Shown here: one piece after another, positions 1 to 64,000 of the stretch
Numbering within the stretch: position 1 is the first letter of the stretch
Layout: each line of letters starts with the position of its first letter
The notes under the pieces: model-generated
The model's input: only the letters and a program-made list of their open reading frames with translations
Database searches by the model: none
Told to the model about the DNA's origin: nothing
Made by a program: the position numbers and the translations under genes
Assembly (NCBI RefSeq): GCF_003340475.1
Contig: NZ_QBKA01000002.1
Coordinates: forward strand, 319,501-383,500
Origin: Alteripontixanthobacter maritimus
GTDB lineage: Bacteria > Pseudomonadota > Alphaproteobacteria > Sphingomonadales > Sphingomonadaceae
Reading direction: 5' to 3'
DNA length: 64,000 bases

Positions 1-234
1 GCGGTCGTTCGCGGCGAAGCGGAAATCTATCTGCATTCCGGCGGGCAGTACGAATGGGACAATTGCGCGCCCGCCGCCGTGGCGCTCGCCCATGGCCTGC
101 ATGCGAGCCGGATCGATGGCGCGCCGCTGACCTACAATCACCGCGAAACGTGGCTGCCCGATCTGCTGATCTGCCGCCCCGAACTGGCAGGGCAGGTGCT
201 GAAACTCGTCAGCGACCTGCCCGTATCTGAGTAG
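1..234 (+). CDS. cysQ: 3'(2'),5'-bisphosphate nucleotidase CysQ-like, C-terminal part
   Basis: The gene runs in from the left edge; 77 residues and the TAG stop are present. The fragment has the typical CysQ C-terminus of the inositol-monophosphatase superfamily: a GGQYEWD stretch near residue 14, where the Asp belongs to the metal/substrate site, followed by GLHASRIDG and DLLICRPELA. Family members dephosphorylate 3'-phosphoadenosine 5'-phosphate in sulfur assimilation. The usual W-D-[ST]-A pair appears here as WDNCAP. The stop codon directly abuts the stop of the convergent thiolase gene, with no intergenic base. The N-terminal half is outside the window. Confidence 0.85.
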   Translation, partial: AVVRGEAEIYLHSGGQYEWDNCAPAAVALAHGLHASRIDGAPLTYNHRETWLPDLLICRPELAGQVLKLVSDLPVSE

Positions 235-1491
235 TTACACGCGTTCGATAATGATGGCCGGCGCCATGCCACCCGCTGCGCACATGGTGATCAGCGCATA
301 GCGCCCTTCGCTGCGTTCCAGCTCGTCGAGCGCAGTGCCGATCAGGATTGCGCCGGTCGCGCCGATCGGATGGCCCAACGCGATGGAGCCGCCATTGATG
401 TTCACTTTCGCGCGGTCGAGATCCAGATCGCGGATGAACTTTTCCGCCACCACGGCAAACGCCTCGTTGATTTCCCAGACGTCGATATCGTCTTTCGTCA
501 GGCCGGCCTTGGCCAGCACCTTTTTCGCTGCCGGAACCGGCGCGTTCAGCATCAGCGTGGGATCGTCCCCGACATTGGCAGTGGCGACGATGCGCGCGCG
601 TGGTTTGAGGCCGTGGGCGTCGGCATATTCCTTCGACGCGAGGAGGATCGCCGCCGCGCCATCGACCACACCCGACGACGTACCGACATGGTGTACGGGT
701 TCGAATTCGAGATCGGGGTATTTCTTCTTGATCTGGCCAGCAAACGTCGTTCCGTCGGCGGCGATGGGGTAATCGTAGAACTTGCCGAATGCGGGCTTCA
801 TTTCGCCCAGCGTTTCCACCGTGGTTTCAGGGCGGGGGTATTCCTCGCGGTCGAGCAGAATTTCGCCGTCCGCGTTTTTCACGGTCACCAGCGACTTGTC
901 GAACCGGCCTTCCTCGATCGCCCGCCCGGCGCGCTGCTGGCTGGTTGCGCCCAGTTCCTCCAGCGCCTTGCGGTCGATGCCTTCCATCGCGGCGATGGCA
1001 TCGGCGGCAACGCCTTGGTTAGTTTGCGGGTGGACCGCATCCAGCGTCTCGTTGCCAGCCCCGATCCCGAACGGCATCTTGAAGCCCGCCTGCTGCGCGC
1101 CGCCGTGGAACTCGGCAACCTTGCTCATGCTCTCGGTGCCGCCTGCAATGACGAGGTCTTCCATGCCCGACATGACCTGCGCCGCTGCCAGTGCGGTGGC
1201 AGTGATGCCGCTGCCGCAATAGCGGTCCAACGTGACCCCGCTCGCTGTAATGTCGTATCCGGCATCCAGCGCCGCCATGCGGCCCAGATCGCCCGCCTGC
1301 TCGCCTACTTGGCTGGACGTGCCCCAAATGATGTCGTCCACGTCCTTCGTGTCGAGATCGTTGCGGTCGCGGATCGCGGCCAGGACGGCCTTGGCCAGAT
1401 GCTGCGGGTGGACGCCGGAATACGCGCCCTTGCCGGGCTTGCCCACGGCGCGAGGGGTGCGGACGGCGTCAATGATATAGGCTTCGGCCAT
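235..1491 (-). CDS. acetyl-CoA C-acyltransferase (thiolase)
   Basis: This 418-residue thiolase cleaves 3-ketoacyl-CoA with CoA to acetyl-CoA and a shortened acyl-CoA, or runs the reverse condensation. The catalytic residues are all visible: the nucleophile Cys92 in YCGSG, His374 in GHPIGATGA and the second Cys404 in MCAAGGMAP, plus the EINEAF motif. Length is normal for the family. The ATG is supported by an AGGAG about 9 bp upstream. The gene is divergent from the CoA lyase/CoA transferase/crotonase operon, and the shared chemistry suggests it supplies the last step of the same pathway. Biosynthetic and degradative thiolases cannot be told apart from this sequence alone. Confidence 0.93.
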   Translation of the reverse strand: MAEAYIIDAVRTPRAVGKPGKGAYSGVHPQHLAKAVLAAIRDRNDLDTKDVDDIIWGTSSQVGEQAGDLGRMAALDAGYDITASGVTLDRYCGSGITATALAAAQVMSGMEDLVIAGGTESMSKVAEFHGGAQQAGFKMPFGIGAGNETLDAVHPQTNQGVAADAIAAMEGIDRKALEELGATSQQRAGRAIEEGRFDKSLVTVKNADGEILLDREEYPRPETTVETLGEMKPAFGKFYDYPIAADGTTFAGQIKKKYPDLEFEPVHHVGTSSGVVDGAAAILLASKEYADAHGLKPRARIVATANVGDDPTLMLNAPVPAAKKVLAKAGLTKDDIDVWEINEAFAVVAEKFIRDLDLDRAKVNINGGSIALGHPIGATGAILIGTALDELERSEGRYALITMCAAGGMAPAIIIERV

Positions 1492-1658
1492 GGGGTTAGC
1501 TCCTGCAAGAATGATGTGTGTCGATGCTGGAACGGGTTGAAGCCGGTTCGGTTTCAGGATGCAACCCGTAAGGGCGCGAATTGCCCTTGCCCTGCGCGAT
1601 TGTTAGGCGCTTGCGAAACAACACGCATTCAGCGCTACCGCGACACGAGTATCCGTCC

Positions 1659-2549
1659 ATGACCATCACGCCCGACCTCCCGCCGATGCGCAGCTGGCTG
1701 TTCGCCCCCGGAGACAGCGAAAAGAAAATGGGCAAGGCGGCGGCGTCCGATGCGGATATTGCGCTGTTCGATCTGGAAGATGCGGTGGCGGAAAAAGCCA
1801 AGCCCGATGCGCGGCTTCTGGTTGCGGCGCAGCTTTCCAGCGCCAATGACGCGCAGCGCCGCCGCTTGTGGGTGCGGGTCAATCCGCTTGACGGGCCGCA
1901 CACGCTGGCGGACCTTGCGGCGATCATGCCTGCAAAACCCGGCGGCATCATGCTGCCCAAGGCGCAAGGCCGCGAGGATGTGGAGGTGCTGGATAAATAT
2001 TTGAGCGCGCTGGAAGTCGCGAACGGCATTCCGCAAGGGTCCACCCCGGTCATTCCGCTGGTCACCGAAACCGCCGCTTCGATGTTCCAGACCGGCAGCT
2101 ATGGCGGCGCGCCGCGGGTGGTGGCGATGACGTGGGGGGCGGAAGATCTGGCCGATTCCATTGGCGCCAACGCCAACACGAACGATGATGGCAGTTACGG
2201 CTTTACCTATGAAATGGCGCGCAGCCTGTGCCTCCTGGGCGCAGCAAGTGCGGGTGTGGCCGCCATCGAAACGATCCAAGGCGATTTCCGCGATCTGGAT
2301 GGCCTGAAAGAGCGCGCAGAAAAGGTGCGGCGCGATGGCTATTCCGGGATGCTTGCCATCCATCCGGCGCAAGTACCGGTCATTAACGCAGCTTTCACGC
2401 CTAGCGCCGATGAACTGGCCGATGCGCGCGAGATTGTGGCGCTGTTCGATGCCAATCCAGGGGTGGGCACAATCGGTTACAAGGGCGGCATGCTCGACCG
2501 GCCCTATCTGTCGCGCGCGCAGCGATTGCTGGCGCAGGCGGGCGAATAA
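1659..2549 (+). CDS. HpcH/HpaI-family CoA-ester lyase (CitE-like)
   Basis: A 296-residue protein of the CitE branch of the HpcH/HpaI aldolase family, TIM-barrel enzymes that split malyl-, citramalyl- or citryl-like CoA thioesters. The opening RSWLFAPGDSEKKMGKA, the FDLEDAVAEKAK segment with its metal-binding acidic residues, the TWGAEDLA segment and GMLAIHPAQV are characteristic. An upstream in-frame start at 1581 would add 26 poorly conserved residues; I prefer the ATG at 1659, which starts just before the first beta-strand. The stop overlaps the next start as TAATG, so the lyase and the CoA transferase are translationally coupled. The substrate is unknown; citramalyl-CoA is one possibility given the partner genes. 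Confidence 0.88.
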   Translation: MTITPDLPPMRSWLFAPGDSEKKMGKAAASDADIALFDLEDAVAEKAKPDARLLVAAQLSSANDAQRRRLWVRVNPLDGPHTLADLAAIMPAKPGGIMLPKAQGREDVEVLDKYLSALEVANGIPQGSTPVIPLVTETAASMFQTGSYGGAPRVVAMTWGAEDLADSIGANANTNDDGSYGFTYEMARSLCLLGAASAGVAAIETIQGDFRDLDGLKERAEKVRRDGYSGMLAIHPAQVPVINAAFTPSADELADAREIVALFDANPGVGTIGYKGGMLDRPYLSRAQRLLAQAGE

Positions 2550-3820
2550 TGCCCGAAATCATCCCTGCAGAAGCGCTCGACCTGTCGCGCTACCTCAAAC
2601 GCGGCGATGCTATCGTGTTCGGACAGGCCTGCGGCGAACCGGTGACTTTGGTGGAGGCGCTGGCGGAGCAAGGCGCGGCTATCGGCGATCTCAGCGCATT
2701 CATCGCCACCAGTTTTTCTGGCGCGTTCAAGCCGGAGCAGGCGGATGCGTTCCGTCTCTCCAGCATGGGCGCAATCGGCGCGCTGCGGAGCATGGCCAAG
2801 GCGCAGGCGCTGTCCGTCATTCCATGCCATGTTGGGCAGATAAACAGCTTCATAGATGAAGGGCTAATCGGCTGCGACGTCGCCATGGTGCAGGTGAGCC
2901 CCGCAGACGCTTCGGGCCACCACAGCCTCGGTCTGATTGCCGATCATACCGCTGCCGCCATCGCCAAGGCGCGGGTGGTGATTGCCGAGGTGAACGAACG
3001 CGTGCCGTTCAGCCATGGTGAGACCGTTCCTGCCGACGCGTTCGACGTGCTGGTGCCAACCAACCGCGAGCCAGTGGAAGTGCAGCCCGTCACCATCGGC
3101 GATACCGACCGCGCCATCGCCCGGCATTGTGCCGAGTTTATCGGTGATGGTTGCGTTATCCAGACCGGCGTAGGCAGCGTGCCCGATGCGATCCTGCAAT
3201 TGCTGGGCGACCGGCGCGATCTGGGGGTGCATTCGGGCATGTTGGGGGACGCTCTGGTCGATCTGGTCGAAGCGGGCGTCATTACCAATGCGCGCAAGGA
3301 AATCGATGCGGGCGTGTCAGTCAATGGCGCGCTGATCGGGACGCAGCGTCTGTATGACTGGGCGCATGACAACCCTGCCATCGCCATGCGCGCGGCGACT
3401 TACACCCATGACGCAGGAGTCCTGGCGCAGCTTTCGCGGCTGGTGTCGCTGAACTCCGCCGTGGAAGTCGATGTGACGGGCCAGGCCAATGCCGAAATGG
3501 CGGGCGGCAGCTATGTCGGCGGCACCGGTGGGCAGGTCGATTACGTCCGCGCCGGCGCGCGCAGCAAGGGCGGACATTCCATCATCGCGCTGCCCTCGAC
3601 GGCGCGCGGCGGCTCGCTCAGCCGGATCGTGGCGCAGCTATCCGGCCCGGTCACCACCGCCCGCAGCGAGGTCGATATCATTGCCACCGAATATGGCGCG
3701 GCGCAGCTTCGCGGGCGCAGTCTGGCGGACCGGGCGCAAGCGCTGGTCGCCATCGCGCATCCCGATTTCCGCGAAGAGCTTGACCGCACCGCGCACACCA
3801 TCCGCAAACAGGGGTACTGA
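2549..3820 (+). CDS. acetyl-CoA hydrolase/transferase family protein (Cat1-like CoA transferase)
   Basis: A 423-residue family I CoA transferase of the Cat1/4-hydroxybutyrate CoA-transferase type. The C-terminal half carries the TEYGAAQLRG motif, whose Glu forms the glutamyl-CoA intermediate in this family, and a glycine-rich GGSYVGGTGGQVD substrate/CoA segment. GVGSVPDAIL is also typical. The protein likely moves CoA onto a carboxylic acid, activating it for the neighbouring hydratase and lyase. Its start overlaps the lyase stop by one base, and the crotonase follows 3 bp downstream. A lyase, a transferase and a hydratase side by side recall itaconate-type C5 dicarboxylate catabolism, but the real acceptor is not shown by the sequence. 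Confidence 0.88.
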   Translation: MPEIIPAEALDLSRYLKRGDAIVFGQACGEPVTLVEALAEQGAAIGDLSAFIATSFSGAFKPEQADAFRLSSMGAIGALRSMAKAQALSVIPCHVGQINSFIDEGLIGCDVAMVQVSPADASGHHSLGLIADHTAAAIAKARVVIAEVNERVPFSHGETVPADAFDVLVPTNREPVEVQPVTIGDTDRAIARHCAEFIGDGCVIQTGVGSVPDAILQLLGDRRDLGVHSGMLGDALVDLVEAGVITNARKEIDAGVSVNGALIGTQRLYDWAHDNPAIAMRAATYTHDAGVLAQLSRLVSLNSAVEVDVTGQANAEMAGGSYVGGTGGQVDYVRAGARSKGGHSIIALPSTARGGSLSRIVAQLSGPVTTARSEVDIIATEYGAAQLRGRSLADRAQALVAIAHPDFREELDRTAHTIRKQGY

Positions 3821-3823
3821 CGC

Positions 3824-4591
3824 ATGACTGAGGCAATCCGCTTCGAAACGACCGAGGACGGCATCGCCATCCTGACCATCGACCGGCCGGAACAGCGCAA
3901 TGCCTTGTCGAAGGAAGTCCGCGACGGTCTGTTCGCCGCTTGGGACCGGTTTGAAAAGGATGACACGCTCAAGGTTGCCATCCTGACCGGCAGCGGAGAG
4001 AAGGCCTTCTGCGCTGGCGGCGACCTGAAGGAGATGGTGGAAACCGGCCTCAAGGTGCCGCCGCCGGGCATGTTCCCGGTCGGACATGAGACGGTGCATT
4101 TGACCAAACCCACCATCGCGGCAGTCAACGGCGTCGCCTATGCAGGCGGGTGGATGATCGCGCAGGGGTGCGACCTGTGCGTGGCGAGCACGTCCGCTCG
4201 CTTCGCCATTACCGAGGTGAAGGTGGGGCGCGGGTCGCCCTGGGCCGCGCCGCTCATTCACATGATCCCGCAGCGCATCATGATGGAGATCATCCTGACC
4301 GGCAATCCGATCACGGCCCAGCGCGCTTACGAAATCGGGCTGGTCAACCGGCTGGCCGAACCGGCGCAGCTTATGGACGAGGCACTAAAGCTGGCGCGTG
4401 AAGTGGCGGCCGGCGCGCCGCTGTCCTTGGCAGCCGGGCGCGAAACCGTGATGCTCGCCACCGAAATGGGCCGCTCCGCCGCATTGAAAGCTGCCCGCGC
4501 TGCGCATGAAAAAGCCTACAACAGCGAAGACGCGCAGGAGGGTCCGCGCGCCTTTTCCCAGAAACGCACGCCCGAATTCCGCGGGCAGTAA
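3824..4591 (+). CDS. enoyl-CoA hydratase/isomerase (crotonase family)
   Basis: A 255-residue crotonase-fold protein that likely hydrates or isomerises an enoyl-CoA. The two oxyanion-hole segments are present: AFCAGGDL around residues 64-71 and GVAYAGGWMIAQGCD around 103-117. In the catalytic region the first Glu is kept in ITEVKVGRG, but the usual GAGGTQRL segment reads GSPWAAPLIHMIP, so the second catalytic Glu of classic hydratases is absent at its usual place. The precise reaction may therefore differ from simple 2-enoyl-CoA hydration. It is the third gene of the lyase-transferase-hydratase operon, 3 bp after the previous stop. A 261 bp gap separates it from the TonB receptor. Confidence 0.88.
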   Translation: MTEAIRFETTEDGIAILTIDRPEQRNALSKEVRDGLFAAWDRFEKDDTLKVAILTGSGEKAFCAGGDLKEMVETGLKVPPPGMFPVGHETVHLTKPTIAAVNGVAYAGGWMIAQGCDLCVASTSARFAITEVKVGRGSPWAAPLIHMIPQRIMMEIILTGNPITAQRAYEIGLVNRLAEPAQLMDEALKLAREVAAGAPLSLAAGRETVMLATEMGRSAALKAARAAHEKAYNSEDAQEGPRAFSQKRTPEFRGQ

Positions 4592-4852
4592 GTCTGCCCT
4601 TGGCGGACCAAGCCACGAAAAGCTTTTTTCCGCTTGGCTGCCGGAGCCTGTCAAACAGCGATGCCGTAACGTAATCCGCCTGAGCTCCGGGGCCTGTGAC
4701 CATATTGCGCCAGTCCGTCCGCTTGTCAGCGACAGATTTTGGCCGCACTATTGCGTCCAGGACGAAGCGTCGGCACAGGCGCGCTCCGCATAAGACGTTT
4801 AATTCGCATGGGCGCGGCCTCCGCACGATCGGGGCCGCATTGGGAGAGAGAC

Positions 4853-7798
4853 ATGATCAAGACATCGTTGAAAGCCGTTTCGCTGGGCGCCATCGCCGTG
4901 GCGACGACCCTGCCCATGGCCGCCTATGCGCAGGCCGAGGCAGCGCAGGCTGGATCGACGGACGACGATCCCGAAGTCGAGATCGTGGTTACGGGCTCGC
5001 TCATTCGCGGCACGCCCGAAGATGCAGCATTGCCGGTGGATGTGTTCAGCAATGAAGACCTGACCAAGGCGGGCATCGACAGTCCACTGGAATTTATCAA
5101 GGAACTGCCGTCCGTCGGCGCCGTGCTGGGCGATACCAACCAGTTTTCCACCGACGCGCAGGCGTTTCAGGGCGTCGGCTCGATCAATTTGCGCGGCCTC
5201 GGTGCGCAGCGCACGCTGGTGCTGCTGAACGGCAAGCGCACGCTGCAATCGCCGGGTTCGGGCTTTGCCGATACCAATTTCATGCCGCTGTTCGCGCTCG
5301 ACCGGATCGAGCTGCTGAAGGACGGCGCGGCTGCCACCTACGGCTCCGATGCCGTTGCGGGCGTGGCCAACTTCGTGACGCGCCGCAACTTCACGGGCTT
5401 GGAACTGCAGGGCGACTACACCTTTATCGACGGTTCGGATGGCAATTACACGCTCAGCGCGCTGGCTGGCTTCGACTTCGGCGATCGCGCCAATCTGATG
5501 ATCGGCGGCGGCTGGCAGCACCGGTCCGAACTGGCGACCACGGACCGCGATTTCGCCAACCGTTCGTTCGAGGAAAACCCGTCGGCATTCTCGGCCCTGT
5601 CGACCCCCGGCCTGTTCGCCATCACGCGCATCGGCGCGACCGGACTGGAGACGACGGTTCGGCCCGACCGGGGTTGTAACGATCTTGGCGGCACGCAAAC
5701 CGGCGCGCTTTGCCGGTTCACCTATGTACCGTTCGACAACATCGTGGAGGACGAGGACCGGTATCAGGCATACGCCCAGCTCTCGCTAGACCTGTCGGAC
5801 CGCGTCGATTTCACCGCCGAAGCGCTGTATGCACGCAGCGATCTGGAATCGATCAACTATTCGCCGGCCTTCCCGCCAACACAGGGCCCGCGCGGTTCCG
5901 GTTTTCAAAGCGCGTTCACCACCTCCCCAGCCAATCCCGGCGTTGCGGTGTTCCTGGCACAGCAGGGCCTGCCGCCCAGCACGGCCGCAAGTCCGGTGGT
6001 GGCGGTCACCAACGTGTTGTTCCGCCCCTTCGGCTTTCTCGGCAACCCGCTTGATCCCGATCGCGGTTCCGGCACCGGTTTTGCGAAAAGCCGTGGCTAC
6101 CGCGTATCCGGCGGGTTCGATATCGAACTGAACGACAATCTCGTGCTCGATCTGGATGCCACCTTCTGGGAGGCCGACCGTCGCCGCGCCGCGCCCGGCA
6201 TTATCGGTTCGCGTTTGCAGAACGCGCTGAACGGTTTGGGCGGCGCGAATTGCAATGTGGCCACAGGCACTCCAGGACAGGGCGGCTGCGAGTTCTTCAA
6301 CCCGTTTTCAAATGCCGGTCCGGGCAATCCCACGCTCGGCCTCGACAATCCGTTCTACGTTCCGGGCAATGAAAACAGCGCGGAACTGGCGACCTTCCTC
6401 CAGGTCCCGAACGGCGTGATCGAGGAGGAGACTCAGTACATCTTCGACGCGGTCGTTTCCGGCCCGACAGGTATTGAACTGGGCGGCGGACCGCTGGCTT
6501 TCGCCGTCGGCGCGCAATACCGGAAGAACGAATTTGATACGCGCCCGATCAACCGGGAATCCAATCTCGATGTGAACCCCTGTTTCATCGAAGGCGATAT
6601 CAGCTGCGTCGGCACCGCGACCGAAGGGTCCGGCCCGTTCATCTTCCTTGGCGGCAACCGGCCGTTCAACGTCAGTCAGAGCGTTTACGCCCTGTTCGCC
6701 GAAGTCAGCCTGCCCGTACTCGACACATTGCAGATCGATGGTGCGATCCGGTTCGAGGATTATGGAGGCTCGGTTGGCTCGACGGTGAACCCCAAGGGTT
6801 CGGCCCGGTTCGAGGCGACCGATTTCCTGACCCTGCGCGGCAGCGTCGGCACGACCTTCCGCGGGCCGCTGGCATCCAATGTCGCGCCGAATTCCGTGGT
6901 GGCGCTGGAAGGCTTCACCGCAGCTGGCGGCAATTTCAAATCGAAGGATATCTTCGGCAACCCAAACGATCTGGGACCGGAAACCGCGTTCACCTACAAC
7001 GTCGGTGCAATCCTGGATATCGGCGGGCTGACTTTCAGCGCCGACTATTTCAGCATCGACCTGGAAGACCGGATCACCACCACGCCGGGCGATGCCATCG
7101 CCAGTTTTGTGGCCAACAATCAGGTGACCGGAAGCGAGCCTGTCAATTGCGCCAGCCCGCTGGCCAATCTGGTCACCTTCAGCGGCAATCAGTGTGTGCA
7201 GGGCACCACGACCGGCCTCGACATTGCGCGCGTCCGCACGGACTTCGTGAACGGACCGGATGTGAAAGTCACAGGCATCGATTTCGCGCTTAATTACGAC
7301 CTGCCGCTCGGCCAGTTCGCCGTCCTGTCGGCCGGGGGTAACGCCACTTGGGCGCTGTCCTACGAATTCGACGATTTCGAATTGCAGGGTGTGGTCGTGG
7401 AAGAAGGGTATGACGCGGTCGGCTTCGGCAATTACCTGCGCGATCCGAACACCGTGCCGGAATGGCGCGCCAATGCTTATGTGAACCTTGCCGGCGACGT
7501 GTTCAACGTGCGGTACGGCGCGACGTATATCGACGGCGTGACTGACGATCGCTGCGTGGACCGCGATCCATGCTTCGGCACATCCAATTTCGGTGTCGAT
7601 AGCGGGTCCTACCTCCAGCACGATCTGGCTGCGTCGTATGATTTCGTGGCCGGTCCGCTGGACCTGCAATTGCAGGCCGCGATCAAGAACTTCACCGACG
7701 AGGAACCGGGCGATGCGCAGCTTCCGCTGAGCTACAACCCGTTCATCGGTAGCGCGATCGGGCGGAACTACCGCCTCGGCCTCAGGGCACGGTTCTGA
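4853..7798 (+). CDS. TonB-dependent outer-membrane receptor
   Basis: A 981-residue outer-membrane receptor that imports a large substrate using TonB energy. The start at 4853 is chosen because GGGAGAGAG lies just upstream and the protein then opens with a clean signal peptide (MIKTSLKAVSLGAIAVATTL up to an AYAQ cleavage site); an in-frame start at 4739 would bury it. A TonB-box-like EIVVTGSLIRG is followed by a plug domain (INLRGLGAQRTLVLLNGKR, LLKDGAAATYGSDAVAGV). The C-terminus LGLRARF ends in Phe, as expected for beta-barrel assembly. The size and the LVLLNGKR-type plug suit the large sphingomonad receptors for non-siderophore substrates. It lies between catabolic genes and an MFS carrier, so it may import the substrate of this region. 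I saw no Fur-like palindrome upstream. Confidence 0.93.
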   Translation: MIKTSLKAVSLGAIAVATTLPMAAYAQAEAAQAGSTDDDPEVEIVVTGSLIRGTPEDAALPVDVFSNEDLTKAGIDSPLEFIKELPSVGAVLGDTNQFSTDAQAFQGVGSINLRGLGAQRTLVLLNGKRTLQSPGSGFADTNFMPLFALDRIELLKDGAAATYGSDAVAGVANFVTRRNFTGLELQGDYTFIDGSDGNYTLSALAGFDFGDRANLMIGGGWQHRSELATTDRDFANRSFEENPSAFSALSTPGLFAITRIGATGLETTVRPDRGCNDLGGTQTGALCRFTYVPFDNIVEDEDRYQAYAQLSLDLSDRVDFTAEALYARSDLESINYSPAFPPTQGPRGSGFQSAFTTSPANPGVAVFLAQQGLPPSTAASPVVAVTNVLFRPFGFLGNPLDPDRGSGTGFAKSRGYRVSGGFDIELNDNLVLDLDATFWEADRRRAAPGIIGSRLQNALNGLGGANCNVATGTPGQGGCEFFNPFSNAGPGNPTLGLDNPFYVPGNENSAELATFLQVPNGVIEEETQYIFDAVVSGPTGIELGGGPLAFAVGAQYRKNEFDTRPINRESNLDVNPCFIEGDISCVGTATEGSGPFIFLGGNRPFNVSQSVYALFAEVSLPVLDTLQIDGAIRFEDYGGSVGSTVNPKGSARFEATDFLTLRGSVGTTFRGPLASNVAPNSVVALEGFTAAGGNFKSKDIFGNPNDLGPETAFTYNVGAILDIGGLTFSADYFSIDLEDRITTTPGDAIASFVANNQVTGSEPVNCASPLANLVTFSGNQCVQGTTTGLDIARVRTDFVNGPDVKVTGIDFALNYDLPLGQFAVLSAGGNATWALSYEFDDFELQGVVVEEGYDAVGFGNYLRDPNTVPEWRANAYVNLAGDVFNVRYGATYIDGVTDDRCVDRDPCFGTSNFGVDSGSYLQHDLAASYDFVAGPLDLQLQAAIKNFTDEEPGDAQLPLSYNPFIGSAIGRNYRLGLRARF

Positions 7799-7865
7799 CG
7801 ATGCGGGATATGCCGGGCGCGCAGGTTGCGCGTCCGGCTCCCCTCGCTGATCGAGGGGGTGCAGA

Positions 7866-9224
7866 GTGGACGACATAAGCGGCGCGCGCACCGCCGCGGC
7901 CAGTGCTCCTGTCGTGCCGGGCACGACGCCCGGTACCGCGCCGCTGCTCGATTCCACGGGCAAGCCGATTTCCGCAAAGGCGCGGCGCTGGACGCTGGGC
8001 CTGCTGACGGCGGTCTATTTCTTCAGTTACATGGACCGGCAGATCCTTTCGATCCTGCTGGAGGATATCAAGGCCGACCTGCTGTTGTCCGATACGCAGC
8101 TCGGGCTGCTGTCGGGCCTCGCCTTCGCCCTGTTCTACGCCACGCTGGGTATTCCGGTGGCGGCGTTTGCCGACCGGTCCAACCGCCGCAACATCATCGC
8201 TACCGCGCTCGCCTTGTGGAGCGCGATGACAGCGGTCTGCGGATTGGCGCAGAACTTCCTGCAATTGCTGCTGGCGCGCATCGGTGTGGGCGTAGGGGAG
8301 GCAGGGTCCAGCCCGCCATCGCATTCCATGATCGCCGACCTGTACCCGGCCAACAAGCGGGCGGGCGCGCTTGCGATCTATTCGCTGGGTGTCACGCTGG
8401 GCGCGGCGGCGGGGCAGATGTTCGGCGGCAATCTCACCTATTTCTTCGACTGGCGCACCGCCTTCATCGCGATCGGCCTGCCGGGAGTGATCCTGGCCGG
8501 GATCGTGCTCGCTTTCGTGCGCGAGCCCGCGCGGCTGGCGGAACCGGGCGCGAAACAGATGGCCGACCGGCCCAGTATAGCGGATGGTTTCCGCACCATC
8601 ATGGCCAACCGCGCCGCGGTGCACCTGATCGCAGGAGTCACGCTCACATCCATGATCGGCTACGCGCTGACGGGATGGAGCCCGCCTTACATGATCCGCA
8701 GCTTCGGCCTGAACACCTTGCAGATCGGCAATATCATCGCGCCGCTGCTGGCGATTGCGGGCGTTGGAGGGACGTTGGGTAGCGGGTGGCTGGCGAACAA
8801 GCTGTCGGACCGATACGGCATGAAAGCCCAGCCGCTGATGATCGCAGGCCTGAAACTGATCGCGCTGCCATTCCTCATTTTCTTCTACGTGGTGGAGGAC
8901 GTGACATGGGCCGTGGGCGGGTACTTCATCGCGCTGCTGTTCCAGACCTGCTATCTCGGCCCGACTTTCGCCATGATCCAGACGCTCGCGCCGCTGAAGA
9001 TGCGCGCCGTATGGGCGGCGGTGACGCTGCTGGTCATCAATCTGATCGGCCTGGGGCTCGGCCCGACCATGATCGGCCTGCTGTCCGACTGGTTCGAGCC
9101 GACCTATGGCACGGAATCGCTGCGGCAGGCTTTGCTGGTGGTCGCCTGTTTCACGCCGGTCGCAATTTTCTTCTACTGGCGCGCCTATGTGCATCTGAAG
9201 CGCGCAGAAACCGCTCGGGCCTGA
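7866..9224 (+). CDS. MFS transporter, spinster-like
   Basis: A 452-residue major-facilitator carrier with about 12 hydrophobic segments. It carries DRQILSILLEDIK at the first helix, ADRSNRRNI in the loop between helices 2 and 3, and GVGVGEAGSSPP in helix 4, the pattern of the spinster-like/hexuronate branch that often sits in sphingomonad catabolic clusters. Translation probably starts at GTG 7866, which has GAGGGGG ideally placed upstream. The gene lies 67 bp downstream of the TonB receptor and in the same direction, so the two may move one compound across the outer and inner membranes. The compound is unknown. Confidence 0.9.
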   Translation: MDDISGARTAAASAPVVPGTTPGTAPLLDSTGKPISAKARRWTLGLLTAVYFFSYMDRQILSILLEDIKADLLLSDTQLGLLSGLAFALFYATLGIPVAAFADRSNRRNIIATALALWSAMTAVCGLAQNFLQLLLARIGVGVGEAGSSPPSHSMIADLYPANKRAGALAIYSLGVTLGAAAGQMFGGNLTYFFDWRTAFIAIGLPGVILAGIVLAFVREPARLAEPGAKQMADRPSIADGFRTIMANRAAVHLIAGVTLTSMIGYALTGWSPPYMIRSFGLNTLQIGNIIAPLLAIAGVGGTLGSGWLANKLSDRYGMKAQPLMIAGLKLIALPFLIFFYVVEDVTWAVGGYFIALLFQTCYLGPTFAMIQTLAPLKMRAVWAAVTLLVINLIGLGLGPTMIGLLSDWFEPTYGTESLRQALLVVACFTPVAIFFYWRAYVHLKRAETARA

Positions 9225-9293
9225 TATTTCCGGACCCAAGCGCCGCCACATCCGTTGCATAACCGAACGCATCCACCCGAAAGGACCCTTCGC

Positions 9294-10505
9294 ATGGCCA
9301 CGCAACTTGCTGACACCCAAGCGACCGAACTCGACGACTTCCGCGCAGAAGTGCAGCAGTTCATCGCCGACAATTTCGACCCGGCGCTGAAAGGCACATA
9401 CAGTGCGCTTTCGGCCGTCGAAGGCCCAACGGAGGAAAACGCCGCGCAGGCCAAATGGCGCGAGGCGATGGGCGCGAAGGGGTGGGGCACGCCCACCTGG
9501 CCGGCCGAATATGGCGGTGGCGGTTTGTCGAAAGCGCAGAACAAGGTCCTGCAGCAGGAATTGGGCAAGGCCGGCGCGTACAATCCCATCGGCGGCATGG
9601 GCGTGATGATGTTCGGGCCGACATTGCTGGAATTCGGCAACGAAGCGCAGAAGAAGGAACACATCCCTCCGATCTGCCGCGGCGAAGTACGCTGGTGCCA
9701 GGGTTACAGCGAACCCAATGCCGGGTCCGATCTCGCCAACCTCCAGACCATGGCGGAGGACAAGGGCGACCATTACCTCGTCAACGGCCAGAAAACCTGG
9801 ACCAGCGGCGGGCAGTGGGCGGACAAATGTTTCGCCATCGTGCGCACCGATCGTAGCGACAAGCATAAGGGCATCAGTTTCATCCTGATCGATATGGACA
9901 GCCCCGGCGTGGACGTGCGCCCGATTCAGATGATCAGCGGCTCCAGTCCGTTTTGCGAAACGTTCTTCGATGATGTCAAAGTGCCGAAGGAAAACCTTGT
10001 CGGCGAAGAAGGGCAGGGTTGGACCATCGGCAAGCGGCTGCTGCAGCACGAACGCACGAATATCTCGGGCGGCGGCGCGATGGCGCGGCTGATGGGTGCG
10101 AGCCTGGCCGATGTAGCGAAAACCTATCTCGGCGAGGACGAGCAGGGCCGCGTCGCCGATCCAATCATCCGCGACAAGATCGCCAGTTTCGAAATGCGCT
10201 GGAACGCGTTCATGCTGACCGCCCGCCGCGCCGTCGAAGAATCCAAGGCAGAAGGCGGCGTGTCCGAAATCAGCAGCGCGCTAAAGAAGCTGGGCACGAA
10301 GCTTGGGCAGGAGCGCAGTGAATTGATGATCGAGATTGCTGGGATGCAGGGTCTGGGCTGGGAAGGCGAGGGCTTTTCCGAGAAGGAATTGAAGGAAACC
10401 CGGGGCTGGCTGTTTGGCAAGGCCACCACGATCTACGGCGGCTCCACCGAAATTCAGAACAACATCATCGCCAAGCGGGTGCTCGGCATGTTGGACCACC
10501 AGTAA
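9294..10505 (+). CDS. acyl-CoA dehydrogenase, first of an adjacent pair
   Basis: A 403-residue flavin-dependent acyl-CoA dehydrogenase. GYSEPNAGSDLA (FAD/substrate loop) and the KTWTSGG strand are clear, and the C-terminus has YGGSTEIQNNIIAKRVLG. Where medium-chain enzymes have YEGT with the catalytic Glu, this protein has YGGST, so the base must come from elsewhere, as in steroid-type FadE subunits. Start 9294 is supported by GAAAGGA upstream. A second, shorter dehydrogenase follows after 14 bp. Such unequal neighbouring pairs often form alpha2beta2 heterotetramers acting on bulky side chains; that is an inference from the family. The pair sits beside the MFS carrier and the molybdenum enzyme. 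Confidence 0.92.
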   Translation: MATQLADTQATELDDFRAEVQQFIADNFDPALKGTYSALSAVEGPTEENAAQAKWREAMGAKGWGTPTWPAEYGGGGLSKAQNKVLQQELGKAGAYNPIGGMGVMMFGPTLLEFGNEAQKKEHIPPICRGEVRWCQGYSEPNAGSDLANLQTMAEDKGDHYLVNGQKTWTSGGQWADKCFAIVRTDRSDKHKGISFILIDMDSPGVDVRPIQMISGSSPFCETFFDDVKVPKENLVGEEGQGWTIGKRLLQHERTNISGGGAMARLMGASLADVAKTYLGEDEQGRVADPIIRDKIASFEMRWNAFMLTARRAVEESKAEGGVSEISSALKKLGTKLGQERSELMIEIAGMQGLGWEGEGFSEKELKETRGWLFGKATTIYGGSTEIQNNIIAKRVLGMLDHQ

Positions 10506-10519
10506 GAGGAGCGCGGATC

Positions 10520-11578
10520 ATGGCAGTCTTGAACGAAGAACAGACGATGCTGCGCGACATGGCGCGCGAATGGACCACCAATGAGAGCCCGGTGACCGAA
10601 TGGCGCAAGGTGCGCGCCTCCGGCGATCCCAAGGCGTTCGATCCGGCGGCATGGGGCACCATGGCGGAAATGGGCTGGGCCGGCATCATCATTCCCGAAG
10701 AGCATGGCGGCAGCGATTTTGGCTGGCTATCCGCAGGCTTGGTGGTTGAGGAGCTGGGCAAAACCCTTACCGCCAGCCCGATCGTCGCCAACACGCTGGC
10801 GGCCGCTGCGATCACCATGGGTGGTAGCGACGAACAGAAATCGAAATGGCTGCCAAAACTGGCTGCGGGTGAGGCAATCGGCACGCTGGCGGTGGACGAG
10901 GGACGCGGTTCCGATCCGCTTACCGTGTCCGGCGGCAAGCTGACGGGTACGAACCAATTCGTCCATGAGGCGCATGGGGCGGACCTGTTCGTCGTGTTCG
11001 CCGATGATGGGGTGTATTTGGTCGAGAAGGGTGATGGCTTGACCCTGTCGGACCGCAAGCTGGCCGACATGCGCAGCCATGCCCAGGTCACTTTCGACAA
11101 TGCGGCGGCGGACAAGCTCGCCAGCGGACCGGACGATCTGGCCGAGCAGGTGCTCGACCGTGCGCGTATTCTGACGGCCGCCGAAATGCTGGGTATGGCG
11201 CAGCATCTGTTCGACAGCACGCTCGATTATCTGAAGCAGCGCGTGCAGTTCAACCAGGTGCTGGCGACGTTTCAGGCGCTGCAGCACCGGATGGCTGACC
11301 TGTTCAGCGACCTTGCCATGATGCGCAGCGCGGTGGAAGCCGGCTTGCAGGCGCTGGATTCGGGTTTCGACGTTCCGCGCGCCGCCTGTATCGCGAAAGC
11401 GCAGGCCAACGACGTGCTCAACACGATGAGCCGCGAGGCGATCCAGCTGCATGGCGGGATCGGCATGACCGATGAATATGATGTCGGGTTTTACATCAAG
11501 CGCGCCCGGGTACTGGAAGCAAGCTGGGGCAAAAGCGCCACCTTGCGTGATCGGTTCGCAACGCTGGGTAATTACTGA
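10520..11578 (+). CDS. acyl-CoA dehydrogenase, second of an adjacent pair
   Basis: A 352-residue acyl-CoA dehydrogenase-fold protein, shorter than the usual 380 or so. The N-terminal alpha domain contains PEEHGGSDFGW. The middle beta domain is reduced and lacks the typical E-P-x-x-G-S-D loop (here VDEGRGSDPL), suggesting weak or absent independent FAD binding. The C-terminal domain has AIQLHGGIGMTDEYDVG, the conserved flavin/partner contact. It is preceded by TAAGAGGAG, a good ribosome-binding site only 14 bp after the first dehydrogenase. The pattern fits the non-equivalent partner in a heteromeric FadE-like complex, an inference from motif loss and adjacency. Confidence 0.9.
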   Translation: MAVLNEEQTMLRDMAREWTTNESPVTEWRKVRASGDPKAFDPAAWGTMAEMGWAGIIIPEEHGGSDFGWLSAGLVVEELGKTLTASPIVANTLAAAAITMGGSDEQKSKWLPKLAAGEAIGTLAVDEGRGSDPLTVSGGKLTGTNQFVHEAHGADLFVVFADDGVYLVEKGDGLTLSDRKLADMRSHAQVTFDNAAADKLASGPDDLAEQVLDRARILTAAEMLGMAQHLFDSTLDYLKQRVQFNQVLATFQALQHRMADLFSDLAMMRSAVEAGLQALDSGFDVPRAACIAKAQANDVLNTMSREAIQLHGGIGMTDEYDVGFYIKRARVLEASWGKSATLRDRFATLGNY

Positions 11579-11673
11579 GCGGTTTACCTAAGATACCATG
11601 TTCGGGCACGGATGCAGGACCGATGCAGCGAGCCGTGCATTGGTCCTGCATAAGCGTCCGAAGGAATAATCCC

Positions 11674-12186
11674 ATGCCGATCACGATAAATGGCGAGGCG
11701 CATCAGTTGTCCGCCGACCCCCGCACCAGCCTGCTTGATATGCTTCGCCACGATTGCGGGCTGACCGGCACGAAAAAGGGCTGCGACCATGGCCAGTGCG
11801 GGGCCTGCACGGTCATCGTGAACGGCCAGCGCATCAACAGCTGCCTGACGCTGGCAGTGATGCATGACGGCGACGACGTGACGACGATCGAGGGCATGGG
11901 TACAGCGGACGATCTGTCCCCCATGCAACGCGCTTTCGTGAAGCATGATGGGTACCAGTGTGGTTATTGCACGCCGGGCCAGATATGCTCCGCCACAGCG
12001 ATGCTGGACGAAATCGCCGCCGGTTTGCCAAGCGATGCGACTGGCGACCTGACTGCCAAACCTGAATTGTCCGGCGAGGAAATCCGTGAACGGATGAGCG
12101 GCAATCTATGCCGCTGCGGCGCCTATTCCAACATCGTCGAAGCGATCCAGGAAGTCGCGTCCAACAGCAAGGGAACCAGCGCATGA
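11674..12186 (+). CDS. molybdenum hydroxylase small subunit, [2Fe-2S] protein (PaoA/YagT-like)
   Basis: A 170-residue iron-sulfur subunit of a xanthine dehydrogenase/aldehyde oxidase-family complex. The N-terminal plant-type ferredoxin domain has Cys37, Cys42, Cys45 and Cys57 (C-x4-C-x2-C-x11-C), and the C-terminal domain has QCGYCTPGQ and NLCRCGAYSNI for the second [2Fe-2S]. It passes electrons from the molybdenum subunit to the flavin. AAGGAA precedes the ATG at 11674. There is no twin-arginine leader, unlike E. coli PaoA, so the complex should be cytoplasmic. The stop overlaps the next gene as ATGA. Confidence 0.93.
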   Translation: MPITINGEAHQLSADPRTSLLDMLRHDCGLTGTKKGCDHGQCGACTVIVNGQRINSCLTLAVMHDGDDVTTIEGMGTADDLSPMQRAFVKHDGYQCGYCTPGQICSATAMLDEIAAGLPSDATGDLTAKPELSGEEIRERMSGNLCRCGAYSNIVEAIQEVASNSKGTSA

Positions 12187-13163
12187 GGCCGTTCGATTAT
12201 CAGCGGCCCGACGGCCTGGACCACGCCGGGCAACTTGCGCGCGCAGACGGTGCGATGGCGATTGCGGGCGGGACCAACTTGCTCGACCTGATGAAACTGC
12301 AGGTCGAGACGCCCGGCACGCTGGTCGATGTGAACTCGGTCGGCATGAACACGATCGACGCCGACGGGGACGGGCTCCGGATCGGTGCGCTGGTGACCAA
12401 TACCGCAACCGCCGCGTATGATGCCGTGCGCCGCGATTATGCCGTCCTGGCTCGCGCGATACTGGCTGGCGCGACGCAGCAACTGCGCAACAAGGCGACC
12501 ACCGGCGGCAATCTCTGCCAGCGCACGCGGTGCTATTACTTCACCCATCTCGACCAGCCCTGCAACAAGCGCGAACCCGGAAGCGGTTGCGGCGCATTGA
12601 AGGGCATCGCCCGGCTGCATGCAATTCTGGGCACCAGCAGCGAATGCATCGCCACCTATCCCGGTGATATGGCGGTGGCGATGGCCGCGCTCGGCGCGAC
12701 CGTCGAAGTGACTGGCCCTGCTGGCGAACGCAGCATTCCGGTGCGCGAATTTCACCGCCTGCCGGGTGATATGCCGCAGAAGGACAATGCGCTGGAACCG
12801 GGCGAGATCATCACCGCCGTGCGTCTGCCGGCTCCCACCCAAGGACAGCATATCTATCGCAAGGTGCGCGAACGGTCCTCCTACGCCTTTGCCCTGTGTT
12901 CGGTGGCGGCGATTATCCGGATGGAGGAGGGGCGGTTTGCCCATGCCGATCTGGCGTTTGGCGGCCTCGCCCACAAACCGTGGCACGACCCGCGAATTAC
13001 AGAATTGCTGGTGGGCAGCGAGCCATCGCTCGCTCTGTTCGACAAGGCCGCCGACCTGCTTCTGGAAGATGCGCAAGGTTATGGCGAAAACGATTTCAAG
13101 ATACCGCTTGCGCGCCGGACGCTGAAATCCGTGCTTTGTGAAGTGACGGGAGTGGACGCATGA
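12183..13163 (+). CDS. molybdenum hydroxylase FAD subunit with extra Fe-S site (PaoB/YagS-like)
   Basis: A 326-residue FAD-binding middle subunit. AIAGGTNLLDLMK near residues 26-38 is the flavin pyrophosphate loop and ATTGGNLCQ near 105-113 the second FAD motif. Between them and the C-terminal domain lie four cysteines, Cys112, Cys117, Cys127 and Cys136, in CQRTRCYYF and PCNKREPGSGCGA, matching the added [4Fe-4S] site of the PaoB subgroup. The C-terminal part has KVRERSSYAFALCSVAA, typical of CoxM-like proteins. The start overlaps the small subunit by 4 bp, and the stop overlaps the large subunit by 4 bp, so the three genes are one translationally coupled unit. Confidence 0.92.
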   Translation: MRPFDYQRPDGLDHAGQLARADGAMAIAGGTNLLDLMKLQVETPGTLVDVNSVGMNTIDADGDGLRIGALVTNTATAAYDAVRRDYAVLARAILAGATQQLRNKATTGGNLCQRTRCYYFTHLDQPCNKREPGSGCGALKGIARLHAILGTSSECIATYPGDMAVAMAALGATVEVTGPAGERSIPVREFHRLPGDMPQKDNALEPGEIITAVRLPAPTQGQHIYRKVRERSSYAFALCSVAAIIRMEEGRFAHADLAFGGLAHKPWHDPRITELLVGSEPSLALFDKAADLLLEDAQGYGENDFKIPLARRTLKSVLCEVTGVDA

Positions 13164-15397
13164 GCGATGTAAGAGTGTTCGACGAACCGGCGACCGACAA
13201 CCGCCTCGACGATATGAAACAGGGCGTGCTGGGCAAACCGCTCGACCGGCCCGATGGTCCGGTGAAAGTCGCAGGCGCTGCGCCCTATGCGGCAGAATAC
13301 GATCTAGGTGAATGCGTCGAAGGCGTGCTGGTAACGGCACCATTCGCGCGCGGGCAGATCACCGCGATCGACAAGGCTTCGGTGCTGGATATGCCCGGCG
13401 TTATCGCCGTGCTCGACGATCCGCGCATGATCACCCGCCCGGCGCAAGGTACTGCGGGCGAGGCCCCGAAACAGAAACCGGGCCAGGTCGACTATTTCGG
13501 CCAGCCCATCGCGCTGGTGGTAGCGGAAACATTCGAACAGGCGCGCGATGCGGCCAAGCATCTGGCATTCGAATATGATGCGGATGACAATTCCGAAATT
13601 CCGTTCGATCCAGCCACGGCCGAGACGGAGGAAAGCGACGGCGCGACCCGCAAGGGCGATCTTGCCAAGGCAATGTCCGATGCCGCGCATAGCGTGGACC
13701 TGATTTTCACTACCGAAGGGCACAACTCGGCCGCGATGGAACCCCATGCCGCGATGGCTGAATGGGACGGGCAAAAGCTGACTGTCCATGCCGCGTTGCA
13801 GATGCTCAATTACAACCACGGCGAACTGGCGGATGCTGTCGGCCTGCCCACCGAACAGGTACGCATTCTCGCCCGCTACGTCGGCGGGGGCTTCGGGTCC
13901 AAGCTTGGCGTCAGTCCCGAAACCGTCGCAGCGTCGCTCGCCGCGATGGAACTTGGCCGCACGGTGCGGGTGGTGATGAGCCGCCAGCAGGTGTTCCAGG
14001 ACGTGGTGCGCCGGTCGGAAACGAAACAGCGCCTGCGCCTCGCCGCCGGTGCCGATGGCCGCTTAATCGGCCTTGGGCATGAAGCGCGCACATCAAACCT
14101 CCCGGGCGAAGGCTCGGCCGAACCGGTGGTGCAGGCGACCGCCTATCTGTATCCGGGCGAAAACCGCGTGCTCGCGGTCGAGAACGCAACGGTCCACCGG
14201 ATGACGGCGGGCTCGGTCCGCGCTCCGGGCGAGGCGGTGGGGATGCAATGCCTCGAAGCCGCGATGGACGAACTGGCCGAAGCGATGGATATCGACCCCA
14301 TCGAACTGCGCCTGCGCAACATCCCTGACGAACATCCCGGCGATGGCAAGCCCTACAGCTCACGCCGCTATGCCGAATGTATGAGGGAAGGCGCCAAGGC
14401 GTTCGGATGGGATTCCGGCAACACTAGCGGCGTCTGGACGGACGGTCCGCGCAAACCCCGCCAGCAGCGTGAAGGCGACTGGTGGATCGGCACCGGCATG
14501 GCGGGCGCAACGCGCATCCACCTCGTCGGCCGGGCGGAAGCACGCGTCACGCTGAAGGCTGACGGAACGGCGCTGGTAGAAACCGACATGACGGATATCG
14601 GCACCGGTACTTACGCAATCCTCAATCAGATGGCGGGCGAAATGCTGGGCCTGCCGGCTGAAAAGGTGCTGGTCGATCTGGGCGACACCGACCACCCATA
14701 TGGGCCCGGTTCCGGCGGCAGTTGGGGCGCATCCTCGTCCGGCTCCGCGGTGTACCAGACCTGTGACATGATCCGCGACGACATTGCGCGCAAGGTCAAT
14801 GCGGATGCCGCCACCCTGGAATTCAAGGATGGTATGGTCCGCTGGCCGGAAGGCGAGAAATCGCTGGTCGATATTATGGGCGGCGAAGATATCGTGCACC
14901 AGGTCCGCTTCAAGCCGGGCAAGGCGTTCGAAGATTATGCCACCGCTAGCTATGGCGCGTTCTTTGCCGAAGTGGCCGTGAACCGCTGGACCGGCGAAAC
15001 CCGCGTGAGGCGTATGACTGGTGCGTTCGGTTTTGGCCGGGTGCTCAACCCGAAAACCGCCCGCTCGCAATGTATCGGCGGCATGGTCTGGTGCATCGGC
15101 TCGGCGTTGACCGAGGCACTGCATTTCGATCCCGTCGATGGCCATCTGGTCAATTGCGATCTGGCGGAATATCATGTGCCGGTGCACCGCGACGTGCCGC
15201 ATATGGACGTGCTACTGGTGGAAGAGCGGGATGCGCATGGCAGCCCGATCCAGGCCAAGGGCGCGGGCGAGCTTGGCCTGTGCGGGGGCGCAGGCGCGAT
15301 TGCCAATGCGATCTACAACGCCTGCGGTGTGCGGATGCACGATTTCCCGATGACGCCCGACCGGGTGATGGCCGGCCTCGAGAAACTCGAAAGTTAG
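13160..15397 (+). CDS. molybdenum hydroxylase large subunit, molybdopterin-binding (PaoC/YagR-like)
   Basis: A 745-residue catalytic subunit of the xanthine dehydrogenase family. It begins with KPLDRPDGPVKVAGAAPYAA (the start of the first aldehyde-oxidase domain), then RYVGGGFGSK (cofactor contact) and GSVRAPGEAVG. The C-terminal AKGAGELGLCGG contains the Glu that acts as the catalytic base in the family. Such enzymes hydroxylate aldehydes or N-heterocycles with water as the oxygen source. The FAD-subunit type points to aldehyde oxidation, but the substrate cannot be read from the sequence. No XdhC/PaoD maturation factor is adjacent. The last bases overlap the convergent MATE gene stop by 4 bp. 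Confidence 0.93.
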   Translation: MSDVRVFDEPATDNRLDDMKQGVLGKPLDRPDGPVKVAGAAPYAAEYDLGECVEGVLVTAPFARGQITAIDKASVLDMPGVIAVLDDPRMITRPAQGTAGEAPKQKPGQVDYFGQPIALVVAETFEQARDAAKHLAFEYDADDNSEIPFDPATAETEESDGATRKGDLAKAMSDAAHSVDLIFTTEGHNSAAMEPHAAMAEWDGQKLTVHAALQMLNYNHGELADAVGLPTEQVRILARYVGGGFGSKLGVSPETVAASLAAMELGRTVRVVMSRQQVFQDVVRRSETKQRLRLAAGADGRLIGLGHEARTSNLPGEGSAEPVVQATAYLYPGENRVLAVENATVHRMTAGSVRAPGEAVGMQCLEAAMDELAEAMDIDPIELRLRNIPDEHPGDGKPYSSRRYAECMREGAKAFGWDSGNTSGVWTDGPRKPRQQREGDWWIGTGMAGATRIHLVGRAEARVTLKADGTALVETDMTDIGTGTYAILNQMAGEMLGLPAEKVLVDLGDTDHPYGPGSGGSWGASSSGSAVYQTCDMIRDDIARKVNADAATLEFKDGMVRWPEGEKSLVDIMGGEDIVHQVRFKPGKAFEDYATASYGAFFAEVAVNRWTGETRVRRMTGAFGFGRVLNPKTARSQCIGGMVWCIGSALTEALHFDPVDGHLVNCDLAEYHVPVHRDVPHMDVLLVEERDAHGSPIQAKGAGELGLCGGAGAIANAIYNACGVRMHDFPMTPDRVMAGLEKLES

Positions 15398-16848
15398 CTT
15401 CGGGCCGAGGCGGGCGCGGCGCTGCCGGGGCTATCGTCCCGGCGGCCGCGGCTTCGCAGCACCCGCCAGACCAATAGCGAGGCAAGGGTTCCGCCCAGTA
15501 CATTGGCAGCCAGTTCGGCAGCGTATATCGCTTCCGATCCCCAGCTCCCTCGCAGGAACCATGCAAAGGGCAGCATCACCAAGAATACGCGTGCGAAGCT
15601 CTGGGTGAGGGCCACCCCAGCGCGGTCGACTGCGTTCAACGCGCCATTGGCCACAATCAGCAGGCCGAACCCGGCGAACCCCCAGGCGGCGATTGCAAGG
15701 TAAGACGTAAACTCTGCCACCACGGCTGAATCGTCGGAAAACAGCTGCGCGAACCAGTCGCCCGCGAAATACAGCGTCACTGCCAGCACCAGACCGTATA
15801 CCAGGCAAAACCCGGCTGCTTCCAGCATGGCGAGACGCGCGCGGGCATACTGCCCAGCGCCCCAGTTCTGGCCCACGATTGCGCCGATGGAGCCTGACAG
15901 CGCCAGCAGCGGCACCACGGCAAAGCTTTGCAAACGTCCCGCCGCACCGAACCCGGCCACGGCAGCGGTGCCTTCGCTCGCCACCAGAGCAGTCAGCACC
16001 GACAGGCCGATCGGGTTGATGGCGTTGGAAAAGCTGGCCGGCCCCGCCACTTTGGCAATGGAGCGCGCGCTTTCCATCCAGTCCGTCTGCGCAATCAGCT
16101 GCGGTTTAAACGGAATGGCGGTCTGCGACAGGACGAAGAACCCAACAACGATACCGACAATCCATCCGCCAAGCGAGGCATAAGCCGCGCCTGCAATCCC
16201 GAAGCCTGCAAAGCCAAACGCGCCGGTAATTAGCAACGGGTCGAGCACCCAGTTGGTCATGGAGTAAGCGAGCGAGACGACCAGCGTTCGCTTGGCTGCG
16301 CCTTGCCCGCGCAAGGTGCCGTTGATCCCCATGATCGTCAGCAGCAGGGGGAACCCGAACGCGTAAGGCAGCATGTATGCGCGGATATATGGCAGGAGCT
16401 CGGCAGGGGCCTGCATCAGCGTAAACATCGGATCGAGCAAAGCGAACAGCGCCAACGCCAGCACCGCGCCCAGCGTGATGGCAAACACGATGCCGAAATT
16501 GCCCCGCCGCGCTGCACGCTGATCGTCGCCCACACCCAGGGCCCGCGCAATCACCGAATTGATGCCCACCATCACCCCCACGCCCAGACTGCTCAACGCA
16601 ACGGTGATCGGGAAGATGAAGGCGATGGCGGCCAGTTGCTCAGCGCCCAGCTGGCCGATGAAGTAGGCGTCGATCAGTCCCACGCTCATCAACGCGGCCA
16701 CTCCGATGATCATCGGTGCGGTCTGGCCGATCAGATGCCCGCGAATGCTGCCGCGTGTCAGGGCGGCGTTGTTGGGCGCATCTGCCTCTGACGCCTCTGC
16801 TTGGGAAGCGCCGGTCCCGGCGGCAGTCAGGTCTTGCGGGGAAGTCAT
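15394..16848 (-). CDS. MATE-family multidrug/sodium efflux transporter
   Basis: A 484-residue inner-membrane antiporter with about 12 helices. SVGLIDAYFIGQLGAEQLAA in the first helices and GVGVMVGINSVIARALG in the next match MATE proteins, and the two halves are related (SIGAIVGQNWGAGQYARARLA opens the second half). The ATG at 16848 is preferred to one at 16884 because it opens a plain cytoplasmic N-terminus and has GGGACG upstream. Its stop codon overlaps the stop of the Mo-subunit gene. It is divergent from the aldolase II-like gene. The substrate is unknown; export of a toxic catabolic intermediate is possible but unproven. Confidence 0.92.
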   Translation of the reverse strand: MTSPQDLTAAGTGASQAEASEADAPNNAALTRGSIRGHLIGQTAPMIIGVAALMSVGLIDAYFIGQLGAEQLAAIAFIFPITVALSSLGVGVMVGINSVIARALGVGDDQRAARRGNFGIVFAITLGAVLALALFALLDPMFTLMQAPAELLPYIRAYMLPYAFGFPLLLTIMGINGTLRGQGAAKRTLVVSLAYSMTNWVLDPLLITGAFGFAGFGIAGAAYASLGGWIVGIVVGFFVLSQTAIPFKPQLIAQTDWMESARSIAKVAGPASFSNAINPIGLSVLTALVASEGTAAVAGFGAAGRLQSFAVVPLLALSGSIGAIVGQNWGAGQYARARLAMLEAAGFCLVYGLVLAVTLYFAGDWFAQLFSDDSAVVAEFTSYLAIAAWGFAGFGLLIVANGALNAVDRAGVALTQSFARVFLVMLPFAWFLRGSWGSEAIYAAELAANVLGGTLASLLVWRVLRSRGRRDDSPGSAAPASARS

Positions 16849-16979
16849 CGTTCGCGTCCCTACGCGGCGGCGCCCATGCTGCATAGGACGGGTTTGCGCA
16901 GCACCCTTGGCGATCGCGGGATGGCATGCGATACTCGGCAGCGAGATTTACGGACATACGCGAAGAGAGGATCCGCCCC

Positions 16980-17741
16980 ATGGCCACGCAACTTAAATCC
17001 GGCACCCGATGCAGCGCAGAAGAATGGGCCGCGCGTCAGGAACTGGCCGCATGTTATCGCATCTTCGACCATCTCGGCTGGTCGGAATCGATCTACAACC
17101 ACATCAGCGCCCGCGTGCCGGGGGAGGAGGGCGCGTTCCTCATCAACCCGTTCGGGCTGCTATATGACGAGGTGACGGCCAGCAATCTGGTGAAGATCGA
17201 TATCGAGGGCAACAATCTGGATGGCAGCCCGTATCCGGTCAACAAGGCCGGCTTTACCCAGCACAGCCAGTTCCACAAACACCTCGATCATGCGCACGCC
17301 ATCTGCCACACGCACACCACCGAAACGATGGCCGTCTGCGCCAGCGAAGGCGGTTTGCGGCCGACCAATTTCTACGCCTGCAACTTCATCGGGCAGATCG
17401 GCTATCACGATTTCGAAGGCGTCACGGTCCGTAGCGAGGAAGGCGAGCGGCTGCTCAAGAACCTCGGCGACAAGCGCATCCTGATGCTGCGCAATCACGG
17501 CCCGGTGGTGATGGGGCGGACAATTCCCGAAATGTTTATCCAGACCTGGGCGTTGCAGCGGGCCTGCGAAATCCAGGTCGCCACTGCCAGCATGGGCCGC
17601 GATCTGGAAGTGTCCGAGGAAGTGATCGGCGTGCATCAGCGCGACATCAGCCAGACGGCCGCACCCGGCGGTCCCGGGCATGCGGATTTCGAAGCATGGA
17701 AGCGCCGGATCGACAAGATCGACAGCAGCTGGCGCGACTGA
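16980..17741 (+). CDS. class II aldolase/adducin-family protein
   Basis: A 253-residue protein of the class II aldolase/adducin fold, whose members use Zn2+ to cleave or isomerise sugar phosphates, though many have other roles. Zinc ligands are visible in ICHTHTTETMA (residues about 104-114) and LRNHGPVVMG. In classical aldolases a Glu about 20 residues before the HTH motif acts as the acid/base; the equivalent region here reads FTQHSQFHKHL with no Glu, so a different chemistry is likely. AGAGAGG precedes the ATG at 16980. The next gene, a zinc ribbon, begins one base after the stop. Role in this catabolic neighbourhood unknown. Confidence 0.88.
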   Translation: MATQLKSGTRCSAEEWAARQELAACYRIFDHLGWSESIYNHISARVPGEEGAFLINPFGLLYDEVTASNLVKIDIEGNNLDGSPYPVNKAGFTQHSQFHKHLDHAHAICHTHTTETMAVCASEGGLRPTNFYACNFIGQIGYHDFEGVTVRSEEGERLLKNLGDKRILMLRNHGPVVMGRTIPEMFIQTWALQRACEIQVATASMGRDLEVSEEVIGVHQRDISQTAAPGGPGHADFEAWKRRIDKIDSSWRD

Positions 17742-17742
17742 G

Positions 17743-17955
17743 GTGGCAAGCAAGACCTGCCCGAAATGCGGTGGCCGGATGACGGCGGGTCACGTGATCG
17801 ATGCAACCTATGGCGGCTATGTCGGCCCGCACTGGCAGCCGGGCGCTGTCGCAAAGAACTTTTTCGGCGCATTGAAGGTTCGCAAGAAGGAGTTGCGTCC
17901 GATCGTCAGCCACGCCTGCGATAAATGCGGCTTCCTCGAACATTATCTGACCTGA
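17743..17955 (+). CDS. small zinc-ribbon protein
   Basis: A predicted 70-residue protein starting at GTG 17743, right after the aldolase-like stop. It has two CxxC knuckles, TCPKCGG near the N-terminus and ACDKCGF near the C-terminus, separated by about 50 residues that include GYVGPHWQPG. The arrangement fits a treble-clef or zinc-ribbon domain resembling small DUF6487-type proteins; no enzymatic residues are evident. An in-frame ATG at 17680, inside the preceding gene, is possible but would add a low-complexity leader. It is probably co-transcribed with the aldolase-like gene and with the [2Fe-2S] gene 13 bp downstream. Function unknown. Confidence 0.7.
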   Translation: MASKTCPKCGGRMTAGHVIDATYGGYVGPHWQPGAVAKNFFGALKVRKKELRPIVSHACDKCGFLEHYLT

Positions 17956-17968
17956 GCGAGCGCAAGCC

Positions 17969-18547
17969 ATGCCCAGAATGACCGTGAACGAGCGGCCGGT
18001 CGAATTCACGCTCGACCCCGAAACGCCCCTGCTGTTCGCGCTTCGCGAGGCGGCGAATTTGACCGGCACGAAGAATGGTTGCGGTGCAGGTGGCGCGGGC
18101 GGGTCCGATGACAGCGGGCTGGGTGCGGGCGATTGCGGGGCCTGCATGGTGATCGTCGATGGTGAGGCGTTGCGCAGTTGCCTCATCACCATCGCGGAAG
18201 CCGAGGGACGTTTCATCACCACGATCGAGGGCCTCAGCCGCGACCGATCGCACCCCGTGCAGCAGGCGCTGGTAGCGGAGCAGGCGATCCAGTGCGGGTT
18301 CTGCACACCGGGTATCGCCATGGCCGCCGCGGCCTTGCTGGCGAAGAACGAAGCGCCTTCGAAAGCCGATATCGAGGCGGCCATCCCGAACCTGTGCCGC
18401 TGCGGGGTCTATCCCCGGCTGGTGGAAGCGGTCCAGCGTGCGGGCCGCGTAGCCGCCCGCCGCGAAACCATCAGCGCCGCACCCGCGCCCGGCATCAGCG
18501 CCGAAGATGCCGCGCGCGAAGTGCCTGCGCTGGGTCGGCGTGAGTAA
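17969..18547 (+). CDS. orphan [2Fe-2S]-binding protein of the CoxS type with enlarged cluster loop
   Basis: A 192-residue protein with the two-domain layout of molybdenum-hydroxylase small subunits but without FAD or Mo genes beside it. The second cluster is normal (QCGFCTPG, NLCRCGVY). The ferredoxin cluster is odd: Cys38, Cys56, Cys59 and Cys71 are present, but the spacing between the first two is x17 instead of x4, owing to 13 extra residues rich in Gly, Ser and Asp. The small subunit at 11674 has canonical spacing. A start at 17978 (MTVNERP) is an alternative. It may serve a molybdenum enzyme encoded elsewhere or act as an electron carrier; both are inference. Confidence 0.85.
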   Translation: MPRMTVNERPVEFTLDPETPLLFALREAANLTGTKNGCGAGGAGGSDDSGLGAGDCGACMVIVDGEALRSCLITIAEAEGRFITTIEGLSRDRSHPVQQALVAEQAIQCGFCTPGIAMAAAALLAKNEAPSKADIEAAIPNLCRCGVYPRLVEAVQRAGRVAARRETISAAPAPGISAEDAAREVPALGRRE

Positions 18548-18556
18548 GGATATGTG

Positions 18557-18821
18557 TTTTTTAAGCCTCAAGCGCCGGCGGGGCCATCCGGCCCCTTAGG
18601 CTATCCTCGCTTCGCTGCGGGCGGCCCTTTGGGCCTATGACTGCCGTGACCAGGAACCGGGTTCGAGACAGGCAGCTTTGCGCTAATCCCGTTTGCGACC
18701 AGCAAACCAAAGGCCGAACGGCCGCCCGAGCTTATGCGAGGAAGCAAGCAGGCCGGATGGCCTGCGCCCGCAGGGTCCAAACAAATAACGCATGCGACCG
18801 CCGGCGCTTGAGGCTAAAAAA
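18557..18821. repeat. long imperfect inverted-repeat intergenic element
   Basis: The gap between the orphan [2Fe-2S] gene and the siderophore receptor is bounded by near-perfect 23-24 bp inverted ends (18557-18580 and 18799-18821), each with a T6/A6 tract followed by AGCCTCAAGCGCCGGCG; the left copy has one extra A. Inside, inverted blocks recur in the same order: GGCCATCCGGCC at 18582-18593 against 18751-18762, CCTCGC at 18605-18610 against 18736-18741, and GGGCGGCC at 18619-18626 against 18720-18727. Small hairpins lie within, such as GGGGCC-ATCC-GGCCCC at 18580-18595. The right end touches the receptor stop codon. It could be a non-autonomous mobile or REP-like unit, or a bidirectional terminator. 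No gene is seen in it. Confidence 0.75.
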
Positions 18822-20948
18822 TCAAAGCGCGAACTTCACCCCGATGCGTACGTTGAAGGGCTCGCCTGGCTGGATGTTGTTGTCGCCATGGGCGCTGGGG
18901 TAGTAATTGGTGTCGAACAGGTTTTCGATGTTCAGCTGCACCGAGACATTCGGGCTGATCTCGTAGAATGCGGCCACGTCCACCCGCCAGTAATCGGGCA
19001 GCACAACATCGTTGCTGAAGCTGGCGAACTGCTCGCCGCGGTGGATGAGGCCGAGACCGACACCGAACGCGTCGGTCAGGTCGACATGGTTCCACGCCGC
19101 GATCTGGTGTTCGGGCAATTGCTGCAAACGCGTTCCGGCGTCGGCAAAATTGCTGTCGGTGGTGATTTCGCCGTCGAGATAGGTGTAGCCGATATTGGCT
19201 TCCCAACCGGGCGCGATTTCGCCCACTACGTTGAATTCGAAGCCTTCCGTCCGGCTCGCCCCGGTCAGCACGGTCAGGCCGGTATTGTTCGGATCGGCGG
19301 CGCGGGTGTTGGTCCGGTCGAGGCGGAACAATGCCGCGGTGACGAACACATCATTGCGCGGCAACCATTTTGCGCCAATTTCGTAATTGGTGAACTTCTC
19401 CGGCGCGAAGGCGGCGTTGCCCGGACTGAGCAGCAGGAACTGGTCGCCCGATTGGGGCAGGAAGCTGGTGGCATAGCTGGCATAGAAGGACAACGTCTCC
19501 TCCGGCTTGAACACTAGGCCGAGCCGGGGCGAAACCTTTTCGTCCACGCGCGCGCCGCGGTCGCCATTCAGCAGGTTCACGGTATCGAGATCGAACCGGT
19601 CGAAACGTAAGCCGGCGATTACCTCGATCTGTTCGCCAATGCTGATCTGGTCCTGCAGATAGGCGGAGAACACGTCGAGATTGCTGTCGCGCGCGCGCAC
19701 CGGTGCGGTGAGCGACACGGCCGGCAAAACGATATTGCGCGAAAGGGGCGCGGTGGCACGGCTGGCAAAGCCGGTGCCGCTTGCAAACTGTGCGTTGCTG
19801 CGGCCGTTCTGCGTGTCCTGCCGGCTGAACTCGACACCGGCCAGGATCGTGTGCTCTATGCTTCCGGTCATGACATCGGCCACCAGATTGGCCTGCCCGA
19901 TCAGGTTTTCGCGATCCGTGAAATCCTGATAGCCGGAAAATTCCACGGTCTGCCCGTTGGTCCCGCGCGGCAGGATGTTGGCGTAGATCTTGTCGTAACT
20001 GGCGTATTGGACAGACGCGTTGGCGCGCAGGTTTGGCGAAAATTCGTGGTCGATCCGGCTGCGTGCGATGTGCACTTCGGCCTGCGTATCGTTAAAGCCT
20101 TCCACGCCGAAGAACGTCTTGTCGAACCCGCGCAGCGGTTCGCCATCCAAGGACGGCACGCCGCGATCGGTCACGCGCGCATCGTCGTCATAGCTGTAGG
20201 TTGCGGTCAGGCGCGTGGCGTCACCCAATTGTGCGGTCAGCGTGGGCGAAATGCCGATGAAGCGGCCTTCATACACATCGCGGTGGTTGTCGAATTCCTC
20301 ATATGTCGCATTCAAACGCACGGCAAGCGTATCGCTGACCGGCGTGCCGACATCGCCGGTCAGCGCGAAGGCGCCGAAACTGTCCACCGAACCATCGAAT
20401 GCCGCGACCGGCGTACCCAGGCTGGCCCGTTTCGACACGCGGTTGACAACCCCGCCACCGCCGCCGCGTCCGAAGATCAGCGCGTTCGCGCCCTTCAGCA
20501 CCTCGACCCGTTCGATATTGTAGAGCGAGCGGTAATATTGCGCATCGTCGCGCAATCCGTCGAGGTAGAAATCGGCCGTGGTTTCCTGGCCGCGAATGAA
20601 GATCTCGTCGCGGTGGCCTTCGCCGGTTTCGATGGAAATACCGGGGACATAGCGCAGCGCATCCACAAGCTGGCGGATGGACTGATCGTCAAGCTGGTCT
20701 TCGGTGATGACCGCAACGGTCTGCGGCACGTCGATCAGCGGCGTATCGGTCTTGGTCGCGCTGGCCCCGTCATCCGATCCATAGCCGCCGCGCGTACCCG
20801 ACACCACGATGTCAGACGGCAGGTAGTCGCGATCGGGATCGATAGCCGTATCGGCGGTCTCGGCGGTATTGGCCAGAGCAGGGAATGACGGCAGGACGAG
20901 CGCTGAAGCGATCAGCAAGGCGGCGCGGTGTTGGGGGCGGAACGGCAT
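18822..20948 (-). CDS. TonB-dependent siderophore receptor
   Basis: A 708-residue outer-membrane receptor with a signal peptide ending in FPALA and a TonB-box region SDIVVSGTRGG. The plug domain has DVPQTVAVITEDQLDDQ, LRYVPGISIETGEGH, IFIRGQETTADFYLDG and VEVLKGANALIFGRGGGGG, the pattern of catecholate-type ferric siderophore receptors (Fiu/FcuA group). The barrel ends in IGVKFAL, with Leu rather than the usual aromatic last residue. Two Fur-type palindromes lie 28-77 bp before the start codon, so iron repression is likely. It is divergent from the ArsC-like gene. Confidence 0.93.
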   Translation of the reverse strand: MPFRPQHRAALLIASALVLPSFPALANTAETADTAIDPDRDYLPSDIVVSGTRGGYGSDDGASATKTDTPLIDVPQTVAVITEDQLDDQSIRQLVDALRYVPGISIETGEGHRDEIFIRGQETTADFYLDGLRDDAQYYRSLYNIERVEVLKGANALIFGRGGGGGVVNRVSKRASLGTPVAAFDGSVDSFGAFALTGDVGTPVSDTLAVRLNATYEEFDNHRDVYEGRFIGISPTLTAQLGDATRLTATYSYDDDARVTDRGVPSLDGEPLRGFDKTFFGVEGFNDTQAEVHIARSRIDHEFSPNLRANASVQYASYDKIYANILPRGTNGQTVEFSGYQDFTDRENLIGQANLVADVMTGSIEHTILAGVEFSRQDTQNGRSNAQFASGTGFASRATAPLSRNIVLPAVSLTAPVRARDSNLDVFSAYLQDQISIGEQIEVIAGLRFDRFDLDTVNLLNGDRGARVDEKVSPRLGLVFKPEETLSFYASYATSFLPQSGDQFLLLSPGNAAFAPEKFTNYEIGAKWLPRNDVFVTAALFRLDRTNTRAADPNNTGLTVLTGASRTEGFEFNVVGEIAPGWEANIGYTYLDGEITTDSNFADAGTRLQQLPEHQIAAWNHVDLTDAFGVGLGLIHRGEQFASFSNDVVLPDYWRVDVAAFYEISPNVSVQLNIENLFDTNYYPSAHGDNNIQPGEPFNVRIGVKFAL

Positions 20949-20975
20949 CGGAAATCCAGTCTGGGCAGTGTGTTT

Positions 20976-20990
20976 TGCGAATCATTCGCA
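20976..20990. promoter_or_regulatory. Fur-box-like palindrome 1
   Basis: TGCGAATCATTCGCA is a perfect 7-1-7 inverted repeat, the geometry of Fur-family sites, centred 35 bp before the siderophore-receptor start. Its position and the iron-uptake target support a ferric uptake regulator operator. Another Fur-family regulator such as Irr or Zur could bind instead. Confidence 0.7.
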
Positions 20991-21010
20991 TTCGGTTTGG
21001 CGGCACCTAT

Positions 21011-21025
21011 TGCGAATTATTCTCA
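21011..21025. promoter_or_regulatory. Fur-box-like palindrome 2
   Basis: TGCGAATTATTCTCA repeats the 7-1-7 pattern with a single mismatch and shares its left half exactly with the first box. The centres are 35 bp apart, so two dimers could bind on different faces around the receptor promoter. It is also 85 bp upstream of the divergent ArsC-like gene, but control of that gene is less likely. Confidence 0.6.
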
Positions 21026-21109
21026 TTTGCAATGATAGTTTGATGTTTGCCTGATCTTTCCTCCGCTTTATGCAGCGCAACAGGATCAATGTGACGCGAA
21101 AGAGACAGT

Positions 21110-21454
21110 ATGAAAGCGACCATCTGGCACAATCCGGGATGCGGAACTTCGCGCAAGGTGTTGGAGCGGCTCGAGCAGGAGCCGGATCTCGATCTCAATG
21201 TGGTGCTGTACCTGAAAAATCCGCCCACGCGCGGCAAGCTGCAGCAACTTTACAAGGACGCCGGGCTGGAGCCGCGCGAAGGCGTGCGGACGTATGGAAC
21301 GGACGCGAAGGAGCGCGGCCTGACCGAGGCAGATGCGGACGAAGTTCTGGATGCGATGATGGAAGAGCCCAAGCTGATCCAGCGACCTTTGGTGGAAACG
21401 GCCAAGGGAGCGCGGCTATGCCGTCCGCCGGAACTGGTCGAAGAAATCCTTTAA
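21110..21454 (+). CDS. arsC: ArsC-family (arsenate reductase-like) protein
   Basis: A 114-residue thioredoxin-fold protein of the glutaredoxin-coupled ArsC family. HNPGCGTSRKV near residues 7-17 contains the catalytic Cys11, and RPLVETAKGARLCRPPE near the C-terminus carries the conserved R-P in the oxyanion site. The family reduces arsenate to arsenite, while Spx/YffB relatives have other roles. No arsenite exporter or ArsR regulator is next to it, so a role in arsenic resistance is not certain. It stands alone between the iron-receptor promoter and a convergent MFS gene whose stop is 10 bp away. Confidence 0.85.
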   Translation: MKATIWHNPGCGTSRKVLERLEQEPDLDLNVVLYLKNPPTRGKLQQLYKDAGLEPREGVRTYGTDAKERGLTEADADEVLDAMMEEPKLIQRPLVETAKGARLCRPPELVEEIL

Positions 21455-21464
21455 AGCAGCTAGC

Positions 21465-22952
21465 TTAATCCGGCTGGATCGCCAGCTCACTATCGCTGGC
21501 AAGGCTGCGCCAACCCATGACAAACACCGATAGCGCCAGCACCGCGATCAATCCGAAGCCCAGCCAAGCGTCGAACCCGTATACCAGCACACCCAGACTG
21601 GGCGCGAGAATATAGGCCGCACCGTTGATCGAGGCGACGATTCCGCTAACCTGGCCTTGCTCCTTGCGCGTGACCGAAAGCGACGCGCCCGACGTGAAGC
21701 CGGGACGGAACAGGCCGAAGCCCAGCGCGGCGATCGACATGCCCAGCGCGATGGTGTGAAGCTGGCTGCCCGCACCCACCACGATCGTGCCAATGAACGC
21801 CAGCGCGCTGCCCCACAAGGTCGCGTTGCGCGGACCCAGGTTGAGCATCGGGATCAGCCCCCATTGCGACAGCAGCGTGGCGATGGCACCCGCCATCAGC
21901 ACGATGCCGATAGGGCCGGTTGCCTCGTCCGGCGTTGCTCGCAGTCCCAGCCGGTCGAGAATGAGAAAGCCAACCACCCCGAACAGCGCCGCCTGCGCGT
22001 GTCCGCCCAGCAGCCCCGCCACCAGCCAGGATCGCAGCCGCTTGTCGGTCCAGCGGAGGTCGGGAATGTCGTCCGCCTTGGCCACTTTCGCAGGCGCGGA
22101 ACCGGCGGCGATATCGGGTTCGTCCGATGCGAGATAGCGGGTTGACGCGTTTGCGCTGAAAGGCGCGGTCACGATTTCTCCGCGCGCCTGGAACGCAGGG
22201 TCGTCATCCGGCAGCCGCATCCGCAAAGCCACCAGCACCGCCACGCCGATGGCGGCGAAAATGACGAACGGTCCCACCAACCCGAGCGCGAACGGCCCCG
22301 GCCTGTCAAACACCAGCAGCGGGGCGAGCGCCGGGCCGATCACCGTGCCGAGGCCGAAGCTCGATGCGATCAGCGACAGTGCCTTGGTCCGTTCGCTGCG
22401 CGGGGTGCGGCTGGCGACATAGGCCTGCACGGCGGGCGGGGCGGCGGAACCGAAGCCGCCATACAGGCTGCGCGCAGCGGCAAAGAAGATTAGCGTCATC
22501 GTAGCGGACAGCGCGCCGGATAGGCCGAACAGAAGGACGATACCGCACAGCGCCATGCTGACGATAAAACCGATGAGACCCAATGCCATCATCGCCTTGC
22601 GTCCCCGCCGGTCGCTTCGCCGTGCCCAGATCGGCGCGCAGATGACCCACAGCAATGCCGACCAGGTATAGGCTGCGCTGATCCACACATCGGCCACGCC
22701 CAGCTCGGTCCCGATGGAGGGCATAACCGATTGCATCGCGGTGTTGCCCGCTGCCGTCACCAGCATGACCATGAACAGCAATATCATGCGGCCTTGCGAG
22801 ATCGCGCGCGTGTCGCCCATCGCAGGAGCAAGTCCGGCGTCCGCCATCACCGGCGCGGTCAGATGCGCATCGGGCGCTCTACGGACCGGGCCGGGATCCC
22901 GGTGGGCGGGCACAGGTGGGGCGGGCACAGGTGGGGCGGGCGGGTCTTCCAT
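21465..22952 (-). CDS. MFS transporter (TCR/Tet-like)
   Basis: A 495-residue carrier if the first ATG is used, with about 12 hydrophobic helices and the inter-helix motif GRKAMMALGLIG after helix 2 (APIWARRSDRRGRKA). This fits drug-proton antiporters of the tetracycline-resistance type. The first 35 residues are Pro/Ala-rich and contain an exact five-residue duplication encoded by a 15 bp tandem repeat at 22906-22935. A start at 22847 (MADAGLAPAMG) would remove them, giving 460 residues, and may be the true one. A long acidic loop between helices 6 and 7 is normal for the family. Substrate unknown. Confidence 0.88.
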   Translation of the reverse strand: MEDPPAPPVPAPPVPAHRDPGPVRRAPDAHLTAPVMADAGLAPAMGDTRAISQGRMILLFMVMLVTAAGNTAMQSVMPSIGTELGVADVWISAAYTWSALLWVICAPIWARRSDRRGRKAMMALGLIGFIVSMALCGIVLLFGLSGALSATMTLIFFAAARSLYGGFGSAAPPAVQAYVASRTPRSERTKALSLIASSFGLGTVIGPALAPLLVFDRPGPFALGLVGPFVIFAAIGVAVLVALRMRLPDDDPAFQARGEIVTAPFSANASTRYLASDEPDIAAGSAPAKVAKADDIPDLRWTDKRLRSWLVAGLLGGHAQAALFGVVGFLILDRLGLRATPDEATGPIGIVLMAGAIATLLSQWGLIPMLNLGPRNATLWGSALAFIGTIVVGAGSQLHTIALGMSIAALGFGLFRPGFTSGASLSVTRKEQGQVSGIVASINGAAYILAPSLGVLVYGFDAWLGFGLIAVLALSVFVMGWRSLASDSELAIQPD

Positions 22953-23173
22953 GACCCGGACCGGCTAGGCCGCCGAAGCGCGGACGGCAAGCCGCGAACA
23001 TGGCAGGCGTTTGCATGGCACCGGGGGCGTACCACCTTGCAAAGGCAACCGGCATCTGCAACGCAGCACGCTGCCATGTGGCGGCACGAGGCTGCGCACG
23101 GGCTTGATATCTTGCTGGAACGTGGCCGCATGAGGCTTGCCCAGCCCTGTCGGATAAGCGCCGCCTTTCCGCG

Positions 23174-23809
23174 ATGGAGTCGCACTTGAACACCACGCTC
23201 ACCCGCTCGCGACGTAGCCTTGCCGACCGTGCAAGCCGGACCTTCGGCAAGTTCGGCGTATTCTTCCGCGGCTTCATGGAAGAACCCGGGATGGTCGGCT
23301 CGATCATTCCTTCATCGCGCTTCACCATCAACCGGATGCTGGCCCCTGTCGATTGGGATAATTGCCGCCTGTTCGTGGAATACGGCCCCGGTGTGGGTAC
23401 GTTCGGCGATGCGGTGCTGGCGAAGATGCGGCCCGATGCGCATTATATCGCCATCGATACCAACGGGCTGTATGTCGATTACCTGAAGGACAGTATCGAC
23501 GATCCGCGCTTCACTGCGGTGCTTGGGTCTGCTGCCGATGTGGAGCGGATTGTTCGCGAACACGGGCACGAACATGCGGATTACGTATTGTCCGGCCTGC
23601 CGTTTTCCACCCTGCCCGATGGGGTCGGCCCGCAGATCATCCGCGCGACCCACGATGTTCTGCGCGTTGGCGGCGCGTTCCTTGTCTATCAATTCACTGC
23701 GGTATCGCGCGATCTGATGCGCGCGCGGTTCACACGGATCGACAGCGGTTTCGAACCGCTCAATATCCTGCCGTGCAAATTGTTCTGGGGCTGGAAAGAC
23801 GCCGAGTAA
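23174..23809 (+). CDS. SAM-dependent methyltransferase, PmtA-like
   Basis: A 211-residue class I methyltransferase. EPGMVGSIIPSSRF before the fold, VEYGPGVGTFGDAVL as the SAM-binding motif I, YIAIDTN as motif II and SGLPFSTLP at motif IV follow the KsgA-like small phospholipid N-methyltransferases (PmtA of Rhodobacter type), which methylate phosphatidylethanolamine. The aromatic C-terminal stretch CKLFWGWKDAE is also usual. It stands alone, divergent from the MFS gene and convergent with a membrane protein. Phospholipid as the substrate is an inference from the family. Confidence 0.8.
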   Translation: MESHLNTTLTRSRRSLADRASRTFGKFGVFFRGFMEEPGMVGSIIPSSRFTINRMLAPVDWDNCRLFVEYGPGVGTFGDAVLAKMRPDAHYIAIDTNGLYVDYLKDSIDDPRFTAVLGSAADVERIVREHGHEHADYVLSGLPFSTLPDGVGPQIIRATHDVLRVGGAFLVYQFTAVSRDLMRARFTRIDSGFEPLNILPCKLFWGWKDAE

Positions 23810-23867
23810 GGCCTTCGTTGGGCAGCGGCAGCTGCGCCACCTAAGCCAAACGCTTTAGCCAACCGTC

Positions 23868-24692
23868 TTAGCCGAAAACGTCCGCCGAAGTATCGGCCGG
23901 CCGCGAGGTGCCGCCGGTCAGCTGCTCATGCGCTGCCACGCCAAGCCCGCAGACTACCATCCCGATCAGCGCGCCCAGCAAGCCCTGGATCGCCGCGACC
24001 AAGAATATCGCATCACCCGCAATCGCGGCCATCAGCCCAACCACCATCAACAGCACGATGGAGATAACGATATAGGCCGCGGCCAGCATGAACAGGAACG
24101 CGGCGATGCGGCCCTGTTTCGGCTTTGTCAGGCGCCACGACCGGCGGATCGCGGCGACCGGATTGAGCCGGTTTTCCAGCACCATCACCGGCATCGTCAC
24201 GAACAGTCTGGCAGCCAGCCAGACCATCACGGCAAGCATCACGACCGAGGCGAGAAAGCCCGCTGCTGCGCCAGCGCCCAGTGCCGCGGCAATCAGCGAC
24301 AGGACCATGATGACGGAGAACACGGCGATCACGAACAGGATGAGCACGCCGACCATCGGAAGTGTTGCAGCAACGCCCGCCAGCAGCGCGTCCTTCACCG
24401 TCGGCCTGCCGCCGCCCATCAGGCGCGTCATGGCGGAATAGGCGAATAGCTGGATGACCAGCATCACGGCGCCTGTTGCGAGAAGCGGACCGACTTTGCC
24501 CTCCATCGCCTTGGTAATCTGTTCGGGCGTCATGCCCGGTTCCATGGCCATCAGCTCGGCCATGCCGGGCAGGAACACGACGGAGGCGAGCGAGGGGATG
24601 AACAGAAACAGCCCGGCAATGGTCGCCAGCGTACCGAAATTCGCGCCCACCAGCTCCAGCGCGCGGCTCCAGGTTTTTTCCATGCTGAACAT
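23868..24692 (-). CDS. multi-pass membrane protein of unknown function
   Basis: A 274-residue protein with about six transmembrane segments rich in Ala, Val and Leu. It begins MFSMEKTWSRALELVGANFG and has a cytoplasmic-looking loop ENRLNPVAAIRRSWRLTKP followed by two more helices, a pattern seen in the membrane domain associated with glycerophosphoryl diester phosphodiesterases and in related unknown proteins. No catalytic motif is visible. The ATG at 24692, preceded by GGGAAACG, is favoured over an upstream one at 24764. It is divergent from lipB by 77 bp. Function unknown. Confidence 0.75.
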   Translation of the reverse strand: MFSMEKTWSRALELVGANFGTLATIAGLFLFIPSLASVVFLPGMAELMAMEPGMTPEQITKAMEGKVGPLLATGAVMLVIQLFAYSAMTRLMGGGRPTVKDALLAGVAATLPMVGVLILFVIAVFSVIMVLSLIAAALGAGAAAGFLASVVMLAVMVWLAARLFVTMPVMVLENRLNPVAAIRRSWRLTKPKQGRIAAFLFMLAAAYIVISIVLLMVVGLMAAIAGDAIFLVAAIQGLLGALIGMVVCGLGVAAHEQLTGGTSRPADTSADVFG

Positions 24693-24769
24693 CGTATCGT
24701 TTCCCGTAGTGCCGTCCGAAGGTTGTCGTGCCCCTTGATAAGCGCAGCGGGGCGGGGCAGGCAATCGTC

Positions 24770-25474
24770 ATGACGCAATCGCCCGCCAACGATCCCCGGA
24801 TGCCGCGCACGGACACGCAGCGGCACCCCGCGCCCGAAGTGCTGCGGGAGCAGGTCCGCGTGCCCTATCGCGAGGCGCTGGCGGCGATGGACGAGCGCAA
24901 CCGCGCAATAGCGGCGGGGGATGCGCGCGAGCTTGTCTGGCTGTTGGAACACCCGCCCGTCTACACCGCCGGGACCAGCGCGGCGGCGGACGAGATGCTC
25001 GATCCGCGCTTCGAAGTGGTCGAGGCGGGGCGCGGCGGGCGCTACACTTATCACGGGCCAGGGCAGCGGATCGGCTATGTGCTGGCCAACCTTGCTGTGC
25101 GTGGTCGCGATGTGCGCCGCTTCGTCCATTCGCTGGAAGGCTGGGTGATCGATACGCTGGGCGAACTCGGCGTCGAAAGCTGGCGCGCCGAGGGCCGGAT
25201 CGGGATCTGGACGCGCGACATCGACGGGACCGAAGCCAAGATCGGCGCGATCGGCGTGCGGGTGCGCAAATGGGTGACGATGCACGGTTTCTCGGTCAAC
25301 CTTGCGCCCGACCTCGACCATTTTACCGGCATCGTACCGTGCGGAATCGATCAGTTCGGCGTGACCAGCCTGGAACGGCTCGGCATGACGCTTGCGCCGG
25401 AGGCGTGGGATGAGGCATTGCTCGCCGGGATGGACACTTTTCTCGACCGTATCGATGGGCACTGCCCGACATGA
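24770..25474 (+). CDS. lipB: lipoyl(octanoyl) transferase LipB
   Basis: A 234-residue enzyme that moves octanoate from acyl carrier protein to the lipoyl domains of pyruvate and 2-oxoglutarate dehydrogenases, the first step of lipoate synthesis. [17 protein letters not shown] is the substrate loop, [19 protein letters not shown] contains the catalytic Lys, and GIVPCGI the catalytic Cys. ATG 24770 is chosen; 24800 is an alternative that would drop a variable leader. Its stop overlaps the following lipoprotein gene as ATGA. No lipA is adjacent. Confidence 0.95.
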
Positions 25475-25761
25475 ACCGCCCTGCTGGAATGCGCGCTGGA
25501 ATGCGCGCCGGACCCGTTTCGGCGGCTGCTGCTGCGCTGCTGCTCGCAGGCTGCGGTGACGAGCCGGACGAAACTGCGCCGCCGCCCGCAGCTGAAGCTG
25601 CTGGTGCGCAGGGACAGGTCGAAGGCGGAACGATCAGCGACGCGATGATCCCGCTCGGCAATTTGCCGCCGGCGGACGAGGTCGATACCCGGGAATCATC
25701 CGACGACGCGGAAGCTGCCGAGGACGAGGAGCCTGCCGAAGACGATAGCGGCGGCGAGTAA
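25471..25761 (+). CDS. small acidic lipoprotein, hypothetical
   Basis: A 96-residue protein with a lipoprotein signal: a basic start, an Ala/Leu-rich core and the lipobox LLAGC at about residues 24-28. The mature part is short, Pro/Ala-rich and then strongly acidic (runs of Glu and Asp up to the end), with no recognisable fold and probably disordered. The N-terminus repeats MRAG twice, so ATGs at residues 7 and 11 are also possible starts. It overlaps lipB by 4 bp and is probably translated with it. Function unknown. Confidence 0.75.
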
Positions 25762-25818
25762 ATTTCGCGCGCCGCGTATCGCTACCGGCAGTTCCTCGCA
25801 ATTGCCACTTAGCAAGCT

Positions 25819-26943
25819 TTATTCGGCGGCAACTCCCACCGAAGCCGTGTCCTCTTCGTCCATCGTGGGGTAATCGATATAACCGGCTGGGCCGGGCAGA
25901 TACCAGCTTTGCGGAACATTGACATTGGGTGCCCAGTCCGCGCCCGCTTCGATGCGCGCGGCGAGATCGGGATTGGAGATATAGGGCCGCCCGAACGCCA
26001 CCGCATCGCATGTGCCCGCGCTGACATCGCGCACCGCTTCTTCGGCGGTATAGTCGCTGTTGAGCACCAGCGTGCCGGTGTATTTCTCCCGAATGACATC
26101 GTGCTGTTTGGGCACGTCGGTCTGGCCGAACGTGCCGTCGGGTCCGGGTTCGCGCAGTTCCACGAACGCGATGCCAAGGTCCTGCGCCACGTCCGCTGCC
26201 GCGCCGAAGATGGCCGCCGGATTGCTATCGTCGCACCCTTGCGTTTCGCCATTGGGGGAGAAGCGCACGCCGACGCGGTCCGCGCCCCAGACATCAACCA
26301 GCGCGGTCAGCACTTCGCGCAGGAAGCGGGTGCGGTTTTCCACGCTGCCACCATATTCATCGGTCCGCTGATTGGTCGTCTCGCGCAGGAACTGGTCGAT
26401 CAGATAGCCATTCGCGCCGTGCAGCTGCACCCCGTCGAACCCTGCCTTCTTGGCGTTTTCGGCGGCATGGCGGTAATCCTCAACCACGCGGGCGACCTCT
26501 TCCACGGTCAATTCGCGCGCAGCTTCGTAATCCTTGCGGCCATCGGGCGTGTGGGCATGGCCCGCCGCGGTAGTGGCGCTGGCGGAAACCGGCGCCTCGC
26601 CGCCCAGAAAATCCGGATGCACCAGCCGCCCCATATGCCACATCTGCAGGACAATCAGCCCGCCTTCATCATGCACCGCGTCGACGACCGGCTTCCAGCC
26701 TTCGACCTGTTCGTCGCTCCAGATACCCGGCGCGGACGGCCAGCCGAGCCCTTCCACGGAGATACCGGTCGCCTCGCTGATGATAACTCCGGCATTGGCG
26801 CGCTGGCGGTAATACTTCGCGTTCATTGCGTTCGGGACGAAGCCCGGCATGGTTGCGCGGCCGCGCGTCAGCGGAGCCATCCAGATACGGTTCTTCGCCT
26901 CGAGCGCACCAGCGGTGACTGGCTTGAACAGAATGTCGTGCAT
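25819..26943 (-). CDS. old yellow enzyme-family alkene reductase
   Basis: A 374-residue FMN oxidoreductase of the NemA/XenA-type old yellow enzyme family, which reduces activated C=C bonds and sometimes nitro compounds with NAD(P)H. KNRIWMAPLTRGRA at the first strand, LQMWHMGRLVHP, FDGVQLHGANGYLIDQFL (His and Asn that bind the substrate oxyanion) and DEYGGSVENRTRF are diagnostic. The C-terminal FMN phosphate region has VAFGRPYISNPDLAARI. Length is normal. It is divergent from the EamA gene with a 67 bp gap. No regulator is beside it; its substrate is unknown. Confidence 0.94.
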   Translation of the reverse strand: MHDILFKPVTAGALEAKNRIWMAPLTRGRATMPGFVPNAMNAKYYRQRANAGVIISEATGISVEGLGWPSAPGIWSDEQVEGWKPVVDAVHDEGGLIVLQMWHMGRLVHPDFLGGEAPVSASATTAAGHAHTPDGRKDYEAARELTVEEVARVVEDYRHAAENAKKAGFDGVQLHGANGYLIDQFLRETTNQRTDEYGGSVENRTRFLREVLTALVDVWGADRVGVRFSPNGETQGCDDSNPAAIFGAAADVAQDLGIAFVELREPGPDGTFGQTDVPKQHDVIREKYTGTLVLNSDYTAEEAVRDVSAGTCDAVAFGRPYISNPDLAARIEAGADWAPNVNVPQSWYLPGPAGYIDYPTMDEEDTASVGVAAE

Positions 26944-27010
26944 AGGGGGTAGGCTCCGATAATGGGGGCAGCGCGATTCTTACGGAAAATACGCGCACAG
27001 CGATTGGCAA

Positions 27011-27982
27011 ATGTTTTACGGCGGTTATGGCCGGTATGTGGGCAATGCAATCACCTCTGCCAAGAATGAAGGGCCTTCCACGTCACAACCAAAGCTTCGC
27101 GGCTGGCTGCTGCTGGCCGCCTTGCTGGGCGGGAACATCGCGCTGGCGCTGGGGCCATGGTCGGTCCGGTTGGCGGAAAGCGGCCCGGTTTCGGCAGGGT
27201 TCTGGCGATTGTTCCTGGCCCTGCCGTTCCTGGCGTTGATCGCCCGCGCATCGGGGCAAAAGCTGAGCGGAATCCCGCGCCGCACACTGGCACTGGTGGC
27301 ATTGGGTAGCGTGGCCTTTGCGCTCGATCTGGCGAGCTGGCACATCGGGATCGAGCGCACCAGGCTGGGCAACGCCACGTTGTTCGGCAATGCAGGCAGC
27401 ATCGTGTTGCTGTTTTGGGGCTTCATCCTCGCCCGCAGCCTGCCGCGCGGCGGCGAGTGGCTGGCGATTGGTTGCGCGCTGGCCGGGGCGGGCATCCTGA
27501 TGGGCCGATCGGCAGAAATTTCGACCGATACGCTGGTGGGCGATCTGTTCTGTCTGACAGCGGGGCTGCTCTATGCCGTCTATCTTGTGACTTTGCAGGA
27601 CGCGCGCGCCAGCATTGGCGGGTGGAGCCTGCTGGTATGGGTGTGCATTTTCGGTTCGCCGGTGCTGCTGACGGTGGCCCTGATCGCTGGCGAGCCAGTG
27701 TGGCCGGGCAATACGTTGGAGGCATGGACTCCGCTCGTCGCATTATTCGTGCTGAGCCAGCTGATTGGACAGGGTCTGCTGGTGTTCGCCATGCGGCATT
27801 TCCCGCCGCTCGTCATCGGGCTGGCGCTGCTGACCCAGCCGGCTGTCGCGGCGCTTTATGGATATGGCGTGTTCGGCGAAGGGCTGAGCGTAGTCGACAT
27901 CGTGGGCATGGTCTTGCTGGGCGGTGCGCTGGTATTGGCCAAGGGGACCGAACGCAAATCCGCCCTGCCACCGCGCCCCTAA
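27011..27982 (+). CDS. EamA/DMT-family transporter
   Basis: A 323-residue inner-membrane protein with ten predicted helices in two EamA repeats: first half GGNIALALGPWSVRLAESGP to ILMGRSAEI, second half LFCLTAGLLYAVYLVTLQDA to LGGALVLAKG. Drug/metabolite transporters of this type export amino acids or metabolites. The ATG at 27011 is assumed; no good ribosome-binding site is visible, and GTG 27038 would also work. The last four bases overlap the stop of the convergent DUF2254 gene. Confidence 0.88.
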   Translation: MFYGGYGRYVGNAITSAKNEGPSTSQPKLRGWLLLAALLGGNIALALGPWSVRLAESGPVSAGFWRLFLALPFLALIARASGQKLSGIPRRTLALVALGSVAFALDLASWHIGIERTRLGNATLFGNAGSIVLLFWGFILARSLPRGGEWLAIGCALAGAGILMGRSAEISTDTLVGDLFCLTAGLLYAVYLVTLQDARASIGGWSLLVWVCIFGSPVLLTVALIAGEPVWPGNTLEAWTPLVALFVLSQLIGQGLLVFAMRHFPPLVIGLALLTQPAVAALYGYGVFGEGLSVVDIVGMVLLGGALVLAKGTERKSALPPRP

Positions 27983-29301
27983 TCGGCCATCGTGATTTTG
28001 AACTTCTGATAGCGGGCCTCAACCACTTCCAGATCGGGGCCTTTCAGATGCGTTTCCGCCTGCCGCATCAACTGGTCGCCTTCGCGCACCAGTACCGCGT
28101 GGCGCGTTTCGTCGTTCAGCGTGGAGGAGGCCGCGATGATCGTGTCGAACGTCACCAAGGCCGCCGCCGGACTGGTCGCCGTACCCGGTCGCATCGCGCC
28201 AAAGCCGCGGCGAACGTAATGCGCGAAATCGTCGTTGGACAGCACCAAGCGGTCGTCGCTGGCATCGTCCGCCCCGCCGAAGCTGCGGGTAAGATCCCGC
28301 CGTCCGAGCTCGGCCGTTGCCGCGCCCAGCCAATGGATCGCCGTGATTGCGGTGAAGGGGTCGTTGATACCAGGACTTAATGCGCGCAGACCGATTTCTA
28401 CCAGTTCGTCGAGCAGGAAATGCAGATCCTGCGCAGGGGTGCGCATCCCGCCAAGGGTGAAGGCTGCTCGCACATCCTGATCGTGCAGATCGTCTAGATC
28501 ATCCTCGTCGTCCCACATCGCCATGGGGACCTTGGGGTGCACGAAGTCGCCCGGCCTGACATTCAGGCTGAGATGGCCGCCCGCATCCTGTGCGATGCTT
28601 TCCAGCGCCTCGTAATCGATGAACTGGATGTAACCCGTTTCCGTCGCTGCCACCGCACGTCCACTTGGCTCGCGCATTTCCACATGCCCGTGCGAAGGGC
28701 GGTCGTAATTGGTCTTAATATCGCGGATCAGGCGGTCTCCGATCCCCTCCAGCACGGAATTGATGCGAATCGAGGCCGGAATATGATTGAGGAAATAGAC
28801 CAGGACCATGATGGAAATGGCCATCAGGACATACGCCACCAGCAGCGACAATTGCGGCACGAAACCGGGCAGAGAATCGCTTTCCACGGCAAACAGGGTC
28901 GCCTCGTCCTCTGCCCGCACGACGCGCAGTACTGTAATGGCGTAAACGAACGTGCCGATGAACGTGGCCAGGCTCAACTGGTTGCCGCGGTTTTCCATGA
29001 AATTGGTCAGCAGGCGCGGGCCGTAATTGCCGCTGGCATAGGCCACGGCCGCAATCGTGATGGAAAAGACGGTGGAAGCAACCCCGATCATGGAGCCTGC
29101 GATCACCGTCAGCATGTTGCTGGCCCCGTCGGGACGAGCGCGCTCCAGCCACGGGATTTCGTCCAGCATCGACGCCCAGCCATTGCGATCGAGTTCGATT
29201 GTTATCAGCGCCAGCGCTACTGCGAGCACGGCGAACAACGCAGGAAAGAACCAGTAGCTGGCATTGATAGCCTGAAACGCACTACGGATGCGGTTGATCA
29301 T
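27979..29301 (-). CDS. DUF2254 membrane protein, downstream copy
   Basis: A 440-residue DUF2254 protein. The first 200 residues hold about four helices (WFFPALFAVLAVALALITIE; then SMIGVASTVFSITIAAVAYA; then two more), followed by a soluble domain of about 240 residues with GYIQFIDYEALE and the family signature ALSPGINDPFTAITAIHWLG. Biochemical function is unknown for the family. It overlaps the upstream DUF2254 gene by 4 bp and shares its domain order and the SPGIND motif, but the two are well diverged. They may form a hetero-oligomer; that is an inference from coupling. Confidence 0.88.
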   Translation of the reverse strand: MINRIRSAFQAINASYWFFPALFAVLAVALALITIELDRNGWASMLDEIPWLERARPDGASNMLTVIAGSMIGVASTVFSITIAAVAYASGNYGPRLLTNFMENRGNQLSLATFIGTFVYAITVLRVVRAEDEATLFAVESDSLPGFVPQLSLLVAYVLMAISIMVLVYFLNHIPASIRINSVLEGIGDRLIRDIKTNYDRPSHGHVEMREPSGRAVAATETGYIQFIDYEALESIAQDAGGHLSLNVRPGDFVHPKVPMAMWDDEDDLDDLHDQDVRAAFTLGGMRTPAQDLHFLLDELVEIGLRALSPGINDPFTAITAIHWLGAATAELGRRDLTRSFGGADDASDDRLVLSNDDFAHYVRRGFGAMRPGTATSPAAALVTFDTIIAASSTLNDETRHAVLVREGDQLMRQAETHLKGPDLEVVEARYQKFKITMAD

Positions 29302-30605
29302 GCGGCAGCTTCCAGATGAGGGTGGTGATCGTCAAGCCGCGCAAATGCGGCGCGGATATCGTCGGCATCGCGCGGGAACTCGGCCCGCGCCGTGGCGTGT
29401 TCTGCCAATTCGCGCATTTTTCTGCGCAAGTAGGCAGAAAGCTGGACCGGGCGGTCATGCGCGTCCAGCCTGACGAGCAGGCGATCCACCTTTTCGATCA
29501 TACGGATCGTGACGGCGGGATAGCCTGCGGCCGACTGGCGCAACGCGTCCAGCGGATGATCGAACAGCCCCTTGAAATCCTGTTCCGGTACTTCGAACCT
29601 GTGGTGCGTAGCGTAGGCAGGCATCGCGCTGTCATCGACCCAGCTTTCGCTTTGGCCCGCCATGGCGCAGGTAATTCGGTCCACACAGGCGAGCGCGGTG
29701 TAGAAATCGTTGATACCGGGCGACATCGCGCGGGTCGCGACTTCCACAAGCAGGCGCACTTGGAAGACAGTTGACTGCGCGCTGGACCGGTAATCGCCGA
29801 TGGCGATAGCCCGCTGTATCTTTGCGACATTCTTCGGCTCGCGCTCGAACATGGCAAGCGTCTCGCCTTCGAGCACATGCTCGCCAGGCGGCGCACAAAA
29901 CCGCACGTGCATTCCGTCATCGCCCAGCAAGTGGCGGATCCGGTCGAGATCGATCCCCTCGACATACCCTTCGCGCGGTGCGGTCAGGGTGAACCCGAAT
30001 TCGCCGGTGAACGCATCGCGTCCCACTATCGGCAGCGCGATCGAACCCGCTTCCTTACCGATATGCGCGATGGAGCGGTCCACGAACATCGTCCGCCCCA
30101 GATCGTGCAGCGCCGCGCCTAGCATGGCGACGTTGACGATCTGCACGAGGATGATGCCCGACAGCGCAAGCAACGGCGTATCGGCCAGTGCCGCATCGCC
30201 ATCGATGCGGGCGAGCACCACCAGCGAATAGACGAGGCTGAAAGCAAGGCCCGACATCGACAACCGCACCAGCCCCTTATCCAGCCAGCGGTCGATCAGT
30301 CTGACCCCGAGATTGCCCGTTGCCAGAGTCAGGACGATCAGCGTGATCGAGAAATAGAGCGAAATGAAAGCAGCCGAAATACCGACCGAAATTCCGGCAA
30401 TTTCCTGCGCCGTATCGGCTGTCGCGACAGGGCTCCACCCCCGCTGGTCCAGCCAGGCGGCAGCAAAGGACTGGTCCATCCACAGCGCAATAGCCGCGAC
30501 CAAAGGCGCAGCCACAACCGCGACCAATGGCAGGGACCAGTAATTGGCTACCAGCCGGTGTTTGAGCCACGCATTCAGCCCGTTAAGCGGTGTGTTCTGA
30601 GCCAA
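29298..30605 (-). CDS. DUF2254 membrane protein, upstream copy
   Basis: A 435-residue DUF2254 protein, first in a two-gene operon with its paralogue. Four helices lie in the first 190 residues (NYWSLPLVAVVAAPLVAAIA near the N-terminus, IAGISVGISAAFISLYFSIT next). The soluble part has GYVEGIDLDRI and AMSPGINDFYTALACVDRI, the counterpart of the SPGINDPFTAI motif in the other copy. The C-terminus ends in a His-rich DDHHPHLEAAA tail that could bind a metal. The start has no clear Shine-Dalgarno sequence. Function unknown. Confidence 0.88.
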   Translation of the reverse strand: MAQNTPLNGLNAWLKHRLVANYWSLPLVAVVAAPLVAAIALWMDQSFAAAWLDQRGWSPVATADTAQEIAGISVGISAAFISLYFSITLIVLTLATGNLGVRLIDRWLDKGLVRLSMSGLAFSLVYSLVVLARIDGDAALADTPLLALSGIILVQIVNVAMLGAALHDLGRTMFVDRSIAHIGKEAGSIALPIVGRDAFTGEFGFTLTAPREGYVEGIDLDRIRHLLGDDGMHVRFCAPPGEHVLEGETLAMFEREPKNVAKIQRAIAIGDYRSSAQSTVFQVRLLVEVATRAMSPGINDFYTALACVDRITCAMAGQSESWVDDSAMPAYATHHRFEVPEQDFKGLFDHPLDALRQSAAGYPAVTIRMIEKVDRLLVRLDAHDRPVQLSAYLRRKMRELAEHATARAEFPRDADDIRAAFARLDDHHPHLEAAA

Positions 30606-30700
30606 CTTGCCCCGTGTTCCTGCTATCTCGAATACGAGCTAAAACGCACGAACCCCGTGCCGGTGCCGCAAGGGCCATAAGCCGCGTCATATGCGTAAAA

Positions 30701-31687
30701 TCAAACCTTGCCCAGATCGCCCTGGCCAATGGTGCCGGCGGCCATTTCCAGCATCGCGTCGAGGCTTTTCTTGGCGCGCAGGCGCAGGCCCTCCTCGATC
30801 TCGATGCGCGGTTCCAGGTCGCGCAGGCAGGTGTAAAGCTTCTCCATCGTGTTAAGCGCCATGTACGGGCAGATATTGCAGGCGCAATTGCCGTCTGCGC
30901 CCGGCGCGCCGATGAAAGTCTTGTCCGGCAGCGCCTTTTCCATCTGGTGAATGATATGCGGCTCGGTCGCCACGATCAGCGTATCGCCGGTGAAAGTCTC
31001 GGCAAATTGCAGGATGCCGCTGGTGCTACCGACGTAATCCGCGTGATCGAGGATGGTCGGCGGGCATTCGGGATGCGCTGCGACCGGCGCGTCGGGATGC
31101 TGCTGCTTCAGCTTGAGCAGCTCGGTTTCCGAAAACGCCTCGTGCACGATGCAGACGCCCGGCCATAGCAGCATCTCGCGGTCGAACTTGCGGCTGAGAT
31201 AGCCGCCCAGATGCCGGTCGGGACCGAAGATGATCTTCTGGTCCTTGGGAATTTGCTGCAGGATGGTTTCCGCGCTGGAACTGGTGACGATTACGTCCGA
31301 CAGCGCCTTCACTTCGGTCGAGCAATTGATGTAGGTCAGCGCAATGTGGTCGGGGTGCTTTTCGCGGAACGCCCGGAACTTGTCTGGCGGGCAGCTGTCT
31401 TCAAGCGAACAGCCCGCGTCCATGTCGGGCAACACCACGATCTTGTCGGGGGAAAGAATCTTGGCCGTATCGGCCATGAACTTAACGCCGCAGAATACGA
31501 TCACATCGGCGTCGGTTTCCGCCGCCATCTGGCTTAGCTGAAGCGAATCGCCTACAAAATCGGCAAGGTCCTGGATGTCCGCCGTCTGGTAGTAATGCGC
31601 CAGGATGATCGCGTTCTTCTCCTTGCGGAGGCGGTTGATCTCATCCAGCAGGTCGGTGCCTGCGCGCGGCTTCGTTTCGGCGCTCAT
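30701..31687 (-). CDS. nadA: quinolinate synthase A
   Basis: A 328-residue [4Fe-4S] enzyme that condenses iminoaspartate with dihydroxyacetone phosphate to quinolinate in NAD synthesis. Typical motifs: AIILAHYYQTADIQDLADFVGDS, VFCGVKFMADTAKIL, MDAGCSLEDSCPP with one cluster Cys, and NCACNICPYMALNTMEKL with the last. Cluster cysteines are in place. It is the last gene of a three-gene minus-strand operon (MBL-fold, DUF4230, nadA), overlapping the DUF4230 gene by 4 bp. nadB and nadC are not nearby. Confidence 0.96.
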   Translation of the reverse strand: MSAETKPRAGTDLLDEINRLRKEKNAIILAHYYQTADIQDLADFVGDSLQLSQMAAETDADVIVFCGVKFMADTAKILSPDKIVVLPDMDAGCSLEDSCPPDKFRAFREKHPDHIALTYINCSTEVKALSDVIVTSSSAETILQQIPKDQKIIFGPDRHLGGYLSRKFDREMLLWPGVCIVHEAFSETELLKLKQQHPDAPVAAHPECPPTILDHADYVGSTSGILQFAETFTGDTLIVATEPHIIHQMEKALPDKTFIGAPGADGNCACNICPYMALNTMEKLYTCLRDLEPRIEIEEGLRLRAKKSLDAMLEMAAGTIGQGDLGKV

Positions 31688-32382
31688 CGTGTCTTCTCCT
31701 CACCGTCGAAACGGACATTGACCTTCACATCACCATAGCCCGCGACCTGCATGGGGATGGCGAGATTCTGCCGGATAGCGTCCTTCGCCGCCGTGCGGGC
31801 CAAAGCAAGGACTTCCGGGTTCTTGGCGAATTCCACCGCGCGGCGTTCGGCCTGGCGCGAATTGGACTGGCTTAAACTCTGCGCTGCGTTGCGGCTGACA
31901 TAAGTGCCTTCGGTGAACACCCGCGCCGCGCCCTCGTCGAGGTTGGGGCGCGAAATTTTCAGCTGCGGAATGGTGACGTCCAGCGTCTCGGTCGCCTCGT
32001 CCCAGGCGATCCGGTCGCGTCCGACACTGGCGAGGTTGACGCGGTATTCGACGGTCGCGGGGATGATGCTGGCCTGCCGCGATTTCATTAAGTCGAACCC
32101 GGCAAGCGAGGTGGTGTTGGTGCTTTCCGCCACGACTTCGAAGCGGGACGAGAACACGATCAGCGAGTTCTGTTTCTCGAATGCCAGCATTGCGCTGCCG
32201 ACCGGATCGCCTTCTTCCTCGTAGAAGAACGCTCGCCAGCCGAGCCATGCGACAGCCGCAAGCAATACGATCACGATCAGCCACGGCACGCCCTGCACAC
32301 GGGCGAGCGGCTTTTCCTGCGCCGGTTCGGGTATCGAATGCGTAGCGGCCGGATCGTCGCGGGTCAGGGTATCGTTTGCCAT
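31684..32382 (-). CDS. DUF4230 domain-containing membrane-anchored protein
   Basis: A 232-residue protein with one N-terminal membrane helix (residues about 33-52, VPWLIVIVLLAAVAWLGW) and a domain of about 170 residues matching DUF4230: SLIVFSSRFEVVAE, ATVEYRVNLASVGRDRIAWDE and an AERRAVEFAKNPEVLALARTA helix towards the end. The family is of unknown function and probably faces the periplasm. It is coupled to nadA (4 bp overlap) and overlaps the upstream MBL-fold gene by 19 bp, so the three are certainly one transcript. A functional link to NAD synthesis is not evident. Confidence 0.85.
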   Translation of the reverse strand: MANDTLTRDDPAATHSIPEPAQEKPLARVQGVPWLIVIVLLAAVAWLGWRAFFYEEEGDPVGSAMLAFEKQNSLIVFSSRFEVVAESTNTTSLAGFDLMKSRQASIIPATVEYRVNLASVGRDRIAWDEATETLDVTIPQLKISRPNLDEGAARVFTEGTYVSRNAAQSLSQSNSRQAERRAVEFAKNPEVLALARTAAKDAIRQNLAIPMQVAGYGDVKVNVRFDGEEKTR

Positions 32383-33248
32383 ATGCCCCCCGAACGGCTG
32401 ACAACGCCGCGCTGTTCCAGATCGATAAGATGCGCCTCGACGCTCATTTCCGCAGCTCCGGTCAGTCGCGGGTCGAGGCCCTTGTACATTTGCGGCACCA
32501 TCGCCGGGATTGCCTGTGGTTCAGCTTCGATCAGGCGCAAGATCTGGCGCTCGCGCTGGCGGCGGTGGCCCATCATACCGCGCACCAGCTGCTGCGGCTT
32601 GTCCACTTGCGGACCATGGGCCGGGTAATAGACTGTGTCGGCACGGTCCTGCAGTTTCTGCAAGCTGGCCATGTAATCCGACATATCGCCATCGGGCGGC
32701 ACGATTACGCTGGTGGACCAGCCCATCACGTGATCGCCGGTAAACAGCGCGCCCGATTGCTCCAGCGCGAAACACAAATGGTTGGACGTGTGACCCGGCG
32801 TGGCGACTGCGGTGATAGTGAAATCCGGGCCCGTCACGCTTTCGCCATCGGCCAGCACGGTGTCGGGCGCGTAGGTTCGGTCGAACGGCGCGTCGGCGCG
32901 CCTCCTGCCATCGGGTTTATCATCCTCGATCACGAGCGGAGCGCAGCCGATCACGGGCGCGCCGGTCCGTTCGGCCAGCGGCTTTGCGGCGGGCGAGTGG
33001 TCGCGGTGCGTATGGGTGCACATGATCGCCTCGATCCGGCTGTCACCCAGCGCCAGCATCAGCGCCTCGATATGGCGGGTATCGGCGGGTCCGGGATCAA
33101 TCACCGCCACACTCGCACCCGCCCCAACTATATAGGTCTGCGTGCCGGTATAGGTGTACGGCGAGGGGTTGGGCGCCAGCACCCGGCGCACCAGCGGTTC
33201 CAGCATTTCGCTGGTGCCTGTCGGCCAGGGTTTCTCCGGTGCGTTCAT
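32364..33248 (-). CDS. MBL-fold metallo-hydrolase (LACTB2-like)
   Basis: A 294-residue metallo-beta-lactamase-fold hydrolase. The metal site is complete: CTHTHRDHSPAA (HxHxDH), ATPGHTSNHLCF and GDHVMGWS for the following ligands. A C-terminal winged-helix-like tail (LTGAAEMSVEAHLIDLEQRG) is typical of the LACTB2/beta-lactamase-like protein 2 group, which includes endoribonucleases and thioesterases. It is first in the operon with the DUF4230 gene and nadA, with the DUF4230 start lying inside its end. Substrate not predictable. Confidence 0.9.
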   Translation of the reverse strand: MNAPEKPWPTGTSEMLEPLVRRVLAPNPSPYTYTGTQTYIVGAGASVAVIDPGPADTRHIEALMLALGDSRIEAIMCTHTHRDHSPAAKPLAERTGAPVIGCAPLVIEDDKPDGRRRADAPFDRTYAPDTVLADGESVTGPDFTITAVATPGHTSNHLCFALEQSGALFTGDHVMGWSTSVIVPPDGDMSDYMASLQKLQDRADTVYYPAHGPQVDKPQQLVRGMMGHRRQRERQILRLIEAEPQAIPAMVPQMYKGLDPRLTGAAEMSVEAHLIDLEQRGVVSRSGGIWQTIP

Positions 33249-33344
33249 CGCCTGTCATATGGGGAGCATCGCGAAGCTTGTCGAGCGGTGCGGTGCTTGG
33301 CAGACAGCCTTGCGGGCGCCGCCGCTCTTCGCCAGACAATTACC

Positions 33345-34817
33345 ATGACCGAAACCATCCTCGTTCTCGACGCCGGAACCACGTCCACTCGCGCCATGCT
33401 GTTCGCGCTTGATGGCACAGTCCGCAAATCCGCCAGCCGCCCGATCACACAGCATTATCCCCGGCCCGGCTGGGTCGAACACGATGCGGCGGAGATCTGG
33501 GCGCTGACACTGGAATGCTTGCGGGAGGTGGCAGCCGACAATGCCGAAATCGCCGCGATCGGTATCACCAACCAGCGCGAAACCGTGGTGGCGTGGGATA
33601 CCGGCACCGGCAAACCACTCGCCCGCGCGATTGTGTGGCAGGACCGGCGTACGGCGGCATTGTGCGAAGAGCTGAAAGCGGCGGGCCACGAGGCCGAGGT
33701 GCAAGCGCAGACCGGCCTTCTGCTCGATCCCTATTTCTCGGCCACCAAAATGCGTTGGATGCTGGACAACGAACCCGCCGTGCGCAGTGCGGCGGATACC
33801 GGGACGCTGGCATTCGGCACGGTGGAAAGCTGGCTTGTTTTCAAGCTTTCAGGAGGTATCCAGGGCGGCGCGCATATTACCGATGCAAGCAATGCCAGCC
33901 GTACCCTGCTGCTACCGCTTGCCGGCGCGGGCTTCGATAATGGGCTATGCGACCTATTCGGTGTGCCGCACGGTACCCTCCCGCAAGTGACTGACAATCA
34001 CGGCGCGCTGGCGACGAGCGGTGCGGAGATTACGGGCAGGAAAATACCCATCACCGGCCTCGCGGGCGACCAGCAAGCCGCCACGATCGGGCAAGCCTGC
34101 CTGACGCCGGGCGAAAGCAAGTCGACTTACGGTACCGGCGCGTTCGTGCTGACCAATATGGGCAGCGAGGTTCCACGGTCGGATCACCGCCTGCTCGGCA
34201 CGGTGCTGATGCAGCAGGACGGCACGCGGACCTATGCCCTGGAAGGGTCGATGTTTGTCGCGGGCAGCCTTGTGCAATGGTTGCGCGATACGCTGGGCCT
34301 GATTGACAAGTCGGCGGAAACGGAAGCGCTGGCCCGCTCCGTCGACGATAGCGGCGGGGTGACGATCGTGCCGGCACTGGCAGGGCTGGGCGCGCCGCAT
34401 TGGCGCAGCGATGCGCGCGGGGTGATCGCGGGATTGAGCTTCGCCAGCGGCAAGGCTGAGATCGCCCGTGCCGCGCTGGAGTCCATGGCGCACCAGACCT
34501 ACGATCTTGCGGCTGCCTTCGCCGCTGACGGTGCGTCGTGGGAGATCCTTAAAATCGATGGCGGGATGAGCGCGAACGACTGGATGGCGCAGGATATTGC
34601 CGATGTGCTGGGTGTGCCCGTCGAACGGCCCGCAGATGTCGAAACGACCGCGCTGGGCGCGGCGATGCTGGCGGCAGTGGGTGCGGGGCTATTTGACGAT
34701 CTTGCTACAGCCGCCGACGCGATGCGGGGGAAGGTTACTCGCTTCGATCCGGATATGACCGCCGCGGTGCGCGAGGAGCGGCTGGCACGGTATCACAAGG
34801 CGCTGGGCGCGGCCTGA
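33345..34817 (+). CDS. glpK: glycerol kinase
   Basis: A 490-residue FGGY-family kinase that phosphorylates glycerol to glycerol-3-phosphate. LDAGTTSTRAMLFALDG is the phosphate-1 motif, ITNQRETVVAWD and AIVWQDRRTAALC follow, YGTGAFVLTNMG is the adenosine site, and LEGSMFVAGSLVQWLRD and KIDGGMSANDWMAQ complete it. The ATG at 33345 begins exactly at the family N-terminus; the reading frame is open well upstream, but that part runs antisense to the MBL gene and is not coding. No glpF or glpD is adjacent. Confidence 0.95.
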   Translation: MTETILVLDAGTTSTRAMLFALDGTVRKSASRPITQHYPRPGWVEHDAAEIWALTLECLREVAADNAEIAAIGITNQRETVVAWDTGTGKPLARAIVWQDRRTAALCEELKAAGHEAEVQAQTGLLLDPYFSATKMRWMLDNEPAVRSAADTGTLAFGTVESWLVFKLSGGIQGGAHITDASNASRTLLLPLAGAGFDNGLCDLFGVPHGTLPQVTDNHGALATSGAEITGRKIPITGLAGDQQAATIGQACLTPGESKSTYGTGAFVLTNMGSEVPRSDHRLLGTVLMQQDGTRTYALEGSMFVAGSLVQWLRDTLGLIDKSAETEALARSVDDSGGVTIVPALAGLGAPHWRSDARGVIAGLSFASGKAEIARAALESMAHQTYDLAAAFAADGASWEILKIDGGMSANDWMAQDIADVLGVPVERPADVETTALGAAMLAAVGAGLFDDLATAADAMRGKVTRFDPDMTAAVREERLARYHKALGAA

Positions 34818-34847
34818 TCCTGGCAGTGCGCCCCACAAGCCAGAACT

Positions 34848-35321
34848 TCAGCCCGATTGGCGCGCATTCGCAAGGGCTCTGCCCAATCGCTCCCGCAATT
34901 GGTGAATTTCCGCCGTATGCAGGGAGAACTCGCGCCGCCAGCCCTCGTCGATCCGCATCGCCCGGGCGTGCAGGCGGTGCGTGTCTTCGATCAAACGCTG
35001 AATGGATTTGTCGAAGCGCGCCAGATTGGCTGCGTCCGACATCCGGTCATGCGGCAATTTGCCGTGACGCTGCAATTGCGCCTCGGTCATCTCGCCTGCG
35101 AAATAGGCCCGGTGATTGAGCAGCCAGGCTAGTACATGCATCATCCGTGTGGTGGTCCGCAGCCCCTCTTCCGACAGCGCCGCACGCAGCGGATCGCCGC
35201 ACGGTCCAGCGCTTTCTATGGGCTGAAGATCGAAGGTCGTGCGCACCTCGTCAGCGAGCACAAGCGCCTCGCAATAAAGGGTTTCTATGATCGAACCGCT
35301 GATGTTCGCAGGATTTGCCAT
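34848..35321 (-). CDS. DUF1465 family protein
   Basis: A 157-residue alpha-helical protein of the alphaproteobacterial DUF1465 family. It starts at the ATG 35321 (MANPANISGSIIETLYCEAL), with LADEVRTTFD and TTRMMHVLAWLLNHRAYFAGEM as conserved stretches. In-frame codons reaching to 35531 are open but weak. The family is restricted to alphaproteobacteria and is often found near DUF465 genes and ptsP, as here. A role in cell-cycle or envelope control has been suggested for such conserved genes but is not established by this sequence. It is convergent with glpK. Confidence 0.85.
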   Translation of the reverse strand: MANPANISGSIIETLYCEALVLADEVRTTFDLQPIESAGPCGDPLRAALSEEGLRTTTRMMHVLAWLLNHRAYFAGEMTEAQLQRHGKLPHDRMSDAANLARFDKSIQRLIEDTHRLHARAMRIDEGWRREFSLHTAEIHQLRERLGRALANARQSG

Positions 35322-35493
35322 GGATGTTCGGTAGCCGCACGTGAGGGCACGCGTCCAGACCTGCACATCGCGTGTCGTGCACAGCCTGTCTCGCGTACCA
35401 TTACGGTACAGGCGTGAGCCCCGCGCATAGGGTTGAGGATATTTACGCGTGTGGCCCCTGCCGACCTGCCGGAGGGCCGCGAAAAAAGCGTTG

Positions 35494-35691
35494 TCAGGCG
35501 ATGATATCGGGCACCAGTTCGTCTTCGACAAACGCTATCTGGTCGCGCAGTGCCAGCTTGCGTTTCTTAAGCCGGGCGATCTGCAACTGGTCGGTCGATC
35601 CACTTTGCGTCAGCGCGTTGATCGCAGCATCCAGGTCGCGGTGTTCGGTCATCAATGCGGCGAGCAGCTTGCGCAGTTCCGGTTCGGTCAC
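35494..35691 (-). CDS. DUF465 (YdcH-like) small protein, minus-strand copy
   Basis: A predicted 65-residue basic helical protein of the DUF465/YdcH type: EHRDLDAAINAL, then IARLKKRKLALRDQIAFVEDEL. The start is taken as GTG 35691 because AAGGA lies 12 bp upstream; an ATG at 35652 would leave only 52 residues and has no ribosome-binding site. The frame stays open to 35904 but that leader has no family resemblance. It is about 170 bp upstream of the DUF1465 gene in the same direction and divergent from a second DUF465 gene. Confidence 0.8.
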   Translation of the reverse strand: MTEPELRKLLAALMTEHRDLDAAINALTQSGSTDQLQIARLKKRKLALRDQIAFVEDELVPDIIA

Positions 35692-35920
35692 GGCCTTGGC
35701 ATCCTTGCTGCTATATGCGGTGTGGTTCCGGCTTCGGGGCGAAACCCCGCCAAATATTCGGTTTAACGTATGCCAGCCCTTAGCCGTCGATACACTATTC
35801 GTCAGCCCTTTCGGAGCAAACCGAATTGTGGTGCATTGATGAAGAGCGGCCGGTTCGCACCGGACCCGAGTCGTTCCAGCGGCCCCGTAAATTGCGTGGC
35901 CCAAAAATCAGGAGAGACCC

Positions 35921-36100
35921 ATGGTATCGTCCCAAGGCAATGCTTACTCCAACGCTCATTCAGAAACGCTGCGTTCCAGGCACGCCGGCCTCGAAACGAA
36001 ACTGGCGCGCGAATTGAGCAGGCCTGCCCCGGACGAAGCCATGATGCGTGAGATCAAGAAGCAGAAGCTGAAGATCAAACAGCAATTGTCCACCGGCTGA
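35921..36100 (+). CDS. DUF465 (YdcH-like) small protein, plus-strand copy
   Basis: A 59-residue protein starting at ATG 35921 with an excellent AGGAGAG at 35910-35916. The sequence SRHAGLETKLARELSRPAPD followed by MREIKKQKLKIKQQL is the classic DUF465 pattern: a helical hairpin with a Pro-rich turn and a Lys-rich second helix. It is divergent from the other DUF465 gene, separated by 229 bp, and followed by ptsP in the same direction after 132 bp. The function of this tiny conserved family is not established. Confidence 0.88.
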   Translation: MVSSQGNAYSNAHSETLRSRHAGLETKLARELSRPAPDEAMMREIKKQKLKIKQQLSTG

Positions 36101-36232
36101 ACTTTCGTGCTGTTTCGCGGTGCAGTGCGGGTCTGATCCGGCCCGCATTGCGTCTGCGCACCATAGCAAACCTCTGACCAGTCAAACATAAGTCGCTTTG
36201 GCAACCGCCGTGCGATGATGTAACCCCTCGCC

Positions 36233-38500
36233 ATGTCCGCAGTCGCATCAGCCCGGTCGATCCTCACCCAGCTTCACGATGTGATGGCATCGCGCATCCA
36301 TCCGCAGGGCAAGCTCGACCGGGTTGTGGATGTGATCGGGGAAGCGCTGGATAGCGAGGTATGTTCGATCTACCTGCTCCGGCAGGGAATGCTGGAATTG
36401 TTCGCCACGCGCGGTCTGAATACCAGTGCGGTCCACGTCACCCGGATGGCGGTGGGTGAAGGCCTGACCGGCGTGATCGCGCAAACGAACGAAATCCTGA
36501 ACCTTGACGAGGCGAAGTCGCATCCGGACTTCCAGTATCGCCCCGAAACCGGGGAGGAGAAGTTCCACTCTTTCGCCGGTGTCCCGATCGTCTACCGCGA
36601 GCGTGCGGTGGGCGTGCTCTGCGTCCAGCATGTCGATCCGCGTAAATACGATGTGGTCGAGATCGAGGCGCTGCAGACCACCGCCATGGTCCTGTCCGAA
36701 CTGATTGCCCATGCCGAACTGGTTGACGAGGAAGATTTCGACCAATCCGTCGCCACCCGCGATGCCGAAGTGGTGGAGGGGTTGCCGCTCGTCAAAGGGC
36801 TGGCCAGCGGGCGGGCCGTATTCCACCAGCCGCGCGTGACCATCCATCAGGTCATGGCGGACGACGTGGAAGTCGAACGGGACCGCGTCTACCGCGCATT
36901 CGGGCGGATGCGCGAACAGATCGACAGCCTCACCAGCCAGAGCGAATTCGGCATTGGCGGGGAGCAGGAGGCGGTGCTCGAAACCTACAAGATGTTCGCC
37001 TATGACGAAGGCTGGTCGCGCCGCATCAATGAGGCGATCGACACCGGCCTCACGGCAGAAGCCGCAATCGAGCGGGTGCAGCAGCACACGCGCCTCAGGA
37101 TGCGGGAGATTGAGGACCCGCTGCTCGCCGAACGGATGCACGATCTGGAAGATCTGGCGAACCGCCTGCTCCGCATAGTATCGGGCCAGCTCGGCACGGC
37201 CGCCACTCAGGGCCTGCGTTACGATACCATCCTGATCGCCCGCAATCTGGGCCCGGCGGAGCTGCTGGAATATGACCGGCGGCGGCTGAAGGGCGTGGTG
37301 CTGGAAGAAGGCTCGCTCACCGCCCATGTCGTGATTGTGGCGCGGGCGATGAACATTCCCGTGCTGGGCCGCGTGCGCGGCGTGATGTCCCGGGTGCGCG
37401 AAGGTGACGAGATACTGCTCGATGCCAGCGAATCGCGCGTCACGTTTCGCCCGACCGCGGCAATGGGCGATGTGTTCGATTCCCGGTTTGCGAAAAGGCG
37501 CGAGAAACAGGCGGCCTATGCCGATCTGCGCGATGTCGAACCCTTCACCCGTTGCGGCACACGCATCCACATCCTGATGAATGCCGGGCTGCGGGACGAT
37601 ATTGCCGCGCTCAAGCTGGTCGGGGCGGACGGCGTCGGACTGTTCCGCACCGAATTCCAGTTCCTGGTTTCGGCTACGCTGCCTGCGCGCGAACGGCAGA
37701 TGCGGCTCTATCGTGACGTGCTGGATTCCGCGCGCGGCAAGCCGGTTATCTTCCGCACGGTGGATATCGGCGGGGACAAGGCGGTGCCGTATTTACGCAC
37801 CTCGCTGGCACAGGATGACGAAAACCCGGCGATGGGCTGGCGCGCCCTGCGCCTTGCGCTGGAGCGGGAGGCGTTGCTCAAATCGCAGGCGCGGGCCCTG
37901 TTCGAAGCGGCCGCCGGGCGCGAGCTTAACGTGATGTTCCCGATGGTGTCGGAACCGTGGGAATTCGATGCTGCCAAAACCGTGTTCGAGGATCAGCGCG
38001 CCTTCCTGACGGGGCGGGGCAAGCCGATGCCGTCCGCGGTCCGGTATGGCGCGATGCTGGAAGTGCCGTCGATTGTCGAAGTGCTCGACCTGCTGATCCC
38101 GAAGCTGGAATTCCTGTCGGTCGGCACGAACGATCTGACGCAGTTCCTGTTCGCGGCGGACCGCGCGAACCCGAAGCTGGCCGAGCGGTACGACTGGCTC
38201 AGCCCCGCGATCCTGCGGCCGCTGCGGCGCATTCACCAGGCCACCATCGGCAGCCAGGTGGATATCGGCGTGTGCGGCGAGATGGGCGGGCGGCGACTGG
38301 AGGCGCTCGCGCTACTGGGTCTGGGCTATCGGCGCCTTAGCATTACGCCAGCTGCGATCGGCCCGATCAAGGAACTGGTCCGGCAGATCGACCTTGCCGA
38401 ACTGACCGAGGCGATGACCGGCTGGCTCGCCCGTCCGCCCTCCGATATCCGGGTTGCGCTGTCGGCATGGGCTGCGGCCCGCGATATCGACGTGGATTGA
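36233..38500 (+). CDS. ptsP: phosphoenolpyruvate-protein phosphotransferase PtsP (EI-Ntr)
   Basis: A 755-residue enzyme I of the nitrogen phosphotransferase system, which takes phosphate from PEP and passes it to NPr. The N-terminal GAF domain (residues about 20-160, with EVCSIYLLR and VGVLCVQHVDPRKYDVVEIE) distinguishes EI-Ntr from sugar EI. The phospho-histidine is His365 in GSLTAHVVIVARAMNIPVLG. The C-terminal PEP-binding barrel has GLFRTEFQFL, FRTVDIGGDKAVPYL, EFLSVGTNDLTQFLFAADR and GVCGEMGG with the catalytic Cys. Length is normal. Presence next to DUF465/DUF1465 genes is a common alphaproteobacterial arrangement. Confidence 0.96.
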   Translation: MSAVASARSILTQLHDVMASRIHPQGKLDRVVDVIGEALDSEVCSIYLLRQGMLELFATRGLNTSAVHVTRMAVGEGLTGVIAQTNEILNLDEAKSHPDFQYRPETGEEKFHSFAGVPIVYRERAVGVLCVQHVDPRKYDVVEIEALQTTAMVLSELIAHAELVDEEDFDQSVATRDAEVVEGLPLVKGLASGRAVFHQPRVTIHQVMADDVEVERDRVYRAFGRMREQIDSLTSQSEFGIGGEQEAVLETYKMFAYDEGWSRRINEAIDTGLTAEAAIERVQQHTRLRMREIEDPLLAERMHDLEDLANRLLRIVSGQLGTAATQGLRYDTILIARNLGPAELLEYDRRRLKGVVLEEGSLTAHVVIVARAMNIPVLGRVRGVMSRVREGDEILLDASESRVTFRPTAAMGDVFDSRFAKRREKQAAYADLRDVEPFTRCGTRIHILMNAGLRDDIAALKLVGADGVGLFRTEFQFLVSATLPARERQMRLYRDVLDSARGKPVIFRTVDIGGDKAVPYLRTSLAQDDENPAMGWRALRLALEREALLKSQARALFEAAAGRELNVMFPMVSEPWEFDAAKTVFEDQRAFLTGRGKPMPSAVRYGAMLEVPSIVEVLDLLIPKLEFLSVGTNDLTQFLFAADRANPKLAERYDWLSPAILRPLRRIHQATIGSQVDIGVCGEMGGRRLEALALLGLGYRRLSITPAAIGPIKELVRQIDLAELTEAMTGWLARPPSDIRVALSAWAAARDIDVD

Positions 38501-38503
38501 AAA

Positions 38504-38605
38504 CCCGTCTCGCGCTGTCGTTCGTCAGGCGCGCTTCGTCTCCTGCAGCATGGCGGAAAACCGATGCTGCTTGACAGGAGGCGCGCGGCTGCTGTTTCAG
38601 ACGGG
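38504..38605. repeat. imperfect intergenic palindrome after ptsP
   Basis: CCCGTCT at 38504-38510 pairs with AGACGGG at 38599-38605. Inside, GCGCGC, CTCCTG and GCAGCAT-like blocks at about 38530-38551 pair with ATGCTGC, CAGGAG and GCGCGC at about 38564-38586. The apical loop holds GGAAAACC. This long hairpin, with no T-run, may terminate the ptsP transcript or act as a processing site before the RodZ-like gene. Confidence 0.5.
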
Positions 38606-38631
38606 CTGACGGATAGGGGTTCGCATAGCAT

Positions 38632-39573
38632 ATGCAAAACGACGACAACCAGGACCCGGATACGCTCGGCACGGCCGATGACGAGGCTGGGAACGAAATG
38701 AATGCCAGCGGCGAAGACGTGATTGCCGAGGAGCAACCGCTGCTCGACAAGGGGCCCGGTACGCGCCTGCGCGAAGCGCGGGAGGCCAAGGGCCTCGATC
38801 TCGACCAGGTCACCGCCAAGACCCGCATTCCGCTTCACCAGCTGGAATCGATCGAAGCCGGCGATTTTGCCGCACTGCCTTCGCGCACTTACGCACTGGG
38901 ATTTTCGCGCACCTATGCCCGGCATCTGGGGCTGGACGAACGGGAAATCGGTGATGCGGTGCGCGCCGAACTGGCCGACAGCGAAGCCGGTGCCGCCATG
39001 CGCGCCAACAATTTCGAACCCGGCGATCCGGCACGCGTCCCCTCGCGCGGGCTCATGTGGTTCAGCATCTTTGCGATTGTGTTGCTGGTGGCGGGCGGAT
39101 TTGCCTTCTATCGCACCTACCTAGCACCCGGCTCCGGTCCGGGGTCGCTGGTTGCGCAGCAACAGGCGGAGGATGCGGCGGAACGCGCCGCCGCCAGCAG
39201 CGATGCCCTGCGCGATGCGCGCGGCGGTGATGAAGTCGTCGACCCCGATGGCGCGGTGGTCTTCACCGCACTGGAGGAGGGTATCTGGGTCAAGTTCTAC
39301 GACGGGTCCGGCAGCCAGCTGATGCAGAAACAGATGGCCAAGGGCGAAACCTACACGGTGCCTGCCGAAGCCGCTGGTCCGCAGGTATGGACCGGCCGGC
39401 CGGATGCGCTGTCGATCACTATCGGCGGCCGTTCGGTGCCCAAGCTGGCGCAGGAAGACCAGATCATGAAGGATATTCCGGTTACCGCGGAGGCTTTACT
39501 GGCGCGCGATGCACCGGAGCCCGAACTGGAAGCCGAGCCTGTCGCTGCGGATGCTCAGCCGGCAGCAGGCTGA
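38632..39573 (+). CDS. RodZ-like helix-turn-helix membrane protein (DUF4115)
   Basis: A 313-residue protein resembling cell-shape factor RodZ. The N-terminal HTH_25 domain runs from LREAREAKGLDLDQVTAKTRIPLHQLESIEAGD to YARHLGLDE (about residues 47-105). One transmembrane helix follows (LMWFSIFAIVLLVAGGFAFY) and then a periplasmic DUF4115-like beta domain with WVKFYDGSGSQLMQKQMAKGETY. The C-terminus is acidic and Ala-rich. RodZ links MreB to the elongation machinery; its HTH binds MreB, not DNA. No obvious ribosome-binding site precedes ATG 38632, so ATG 38698 is possible. Confidence 0.82.
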   Translation: MQNDDNQDPDTLGTADDEAGNEMNASGEDVIAEEQPLLDKGPGTRLREAREAKGLDLDQVTAKTRIPLHQLESIEAGDFAALPSRTYALGFSRTYARHLGLDEREIGDAVRAELADSEAGAAMRANNFEPGDPARVPSRGLMWFSIFAIVLLVAGGFAFYRTYLAPGSGPGSLVAQQQAEDAAERAAASSDALRDARGGDEVVDPDGAVVFTALEEGIWVKFYDGSGSQLMQKQMAKGETYTVPAEAAGPQVWTGRPDALSITIGGRSVPKLAQEDQIMKDIPVTAEALLARDAPEPELEAEPVAADAQPAAG

Positions 39574-39652
39574 GCATCCGGCACAGCAATCTGGCGTGCG
39601 CGCCACTGCGTATTCCTGCGTAAACTCGCGGCAAGACCCTCGACAGCAGGCC

Positions 39653-39672
39653 CGCGATTCGCCAGAATCGCG
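39653..39672. terminator. candidate hairpin after the RodZ-like gene
   Basis: A perfect 8 bp stem, CGCGATTC and GAATCGCG, closes on a GCCA loop 80 bp after the RodZ-like stop. No T-run follows, so intrinsic termination is uncertain; it may be an RNA-stability element. Confidence 0.4.
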
Positions 39673-39760
39673 ATAACGCCGTTCATTGTCCGTTCGGAGC
39701 AGGCCCGCCAGCAAGGTCGCTTGTTCTAACGGACCGCATTTTTCAGGAGCCGATCGCCTT

Positions 39761-40747
39761 ATGACCAGCCCAAGTCCAGTCAGTTTTTACCGGCAGCCAT
39801 TAACCATGAACCCGCGCCGCGCGCTTACGCGGCTGGTGGCGGTATTCGCCATGGGCGGACTGGCACTGACCAGCATTCCCGTTTCCGCGCAGGACAATTC
39901 CGACGCGCGCATCCGCAAGCTGGAATCCGAAGTTCGCGCGCTGCAACGCCGGGTGTTCCCGGGCAGCGACGGCCGTTTCTTCGAACCCGAAATTACGCCC
40001 GGAGAAGCTGCCACGCGCACGACCGGCGCGGCTTCCACCACCGCCGTCACCGACATCCTGGCGCGGCTGGATGCCTTGGAAGGGCAAATCCAGCGCCTGA
40101 CATCGCAGACCGAAGTCAACACCAACGCGCTGTCTCTGCTGGACACGCGGCTGGCCGCACTGGAAGTCACCACCGTTGCTGCAGGCGCCGAGACCGGCGT
40201 CGGCGCAGGCACACCGGCTGCCACCCAGAACAATATGTCCGCCATGACCGGCGGCGCGAGCAGCACCCCGGCAGCCAGCGCTCCGGCGGCTGCGGCAACT
40301 GGCCCGTCGGCCACCCGCCTTGCCGCCGTGCAAACCATTGCCAAACCGCAGACCGACGATCCGGCAGATGATGAATACTCCTACGGCTTCCGTTTATGGG
40401 AAGCGAAATTCTATCCCGAGGCGCAACAGCAGCTGACGATGTTCGTGGAGAAATACCCCAGCCACTGGCGCGCGACCTATGGCCGCAATTTGCTGGGCCG
40501 CGCCTATCTCGACGATGGCAAGCCGGGCGAAGCCGCACCGTGGTTCCTGCGCAATTATCAGGCAGACAAGTCCGCCGCGCGTTCGGGTGACAGCCTGCTG
40601 TTCCTTGGCGAAACGATGATTGCGATGGACGATACCAGCCGCGCCTGCATCGCGCTGGCGGAGTTTGGCGACACATATCCGGCGCTCGCCACGGGCCGCT
40701 TGCAGAGCCAGTACGAGGCGGCGCGCAAGCGGGTTACCTGCAATTGA
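39761..40747 (+). CDS. CpoB/YbgF-like periplasmic TPR protein
   Basis: A 328-residue exported protein. The signal peptide core is LVAVFAMGGLALTSIPVSAQ. A short coiled coil (RIRKLESEVRALQRRVF) and a second one (ILARLDALEGQIQRLTSQTE) follow, then an Ala/Thr-rich linker and a C-terminal TPR-like domain (YGFRLWEAKFYPEAQQQLTMF, LLGRAYLDDGKPGEAAPWFL). This is the layout of CpoB, which coordinates Tol-Pal and peptidoglycan synthesis. The start at 39761 has AGGAG upstream but gives a long n-region; ATG 39806 would give a standard signal peptide. The adjacent tilS supports the assignment. Confidence 0.82.
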   Translation: MTSPSPVSFYRQPLTMNPRRALTRLVAVFAMGGLALTSIPVSAQDNSDARIRKLESEVRALQRRVFPGSDGRFFEPEITPGEAATRTTGAASTTAVTDILARLDALEGQIQRLTSQTEVNTNALSLLDTRLAALEVTTVAAGAETGVGAGTPAATQNNMSAMTGGASSTPAASAPAAAATGPSATRLAAVQTIAKPQTDDPADDEYSYGFRLWEAKFYPEAQQQLTMFVEKYPSHWRATYGRNLLGRAYLDDGKPGEAAPWFLRNYQADKSAARSGDSLLFLGETMIAMDDTSRACIALAEFGDTYPALATGRLQSQYEAARKRVTCN

Positions 40748-41732
40748 CAGCGCACCCCTGACAGGCGCAATCCCGCACGGGACGCTGGTACGGTTTCGCG
40801 CAGATTGTGCCGCGCTCGATCTGGGCGCGCGCCCGTTTGCGGCGGCGGTGTCCGGCGGGCCGGACAGCATGGCGCTGCTATTGCTTACAGCTGCAGCGTT
40901 TCCGCAAAACCTAAGCGCGCTTTCGGTCGATCACCGATTGCGACCCGAAAGCGCGCAGGAATGTGCGCTCGTGGCCGATCTCTGCGCCGCGTTGGGCATT
41001 CCTCACGCCACGCTGGCGGTGGACGTCGCGCCCGGCAATTTGCAGGCTAATGCCCGCAGCGCCCGCTATGCCGCTATGGCGCAATGGATGGCTGAAAAGG
41101 GCCTGCGCGACCTCGCCACTGCGCATCACGCCGACGATCAGGCCGAAACCTTGCTGATGCGCCTCAACCGCGGAAGCGGGGTGGCCGGGCTGGCTGGTAT
41201 CCGCCGGGCAAGCTTGCGCGAAGATGGCCTTCCCGTCGGAGCGATGCGCGTGGTCCGCCCGTTGCTTGGCTGGCGCAAGAGCGAGCTCGGCGTGCTGTGC
41301 GAAAGTGCGGGGATCGAGACGGCGCACGATCCCTCGAACAGGGACGCGGCCTATGACCGGGTGCGGCTGCGGGAGGCGTTGGGGCAGGCGGCTTGGCTCG
41401 ATCCGGCTGCACTGGCAATCAGCGCCCGGCATCTTGGAGAGGCGGACGAGGCGCTGGAATGGGCCACGACGCAGGAATGGGACGCGCAGGTCGTTGCAGG
41501 CGAAAACGCGCTATCCTACCGCCCGGCAGCACCCCGCGCGGTTCGCATGCGGGTGCTGGCAAGGGCTGTCGCCCATCTCGCCGGTGCCGACCGCGCTACG
41601 CCGCGCGGCGGGGAGCTGGCGCAGTTTCTCGACCGGCTGGAGAGCGGCGAGGGCGGCAATATCGGCGGTGTATTGATCAAGGTGGCGGACGGGGTCTGGA
41701 CCATGGGCGCGGAGCCACAGCGCCGCGTCTGA
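40743..41732 (+). CDS. tilS: tRNA(Ile)-lysidine synthase TilS
   Basis: An N-type ATP pyrophosphatase that converts C34 of tRNA-Ile(CAU) to lysidine so that it reads AUA. The PP-loop is AAVSGGPDSMALLLL, SVDHRLRPESAQE and TAHHADDQAETLLMRL follow, and AHDPSNRDAAYDRVRLR is the tRNA-binding region. About 329 residues. The start is uncertain: no ATG, GTG or TTG occurs in frame between the upstream stop and the PP-loop. An ATT at 40743 overlapping the upstream TGA is shown here; TTG 40665 or 40620 inside the preceding gene are alternatives. Confidence 0.9.
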   Translation: MDSAPLTGAIPHGTLVRFRADCAALDLGARPFAAAVSGGPDSMALLLLTAAAFPQNLSALSVDHRLRPESAQECALVADLCAALGIPHATLAVDVAPGNLQANARSARYAAMAQWMAEKGLRDLATAHHADDQAETLLMRLNRGSGVAGLAGIRRASLREDGLPVGAMRVVRPLLGWRKSELGVLCESAGIETAHDPSNRDAAYDRVRLREALGQAAWLDPAALAISARHLGEADEALEWATTQEWDAQVVAGENALSYRPAAPRAVRMRVLARAVAHLAGADRATPRGGELAQFLDRLESGEGGNIGGVLIKVADGVWTMGAEPQRRV

Positions 41733-41757
41733 CGCGCTTTCCTGATTGCCGACCGCG

Positions 41758-42510
41758 TTACAGAATTGCGTCGCCCACACCCATGGTTTCCCCGCGCGTG
41801 ATGATGACCTTGTCGCCCTTCTTGGCGGCGGCAAACAGCTTGGCGGCGAAGGCATCGGGGGTGGCGATGCAGCCATGGCTGGCAAAGCCGTTTTCGATGG
41901 AATCGCTGGAATGGATGCTGATCCCGTCCCAGGTCAATCGCATGGTATAGGGCATCGGAACGTTGTAGATGCTGCTGATATTGTGGCGCTTTTTCTGCAG
42001 AATTGGAAATGTGCCGGTGGGGGTGGGATGGTCTTGCGTGCCGAGCAGCACGGCGGTCGCGCCAATTTCATAGCCGCCACGGAAGATCGAAAGCACACGC
42101 GCGTCCAGATCCACGGTCATCACGATCGGGCCGGGGGGCACGCCTTCTTCGTCCCAATGCCATTCGCCATATTTGATGGGGCCCTTGATCGGCAGGATCC
42201 GTTTCACGACGAAACGTTCGTCGGGCTTCTTTTCCGCGGCCTGCCGAAGGGTCGGCGATCCGTTGTCAGAGGCGACGGCTGGCTGGATTGTGGCTCTAGC
42301 ACCGTCATCACCGACATCGGCTTCGCCAATCGCAGCGGGGTCCACTTCCATGGGCGCGGCTGTTGGGCCGGTGTTTTTGGCCGGTATCACATCTGCAATG
42401 TCCTGGGTGACTGTGTCGTCGTCCATGCTCGCACCGGCGATGCTCGCCGCGCCAATTATGAGGACAATCGCGCCTGTCGCGCCGGCGATCCATTTGAATA
42501 TCGGTTCCAT
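41758..42510 (-). CDS. L,D-transpeptidase (YkuD-type)
   Basis: A 250-residue cell-wall enzyme with an N-terminal membrane anchor or signal (WIAGATGAIVLIIGAASIAG). The YkuD domain has MTVDLDARVLSIFRGG (first strand), GTQDHPTPTGTFPIL and the active site HSSDSIENGFASHGCIAT, with catalytic His and Cys in place. The residue after CI is Ala where most family members have Arg. Such enzymes form 3-3 peptidoglycan crosslinks or attach lipoproteins. ATG 42510 is preferred over one at 42588. It is convergent with tilS, 25 bp between stops. Confidence 0.88.
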   Translation of the reverse strand: MEPIFKWIAGATGAIVLIIGAASIAGASMDDDTVTQDIADVIPAKNTGPTAAPMEVDPAAIGEADVGDDGARATIQPAVASDNGSPTLRQAAEKKPDERFVVKRILPIKGPIKYGEWHWDEEGVPPGPIVMTVDLDARVLSIFRGGYEIGATAVLLGTQDHPTPTGTFPILQKKRHNISSIYNVPMPYTMRLTWDGISIHSSDSIENGFASHGCIATPDAFAAKLFAAAKKGDKVIITRGETMGVGDAIL

Positions 42511-42600
42511 GCAGCCTGATATGCCGCGTCCGGTTGCTGAATGCCAGTAGCGCAACCGGGGCGTCCCGACGCGAGACGGGGCGGCCACAGAAGTTAACGC

Positions 42601-45381
42601 TCAGCCATGCGCGCCGAAGATATTGGCAATCGCCGTGGAAATGCGCAGCATCAGCGCGTTGGCCCGCGCTATCGGATCGATGAAATCGCGGCGGATTGCA
42701 TTGTAACCTTCGCCCTCGCCATCGGGATAATCGCTCGGGCAATCCACCGCGAAGTCCTTGGGCGAAGGGAAGCTGGTGGGGAAGGCGCGGTTCAGTTGCG
42801 CCAGCGCATCGTCGATCCGCAGGGTGAAGACCATTTCCAGTACGTCTTCGCGGCTAATATCATTGGCGCGGCTGAAAGCAGGTACCGATACCGCTTTCAG
42901 AAACAGATGCTGCATCAGCGCCAGCCGCAATCCCTGCAGCGCGCCGATGGAACGCCGCGTGGTTTCGCGGTCGTCCGGCAGGTTTTCATTGGGCAAATGG
43001 CCGAACAAACGATGGAGCTTTAGCGCATCGACCCGCAATCGGCTGGCAAGACGGCGGAACACGCCGTTGCGGTCATCGGTGGTAAGATACTCCGCAAGGG
43101 CCTCGCACGCATCGCTCAAATGGTCCTCGGTCCCACGATAGGGCCGGCTCGCCCAGTAAGCGCTGTTGAACAGCTCGCCATAGGCGGCGACCGTCTTAAT
43201 GCTGGCGAGCGCATTGGATTCGCGCACCAGCCGCATCAATTGCCGGCCGCGCTCGCTATCCGAAAGCAGCTGCGCGATCCCTTCGTAATCGCTTTGCGCC
43301 GCAGTGCCGACCCCGGCGATGACGTTCACCGGATAGCCCAATTGCTGGAGAACCGCATTGTGCGGAATGGCGCGGATCTGCCGCAGGCTCATCTCGCGGT
43401 CGGCGTTTACATCACTCTGCCGCCGCGAAACCCGGCTGCCGGTGTTGTTGAGCATGCCCAAGCCGAAGGCGGTGATGGCGCGGGCGTAGGTCCGGCTTTC
43501 CAGATGTTCACGCTGGTGGTGGCGGATCGCGCGGTAGAAATCGAGGCTGAGATCGGTGCGGCGGTAGAATTCATCCGTCGGCGCGTCGGCATCGGTATCG
43601 GCGGGTGGATGCTCCATGATGCGCGTCAGCGTGGCACGGGCGAGTTCGGGCGTGCTGAAATGCAGGTATCCGTCACCGCCCTGAAAACTGACTTCGGGCT
43701 CCAGGCGAATGCCGCCGCGCTTGAAACGCCGGCGCGCCCATGGGCTGAGCGGCCATGCCAGACGGTCCGCGAAGGAAGACGGGTGCGCGCCGCGGCCCAT
43801 GCTTTCGCCGTGCGTGTTGAAAATAAGCGCAGCGGTGCCCGTCATCCCCTGCGCCGCCATCGCCTCCGCCAACCGGCCCTGCAGCCGTTCGATGGCGAGG
43901 CTGGCGGGGATTTGTCCGACGAACCGTCCGGCGTCCGAGAAGCCGGTCTGGATACAGACGCGCCCACGCTTCTGCGCGTAATCGCGATAGGCGGGTTCCG
44001 CCAGCAACGAGTCCACGAACCGCCCGCCATGTTCCAGCGCCTGTTCGGTCTCGAACAGCGGAGACACGTCCACCTTCTCCTCGATCCCGAACAGCCGCGC
44101 GAAATACAATGCGGCAAGCACCGTGGCGGGCTGTTCGCATTCCGCCACCAGCATCCGGATCGGCGCGTCGGCATCCACGTGGTGCAGGATTTGCGCCATG
44201 GCCAGGAACTGGCGGATCGCGGTGCTCGCCTCGATCGCGAGCGCGGCGAAATTGGAGCGCAGCGGCTGCGCGTCCGCCAGCAGATCGCGCAAGGTCGCCA
44301 TCGCGCCCTGGCTGGCAATATCGAGCGTATTGCCATCATCGATCCGGCGGCGGATCGCGTTATGCAGCTGTTTCGCATTCACCCGGAAGTGAATCCAGCC
44401 CATCCCAAGCCCATCCGCCCGCATGGCGGCAGCCAGCGTTTTGAGCGCAATGGCGCGCGACTTGGCGGCATTCACCGCTTCGGCTTCCAGCGCATCAGCC
44501 AGCGGTGTCAGCGACAACAGCTTGGCCGGATCGTCCCGCGTCAGGCGGTTGGCGGCAGCCGACAGCGCCTCGGGCGCGGACAGATCGGCAGCGAAGTCGG
44601 CGGCGCGGTCCTGGGCATAGGATGTCGCGGGCCGCAGTGTTTCCAGCAGATCGTGTCTTGCATCGATGGCTTCCAGTTGCGCGGTGTAGCGCGCCAGCCG
44701 CTGCGCCTTCTCAGCGAGGCGGAAGCCGATGGAATCGTACCACTTGATGTCGGTGCGGCCATCCATGTCGTACCCGACCCAACTGGCGAAACGGAACGGC
44801 AGAGGGCGCAGGTCCAGCCATTGGCGCGGCCAGTAATCGGTCGCATGGTCGAGCGCTTGGGCCACCATCGCATCGCGCGCATCCTGCGCATGGGCAATCG
44901 CCCGCATCGCGCGGCCATGTTCGTAGGACAACGTGATCTCGGGCCGGTCCGCTGCAACGTCGCAGGCTGGCGCATCGCCGCCCATCGCCGCAGTGGCAAC
45001 GCTATCGGTCTGTGCCGGGTTGAGCAGGAAAGTGGGGTGCGCGGTGAACACGGCGTGCAGTTGCGGATGCTCCCACCGTTCGCGAAATGCGTCGAAATCA
45101 TCGACCGTAAAGGTGTCAGCCAGCGCTTTTTCGTTTTCTGCTGTGCCGGTTGGCGCGAGCAGGCGATGGAGGCGTTTGGCGCGCGCTTCCAGCCCGGTGC
45201 ATTCCAGCTCGGCCACCATCGCCTCGATCCCGTCCAGATCGAGCGCGCCGCTTTCCAACTGCCGCGAAAGGTCGAGTGAAAGCTGGAACACCGGATTAAA
45301 CAGCGGCGTTTCCTGCGTGCGGACGTGATGTTCCTGCAGCTTGGCCGAAAGATCGCCGACGGTGCGGAACGTGCCGGTCAT
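42601..45381 (-). CDS. phosphoenolpyruvate carboxylase-like protein, active site altered
   Basis: A 926-residue homologue of PEP carboxylase, last gene of the Entner-Doudoroff operon. FTAHPT with His115 is retained. Other hallmark motifs are degenerate: the GGDRDGNP position reads WVGYDMDGRT (201-210), GYSDS-x-KD reads GFSDAGRFVG (480-489), and HGRGG-x-x-GRGG reads FNTHGESMGRG (521-531), which changes the catalytic His and one Arg. The QGE segment is missing, and the usual C-terminal TG or NTG ending is replaced by IFGAHG. Whether it still carboxylates PEP is doubtful. The start overlaps the eda stop as ATGA. Confidence 0.8.
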   Translation of the reverse strand: MTGTFRTVGDLSAKLQEHHVRTQETPLFNPVFQLSLDLSRQLESGALDLDGIEAMVAELECTGLEARAKRLHRLLAPTGTAENEKALADTFTVDDFDAFRERWEHPQLHAVFTAHPTFLLNPAQTDSVATAAMGGDAPACDVAADRPEITLSYEHGRAMRAIAHAQDARDAMVAQALDHATDYWPRQWLDLRPLPFRFASWVGYDMDGRTDIKWYDSIGFRLAEKAQRLARYTAQLEAIDARHDLLETLRPATSYAQDRAADFAADLSAPEALSAAANRLTRDDPAKLLSLTPLADALEAEAVNAAKSRAIALKTLAAAMRADGLGMGWIHFRVNAKQLHNAIRRRIDDGNTLDIASQGAMATLRDLLADAQPLRSNFAALAIEASTAIRQFLAMAQILHHVDADAPIRMLVAECEQPATVLAALYFARLFGIEEKVDVSPLFETEQALEHGGRFVDSLLAEPAYRDYAQKRGRVCIQTGFSDAGRFVGQIPASLAIERLQGRLAEAMAAQGMTGTAALIFNTHGESMGRGAHPSSFADRLAWPLSPWARRRFKRGGIRLEPEVSFQGGDGYLHFSTPELARATLTRIMEHPPADTDADAPTDEFYRRTDLSLDFYRAIRHHQREHLESRTYARAITAFGLGMLNNTGSRVSRRQSDVNADREMSLRQIRAIPHNAVLQQLGYPVNVIAGVGTAAQSDYEGIAQLLSDSERGRQLMRLVRESNALASIKTVAAYGELFNSAYWASRPYRGTEDHLSDACEALAEYLTTDDRNGVFRRLASRLRVDALKLHRLFGHLPNENLPDDRETTRRSIGALQGLRLALMQHLFLKAVSVPAFSRANDISREDVLEMVFTLRIDDALAQLNRAFPTSFPSPKDFAVDCPSDYPDGEGEGYNAIRRDFIDPIARANALMLRISTAIANIFGAHG

Positions 45382-46007
45382 CGCGGCAGATCCGCCGCTT
45401 CGCGGGCCGCAGCAACGACCGTTTGATGGTCCACCGGCCCCTTTGGCGCGACCCAGCTTCCGCCGACGCACAGCACCGGATCATAGGCCAGCCAGTCGCG
45501 CGCATTGTCCAGACTGATACCCCCGGTGGGACAGAATTTGCACTGACCGAACGGGCCGGCCAGCGCCTTCAATGCAGGCAACCCGCCTGCCGCCATGGCT
45601 GGGAAAAACTTGAAATGCACAAGGCCGAGGTCGAGCCCGCGCATGATGTCACCCGCCGTCGCAATGCCGGGCAGGAACGGCACGTCGTCCCGCATCGCGG
45701 CCTGTCCCAGCGGTTCGGTCAGACCAGGCGAGACGATGAACCGCGCGCCCGCGTCGATTGCCGCCGCCATTTCGTCAGGGTTGGTCACAGTTCCTGCGCC
45801 GACAATCGCGCCGTCCACTTCGCTCATCACCCGGATCGCTTCCAACGCGGCGGGCGTGCGCAAGGTCACTTCCAGCGCGGTCAGTCCCCCTTCCACCAAT
45901 GCCTCCGCCAATGGGCGGGCGTGCGCCACATCTTCCACCACGATTACGGGAACGACCGGCGCAGCGAGCATGATGGATTGGATGGTTAGGGAGGAGGTCG
46001 TGGTCAC
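45378..46007 (-). CDS. eda: 2-dehydro-3-deoxy-phosphogluconate aldolase
   Basis: A 209-residue class I aldolase that splits KDPG into pyruvate and glyceraldehyde-3-phosphate, the last Entner-Doudoroff step. TALEVTLRTPAAL contains the catalytic Glu, and VHFKFFPAMAAGG the Schiff-base Lys; FCPTGGISLDNARDWLA binds phosphate. Length is standard. It overlaps glk by 4 bp and the PEPC-like gene by 4 bp. Confidence 0.96.
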   Translation of the reverse strand: MTTTSSLTIQSIMLAAPVVPVIVVEDVAHARPLAEALVEGGLTALEVTLRTPAALEAIRVMSEVDGAIVGAGTVTNPDEMAAAIDAGARFIVSPGLTEPLGQAAMRDDVPFLPGIATAGDIMRGLDLGLVHFKFFPAMAAGGLPALKALAGPFGQCKFCPTGGISLDNARDWLAYDPVLCVGGSWVAPKGPVDHQTVVAAAREAADLPR

Positions 46008-46990
46008 AGATGTTCTCTCGCATAGGCAGCCGCTGCGCCGAACAGGCCGGGCTGGGGATGGACGATGAGCTTCACGGGAATGGTCCCCATCAATTCGGCA
46101 AACCGCCCCTTGGCGCGGAACCGTTCGGCAAAGCCGCTGGTCAGCAACGTGTCGCGCAATCTGTAGCCTAGGCCGCCTGCGATCACCACGCCGCCGAAGC
46201 CGCCTTGCGCCAGCGCGATATCGCCTGCCACGCTGCCGAGCGACAGGCAGAACCGGTCCACGGCGGCGGCGGCGAGGCTGTCACTGCCATCCTGGCCGCG
46301 CGTCCAGATGGCAATGTCGTCCTCATCGGTGACGGGCTTGCCTTCCAGCGCAGCGAGCGTCTGGTAGATGTCGGAAATGGCCGGGCCTGCGACCACACGC
46401 TCCACGGAAACGCGGTTATGGCGCTTGCGCAGGCGGGCAAGGATCGCATCTTCGATCTGGTCCAACGGCGCAAAATCTATGTGCCCGCCCTCGGTTGCGG
46501 AGACGCGGTATTCGCCGGTTGGTTCGCGGTAGAGATGCGCCACGCCAAGGCCCGTTCCGGGGCCAAGCACACTGAGGCGGCCGGTCGGTGCGAGCGGCTG
46601 GTCCGGACCGGTCAGATGGACGAACTGGTCTTCGGGCGCGCGCGCGACTGCATGGCCCACAGCCTCGAAATCGTTGACGATGGTGAAGCGCTTTACGCCA
46701 AGCTTCGATTTCACCAGCGCCGGGCGAATGATCCAGGGGTTGTTGGTGAAGCGGATGACCTCGCCGGTAACCGGCCCGGCAATCGCCATCGTTACGCCAT
46801 CGGGCAGCGTGCCGCCCTTGCGTGCGCGGTAATCCTCCCACGCGGTCTGGAAGCTGGTGTGATCCTCGGTATGGAGCGTTTCGGGCTCGTCCATCGTGAT
46901 GGCGCCATCCGCCGCGATGGTGGCAATGGCGAAACGTGCGTGGGTGCCGCCGATATCGACGGTGACGATCTGGTGCGCTGCGTTGCTCAT
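46004..46990 (-). CDS. glk: glucokinase
   Basis: A 328-residue glucokinase of the E. coli Glk group. [15 protein letters not shown] is the ATP phosphate loop, [14 protein letters not shown] follows, [15 protein letters not shown] contains the catalytic Asp, and [13 protein letters not shown] and [12 protein letters not shown] are sugar-binding segments. The start at 46990 overlaps the edd stop as ATGA; a longer in-frame extension upstream runs antisense through edd and is not used. Phosphorylation of free glucose feeds zwf in the same operon. Confidence 0.95.
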
Positions 46991-48804
46991 AGACCTGCCT
47001 CCGCCAACATGGCCGATCCGCCGCGCTCGGCCTCGTCCGCGTGGAGCCGCAGCATGGCGAACAGCTCGCGGCCTAGTCCGTGCGCCGGGGCGGGATCGGG
47101 AGCGGGCGTGCGGGCGGAGAGATCGGCGGTGGTCGATAGTTCGCCGCCATCCGCGCAGACGCGCACCATGTCTCCGTCCCGCAACAACGATAACGGCCCG
47201 CCGCCCAATGCTTCGGGGCTGCAATGAATGGCGGCGGGGACCTTACCGCTGGCGCCCGACATCCGGCCATCAGTGACCAGTGCCACGCGATAGCCGCGGT
47301 CCTGCAACACGCCGAGCGCAGGCGTCAGCTTATGCAATTCGGGCATTCCGTTTGCGCGCGGGCCCTGAAAACGGACGACGACGACCACATCACGGTCGAG
47401 CTCGCCCTTCGCAAACGCCTCGGCCACATCGTGCTGCGTTTGGAACACGCGGGCGGGTGCCTCGATGGTCCAGCGTTCCTTGTCCACGGCGCTGGATTTG
47501 AAGCATGCGCGGCCCAGATTTCCCTGCAGCAGCCGCATCCCGCCATCGGCCTGGAACGGATCGCTGGCCGGGCGCAGCATGGTATCGTCGGTGGTGTCGC
47601 CCGCATCGCGCCATGCAAGCATCTCATCGTCCAGCCACGGCTCTTTGGCATACTCGCCCAAATCGCCCGTCCCGACCGTCACGATATCTCGGTGGATCAG
47701 CCCGGCTTCCAGCAATTGCGCCACGACATAGGCGATCCCGCCCGCATCGTGGAACTGGTTCACGTCGCCCGAGCCATTGGGATAGACCCGCGCTATCAAG
47801 GGCACGGCGTGGGAGAGTTCCGCCATATCGGTCCAGTCGAACTGGATACCCGCACAGCGGGCGATAGCGGGCAAATGGATCGCGTGATTGGTCGATCCGC
47901 CGGTGGCGAGCAGACCGATGGCAGCGTTGACGATCGCCTTTTCATCGACGCATTTGGCCAGCGTGCGTTCTGCCGTGCCGGACAGCTCCGCCAACCGGTG
48001 CACCGCCGCGCGGTCGAGCGCCTGCCGCAATTTCGTGCCCGGCTGGACAAATGCGCTGCCCGGAATATGCAGCCCCATCAGCTCCATCATCATCTGGTTG
48101 GAATTCGCCGTGCCGTAGAACGTGCAGGTGCCGGGCGAGTGATAGCTGGCGCTTTCGCTTTCCAGCAGCGCATCGCGGCCCACCTTGCCTTCTGCGAACA
48201 GCTGGCGGACACGCTGCTTTTCCTTGTTCGGAATACCGGTCGGCATCGGGCCGCTGGGCACGAACAGCGCCGGCATGTGGCCATACCGCAACGCCCCCAT
48301 CAGCAGGCCGGGCACGATCTTGTCGCAAATGCCCAGCATCGCCACGCCGTCATACATGGCGTGGGAAAGCGCGACGCCGGTACTCATCGCGATGACATCG
48401 CGGCTGAACAGCGACAGCTCCATCCCGTCCTGCCCCTGCGTAACGCCGTCGCACATCGCCGGGGTCGCGCCCGCAACCTGCGCGGTGGCGCCTTTCTCGC
48501 GGGCATAGATCTTCATCCGTTCGGGGTACCGGCCATAGGGCTGATGCGCGGACAGCATGTCGTTATAGCTGGTGACGATGCCGATATTGGGGCCGCGATG
48601 CTGCTTCAGCGCGTCCTGATCCTCCACCGCCCCGGCATAAGCATGGGCGAGGTTGGAACAGGACACCGACGCACGGTCCGGCTGCTCGCCGGCGTAACGG
48701 TCCATCAGATCGAGATAGGCGCGGCGCGTGTCCTTCGACTTGTCGATAATGCGCTGCGTTACGCGGTGGATCGGGTCCTGCAGCCCCGGTCTGGTGTCAG
48801 TCAT
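46987..48804 (-). CDS. edd: phosphogluconate dehydratase
   Basis: A 605-residue dehydratase of the IlvD/Edd family that turns 6-phosphogluconate into [43 protein letters not shown] and [17 protein letters not shown] carry the conserved cluster and substrate residues; [24 protein letters not shown] and [14 protein letters not shown] are typical. [21 protein letters not shown] marks the C-terminal domain. Length matches other Edd proteins. It overlaps zwf by 8 bp and glk by 4 bp. Confidence 0.96.
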
Positions 48805-50236
48805 GCCAGCTCACTCCGTCGCGTTCGGCCAGGGCGATAGCGGCGCTAGGCCCCCAGGTTCCGGCTGCGTAATTCTTGGGCGCTTCTGCGCTTTCGTCCC
48901 AGGCCTCGCGGATCCCATCCACCCATTGCCACTGCGCCTCCACCTCGTCCCGGCGGACGAACAGCGTCTGATCGCCCTCGATCAGATCGAGCAGCAGGCG
49001 TTCATACGCAATCCGGCGGTGGGTGCCGGTAAACGCATCGGGCAGCGTGATGTCGAGCGGTACGCTGCGAAGGCGAATGCCCTCGCGGTCCAGCCCGGGC
49101 ATTTTGGCCATCATGGAAAGGTGAATGTTTTCTTCCGGCTGGATGCCGATTACCAGGCGGTTGGGCTGGGTCTTGGCGCCCTTATCGGCAAAGATGCTGT
49201 GTGGCAGGCAGCGGAACTGCACCACGATTTCGGTCACGCGTTTCGGCAGCCGTTTCCCCGTGCGAAGGTAGAAAGGCACTCCCTTCCAGCGCCAATTGTC
49301 GACATGCGCCTTGATCGCGACAAAGGTTTCGGTGTTCGATTCCTTGCCAAGCTCTTCATCGTATCCCGGCACGGACCGCCCGGTGATTGCGCCGGTGCGG
49401 TACTGGCCGGTGACGGTTTCCGCCGCCTCGACCTGGCGCAGCGCGCGCAGCACCTTGACTTTCTCGTCGCGCACGGCGGTTGCATCGAAGCTGGTGGGTG
49501 GCTCCATCGCCACCAGCGCCAGCAATTGCAGCATGTGGTTCTGCACCATGTCGCGCAGCGCCCCGGCATCGTCATAGAACGCCACGCGGCCTTCCAGCCC
49601 CACGGTTTCGCCCACCGTGATCTGCACATGATCGACATATTGCGCGTTCCAGACAGGCTCGAACAGGATGTTGGCGAAGCGCAAGGCGAGCAGGTTCTGC
49701 ACCGTCTCCTTGCCCAGATAATGGTCGATCCGGTAGGTCCGATCCTCGTCGAAGGCACTTGCCACCGCGTCCATGATGTCGCGGCTGGAAGCAAGATCGG
49801 TGCCGAGCGGCTTTTCCAGCGCGATCCGCACGTCGCCATCTGCCAGCCCGGCGTGTTTCAGCCCCGCTATCGTCGGCTCGAACAGATTGGGCGCGGTGGA
49901 CAGGAAAATGGCGATGCCTTTCCCGGTGCGGTCCACTTTGGCCGCCAGCTCCTCATACCCCTCCAACGTGGTCGCATCCAAGGGCTGGTAGGACAGGCGG
50001 TTGAGGAACCCCGCCATGCTGCCGCGCCGGTCTGCGGGGAGGTACTTCTCCAGCGCCTCGCGCGCGAAGTTGCGGAACGCGGCGTCGTCCATGTCGGACC
50101 GCGCGGTACCGATGATCTTAAGGTCGGGCGCGATCAGCTGGTCCGCGTCCAGCGCACACAGGCTGGGTAGCAACATGCGCTGCGCCAGATCGCCGGTCGC
50201 GCCGAACAGTATCAGCCGGTCTGCGGTAAAACTCAT
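48797..50236 (-). CDS. zwf: glucose-6-phosphate 1-dehydrogenase
   Basis: A 479-residue enzyme, first gene of the Entner-Doudoroff operon. [19 protein letters not shown] is the NAD(P)-binding fingerprint, [19 protein letters not shown] holds the catalytic Lys and His, and [19 protein letters not shown] is the substrate domain. It oxidises glucose-6-phosphate to 6-phosphogluconolactone. AGGAG lies about 12 bp before the ATG. The lactonase gene pgl is not in the operon. No HexR-like regulator or palindromic operator is visible upstream in the 96 bp gap. Confidence 0.96.
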
Positions 50237-50332
50237 ATCGGGCGCGTCTCCTGCGCTTGTCCCGGATTACGGGAAAGCCGGATTACGGGCTACCAGCGCG
50301 CCGCCGCCCGCGCCAGAGCAGCGCATACATAT

Positions 50333-51130
50333 TCAGGAGGCGGAGACGTTGACGGTTTTTTCCATGAAGTCCGTCAGGCCGAAACTGGTCATGAAGCTGA
50401 CATCGGCGGCATCGCGCCCCACGCCGATCTTCACGATCTCACCCGGCTTGGCCATTTCCGTCGCGTCGAGCAGGTACCACGCCCCGCCGCCCGGCGTGGT
50501 GGTATCCTCCAGAAACACTTCCGCCACCGCGTGGAAATCCGGCGGCGTCACACCCGGCGCGAAGCAACTGACGAAGCGCGCGGGCACGCCCGATGCGCGC
50601 GCCAGCGTGACCATTACATGGGCGTAATCGCGGCAGATCCCGCGCCTTTCGATGAAGCTGTCCTCCGCCGTGGTGGTTGGCCCGCTGGAGCCGGGGACAT
50701 AGCGGAAATGGCTGGCGATCCAGTCATGCATCGCCATCATGCGTTCCCCGCCGCGAAGGTCGCCGAACTCCTCCTGCGCGAAGCTTTGCAACCGGCCCGC
50801 GGGGCAATAGCGGCTGTCGAACAGATATTTGATCGTTTCGCCCGGCAGATCATGCGGATCGAGCTGCTTCAAAGGCGCCACCTCGGTCAGCAGCCGGTTG
50901 ACCTCGACCGTGGCGGTGTAATGCACGTCGAAGCGCCCCTCGGCCCGCACCCACATCCGCTCCCCGATCCCGTCCTGCGCCGCAACCCGCGCGATATGCG
51001 GGCTGTCAGAGAGGGTGGTGTTCACCTTCGCCACATATTGCTCGGGAATCATCGCCGCCTCGAACTGGAGGAGCACATCGGTGGGCTGCTCCGCCTGAAA
51101 GGCAAAGCTGGTTTCTATCTGGATGGACAT
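50333..51130 (-). CDS. transglutaminase-like cysteine protease family protein
   Basis: A 265-residue protein with an N-terminal beta region and a transglutaminase-core domain. The catalytic triad is visible: Cys in ERRGICRDYAHVMVTLARA, His in PPDFHAVAEVFLED and Asp in WYLLDATEMA. No signal peptide is seen, so it is probably cytoplasmic. Such bacterial proteins may cut or amidate peptides; true crosslinking is not implied. ATG 51130 is preferred to 51217. It ends 97 bp before zwf and is not clearly part of that operon. Confidence 0.88.
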   Translation of the reverse strand: MSIQIETSFAFQAEQPTDVLLQFEAAMIPEQYVAKVNTTLSDSPHIARVAAQDGIGERMWVRAEGRFDVHYTATVEVNRLLTEVAPLKQLDPHDLPGETIKYLFDSRYCPAGRLQSFAQEEFGDLRGGERMMAMHDWIASHFRYVPGSSGPTTTAEDSFIERRGICRDYAHVMVTLARASGVPARFVSCFAPGVTPPDFHAVAEVFLEDTTTPGGGAWYLLDATEMAKPGEIVKIGVGRDAADVSFMTSFGLTDFMEKTVNVSAS

Positions 51131-51502
51131 GACGGGTGAACGTGCGGAAGCGCGGATGTGTCCGGGGTCTAATGGCAAAAGCACCCTTTTTACCTGAGCC
51201 TGATGTCCAAACCTCACGTCCTTGAGCTAACTAGCCAAAACAGTTGGATTGATTTTCCTACAAGGATTAAGGTTGGTAGCCTCTCCCCGGCTCTTTCCTA
51301 CTGTCGATCTTTACGCGCGCGCCTGCGTAATTATGTTGCCGCGTGGAGAATGATTATTTTGTTTTTCGTTTTGTCGCGCGGGTGCCGCTGCGGGTGCGTG
51401 AACCGCGGCGTTTCGGCCGATTTTTCCAGTTTTCAGATGGTGACACGCGGTAACGCCTATGTCGCTTGTGTCACCCTCGCGGCCTCACCTGTCGTGGCTG
51501 AC
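51131..51502. other. 372 bp intergenic stretch, AT-richer than its surroundings
   Basis: This gap between rimO and the transglutaminase gene is unusually rich in A and T at 51220-51440 (runs such as ATTATTTTGTTTTTC). It holds a perfect 8 bp inverted repeat, GGTGACAC at 51439-51446 and GTGTCACC at 51468-51475, 28 bp beyond the rimO stop, which may end the rimO transcript. An open frame starting at 51203 runs on antisense through rimO and is not convincing. A promoter for the transglutaminase gene or a small RNA could lie here; I cannot demonstrate either. Confidence 0.4.
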
Positions 51503-52900
51503 TTAAGCCACCACGCCGAACAGATCGTGTTCGTCGGCGTCCTCGACCTTTACGTCCACGATTGCACCCGCGGCCAGATGGGCGGGTACGTTGCGCAGGT
51601 AGACGGCTCCGTCGATTTCCGGGGCGTCGGCCTGGCTGCGGCCGGTGGCTCCGATGTCGCCGTCTTCATCCGGCGCGCCGACTTCGTCGATGATTACCGG
51701 CAACGTGCGGCCTACCTTGGCGCGCAGTTTTTCGGCCGAGATCCTTGCGGTGAGGTCCATGATGCGGGCGAAGCGTTCTTCCTTCACCTCCTCCGCCACC
51801 GGATTGGGCAGGGCGTTGGCCGCTGCGCCCTCCACCGGTTCGAAACGGAACGCGCCCACCCGGTCGAGCTGGGCTTCCTCCAGCCAATCGCACAGATAGC
51901 GGAAGTCTTCCTCCGTCTCGCCGGGGAAGCCGACCACGAAGCTCGAGCGGATGGCGATGTCGGGGCAGATTTCGCGCCAGCCCTTCAGGCGTTCCAGCAC
52001 CTTCGCTTCGTTCGCCGGGCGGCGCATGGAGCGCAGGATTTTGGGGCTGGCGTGCTGGAACGGGATGTCGAGATACGGCGTCAGCAGGCCGTCCGCCATC
52101 AGCGGGATCACCTGGTCCACATGGGGGTAGGGGTAGACATAATGCAGCCGCACCCAAGGCGGGACGCCGCCGGCGGTGCGCAGGGTGCCGAGTTCGCGGG
52201 CGAGGTCGGTTATATGGGCGCGCGGCTGGCGGCCCTTCCAGTCCCGCGTCTCGTGGCGGGTATCGACCCCGTAAGCGGACGTGTCCTGGCTGATGACGAG
52301 CAGTTCCTGCGTGCCGGCGGCGACCAGCTTCTCCGCCTCGCGCAAAACGGCATCGATCCGGCGGCTGGCCAGCTTGCCGCGAATGTCGGGAATGATGCAG
52401 AAGGCGCAGGAGTGATTGCAGCCTTCGGAAATCTTGAGGTAGCTGTAATGGCGAGGGGTGAGCTTGATATCGTGTTCGGAGGGTTGCGGAATAAGATCGA
52501 CGAACGGGCCCTGGCTGGGCGGCGCGTGGATATGCACCTGCTCCACGACCTGCTCGTATTGGTGCGCGCCGGTCACGGCCAGAACGGCCGGGTGCGCGGC
52601 GCGGATGGCGTCGGCTTCCTCGCCCAGACAGCCGGTCACGATGACGCGGCCGTTTTCGGCGATGGCCTCGCCGATGGCGGCCAGGCTTTCTTCCTTGGCG
52701 CTGTCGAGAAAGCCGCAGGTGTTGACCAGCACCACGTCGGCGCCGGCGTAATCGGGGCTCATGGCGTAACCGTCGGCACGCAGGCGGGTGAGGATTCGCT
52801 CGCTATCGACCAGCGCCTTGGGGCAGCCGAGGCTGACCATGCCGATGCGCGGGGCAGCATCGATGGTGGTGGGGCGCGGTTTGAGGTCGGTCTCGGTCAT
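51503..52900 (-). CDS. rimO: ribosomal protein uS12 methylthiotransferase RimO
   Basis: A 465-residue radical-SAM methylthiotransferase that adds a methylthio group to an Asp of ribosomal protein S12. The N-terminal MTTase domain has the cluster cysteines in [25 protein letters not shown] and TGCLGEEA. The radical-SAM motif is [13 protein letters not shown] (CxxxCxxC). A C-terminal TRAM domain starts near [24 protein letters not shown] distinguishes RimO from MiaB. Length is normal. Confidence 0.96.
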
Positions 52901-52995
52901 GGTGCCGCGCCCCTACACCCAAGCGGCCAAGCGCGCCACTTTTGTCGGCATTTGCCGGAGCGACAGGGCTGGGGGTGGGAGCAGAGGTCAGGGCG

Positions 52996-54111
52996 TCAGG
53001 CCGGGGCGGGTGTCGCGGCGGAGGAAGGGCTGTCGCCGTTCTGGGCGCCGTTTTCGGTTGGCACGATTTCGACGATGATATCGCCCGGCTGCAGGTTCTG
53101 GCACTCATCCTCCCAGAAACCCAGCGCTTTACCCTTGCGGTAGACGCGCAGTCCGCGACCCCCGGTCGCCAGAGCGGAAATGGAGGAGCCGCATTCCTCA
53201 TCCGTAACCTTGCGCTCCACCAGCTGCACGCGTCCTGTCACGCTGGCTAGGTCGGCCAGATATTCGGAGATATGCGCACCCTTCGCGCTGCCTGCCAGCA
53301 ACAGTCCGGTAAAGCGTACCGGGTTGATGACGTTGTTTGCGCCGGCCTGCCGCGCCAGCAATTCGTTGTCGTCGGCCCGCACCACCACGCTGATCGGCAC
53401 GTTTGGCGCCATGTGCCGCACGGTCAGCACGATAAGGATAGAGGTATCGTCGCGTCCCGCCGATACCAGCACGGATTGCGCTTCACTGATGCGCACAGCC
53501 CGCAGCGTATCGTCGCGCGTCGAGTCGGCAGCCATGACATTGCAGCCCATCGCTTCTGCAATGGCTAGCCGGTCTTCACTGGGGTCGACCACCACGATAT
53601 CGCTCGGTTCGGTGCCCCGCTCGATAAGCTCTTCCACGGCCTGCGATCCGCTGATGCCGTAACCCAGCACTACGACATGTCCGCTCAGCTGTTCCTGTAT
53701 TCGCGCCATGCGCCACTGCTCCCAGCTTCTCTTGATGATGAAATTATAGGCCGTGCCCACGAAGATAAAGAACACGGCGAAACGAATTGGTGTGACAATG
53801 ATTGCCTCGACCATACGCGCCCGGTCGCTGATTGGCGCGATATCGCCGAACCCCGTCGTGGTGACGGAAATCATGGTGAAATAGACCACGTCGGAGAAGC
53901 TGACTTCGCCGTCCAGATTATCGACCAGCCCGCCGCGATCCCACCAGTGGATCAACACCACGATAGCCAGCAGGAAGATCGCGAGGCCGAGGCGGATGCC
54001 AAGATCGCCCCATACCGGCAGCGAGACCGCGCGCCGCAGCGGTCGGTACTTCGGACCCTTGATAACGCGCCCGTCACGCCGGGCCGGGCTGTTCGAATCG
54101 AGTATGCTCAC
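52996..54111 (-). CDS. two-helix potassium channel with RCK domain
   Basis: A 371-residue ion channel. Helix 1 (LGIRLGLAIFLLAIVVLIHW), a pore loop with selectivity filter TTTGFGD, and helix 2 (FAVFFIFVGTAYNFII) precede a cytoplasmic RCK/TrkA-N domain beginning VVVLGYGISGSQAVEEL, with the glycine motif of a nucleotide fold and VVVDPSEDRLAIAEAMG. A TrkA-C domain ends the protein (LQPGDIIVEIVP). The TGFGD filter is a common K+ channel variant of TGYGD. It lies 9 bp after the M23 peptidase gene and probably belongs to the serS-surE operon. Confidence 0.92.
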   Translation of the reverse strand: MSILDSNSPARRDGRVIKGPKYRPLRRAVSLPVWGDLGIRLGLAIFLLAIVVLIHWWDRGGLVDNLDGEVSFSDVVYFTMISVTTTGFGDIAPISDRARMVEAIIVTPIRFAVFFIFVGTAYNFIIKRSWEQWRMARIQEQLSGHVVVLGYGISGSQAVEELIERGTEPSDIVVVDPSEDRLAIAEAMGCNVMAADSTRDDTLRAVRISEAQSVLVSAGRDDTSILIVLTVRHMAPNVPISVVVRADDNELLARQAGANNVINPVRFTGLLLAGSAKGAHISEYLADLASVTGRVQLVERKVTDEECGSSISALATGGRGLRVYRKGKALGFWEDECQNLQPGDIIVEIVPTENGAQNGDSPSSAATPAPA

Positions 54112-54120
54112 TGCGCGCCG

Positions 54121-54912
54121 TTACCTGTTGCGCCGCTTGGGGAGGTAGCGACCGGGATCTACGTCGCGGCCATTGCGGGTAATTTCGAAATGGAGTTCGG
54201 GCCGGGTGGCCACACCCCCCTGACCGCCAATCCCGATACGCTCGCCAGCCTTTACCGTTTCGCCTTCGGCAACGGTAAGACGTGCAAGGTGGCCATATGT
54301 GGTATTCCAGCCATTGCCGTGATCGATGACAACCATGTGGCCAAAACGGCGGTTGTCGGTCTCAGTAAGCCTTACACTACCGGTGGCGGCAGCGCGGACC
54401 ATGTCGCCCGGTATCACGGCGATATCCAGCCCATCATGCCCGCCGCCGTCGGCACGCTTGGCAAAGCCTGCAAGCACTTTGCCGTCATGCGGGCGGCGAA
54501 AAAACGGTCGGTCGCGCGGCACGCGGCGGCGAGCAGTGGGTTCGCCCATGACCGACGGGATGATCAGCCGTTGTCCGCTGCGAACGGCATATGGAGGATC
54601 GATACCGTTGGCGATGGCGATCGTAGAAAGCGGTACGCCTGCACGGTTGGCGATGCCGCCCTGCGTCTCGCCTGCTTTCACCCGGTGGCTGCGCTGGCGC
54701 GGGATGAACAGGCGTTCGCCTTTCTGTACGTCGTAAGGTTCGACCAGACCGTTGGCGGCTGCAATCACCGCTGCTTCCACACCGGCGCGGTTGGCAATAC
54801 CGCCCAGCGTTTCGCCTTCCTCCACCACGTGATGGTTTTCGGTAGCGGGGTTGCCTGCCGCAAGCAGCGCGAAGGCGACGAAAGGCATCAAAAACGCGGC
54901 GCGCGATGACAT
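54121..54912 (-). CDS. LysM-M23 peptidoglycan peptidase (NlpD/EnvC-like)
   Basis: A 263-residue exported protein. A signal-like N-terminus (AAFLMPFVAFALLAAGNPAT) leads to two LysM domains, the first with VVEEGETLGGIANRAGVE and the second with RVKAGETQGGIANRAGVP, and a C-terminal M23 domain with zinc ligands in GGGHDGLDIAV, TTYGHLARL and LHFEI. All M23 ligands are present, so it may be active, unlike E. coli NlpD. It sits 2 bp beyond surE; the surE-nlpD order is found in many proteobacteria. ATG 54912 is favoured. Confidence 0.9.
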   Translation of the reverse strand: MSSRAAFLMPFVAFALLAAGNPATENHHVVEEGETLGGIANRAGVEAAVIAAANGLVEPYDVQKGERLFIPRQRSHRVKAGETQGGIANRAGVPLSTIAIANGIDPPYAVRSGQRLIIPSVMGEPTARRRVPRDRPFFRRPHDGKVLAGFAKRADGGGHDGLDIAVIPGDMVRAAATGSVRLTETDNRRFGHMVVIDHGNGWNTTYGHLARLTVAEGETVKAGERIGIGGQGGVATRPELHFEITRNGRDVDPGRYLPKRRNR

Positions 54913-54914
54913 GA

Positions 54915-55691
54915 TCACGATGGATGTTTCCCGGCATACCGTTCGCCCAACTCGCCGAGCGAGGCGTGATGCGTCAGATCGAGCTGCAACGGAGTGACGG
55001 ACACAAAACCCTCCTCGATGGCCTCCAGGTCGGTGCCATGATCCAGCGTGTGCTCGATCGGCTCCAGACCGAACCAATAGTATTTAAATCCGCGCGGGTC
55101 ACGCCCTTCCACGACATTGCCCCGCGCATAGTCATGAAATCCCTGCCGGACTGCACGAATGCCCTTCACTTCGGATGCAGGCAAGGCCGGGAAATTCACA
55201 TTGACCAGCGTGCGTGCGGGCAGCGGTGTATCGAGCAGCGGCGCCAGCACTTCTGCGCCCCATTCACGCGCAGCGTCGAAGGTGCTGGCGTCCGCTTCGC
55301 CGTTGCGGGCGTAAACCTGGCTCATGCTGATCGAGCGGATGCCGGCGAGCGCGCCCTCGATGGCGGCCGATACGGTCCCCGAATACGTCACATCGTCGCC
55401 AAGATTGGCACCGCGATTGACGCCGGACAGGATCAGGTCGGGTGGTTCGGGCAAGACCTGCCGCAGGCCCATCGTGACGGAGTCTGTCGGAGTGCCGGTG
55501 ACCGAGAAACGGCGTTCGCCATGCTGGATCAGACGGACCGGGCGGGTAAGCGTAAGGGCATGTCCCATGCCGGACTGTTCCTCATCCGGTGCGCAAACCC
55601 AAATATCGTCCGAAAACTGGCGGGCAATCATTTCCAGCACGTCGAGGCCGGGGGCATGAATGCCGTCGTCATTGGTGAGGAGGATCCTCAT
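54915..55691 (-). CDS. surE: 5'/3'-nucleotidase SurE
   Basis: A 258-residue survival protein with metal-dependent nucleotidase activity. MRILLTNDDGIHAPGL at the N-terminus contains the DD metal ligands, and VCAPDEEQSGMGHALTL, GTPTDSVTMGL and LILSGVNRGANLGDDVTYSGTVSAA are classic. The start is set at the ATG 55691, exactly at the family N-terminus, though the frame is open to 55832. It follows serS by 16 bp and precedes the LysM-M23 gene. Confidence 0.96.
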   Translation of the reverse strand: MRILLTNDDGIHAPGLDVLEMIARQFSDDIWVCAPDEEQSGMGHALTLTRPVRLIQHGERRFSVTGTPTDSVTMGLRQVLPEPPDLILSGVNRGANLGDDVTYSGTVSAAIEGALAGIRSISMSQVYARNGEADASTFDAAREWGAEVLAPLLDTPLPARTLVNVNFPALPASEVKGIRAVRQGFHDYARGNVVEGRDPRGFKYYWFGLEPIEHTLDHGTDLEAIEEGFVSVTPLQLDLTHHASLGELGERYAGKHPS

Positions 55692-55707
55692 GTGGCGAGC
55701 CCGCCGC

Positions 55708-56988
55708 TCACGCGCTCGGCTCCAACCGCCGGCAATCGCCCATATAGCCATGCAGCGCTTCCGGCACGTCCACGCTGCCATCCTCGTTCTGGTAGTTCTC
55801 CACCACAGCCACCAGCGTGCGACCGACAGCAAGCCCGGAACCGTTCAATGTGTGGACGAATTCAGTCTTCTTGCTGCCTTCGGGCCGATAGCGCGTATTC
55901 ATCCGCCGCGCCTGAAAATCGCCGGTGTTGGAGCAAGAGGATATTTCGCGATAGGCATCCTGACCCGGCAGCCAGACTTCCAGGTCGTATGTCTTTTGCG
56001 CGCCGAAGCCCATGTCGCCGGTGCACAGCAGCAGCTTGCGGTAGGGCAGGTTCAGGGCCTGCAATATGCCTTCCGCATCGCCTGTCATCCGCTCGTGCTC
56101 CGCCTCGCTGTCTTCCGGCCGCACGATGCTGACTAGCTCGCATTTTTCGAACTGATGCTGGCGAATGAAACCGCGCGTGTCGCGGCCGGCGGACCCGGCC
56201 TCGCTCCGGAAGCATAATGTCAGCGCCGCCATCCGCATGGGCAGGGCGGCATCGTCCACAATCTCTCCCTGCACCGACGCTGTAAGGCTGACTTCGGCAG
56301 TAGGGATCAGCCAACGATCGTCGGTCGTGCGGAACGAATCTTCGGCAAACTTCGGCAGTTTGTCCGTGCCGTACATCGCAGCGTCATTCACCAGCACAGG
56401 CGGCGCACATTCGGTGTAACCGTTGGCCTGCGTCTGCCGGTCCAGCATGAACTGCCCGAGCGCACGGTGCAGCCGCGCCATGTCGCCGCGCAGGAAGGTA
56501 AAGCGCGCACCCGAAAGCTTCGCCCCGGTTTCGAAGTCCATTCCCAGTGCCGGGCCGAGGTCCGCGTGTTCCCTCGGTTCGAACGCGAATTCACGGCGCT
56601 CGCCCCAGCGGGACAGTTCGGTGTTGTCTTCCTCGCTGGCACCATCGGGTACATCGGCGGCCGGGGCGTTGGGCAAGCCAGCAAGCGCGTCCTGCAGTTT
56701 TTCACCAAGTTCGCGGTCGGCCTCTTCGAGAGCCGGCAGCTCTTTCTTCAATTGTCCGACTTCGGCCTTGAGGGCATCTGCGGTTTCGCTGTCGCCTTTG
56801 CCCATGGCCTGGCCGATCGCCTTGGACGCTTCGTTGCGGCGGCTTTGCGCCTGCTGCATCCGGGTGGCGACTTCGCGCTTCTGCCGGTCGAGCTCCAGCA
56901 GCCGGTCCGCCACCGACTCCAGTCCGCGCCGCTGCATCGCGGCGTCGAAGGTGGCGGGGTCGTCACGGATCAGGCGAATGTCATGCAT
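55708..56988 (-). CDS. serS: serine--tRNA ligase
   Basis: A 426-residue class II synthetase. The N-terminal coiled-coil arm (about residues 30-100, with long runs of Lys, Glu and Ala) grips tRNA-Ser. Motif 2 is [30 protein letters not shown], and motif 3 [19 protein letters not shown]. It leads a minus-strand operon with surE, the LysM-M23 gene and the K+ channel gene. Confidence 0.97.
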
Positions 56989-57095
56989 GGGCGCGGGCTA
57001 TGCCCAACTGCGCCGCGTATTTCCAGTGGCTTGGCAGGGTAAGGCCGGTTACGCTTATGACGGCGCGTTCAGCTTCGCGGCAGGTGGATGCCGCA

Positions 57096-58487
57096 ATGGA
57101 TGACAAACAGACATCGGTGGGAACACAGGCCCTGCGGCGGTCGTATTTTAATACGGTGTTGCCGGGTCAGGACATTGAAGAGGGGGCGTTTTTGCCGACT
57201 GCTGACGAACTTCCGCCGAAGCGGACGCCGTTCATTTCCTTGCTCAACGCCGCCCTGCAGATCGGCGTCCGCACAGGTCTTGCCGACGGGACACCGCTCG
57301 AGAAAGACCGGCTGCTGGACGCTGCGCGCAAAAGCGCAGGTATGGATGATTTCGGCGATCCCTGGTTCGAAAGGCCGCTGGACGCGCTGCTCGAAGCCAT
57401 CGCTGCCGAGGCTAAGCTGAATGCGGCAGGGGTGTTTGCGGCCCGCCAGCAATTTCACAAGGTGCTGGTCGACAGACTGTGGGCGCAGGACTGGTTCCGC
57501 CGCCATCCTGAAATTCTCGAACGCTCAATTCCGCGTCCGGTGGTCATCGTCGGGCCGATGCGTTCCGGCACGACCAGGATGCACCGCCTGCTCGCCAGCG
57601 ATCATCGGTTTTCGCACATGCGCAGTTTCGAAACCATCAGCCCGGTTCCGCGCCCCGATTTCGAGGACGTTCTGGCGGGCGAGAAAGAGGACTTCCGCCC
57701 GATCCTGGCCGCACGGATCATGAAGGTCGCCCGGCTGGCCAATCCGCGCACGCTTTCGATCCATCCCACCGGACCCTATGAACCGGAAGAAGAGCTCGGC
57801 CTGCTGGTTTCCAGCATGTACGGCATGAAGCACGAGGCGCAGTGGCAAGTGCCCACTTATGGCCGCTGGTGCGAGGGGGTCGATGCCACCCCTGCCTACC
57901 GCGCCATGGCAGACATGCTGCGCCTGATCGGCTGGTCGCAGCAGGAAAGCAGCATCAAGCCATGGATCCTGAAAACGCCGCAGCACATGCTGGACCTGCC
58001 CGCGCTGCTGACGGTATTTCCCGACGCGCGGCTGATCTTCACCCACCGCGATCCCAAGGCCGTGGTAGGTAGCGCCGCCAGCCTCGCCTGGAACCAGACG
58101 ATCATCTATTCCGATGATGTGCGGCCGGAAGATATCGGGCGCGAATGGCTGCGTAAGACGGGGCTACAGGTGGATCGCATGATGGCGGCACGGCGCGGTA
58201 TTCCGGCCGACCGCATGATCGACGTGCATTATGACGACATGGACCGCGATTGGCGTGGTACGATGGACCGGGTGTATAATTTTCTCGGCCTCGAAATCGA
58301 TCCTGCGGTGCCGGCGATGGAAGATTTTCTCGATCGGTCACGGGGATTGAAACGTACGCCCCACCGCTACAGCCTGGCACAATATGGCCTGACCGACGGC
58401 GAAGTGGCTGACCGTATGGAGGGTTATATCGATGCGTTCGACCTTCGCAGCGAACTGCTTGCTGCCCGCCTTGTCGACCACGGTTGA
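57096..58487 (+). CDS. sulfotransferase family protein
   Basis: A 463-residue protein of the PAPS-dependent sulfotransferase fold. IVGPMRSGTTRMHRLLASDH contains the 5'-phosphosulfate loop, and LIFTHRDPKAVVGSAASL the 3'-phosphate-binding Arg and Ser. An N-terminal 130-residue helical region precedes it. Start 57096 is chosen for AGGTGG just upstream; ATGs at 57057 and 57000 are in frame. A possible acceptor is unknown; many alphaproteobacterial homologues lack a known substrate. It is divergent from serS. Confidence 0.88.
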   Translation: MDDKQTSVGTQALRRSYFNTVLPGQDIEEGAFLPTADELPPKRTPFISLLNAALQIGVRTGLADGTPLEKDRLLDAARKSAGMDDFGDPWFERPLDALLEAIAAEAKLNAAGVFAARQQFHKVLVDRLWAQDWFRRHPEILERSIPRPVVIVGPMRSGTTRMHRLLASDHRFSHMRSFETISPVPRPDFEDVLAGEKEDFRPILAARIMKVARLANPRTLSIHPTGPYEPEEELGLLVSSMYGMKHEAQWQVPTYGRWCEGVDATPAYRAMADMLRLIGWSQQESSIKPWILKTPQHMLDLPALLTVFPDARLIFTHRDPKAVVGSAASLAWNQTIIYSDDVRPEDIGREWLRKTGLQVDRMMAARRGIPADRMIDVHYDDMDRDWRGTMDRVYNFLGLEIDPAVPAMEDFLDRSRGLKRTPHRYSLAQYGLTDGEVADRMEGYIDAFDLRSELLAARLVDHG

Positions 58488-58728
58488 ACCTTCCCGGTTG
58501 CTGCACTTCGTCGGCTTTCGCGACGACCGTTACTGGAACGCCGTGCGCGTATTCGGCATTCCCGACATGATCCACCGCAATTGGGACGTTTACACCTCTA
58601 ACGATATCGCGCCGGGCGATGTTGTAGTTCATGCGACAGGCGAGGCCGATCGCCTGCCGCGCAGCTTCTCCAGCGAAGCCGAAGCGAACCGCCGGAAACG
58701 GCGCAGGCGTCAGCAACCGACCGACTGA
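58432..58728 (+). CDS. small conserved-looking protein, hypothetical
   Basis: A 98-residue protein if the ATG at 58432 is used, overlapping the sulfotransferase end by 56 bp in another frame. The part from LLHFVGFRDDRYWNAVRVFG to APGDVVVHATGEAD is balanced in composition and looks like a globular domain, while the tail is Arg-rich (RRKRRRRQQ). A later start (for instance a TTG near 58497) could remove the overlap. I do not recognise a family. Confidence 0.6.
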   Translation: MRSTFAANCLLPALSTTVEPSRLLHFVGFRDDRYWNAVRVFGIPDMIHRNWDVYTSNDIAPGDVVVHATGEADRLPRSFSSEAEANRRKRRRRQQPTD

Positions 58729-58806
58729 CGGTGCGGCCCGTGTCCGTGCGTGTGGGCGGAACCGGAAGCGGGCCGAACCATTGTTATGACAAAAGGAGAA
58801 TAGAAT

Positions 58807-59043
58807 ATGATCGGTAGACTTATTGGCGCATTCGTAGGCTCGAAAGCTGCAAAACAGACCAGCGCAATCGGCGGATCGACCGGCGCAGTGCTGGGTGTGC
58901 TCGCACCCACGATCCTCCGGCGGATGAGCATTCCCGGGATGCTCGCAATCGGTGCCGGTGGCTATCTGGTGAAAAAGCTGGCCGACAAGAAGGACCAGCC
59001 TGTTCCAGCCGACAAGAACGCGAGCACGCTTTCTACAGTGTAA
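58807..59043 (+). CDS. small Gly-rich protein, hypothetical
   Basis: A 78-residue protein with an AAAGGAGAA ribosome-binding site 9-17 bp before the ATG, one of the strongest in the window, and a strong terminator 20 bp beyond its stop. Two hydrophobic Gly/Ala segments (GGSTGAVLGVLAPTIL and MLAIGAGGYLVKKL) suggest a small membrane-associated protein with a Lys/Pro tail. No recognised family. The strong signals suggest high expression. Confidence 0.75.
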   Translation: MIGRLIGAFVGSKAAKQTSAIGGSTGAVLGVLAPTILRRMSIPGMLAIGAGGYLVKKLADKKDQPVPADKNASTLSTV

Positions 59044-59062
59044 CCAAGCTCACCAAGAAATT

Positions 59063-59094
59063 AAAAAAAGGGTCGCGGAAGCGGCCCTTTTTTT
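59063..59094 (+). terminator. rho-independent terminator
   Basis: GGGTCGC (59070-59076) and GCGGCCC (59081-59087) form a 7 bp stem (one G-U pair) closed by a GGAA tetraloop and followed by seven T. A matching A-run before the stem lets it work in both directions. It ends the small Gly-rich gene. Confidence 0.9.
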
Positions 59095-59189
59095 ACGCTG
59101 GTAAAGCAGCAAAGCTCTCCAGGCGAAACAAGCCCGCGCGTTTGACAAGCCGAGCCCAACTTAGCGAGGCCATTGTGCTGACGCGAAGA

Positions 59190-59264
59190 TGGTGGGCGCG
59201 GCAAGGATTGAACTTGCGACCCCACCCGTGTGAAGGGTGTGCTCTACCACTGAGCTACGCGCCC
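59190..59264 (-). tRNA. tRNA-Val (anticodon CAC)
   Basis: The minus strand folds as a 75-base tRNA: acceptor GGGCGCG/CGCGCCC, D-arm GCTC/GAGC, anticodon stem CACCC/GGGTG with loop TTCACAC (anticodon CAC, reading GUG), variable loop GGGTC, and T-arm GCAAG/CTTGC with TTCAATC. A discriminator A and an encoded CCA complete it. It lies between the terminator and sppA. Confidence 0.95.
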
Positions 59265-59400
59265 GCCCTTTCGCAAAGCCATCGGTATTGGCTGCAGGGC
59301 AGGGGCGCGCCAATGGCATGGGCGTCGGCATGTGACAAGCGGTGATCGCGCTTGGGTTGGCGATGCAGCCACAAACTCGACCGTATTCGCATTAGGCCGC

Positions 59401-61314
59401 CTATCGGCCCGCGAATACCAGCGCCAGTTTCCGCATCCACCCCAATTCACGTGCTGCTGCGGTCATGTTCGCAGTCGGGGAAGTGGCCTGCGGCGGGCAT
59501 GCGAGGCAATAGGCCTGCGCGCCTTTTGCCCCCAGCAGCAGTTCGAGATCACCGGCAATGCGCCCGAGACGCATGCGTTCGCTGCGTCCGATCATCGCGA
59601 ACATATCGCCGCCTCGCACTTTCGCCATGGGAGCGCGCGCTTCGACGTCGTCGCCGATCAGCAATTGCCGGATGAGCGCATCGGCGCTGCTGGCTTCCTC
59701 GCCAAGATAGGTAACGTGCCAGTCGTCGCCGAGATCAGCCTTCTGTGCCGCCCATTCGAGCGCTTGCGGCAGGTCGCCATACTGGTCGACGAGGCCGATT
59801 TGGCGTGCCGCGCCGCCATCCCAAACGCGGCCCTGACCGATGCGGTCAACAGCTTCAGGCGTCAGTTTGCGCGCTTTCGCCACCAGCTTGATAAATTCGC
59901 CATATTGATGCTCAACCCCCGATTGGAGAATGGTCTCGACTTCGGGTGCGAAGCCACCGACAAAATCGGGTTCGCCCGATAGGGGCGTGGTCTTCACCCC
60001 GTCGGACGTGACACCCCAATATTCTGCCGCACGTTCGAACGTTGGCAGGACGGCGAACACGCCAATGGAGCCGGTTATCGTTTCAGGCTCGGCAAAAATC
60101 CGGTCGCCGGGCGTCGCCACCCAGTAACCGCCACTGGCCGCGACGTTGCCCATGGAAATCGCAATGGGAGTGCCGGCCTGTTTGTGGCGCAGGATGGCAA
60201 GGCGGATCTGCTCGCTCGCCGTGACCGAACCGCCGGGGGAATCCACCCGCACGACCAGCGCTGCAAGATCATCGTCAAGCGCCTCGTCCAGAATTCGGGC
60301 AATGCGTGCACCGCCGGCGGTGCCGGGGCCGGCATCGCCATCCTCGATCGTGCCTGCGATAGTCACGACACCGATTGCGGAGCCTGTGGTTTCAATAGGA
60401 TTGTCGGAAAGCCAGGCGCTGTAATCGGTGTAGGCGTAAGCGCCGGGCGTATCGTCGATCGGGTCTTCGCCCGCCAGCTTCGCCACACGTTCGCCGAATT
60501 CAGTACGGGTGCCGAGCTTGTCCACCAGCCCGCCTTCCAGTGCAGCTGCAGCCAGATTGCCATCGGCTGCCAGCACCCATTGAGCTGGATCGGAGGTAAT
60601 GCGGTCGAGCGCGATCTTGGGCCGCGCCTTCTTCACATTGGCCTGCCATTCCTCCCACAATGCGCCATAGAGCGAGCGATAGTTCTCGCGCGCGGCATCG
60701 GACATGGAATTGCGTTCAAACGGTTCGACGGCCGACTTGTAGGTACCCACACGGTAGACACGCGCGTTGACTTTGAGGTTGTCCAGCAGCTCGCCGTAAT
60801 ACAGCCGCCCACCGCCCGGACCGACTACCGCTGCGCCGCCCAGCGGATCGAGCCAGACCTCGCTGGCGTGGGAGGACAGCATGATCGCGCTGTCGCCATA
60901 GGCCATGGCGTAGGCGAGCACGGGCTTTTCGGCCTTGCGCACACGGTCCATCGCGGCGCCGATGGCTTGCAGATGTACCTGCCCGCCGCCCATGAACCCG
61001 TCGAGGTCAAGGACGACGGCCTTGATCCGGTCGTCGCCAGCAGCGGCATCGATCGCGCGCACGAGATCGCGGGCCTGGAATTCGCGCACCGGCGCTTCGC
61101 TCGCGAGAAGCGCGCTGAGCGGATCGATTTCGGACTTCTCCTCGACAATGCTGCCTGCCAGATCGAGATACAGCGCGCCTTCGCGCACCTGAGCCGGGCT
61201 GGGCCGAGCGGTCAGGACGGCATAAAGGAGGAGGAAGAACAACAGCAGGAACAACAGGGAAAGCCCGTCCTTCACAGCCACCATCAGGTGCCAGATCTTG
61301 CGCGCGAATGCCAT
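59401..61314 (-). CDS. sppA: signal peptide peptidase SppA (67 kDa type)
   Basis: A 637-residue membrane-anchored serine protease of the S49 family, the double-length form. One N-terminal helix (LSLLFLLLFFLLLYAVL) anchors it. The first S49 repeat holds the catalytic Lys in YRVGTYKSAVEPFERN; the second holds the Ser in MGNVAASGGYWVAT, as in E. coli SppA where the dyad is formed between repeats. It digests cleaved signal peptides. It is divergent from pyrB. An in-frame start further upstream is not seen. Confidence 0.95.
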   Translation of the reverse strand: MAFARKIWHLMVAVKDGLSLLFLLLFFLLLYAVLTARPSPAQVREGALYLDLAGSIVEEKSEIDPLSALLASEAPVREFQARDLVRAIDAAAGDDRIKAVVLDLDGFMGGGQVHLQAIGAAMDRVRKAEKPVLAYAMAYGDSAIMLSSHASEVWLDPLGGAAVVGPGGGRLYYGELLDNLKVNARVYRVGTYKSAVEPFERNSMSDAARENYRSLYGALWEEWQANVKKARPKIALDRITSDPAQWVLAADGNLAAAALEGGLVDKLGTRTEFGERVAKLAGEDPIDDTPGAYAYTDYSAWLSDNPIETTGSAIGVVTIAGTIEDGDAGPGTAGGARIARILDEALDDDLAALVVRVDSPGGSVTASEQIRLAILRHKQAGTPIAISMGNVAASGGYWVATPGDRIFAEPETITGSIGVFAVLPTFERAAEYWGVTSDGVKTTPLSGEPDFVGGFAPEVETILQSGVEHQYGEFIKLVAKARKLTPEAVDRIGQGRVWDGGAARQIGLVDQYGDLPQALEWAAQKADLGDDWHVTYLGEEASSADALIRQLLIGDDVEARAPMAKVRGGDMFAMIGRSERMRLGRIAGDLELLLGAKGAQAYCLACPPQATSPTANMTAAARELGWMRKLALVFAGR

Positions 61315-61458
61315 TGAAGCCGATGTCCCCTGCCGAGCCGCGCAGCTTTCGCGCGGCCGCTATTCCTGTTTGTGCAGTGGACATAAGCGCACCCGCCGCG
61401 CCTTTCCACCCGAAACCGCTTGAGCGGCCTACCTCGCTCGACTAGGGACTTCGCTTTA

Positions 61459-62496
61459 ATGACATCATCGGACAACATGCCGCCCGCCGGTTCGCATTAT
61501 GCCGGGAAATACCCCGCCGGACGGCAGGCCTTTCCGCATCGCGACCTGCTCGGCATCGGGCGGCTGGAACGCCATGAAATCCTGTTCCTGCTGGATGAGG
61601 CACAACAATGGGTGGACCTCAACCGATCGAGCGCCAAGCATAGCGATGCGCTGGCAGGCCTGACGGTCATCAATGCGTTCTTCGAAAACTCCACGCGAAC
61701 GCTGCTCAGTTTCGAAATTGCCGGCAAACGGTTGGGGGCGGACGTCGTCAATATGCACGCTGCCACCTCCAGCGTGAAGAAGGGGGAGACGCTGATCGAT
61801 ACCGCGATCACGTTGAACGCCATGCGCGCCGATGCCATCGTCATCCGTCACGGCAGCAGCGGGGCGGTGGACCTGATCGCGCAAGCGGTGGACTGCCCGG
61901 TACTGAATGCAGGTGACGGCAGTCACGAACACCCCACACAGGCGCTGCTCGATGCTCTGGCGCTTCGCCATGCCTTGCGCGAGCGGGGCGAGCCAGCGGA
62001 CGATTTCACTGGCCTCAAAGTACTCATCTGCGGCGATATCCTGCACAGCCGGGTCGCGCGTTCCAACATATTGTGTCTTACTGCGCTGGGGGCCGATGTC
62101 CGGCTATGCGCTCCGCCCGCCCTGATGCCCGACGGTGTGGAAGCGATGGGCGCGAGCGTCTTTCACAATTTCGAAACCGCGCTGGACGGGGCGGATGTCG
62201 TGATGATGCTGCGCCTGCAGACCGAGCGAATGAACGGACAGTTCATTCCGAGCCCGCGCGAATACCATTATCTGTTCGGCCTTACCAAGGCGCGGCTGGC
62301 GCTGGCGGCAAGCGACGCACTGATAATGCATCCCGGGCCGATGAACCGGGGCGTGGAAATCGACAGCGAAGTGGCGGACTTGCTCGACCGGTCGATCATC
62401 ACCCGGCAGGTTGAAATGGGCGTGGCGCTGCGGATGGCTTGCCTCGACGTGCTGACTAGAAAGGCGCGCGGTATCGAGGGGTGGGCATCGCAATGA
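61459..62496 (+). CDS. pyrB: aspartate carbamoyltransferase catalytic subunit
   Basis: A 345-residue transcarbamoylase that makes N-carbamoyl-aspartate in pyrimidine synthesis. [22 protein letters not shown] contains the carbamoyl-phosphate motif STRT, and [18 protein letters not shown] and [12 protein letters not shown] follow. [13 protein letters not shown] is the aspartate-binding part. It is preceded by TAGGGAC; ATG 61459 begins just before the family N-terminus. It overlaps the dihydroorotase-like gene as ATGA, the arrangement of the class A pyrBC' complexes. Confidence 0.95.
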
Positions 62497-63725
62497 AACA
62501 GGCAGCACCGCTGACGATTACCAACGCGCAGCTCGTTACGCCGAACGGGATCGAATATGGTGCGATCCGGCTTGCGGAAGGGCGCATAGCTGCCTTGGGC
62601 GCGGTATCGGCAGCACCGGGGGACCACGCACATGATGCGCGCGGGAAGCTTGTCACGCCCGGCCTCATTGATTTCGGCGTCTTCGCGATAGACAAGCCCG
62701 CGCTGCATTTCGGCGGCATCACCCGTGCAGCCCTGATGCCGGACCAATCGCCAATGCTCGATCTGCCGAGCCGCGTGAGCTATATTGCCAAAAGCGGTAA
62801 ACCCGACCTGTGGGTGCATCCGCTGGCCGCCGCTACGCGCGGACTGGAAGGCGCGGAACTGGCCGAAATCGGATTGATGCGGGAAGCGGGCGCGCGCGGC
62901 ATCGCAACCGGGCGGCGGTGGATTGCCGATAGCGGGATAATGTTGCGGCTGCTGCGTTACGCCGCGATGCTGGATATGGTGGTCGTGACCCATGCCGAAG
63001 ATGGCGGTCTGGTCGGCGACGCTGCAGCGACTTCCGGGGAGATGGCCACCCGGCTCGGCCTGCCGGGAGCACCGGCAGAGGCCGAGGCGCTGGCGGTTGC
63101 GCGTGACATTGCACTGGCCGAGATGTCCGGCGCACGATTGCATATCCGGCAGGTGACTACCCGCGCGGCTCTCGATCTTGTGCGTGCGGCCAAGTCGCGC
63201 GGTGCTGCGGTAACGGCGGGTGTTACCCCGGCGCACTTCATGCTGTCCGACCTCGAGACGCAGGGCTTCCGCACCTTCATGCGCCTTTCCCCACCCTTGC
63301 GCAGCGAAGATGATCGGCAGGCGGTGCGCGAAGGCATCGCAGACGGCACCATCGACCTCATCGCATCCGGCCATGATCCGCGCGGTCCCGAAGACAAACG
63401 CCTGCCCTTCGCCGATGCAGAGCCCGGCATGGCCGGGGCGGAGACTTTGCTCGCCAGCACGTTGTCACTGGTGCGTGACGAGGTGGTGGACCACGCTCGC
63501 GCCATTGCCTTGCTGACTTCGGCCCCGGCCGCCTTGCTGGGCGTGGAAGCCGGCGTGCTGGCAACCGGAATGGAAGCGGACGTTGCCATCATCGATCCCG
63601 ACAAGCCGTGGATCGTGGACACCGACCGGATGGCGGCGAGCGCGGGCAACACGCCGTTCGACGGGCAGCCAATGCAGGGGCGCGTAACCGCCCTGTTCAA
63701 AGGCGGTGTGCAAGTGGGTGATTGA
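62493..63725 (+). CDS. pyrC: dihydroorotase-like protein, probably inactive (PyrC')
   Basis: A 410-residue homologue of class I dihydroorotase. The fold motifs are there ([45 protein letters not shown]), but the metal and catalytic residues are not: HxH is Gly62 and Phe64, the His of LHICHVS-like segments is Gln, and the Asp of SDHAPH reads SGHDPR. It should not bind the binuclear zinc. In Pseudomonas such non-catalytic PyrC' proteins build a complex with PyrB; the 4 bp overlap with pyrB agrees. A working dihydroorotase should exist elsewhere. Confidence 0.88.
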
Positions 63726-63774
63726 CGTCAGACTGACGGGCGGCACGCCGGTCCGAGCGTAATTGCAAGCGGGC

Positions 63775-63833
63775 AAAGAAAAACCCCTCCCGGCCAGAAC
63801 TCTTGCGAGCAATGTTCGGAAGGGGCTTTCCAC
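63775..63833. terminator. bidirectional terminator between convergent genes
   Basis: CCCCTCCCG (63784-63792) pairs with CGGAAGGGG (63817-63825), with one mismatch. On the minus strand the stem is followed by TTTTTCTTT, giving an intrinsic terminator for the gene at 63854; on the plus strand a short CTTTC follows, so termination of pyrBC' is weaker. Confidence 0.8.
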
Positions 63834-63853
63834 TCGGTGGAGCGTTGCGGGCT

Positions 63854-64000
63854 TTAGCGTTTTGCCACCCGAATTCCAGTATCTATTGCGCCGGGCAGTG
63901 GTTTACCTTCCGCCCACGTGATGCAGCCATGGCCCTTGGCCTTCACGCTGGAGCACATCGATGCGGCCGCCCGCGGTGCCAGGCCGCCCGCATTCACGCG
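63854..64000 (-). CDS. unknown protein, C-terminal 48 residues
   Basis: A minus-strand frame enters from the right edge and stops with TAA at 63856-63854, immediately before the terminator. Its translation ends with GHGCITWAEGKPLPGAIDTG and IRVAKR, and contains two Cys (SMCSSVKAKGHGC). I do not recognise the family. The position of the terminator supports a real gene. Confidence 0.6.
   Translation of the reverse strand, partial: RVNAGGLAPRAAASMCSSVKAKGHGCITWAEGKPLPGAIDTGIRVAKR

Follow-up and report, generated by a model that had tools for sequence, protein, structure and literature searches.

Gene content and layout of the locus

We analysed a stretch of 64,000 nucleotides of the Alteripontixanthobacter maritimus genome (hereafter the window; contig NZ_QBKA01000002.1), in which positions 235-18547 encode 14 products with Pfam assignments:

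235-1491, minus strand: thiolase (thl), divergent (Pfam and NF004682)
1581-2549, plus strand: citE, HpcH/HpaI (CitE-type) beta-hydroxyacyl-CoA lyase (PF03328, 104.6 bits; likely start ~1659)
2549-3820, plus strand: cat, family I/Cat1 CoA-transferase fold, AcetylCoA_hydro/AcetylCoA_hyd_C (PF13336, 184.7 bits)
3824-4591, plus strand: ech, crotonase (PF00378, 180.1 bits)
4739-7798, plus strand: TBDR1, TonB-dependent receptor (PF00593 and PF07715; likely start ~4853)
7866-9224, plus strand: MFS1, MFS carrier (PF07690, 166.5 bits)
9255-10505, plus strand: acadA, acyl-CoA dehydrogenase, PimC-like large subunit type (PF02770/PF00441/PF02771; likely start ~9294)
10520-11578, plus strand: acadB, small acyl-CoA dehydrogenase, IpdE2/PimD-like (PF00441/PF02771)
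11623-12186, plus strand: PaoA-like 2Fe-2S subunit (PF01799/PF00111; likely start ~11674)
12108-13163, plus strand: PaoB-like FAD subunit (PF00941/PF03450)
13160-15397, plus strand: PaoC-like molybdopterin subunit (PF20256/PF02738)
15394-16884, minus strand: MATE transporter (PF01554)
16926-17741, plus strand: class II aldolase (PF00596)
17969-18547, plus strand: orphan 2Fe-2S subunit (PF01799)

All genes named in the initial annotation are present where it had placed them, and its statement that there is no regulator gene agrees with the Pfam assignments for 235-18547 (0 of 14 products). Ten co-directional genes run from citE (1581) to the PaoC-like subunit (15397), in which neighbouring listed ORFs are -79 to 147 bp apart; spacing is tight in two stretches, citE to ech and MFS1 to paoC. 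Such a run looks like more than chance. Several gene starts in it are uncertain; that of TBDR1 is read at ~4853, with a signal-peptide-like MIKTSLKAVSL, which leaves ~260 bp between ech and the receptor, so that a single transcript for the run is only a possibility. Although a patchwork, the region may be one operon in this genome. GC content is even over the first 20 kb of the window (0.62-0.65), and composition therefore carries no sign of recent acquisition. A scan for promoters and terminators gave counts close to the shuffled expectation.

Segments of the region in related genomes

The region had initially been described as one uncharacterised unit, a view that finding its segments apart in related genomes would contradict. 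This is what gene order revealed in neighbour clusters built with our own ORF caller, in which starts may be misplaced and wrong frames picked: acadAB, TBDR1/MFS1, paoABC, the thiolase and the MATE-aldolase-2Fe-2S genes all lie apart from citE-cat-ech in relatives. A single inherited pathway for 235-18547 is rejected on this basis, and the region is, as judged from these comparisons, a composite.

Homologs of acadA occur in 228 of 397 family genomes (E<=1e-100), and acadB follows directly, at 62-78% identity, in all 20 acadAB loci fetched. These loci include a ligase-type gene in 15 cases and a TetR-type gene in 13; the best match to the ligase of this cluster in the genome under study reaches 38%. 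Against the pimC model acadA scores 293.1 (equivalog cut-off 623.85), and acadB scores 151.7 against IpdE2 (cut-off 450) and 123 against pimD (652.7). TBDR1 homologs of 61-71% identity lie near acadAB in 4 of the 20 acadAB genomes (G014, G116, G134, G405), a count to be read knowing that four acadAB loci were followed past ~10 kb, one of which (G200) is without TBDR1. MFS1 has a 72% homolog right behind TBDR1 in locus L264 and a 77% homolog ~2 kb from TBDR1 in L262. From this gene order, TBDR1 appears to belong to the acadAB neighbourhood of relatives. The MATE-aldII-iorA-TBDR2 block is colinear in L264 at 64-74%, with the class II aldolase and the orphan 2Fe-2S subunit in the same order, and an Erythrobacter-like neighbourhood comprising acadAB, TBDR1, MFS1, MATE, aldolase, 2Fe-2S and TBDR2 is found in G134 without cat. 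The comparison shows citE-cat-ech and paoABC as segments lying beside and inside such a neighbourhood, by gain here or by loss in G134. In all four genomes compared (G006, G014, G050, G057), paoABC and acadAB are ~128 kb or more apart or on different contigs. Its PaoA-like and PaoC-like subunits score 303.3 and 744.1 bits against the respective equivalog models, below the cut-offs of 322 and 1180.

The thiolase (738.8 bits against NF004682, cut-off 568) is encoded on the strand opposite to citE and adjoins cysQ. Among 16 other thiolase loci, the cysQ-thl junction recurs in one, L224, where another crotonase replaces citE. The thiolase is probably a resident gene outside the module. As a separate observation, running contrary to the rejection of a single pathway, L057 carries a 60% thiolase fragment ~8 kb from its citE.

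Counting the genome under study, 22 of the 397 family genomes have a cat homolog (E<=1e-100); with the window included, ech adjoins cat in 21 of the 22 same-family loci and citE in 17. By gene order, citE-cat-ech is a recurring, sporadic trio and appears as the core module of the region. In the other 21 cat loci of the family, each 20-38 kb long, pao has no match, and the best matches to acadA, acadB, TBDR1 and MFS1 reach 45%, 34%, 36% and 40%. The trio is accompanied in relatives by an acyl-CoA dehydrogenase (c2) and by a CaiB protein, for which the best-scoring model, succinate-glutarate CoA-transferase, stays under its cut-off; a single-chain dehydrogenase is present in 12 of the 22 family cat loci. 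Both this enzyme and the CaiB partner are absent from the window, and the loci of this genome that were compared (8 of 16 dehydrogenase and 5 of 5 CaiB matches) hold no close match to either, the best being 27-31%. The run could also be accidental, a stack of unrelated catabolic genes each used elsewhere, as the separation of the segments in relatives would suggest. We hold this to be rather unlikely, given the tight spacing of the two stretches and the recurrence of citE-cat-ech as a unit.

Active-site residues of the trio

Cat scores above cut-off for PF13336 and PF02550, and its AlphaFold model (mean pLDDT 78.5) matches the folds of RipA, 3gk7 and 2oas with E ~1e-34, placing it with the 4HB-CoA transferase/RipA type. 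Residues 205-209 (QTGVG) correspond to the CoA loop QXGhG, a motif named for family I CoA-transferases in PMC11659651. The designation as a CoA transferase is thus upheld by fold and Pfam domains but not by the catalytic residue: Gly230 stands at the position of the catalytic Glu (E238 in 3gk7; Glu249 in RipA, according to PMC3180442), with HSGM in place of the HSEM, HTEM or HTEL of five listed solved relatives, which sets Cat outside canonical family I/Cat1.

Glycine occupies this position in 88 of 100 cat loci and in 91 of 133 cat sequences, proportions in which it is over-represented because the 133 proteins were chosen by similarity to the window Cat and the sulfate-reducer order is represented by its best-matching loci only. 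L104 and L108 were excluded as duplicate records of L046 and L051. All 91 Gly-type proteins of the 133 form one clan, within which the thn-like proteins of L190, L194 and L201, ~35% identical to the window Cat, are sister to the other 88. A CitE homolog (at least 28% identity) accompanies cat in 47 of the 88 Gly-type loci and an ech homolog (at least 45%) in 40, versus none of the 12 non-Gly loci in either case; CitE is absent from the fetched flanks of 41 of the 88. On a plasmid of Rhodococcus sp. WAY2, a CoA ester lyase is encoded ~3.8 kb from a Gly-type Cat, with MaoC and acyl-CoA dehydrogenase genes between or beside them. In Pseudomonas luteola, a plasmid-borne gene for a Gly-type protein adjoins those for 3-oxoacid CoA-transferase and muconolactone isomerase; given this context and the loci without CitE, the clan is not tied to a single pathway. 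To our knowledge ThnP is the only characterised member of the clan, and it was the only functional case of a Glu-less Cat1 protein found in the literature, although papers beyond the coverage of the search may exist. The published ThnP has Gly for Glu and transfers CoA between a pair of carboxylates on the same substrate; its authors also discuss another Glu (E269). For Novosphingobium clusters that combine these enzymes, a literature search turned up nothing suitable.

Canonical enoyl-CoA hydratases use two catalytic glutamates, Glu144 and Glu164 of the rat enzyme. In ech (motif GRGSPWAAPL) the first is replaced by Met111 and the second, E131, is kept, so that it departs from the two-Glu pattern; Glu is likewise missing at position 111 in 38 of 40 ech family members and present at the equivalent position in five listed solved relatives. 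Hydration by ech is uncertain because of the missing Glu.

The best solved match of CitE, the only PF03328 protein in its genome, is 6aq4, the distantly related Rv2498c. R99, E163 and D189 correspond to Arg64, Glu112 and Asp138 of Rv2498c, so that metal and substrate residues are kept, and each is conserved in at least 93% of 31 aligned rows (window counted twice). Against RipC/Ccl, its best NCBIfam model, CitE scores 156.7 bits, below the equivalog cut-off of 375.

Proposed route, alternatives and known systems

The best explanation we can offer is a composite region whose trio would act as an aerobic module resembling the way in which the second ring is cleaved during anaerobic naphthalene degradation (thn); with substrate and chemistry both predicted, we give this reading a probability of roughly 0.45. 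The earlier suggestion that the substrate is a bulky acid, branched or alicyclic, survives and is sharpened by this resemblance. A hydrophobic compound of branched or alicyclic type would enter through TBDR1 and MFS1, and PaoABC would turn an aldehyde into a carboxylate, the product then becoming the mono-CoA ester of a glutarate or succinate that bears a substituent. Cat, lacking its Glu, would shift CoA between the two carboxylates of this molecule, the second carboxylate replacing the missing Glu via an internal anhydride, the mechanism put forward for ThnP. Next, an acyl-CoA dehydrogenase (here perhaps acadAB for the single-chain enzyme of relatives, at a guess) would desaturate the CoA-bearing acetate arm at the tertiary beta-carbon. 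The crotonase would add water at the tertiary carbon or move the double bond. In the last step, the CitE-type enzyme would split the tertiary beta-hydroxyacyl-CoA into acetyl-CoA and a keto acid, carrying beta-oxidation past a carbon not oxidisable to a ketone. More tentatively still, citE-cat-ech with an acyl-CoA dehydrogenase might represent an aerobic pathway, so far undescribed, that takes sphingomonads and actinobacteria past tertiary beta-carbons; similar Gly-type/CitE pairings are present in other proteobacteria. Within it, a large Glu-less Cat1 clan would transfer CoA intramolecularly on substituted glutaryl- or succinyl-CoA esters, which would then be dehydrogenated, hydrated by a one-Glu crotonase and split in a retro-aldol cleavage of CitE type.

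Two alternatives seem improbable to a similar degree. The Glu-less Cat could be a hydrolase or decarboxylase, and the crotonase a retro-Claisen hydrolase, together forming a ring-opening pair. IpdAB is a hydrolase with a CoA-transferase fold, and it and AibAB both lack the catalytic Glu. This idea fits the loss of one canonical catalytic Glu in each of Cat and ech, the IpdAB and AibAB precedents, and the description of ThnL, a thn crotonase, as a bifunctional hydrolase/hydratase in PMC12016498; ThnP, of the same clan as Cat, nevertheless transfers CoA intramolecularly. CitE could instead be the HMG-CoA or 3-hydroxy-3-alkylglutaryl-CoA lyase of this genome in a leucine- or isoprenoid-type route. 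In G010, L056, L058, L059 and L114, cat-ech has flanking genes for biotin carboxylase, carboxyltransferase, BCCP and a ligase, and in L057 it has the carboxylase genes without the ligase (annotated on L114, elsewhere by homology). Moreover, the genome has a single HMGL-like match, in a frame of 599 residues, which is more than expected for HMG-CoA lyase, and Rv2498c serves leucine, as stated in PMC6689899. Against it, none of the window frames scanned encodes a carboxylase, and cat, limited to 22 of the 397 family genomes, is sporadic for leucine use.

Least probable is degradation of itaconate, methylsuccinate or another C5 branched dicarboxylate, with a CoA transferase using succinyl-CoA, a dehydrogenase and hydratase leading to citramalyl-CoA, and CitE yielding acetyl-CoA and pyruvate. 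The Ich hydratase of the itaconate pathway is of MaoC type, whereas that of the window is a crotonase; on this ground, and on those of Gly230 for the Glu249 of RipA and the RipC score, the plain itaconate pathway was rejected. Classical itaconate degradation is not supported, although RipC/Ccl is the best model for CitE and the Pseudomonas cluster has ict, mcd (an acyl-CoA dehydrogenase), ich and ccl (PMC12290011). An MmgE-like product is encoded in none of the 20 frames scanned, and a large receptor and a molybdenum enzyme would be odd for a C5 acid.

The annotators' names acetyl-CoA hydrolase/transferase and enoyl-CoA hydratase imply residues absent from these proteins, and citE-cat-ech is a three-gene target amenable to direct enzyme assays. 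If the ThnP-like reading is true, a family I chemistry that we found described for one anaerobic culture only would be widespread among aerobes. This would account for the shortening, in sphingomonads and actinobacteria, of branched or alicyclic diacids on which ordinary beta-oxidation fails.

Several known systems share parts of this organisation. The two-subunit acyl-CoA dehydrogenases PimCD, ChsE and IpdE resemble acadAB in that large and small subunits lie side by side; acadAB scores far below the PimC, PimD and IpdE2 cut-offs. The itaconate/methylsuccinate cluster (ict, ich, ccl, mcd, mmgE) has in common with the trio a CoA-transferase fold, a CitE-type lyase and a hydratase, and with its relatives a dehydrogenase; it differs in its Glu-bearing transferase, MaoC hydratase and mmgE, and in the distance of the window lyase from RipC. 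Rv2498c is a proven CitE-type lyase of tertiary beta-hydroxyacyl-CoA, namely (R)-HMG-CoA and (S)-citramalyl-CoA (PMC6689899), and the predicted lyase CitE, a distant relative, resembles it in fold family and metal-site residues.

The closest parallel is the ThnP/ThnO second-ring cleavage of culture N47. According to PMC12016498, its genes run thnN-O-P-Q (amidohydrolase, acyl-CoA dehydrogenase, CoA transferase, AtuA) and its lyase is the AtuA-like ThnQS. The same order is annotated on L216 and found by homology in L214 and L215. CitE was rejected as the lyase of thn clusters: thn-like loci have no citE match, and whole-genome searches with PF03328 came up empty in G618, while in G508 and G601 the matches were only weak and on different contigs. 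Of the 88 Gly-type loci, 1 has an AtuA homolog. The CitE-type lyase of the module would therefore be analogous to ThnQS at best. The thn system is anaerobic, whereas modules of the window type occur in aerobic groups, where Cat is a predicted transferase. A dehydrogenase gene lies beside the CoA transferase in thn, as in most module loci though not in the window. ThnP and the window Cat belong to one clan of Cat1 CoA transferases with Gly for Glu, and the logic of hydration to a tertiary alcohol followed by a C-C lyase would be common to thn and the proposed module.

Organization and composite origin of the region

The source genome (2.68 Mb, two contigs, nearly complete; the window is C2:319501-383500) carries all the genes named in the initial annotation, which had proposed a single uncharacterised catabolic region at 235-18547. 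Pfam and NCBIfam searches recovered each of them, and agreed that no regulator is present among the 14 products of 235-18547. Ten co-directional genes, from citE to paoC (1581-15397), have small gaps or overlaps between neighbors. The core module and a second receptor are located as follows:

1581-2549, CitE-type lyase (citE)
2549-3820, CoA-transferase fold of Cat1 type lacking the catalytic Glu (cat)
3824-4591, crotonase (ech)
18822-20948, siderophore-type TonB-dependent receptor (TBDR2; TIGR01783, 333 bits), adjoining the aldolase/2Fe-2S block, with a 67% identical copy in the related genome G134

Between ech and the TonB-dependent receptor TBDR1 lie 147 bp by the listed ORF start and ∼260 bp by the start that we judge likelier. 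The ten-gene run is flanked by a thiolase gene (minus strand) and by a MATE gene (minus strand), then the aldolase and 2Fe-2S genes; cysQ-like, cysNC, and flagellar FHIPEP-family genes lie upstream of the thiolase.

Three smaller features were observed. Between TBDR1 and the MFS carrier MFS1 (7799-7866) lies a GC-rich, near-perfect inverted repeat, GCCGGGCGCGCA/TGCGCGTCCGGC, with one G-T pair; it has no T run and may mark a transcript boundary or act as a stabiliser. A GTG-started frame of 70 residues (17743-17955), below the 120-aa minimum of the ORF list, lies between the aldolase and 2Fe-2S genes and looks zinc-ribbon-like (CPKC ... CDKC). The 2Fe-2S subunit (17969-18547) is an orphan with no Mo partner adjoining; its G134 copy (L264:14064-14609) is likewise solitary, and relative to it the window protein has a Gly/Ser-rich insertion within the cluster loop.

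Comparison of the segments across relatives shows that the region is composite. At the 21 other same-family cat loci, the best matches to the paired acyl-CoA dehydrogenases (ACADs) acadA and acadB and to TBDR1 and MFS1 reach 45%, 34%, 36%, and 40% identity, respectively, and the Mo hydroxylase genes paoABC have no match. The acadA gene has matches (E ≤ 1e-100) in 228 of 397 family genomes, ∼90 of the matches listed being at ≥60% identity, and acadB directly follows it in all 20 fetched loci, a set picked from the best matches. Neighbor types around acadAB, as read on L081 and L089, were an acyl-CoA-ligase-type gene (15/20), a TetR-type gene (13/20), an esterase-like gene (11/20), and a FadB-like gene (10/20), with a thiolase nearby in at least three; the context is different in four of the 20. 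TBDR1 (61%-71%) lies near acadAB in four of the 20 genomes (G014, G116, G134, and G405), only four loci having been read further out. MFS1 adjoins TBDR1 in G134 and is ∼2 kb away in G014. At its acadAB locus, G134 has TBDR1-MFS1 and then MATE-aldolase-2Fe-2S-TBDR2-MFS2 ordered as in the window (59%-74%), with no cat match at E ≤ 1e-100. Of 98 relatives, own genome included, 24 have a paoC homolog (E ≤ 1e-150); in G006, G014, G050, and G057, paoC and acadA are at least about 128 kb apart or on separate contigs. The cysQ-thiolase junction recurs in one of 16 other thiolase loci (L224), with another crotonase at the place of citE. The best own-genome match to the acadAB-cluster ligase is 38%, and the even GC gives no sign of recent transfer. 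The simplest history would be the arrival of citE-cat-ech and paoABC in an older neighborhood, together with loss of the ligase; alternatively, the difference may reflect loss in relatives.

Distribution and residues of the core module

Homologs of cat (E ≤ 1e-100) were found in 22 of 397 same-family genomes, own genome included. At these loci ech adjoins cat in 21 and citE in 17 (in two more, L058 and L059, citE is ∼8 kb away), and in 12 the gene immediately upstream of citE encodes an ACAD. Scanning genome contigs yielded 80 loci, from Novosphingobium, Sphingobium, Sphingomonas, Actinomadura, Nocardia, Williamsia, and others; pooled with the window and the family-genome loci, they make up 100 distinct cat loci. 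The commonest order in close relatives is a divergent CaiB-type CoA transferase, ACAD, citE, cat, ech, surrounded by Rieske oxygenases, a TauD dioxygenase, SDRs, and more ACADs, in some loci also with a Baeyer-Villiger-like flavoprotein, a TPP enzyme, and an aldehyde dehydrogenase. Another group of loci (G010, L056-L059, L114) features a biotin-dependent carboxylase, mostly with an acyl-CoA ligase. Plasmid pBSY17_1 of Sphingobium sp. RAC03 carries the module near protocatechuate 4,5-cleavage genes, with generic annotation only. In the window the usual ACAD and CaiB partners are absent; our guess is that acadAB substitutes for the ACAD.

The crotonase has Met111 at a position that is Glu in the five solved relatives compared, and Met, Leu, or Val in 38 of 40 family members. 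In the remaining two, L059:16666-17460 and L162:13138-13929, the residue is Glu; these have no SPW motif and resemble other crotonases. E131 does not vary. CitE keeps the metal- and substrate-binding residues of Rv2498c, a CitE-type enzyme described as cleaving (R)-HMG-CoA and (S)-citramalyl-CoA, with the metal bound via the substrate hydroxyl and the far carboxylate (PMC6689899). A leucine- or isoprenoid-type route, with CitE as the genome's HMG-CoA (or 3-hydroxy-3-alkylglutaryl-CoA) lyase, seems unlikely; it stands because no separate HMG-CoA lyase-sized protein was found in the genome.

The missing catalytic Glu of Cat

Gly230 of the window Cat aligns with the catalytic Glu of family I/Cat1 enzymes (E238 in 3gk7; Glu249, the reported catalytic residue, in RipA; PMC3180442), which is present in all five solved relatives compared. 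The AlphaFold model of Cat, with a mean pLDDT of 78.5 and weak stretches at 305-328 and 352-370, resembles RipA and 4-hydroxybutyrate CoA transferases in fold. Across the 100 loci the residue is Gly in 88, Glu in 11, and Gln in one: Every locus above 40% identity to the window Cat has Gly, and the Glu and Gln ones are all at ≤40%. A further 33 loci, read from the best matches in a search of 194 genomes of a sulfate-reducer-like order, brought the set to 133 proteins, with 91 Gly, 24 Glu, 15 Gln, two His, and one Pro. All 91 Gly proteins form one clan (FastTree, support 0.99-1.0). In the added order, Gln or His takes the place of the catalytic Glu in Cat1-type proteins of long open frames (∼620-790 residues; L197, L198, L200, L204, L205, and others), another departure from the canonical enzyme.

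A CitE homolog is present in 47 of the 88 Gly-type loci and an ech homolog in 40, versus none of the 12 non-Gly loci for either, an association and not a clean control: The 12 are mostly from other phyla, flank lengths are unequal, and the 88 are mutually related. The Gly clan need not share one reaction, because no CitE is seen at about half of its loci and the neighbors differ at some. In Pseudomonas, Gly-type folds (L129:5728-7298 and L283:5000-6411) lie near 3-oxoacid CoA-transferase A/B genes, and in Pseudomonas luteola a muconolactone isomerase gene (catC) is also nearby. On two Rhodococcus plasmids a CitE homolog lies ∼3.8 kb from a Gly-type protein; the annotated plasmid has MaoC and ACAD genes as well. 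This is support for a link between Cat and the lyase beyond the trio.

Candidate substrates and the anaerobic naphthalene precedent

Given the substrates of Rv2498c and their binding via hydroxyl and far carboxylate, both Cat and CitE suggest that the substrate is a branched dicarboxylate carried as its mono-CoA ester. Terpenoid, alicyclic, and alkyl-branched acids are all compatible with this. A precedent is ThnP, the CoA transferase of anaerobic naphthalene degradation, described as a Cat1 protein in which Gly likewise replaces the Glu, and as moving CoA from one carboxylate of its substrate to the other. The steps following it are given as dehydrogenation at a tertiary carbon, hydration, and cleavage by the AtuA-like ThnQS (PMC12016498, partly citing unpublished results). 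Gly-type proteins of three genomes (L190, L194, and L201) lie in loci ordered amidohydrolase, ACAD, CoA transferase, AtuA, the same order as that given for thnN-O-P-Q (PMC12016498). They are sister to the other 88 Gly proteins (support for the group of 88, 0.92), a placement compatible with one loss of Glu predating the split of the thn and aerobic modules. The same four kinds of activity are predicted for the conserved genes of the aerobic modules, with a CitE-type enzyme where thn has AtuA.
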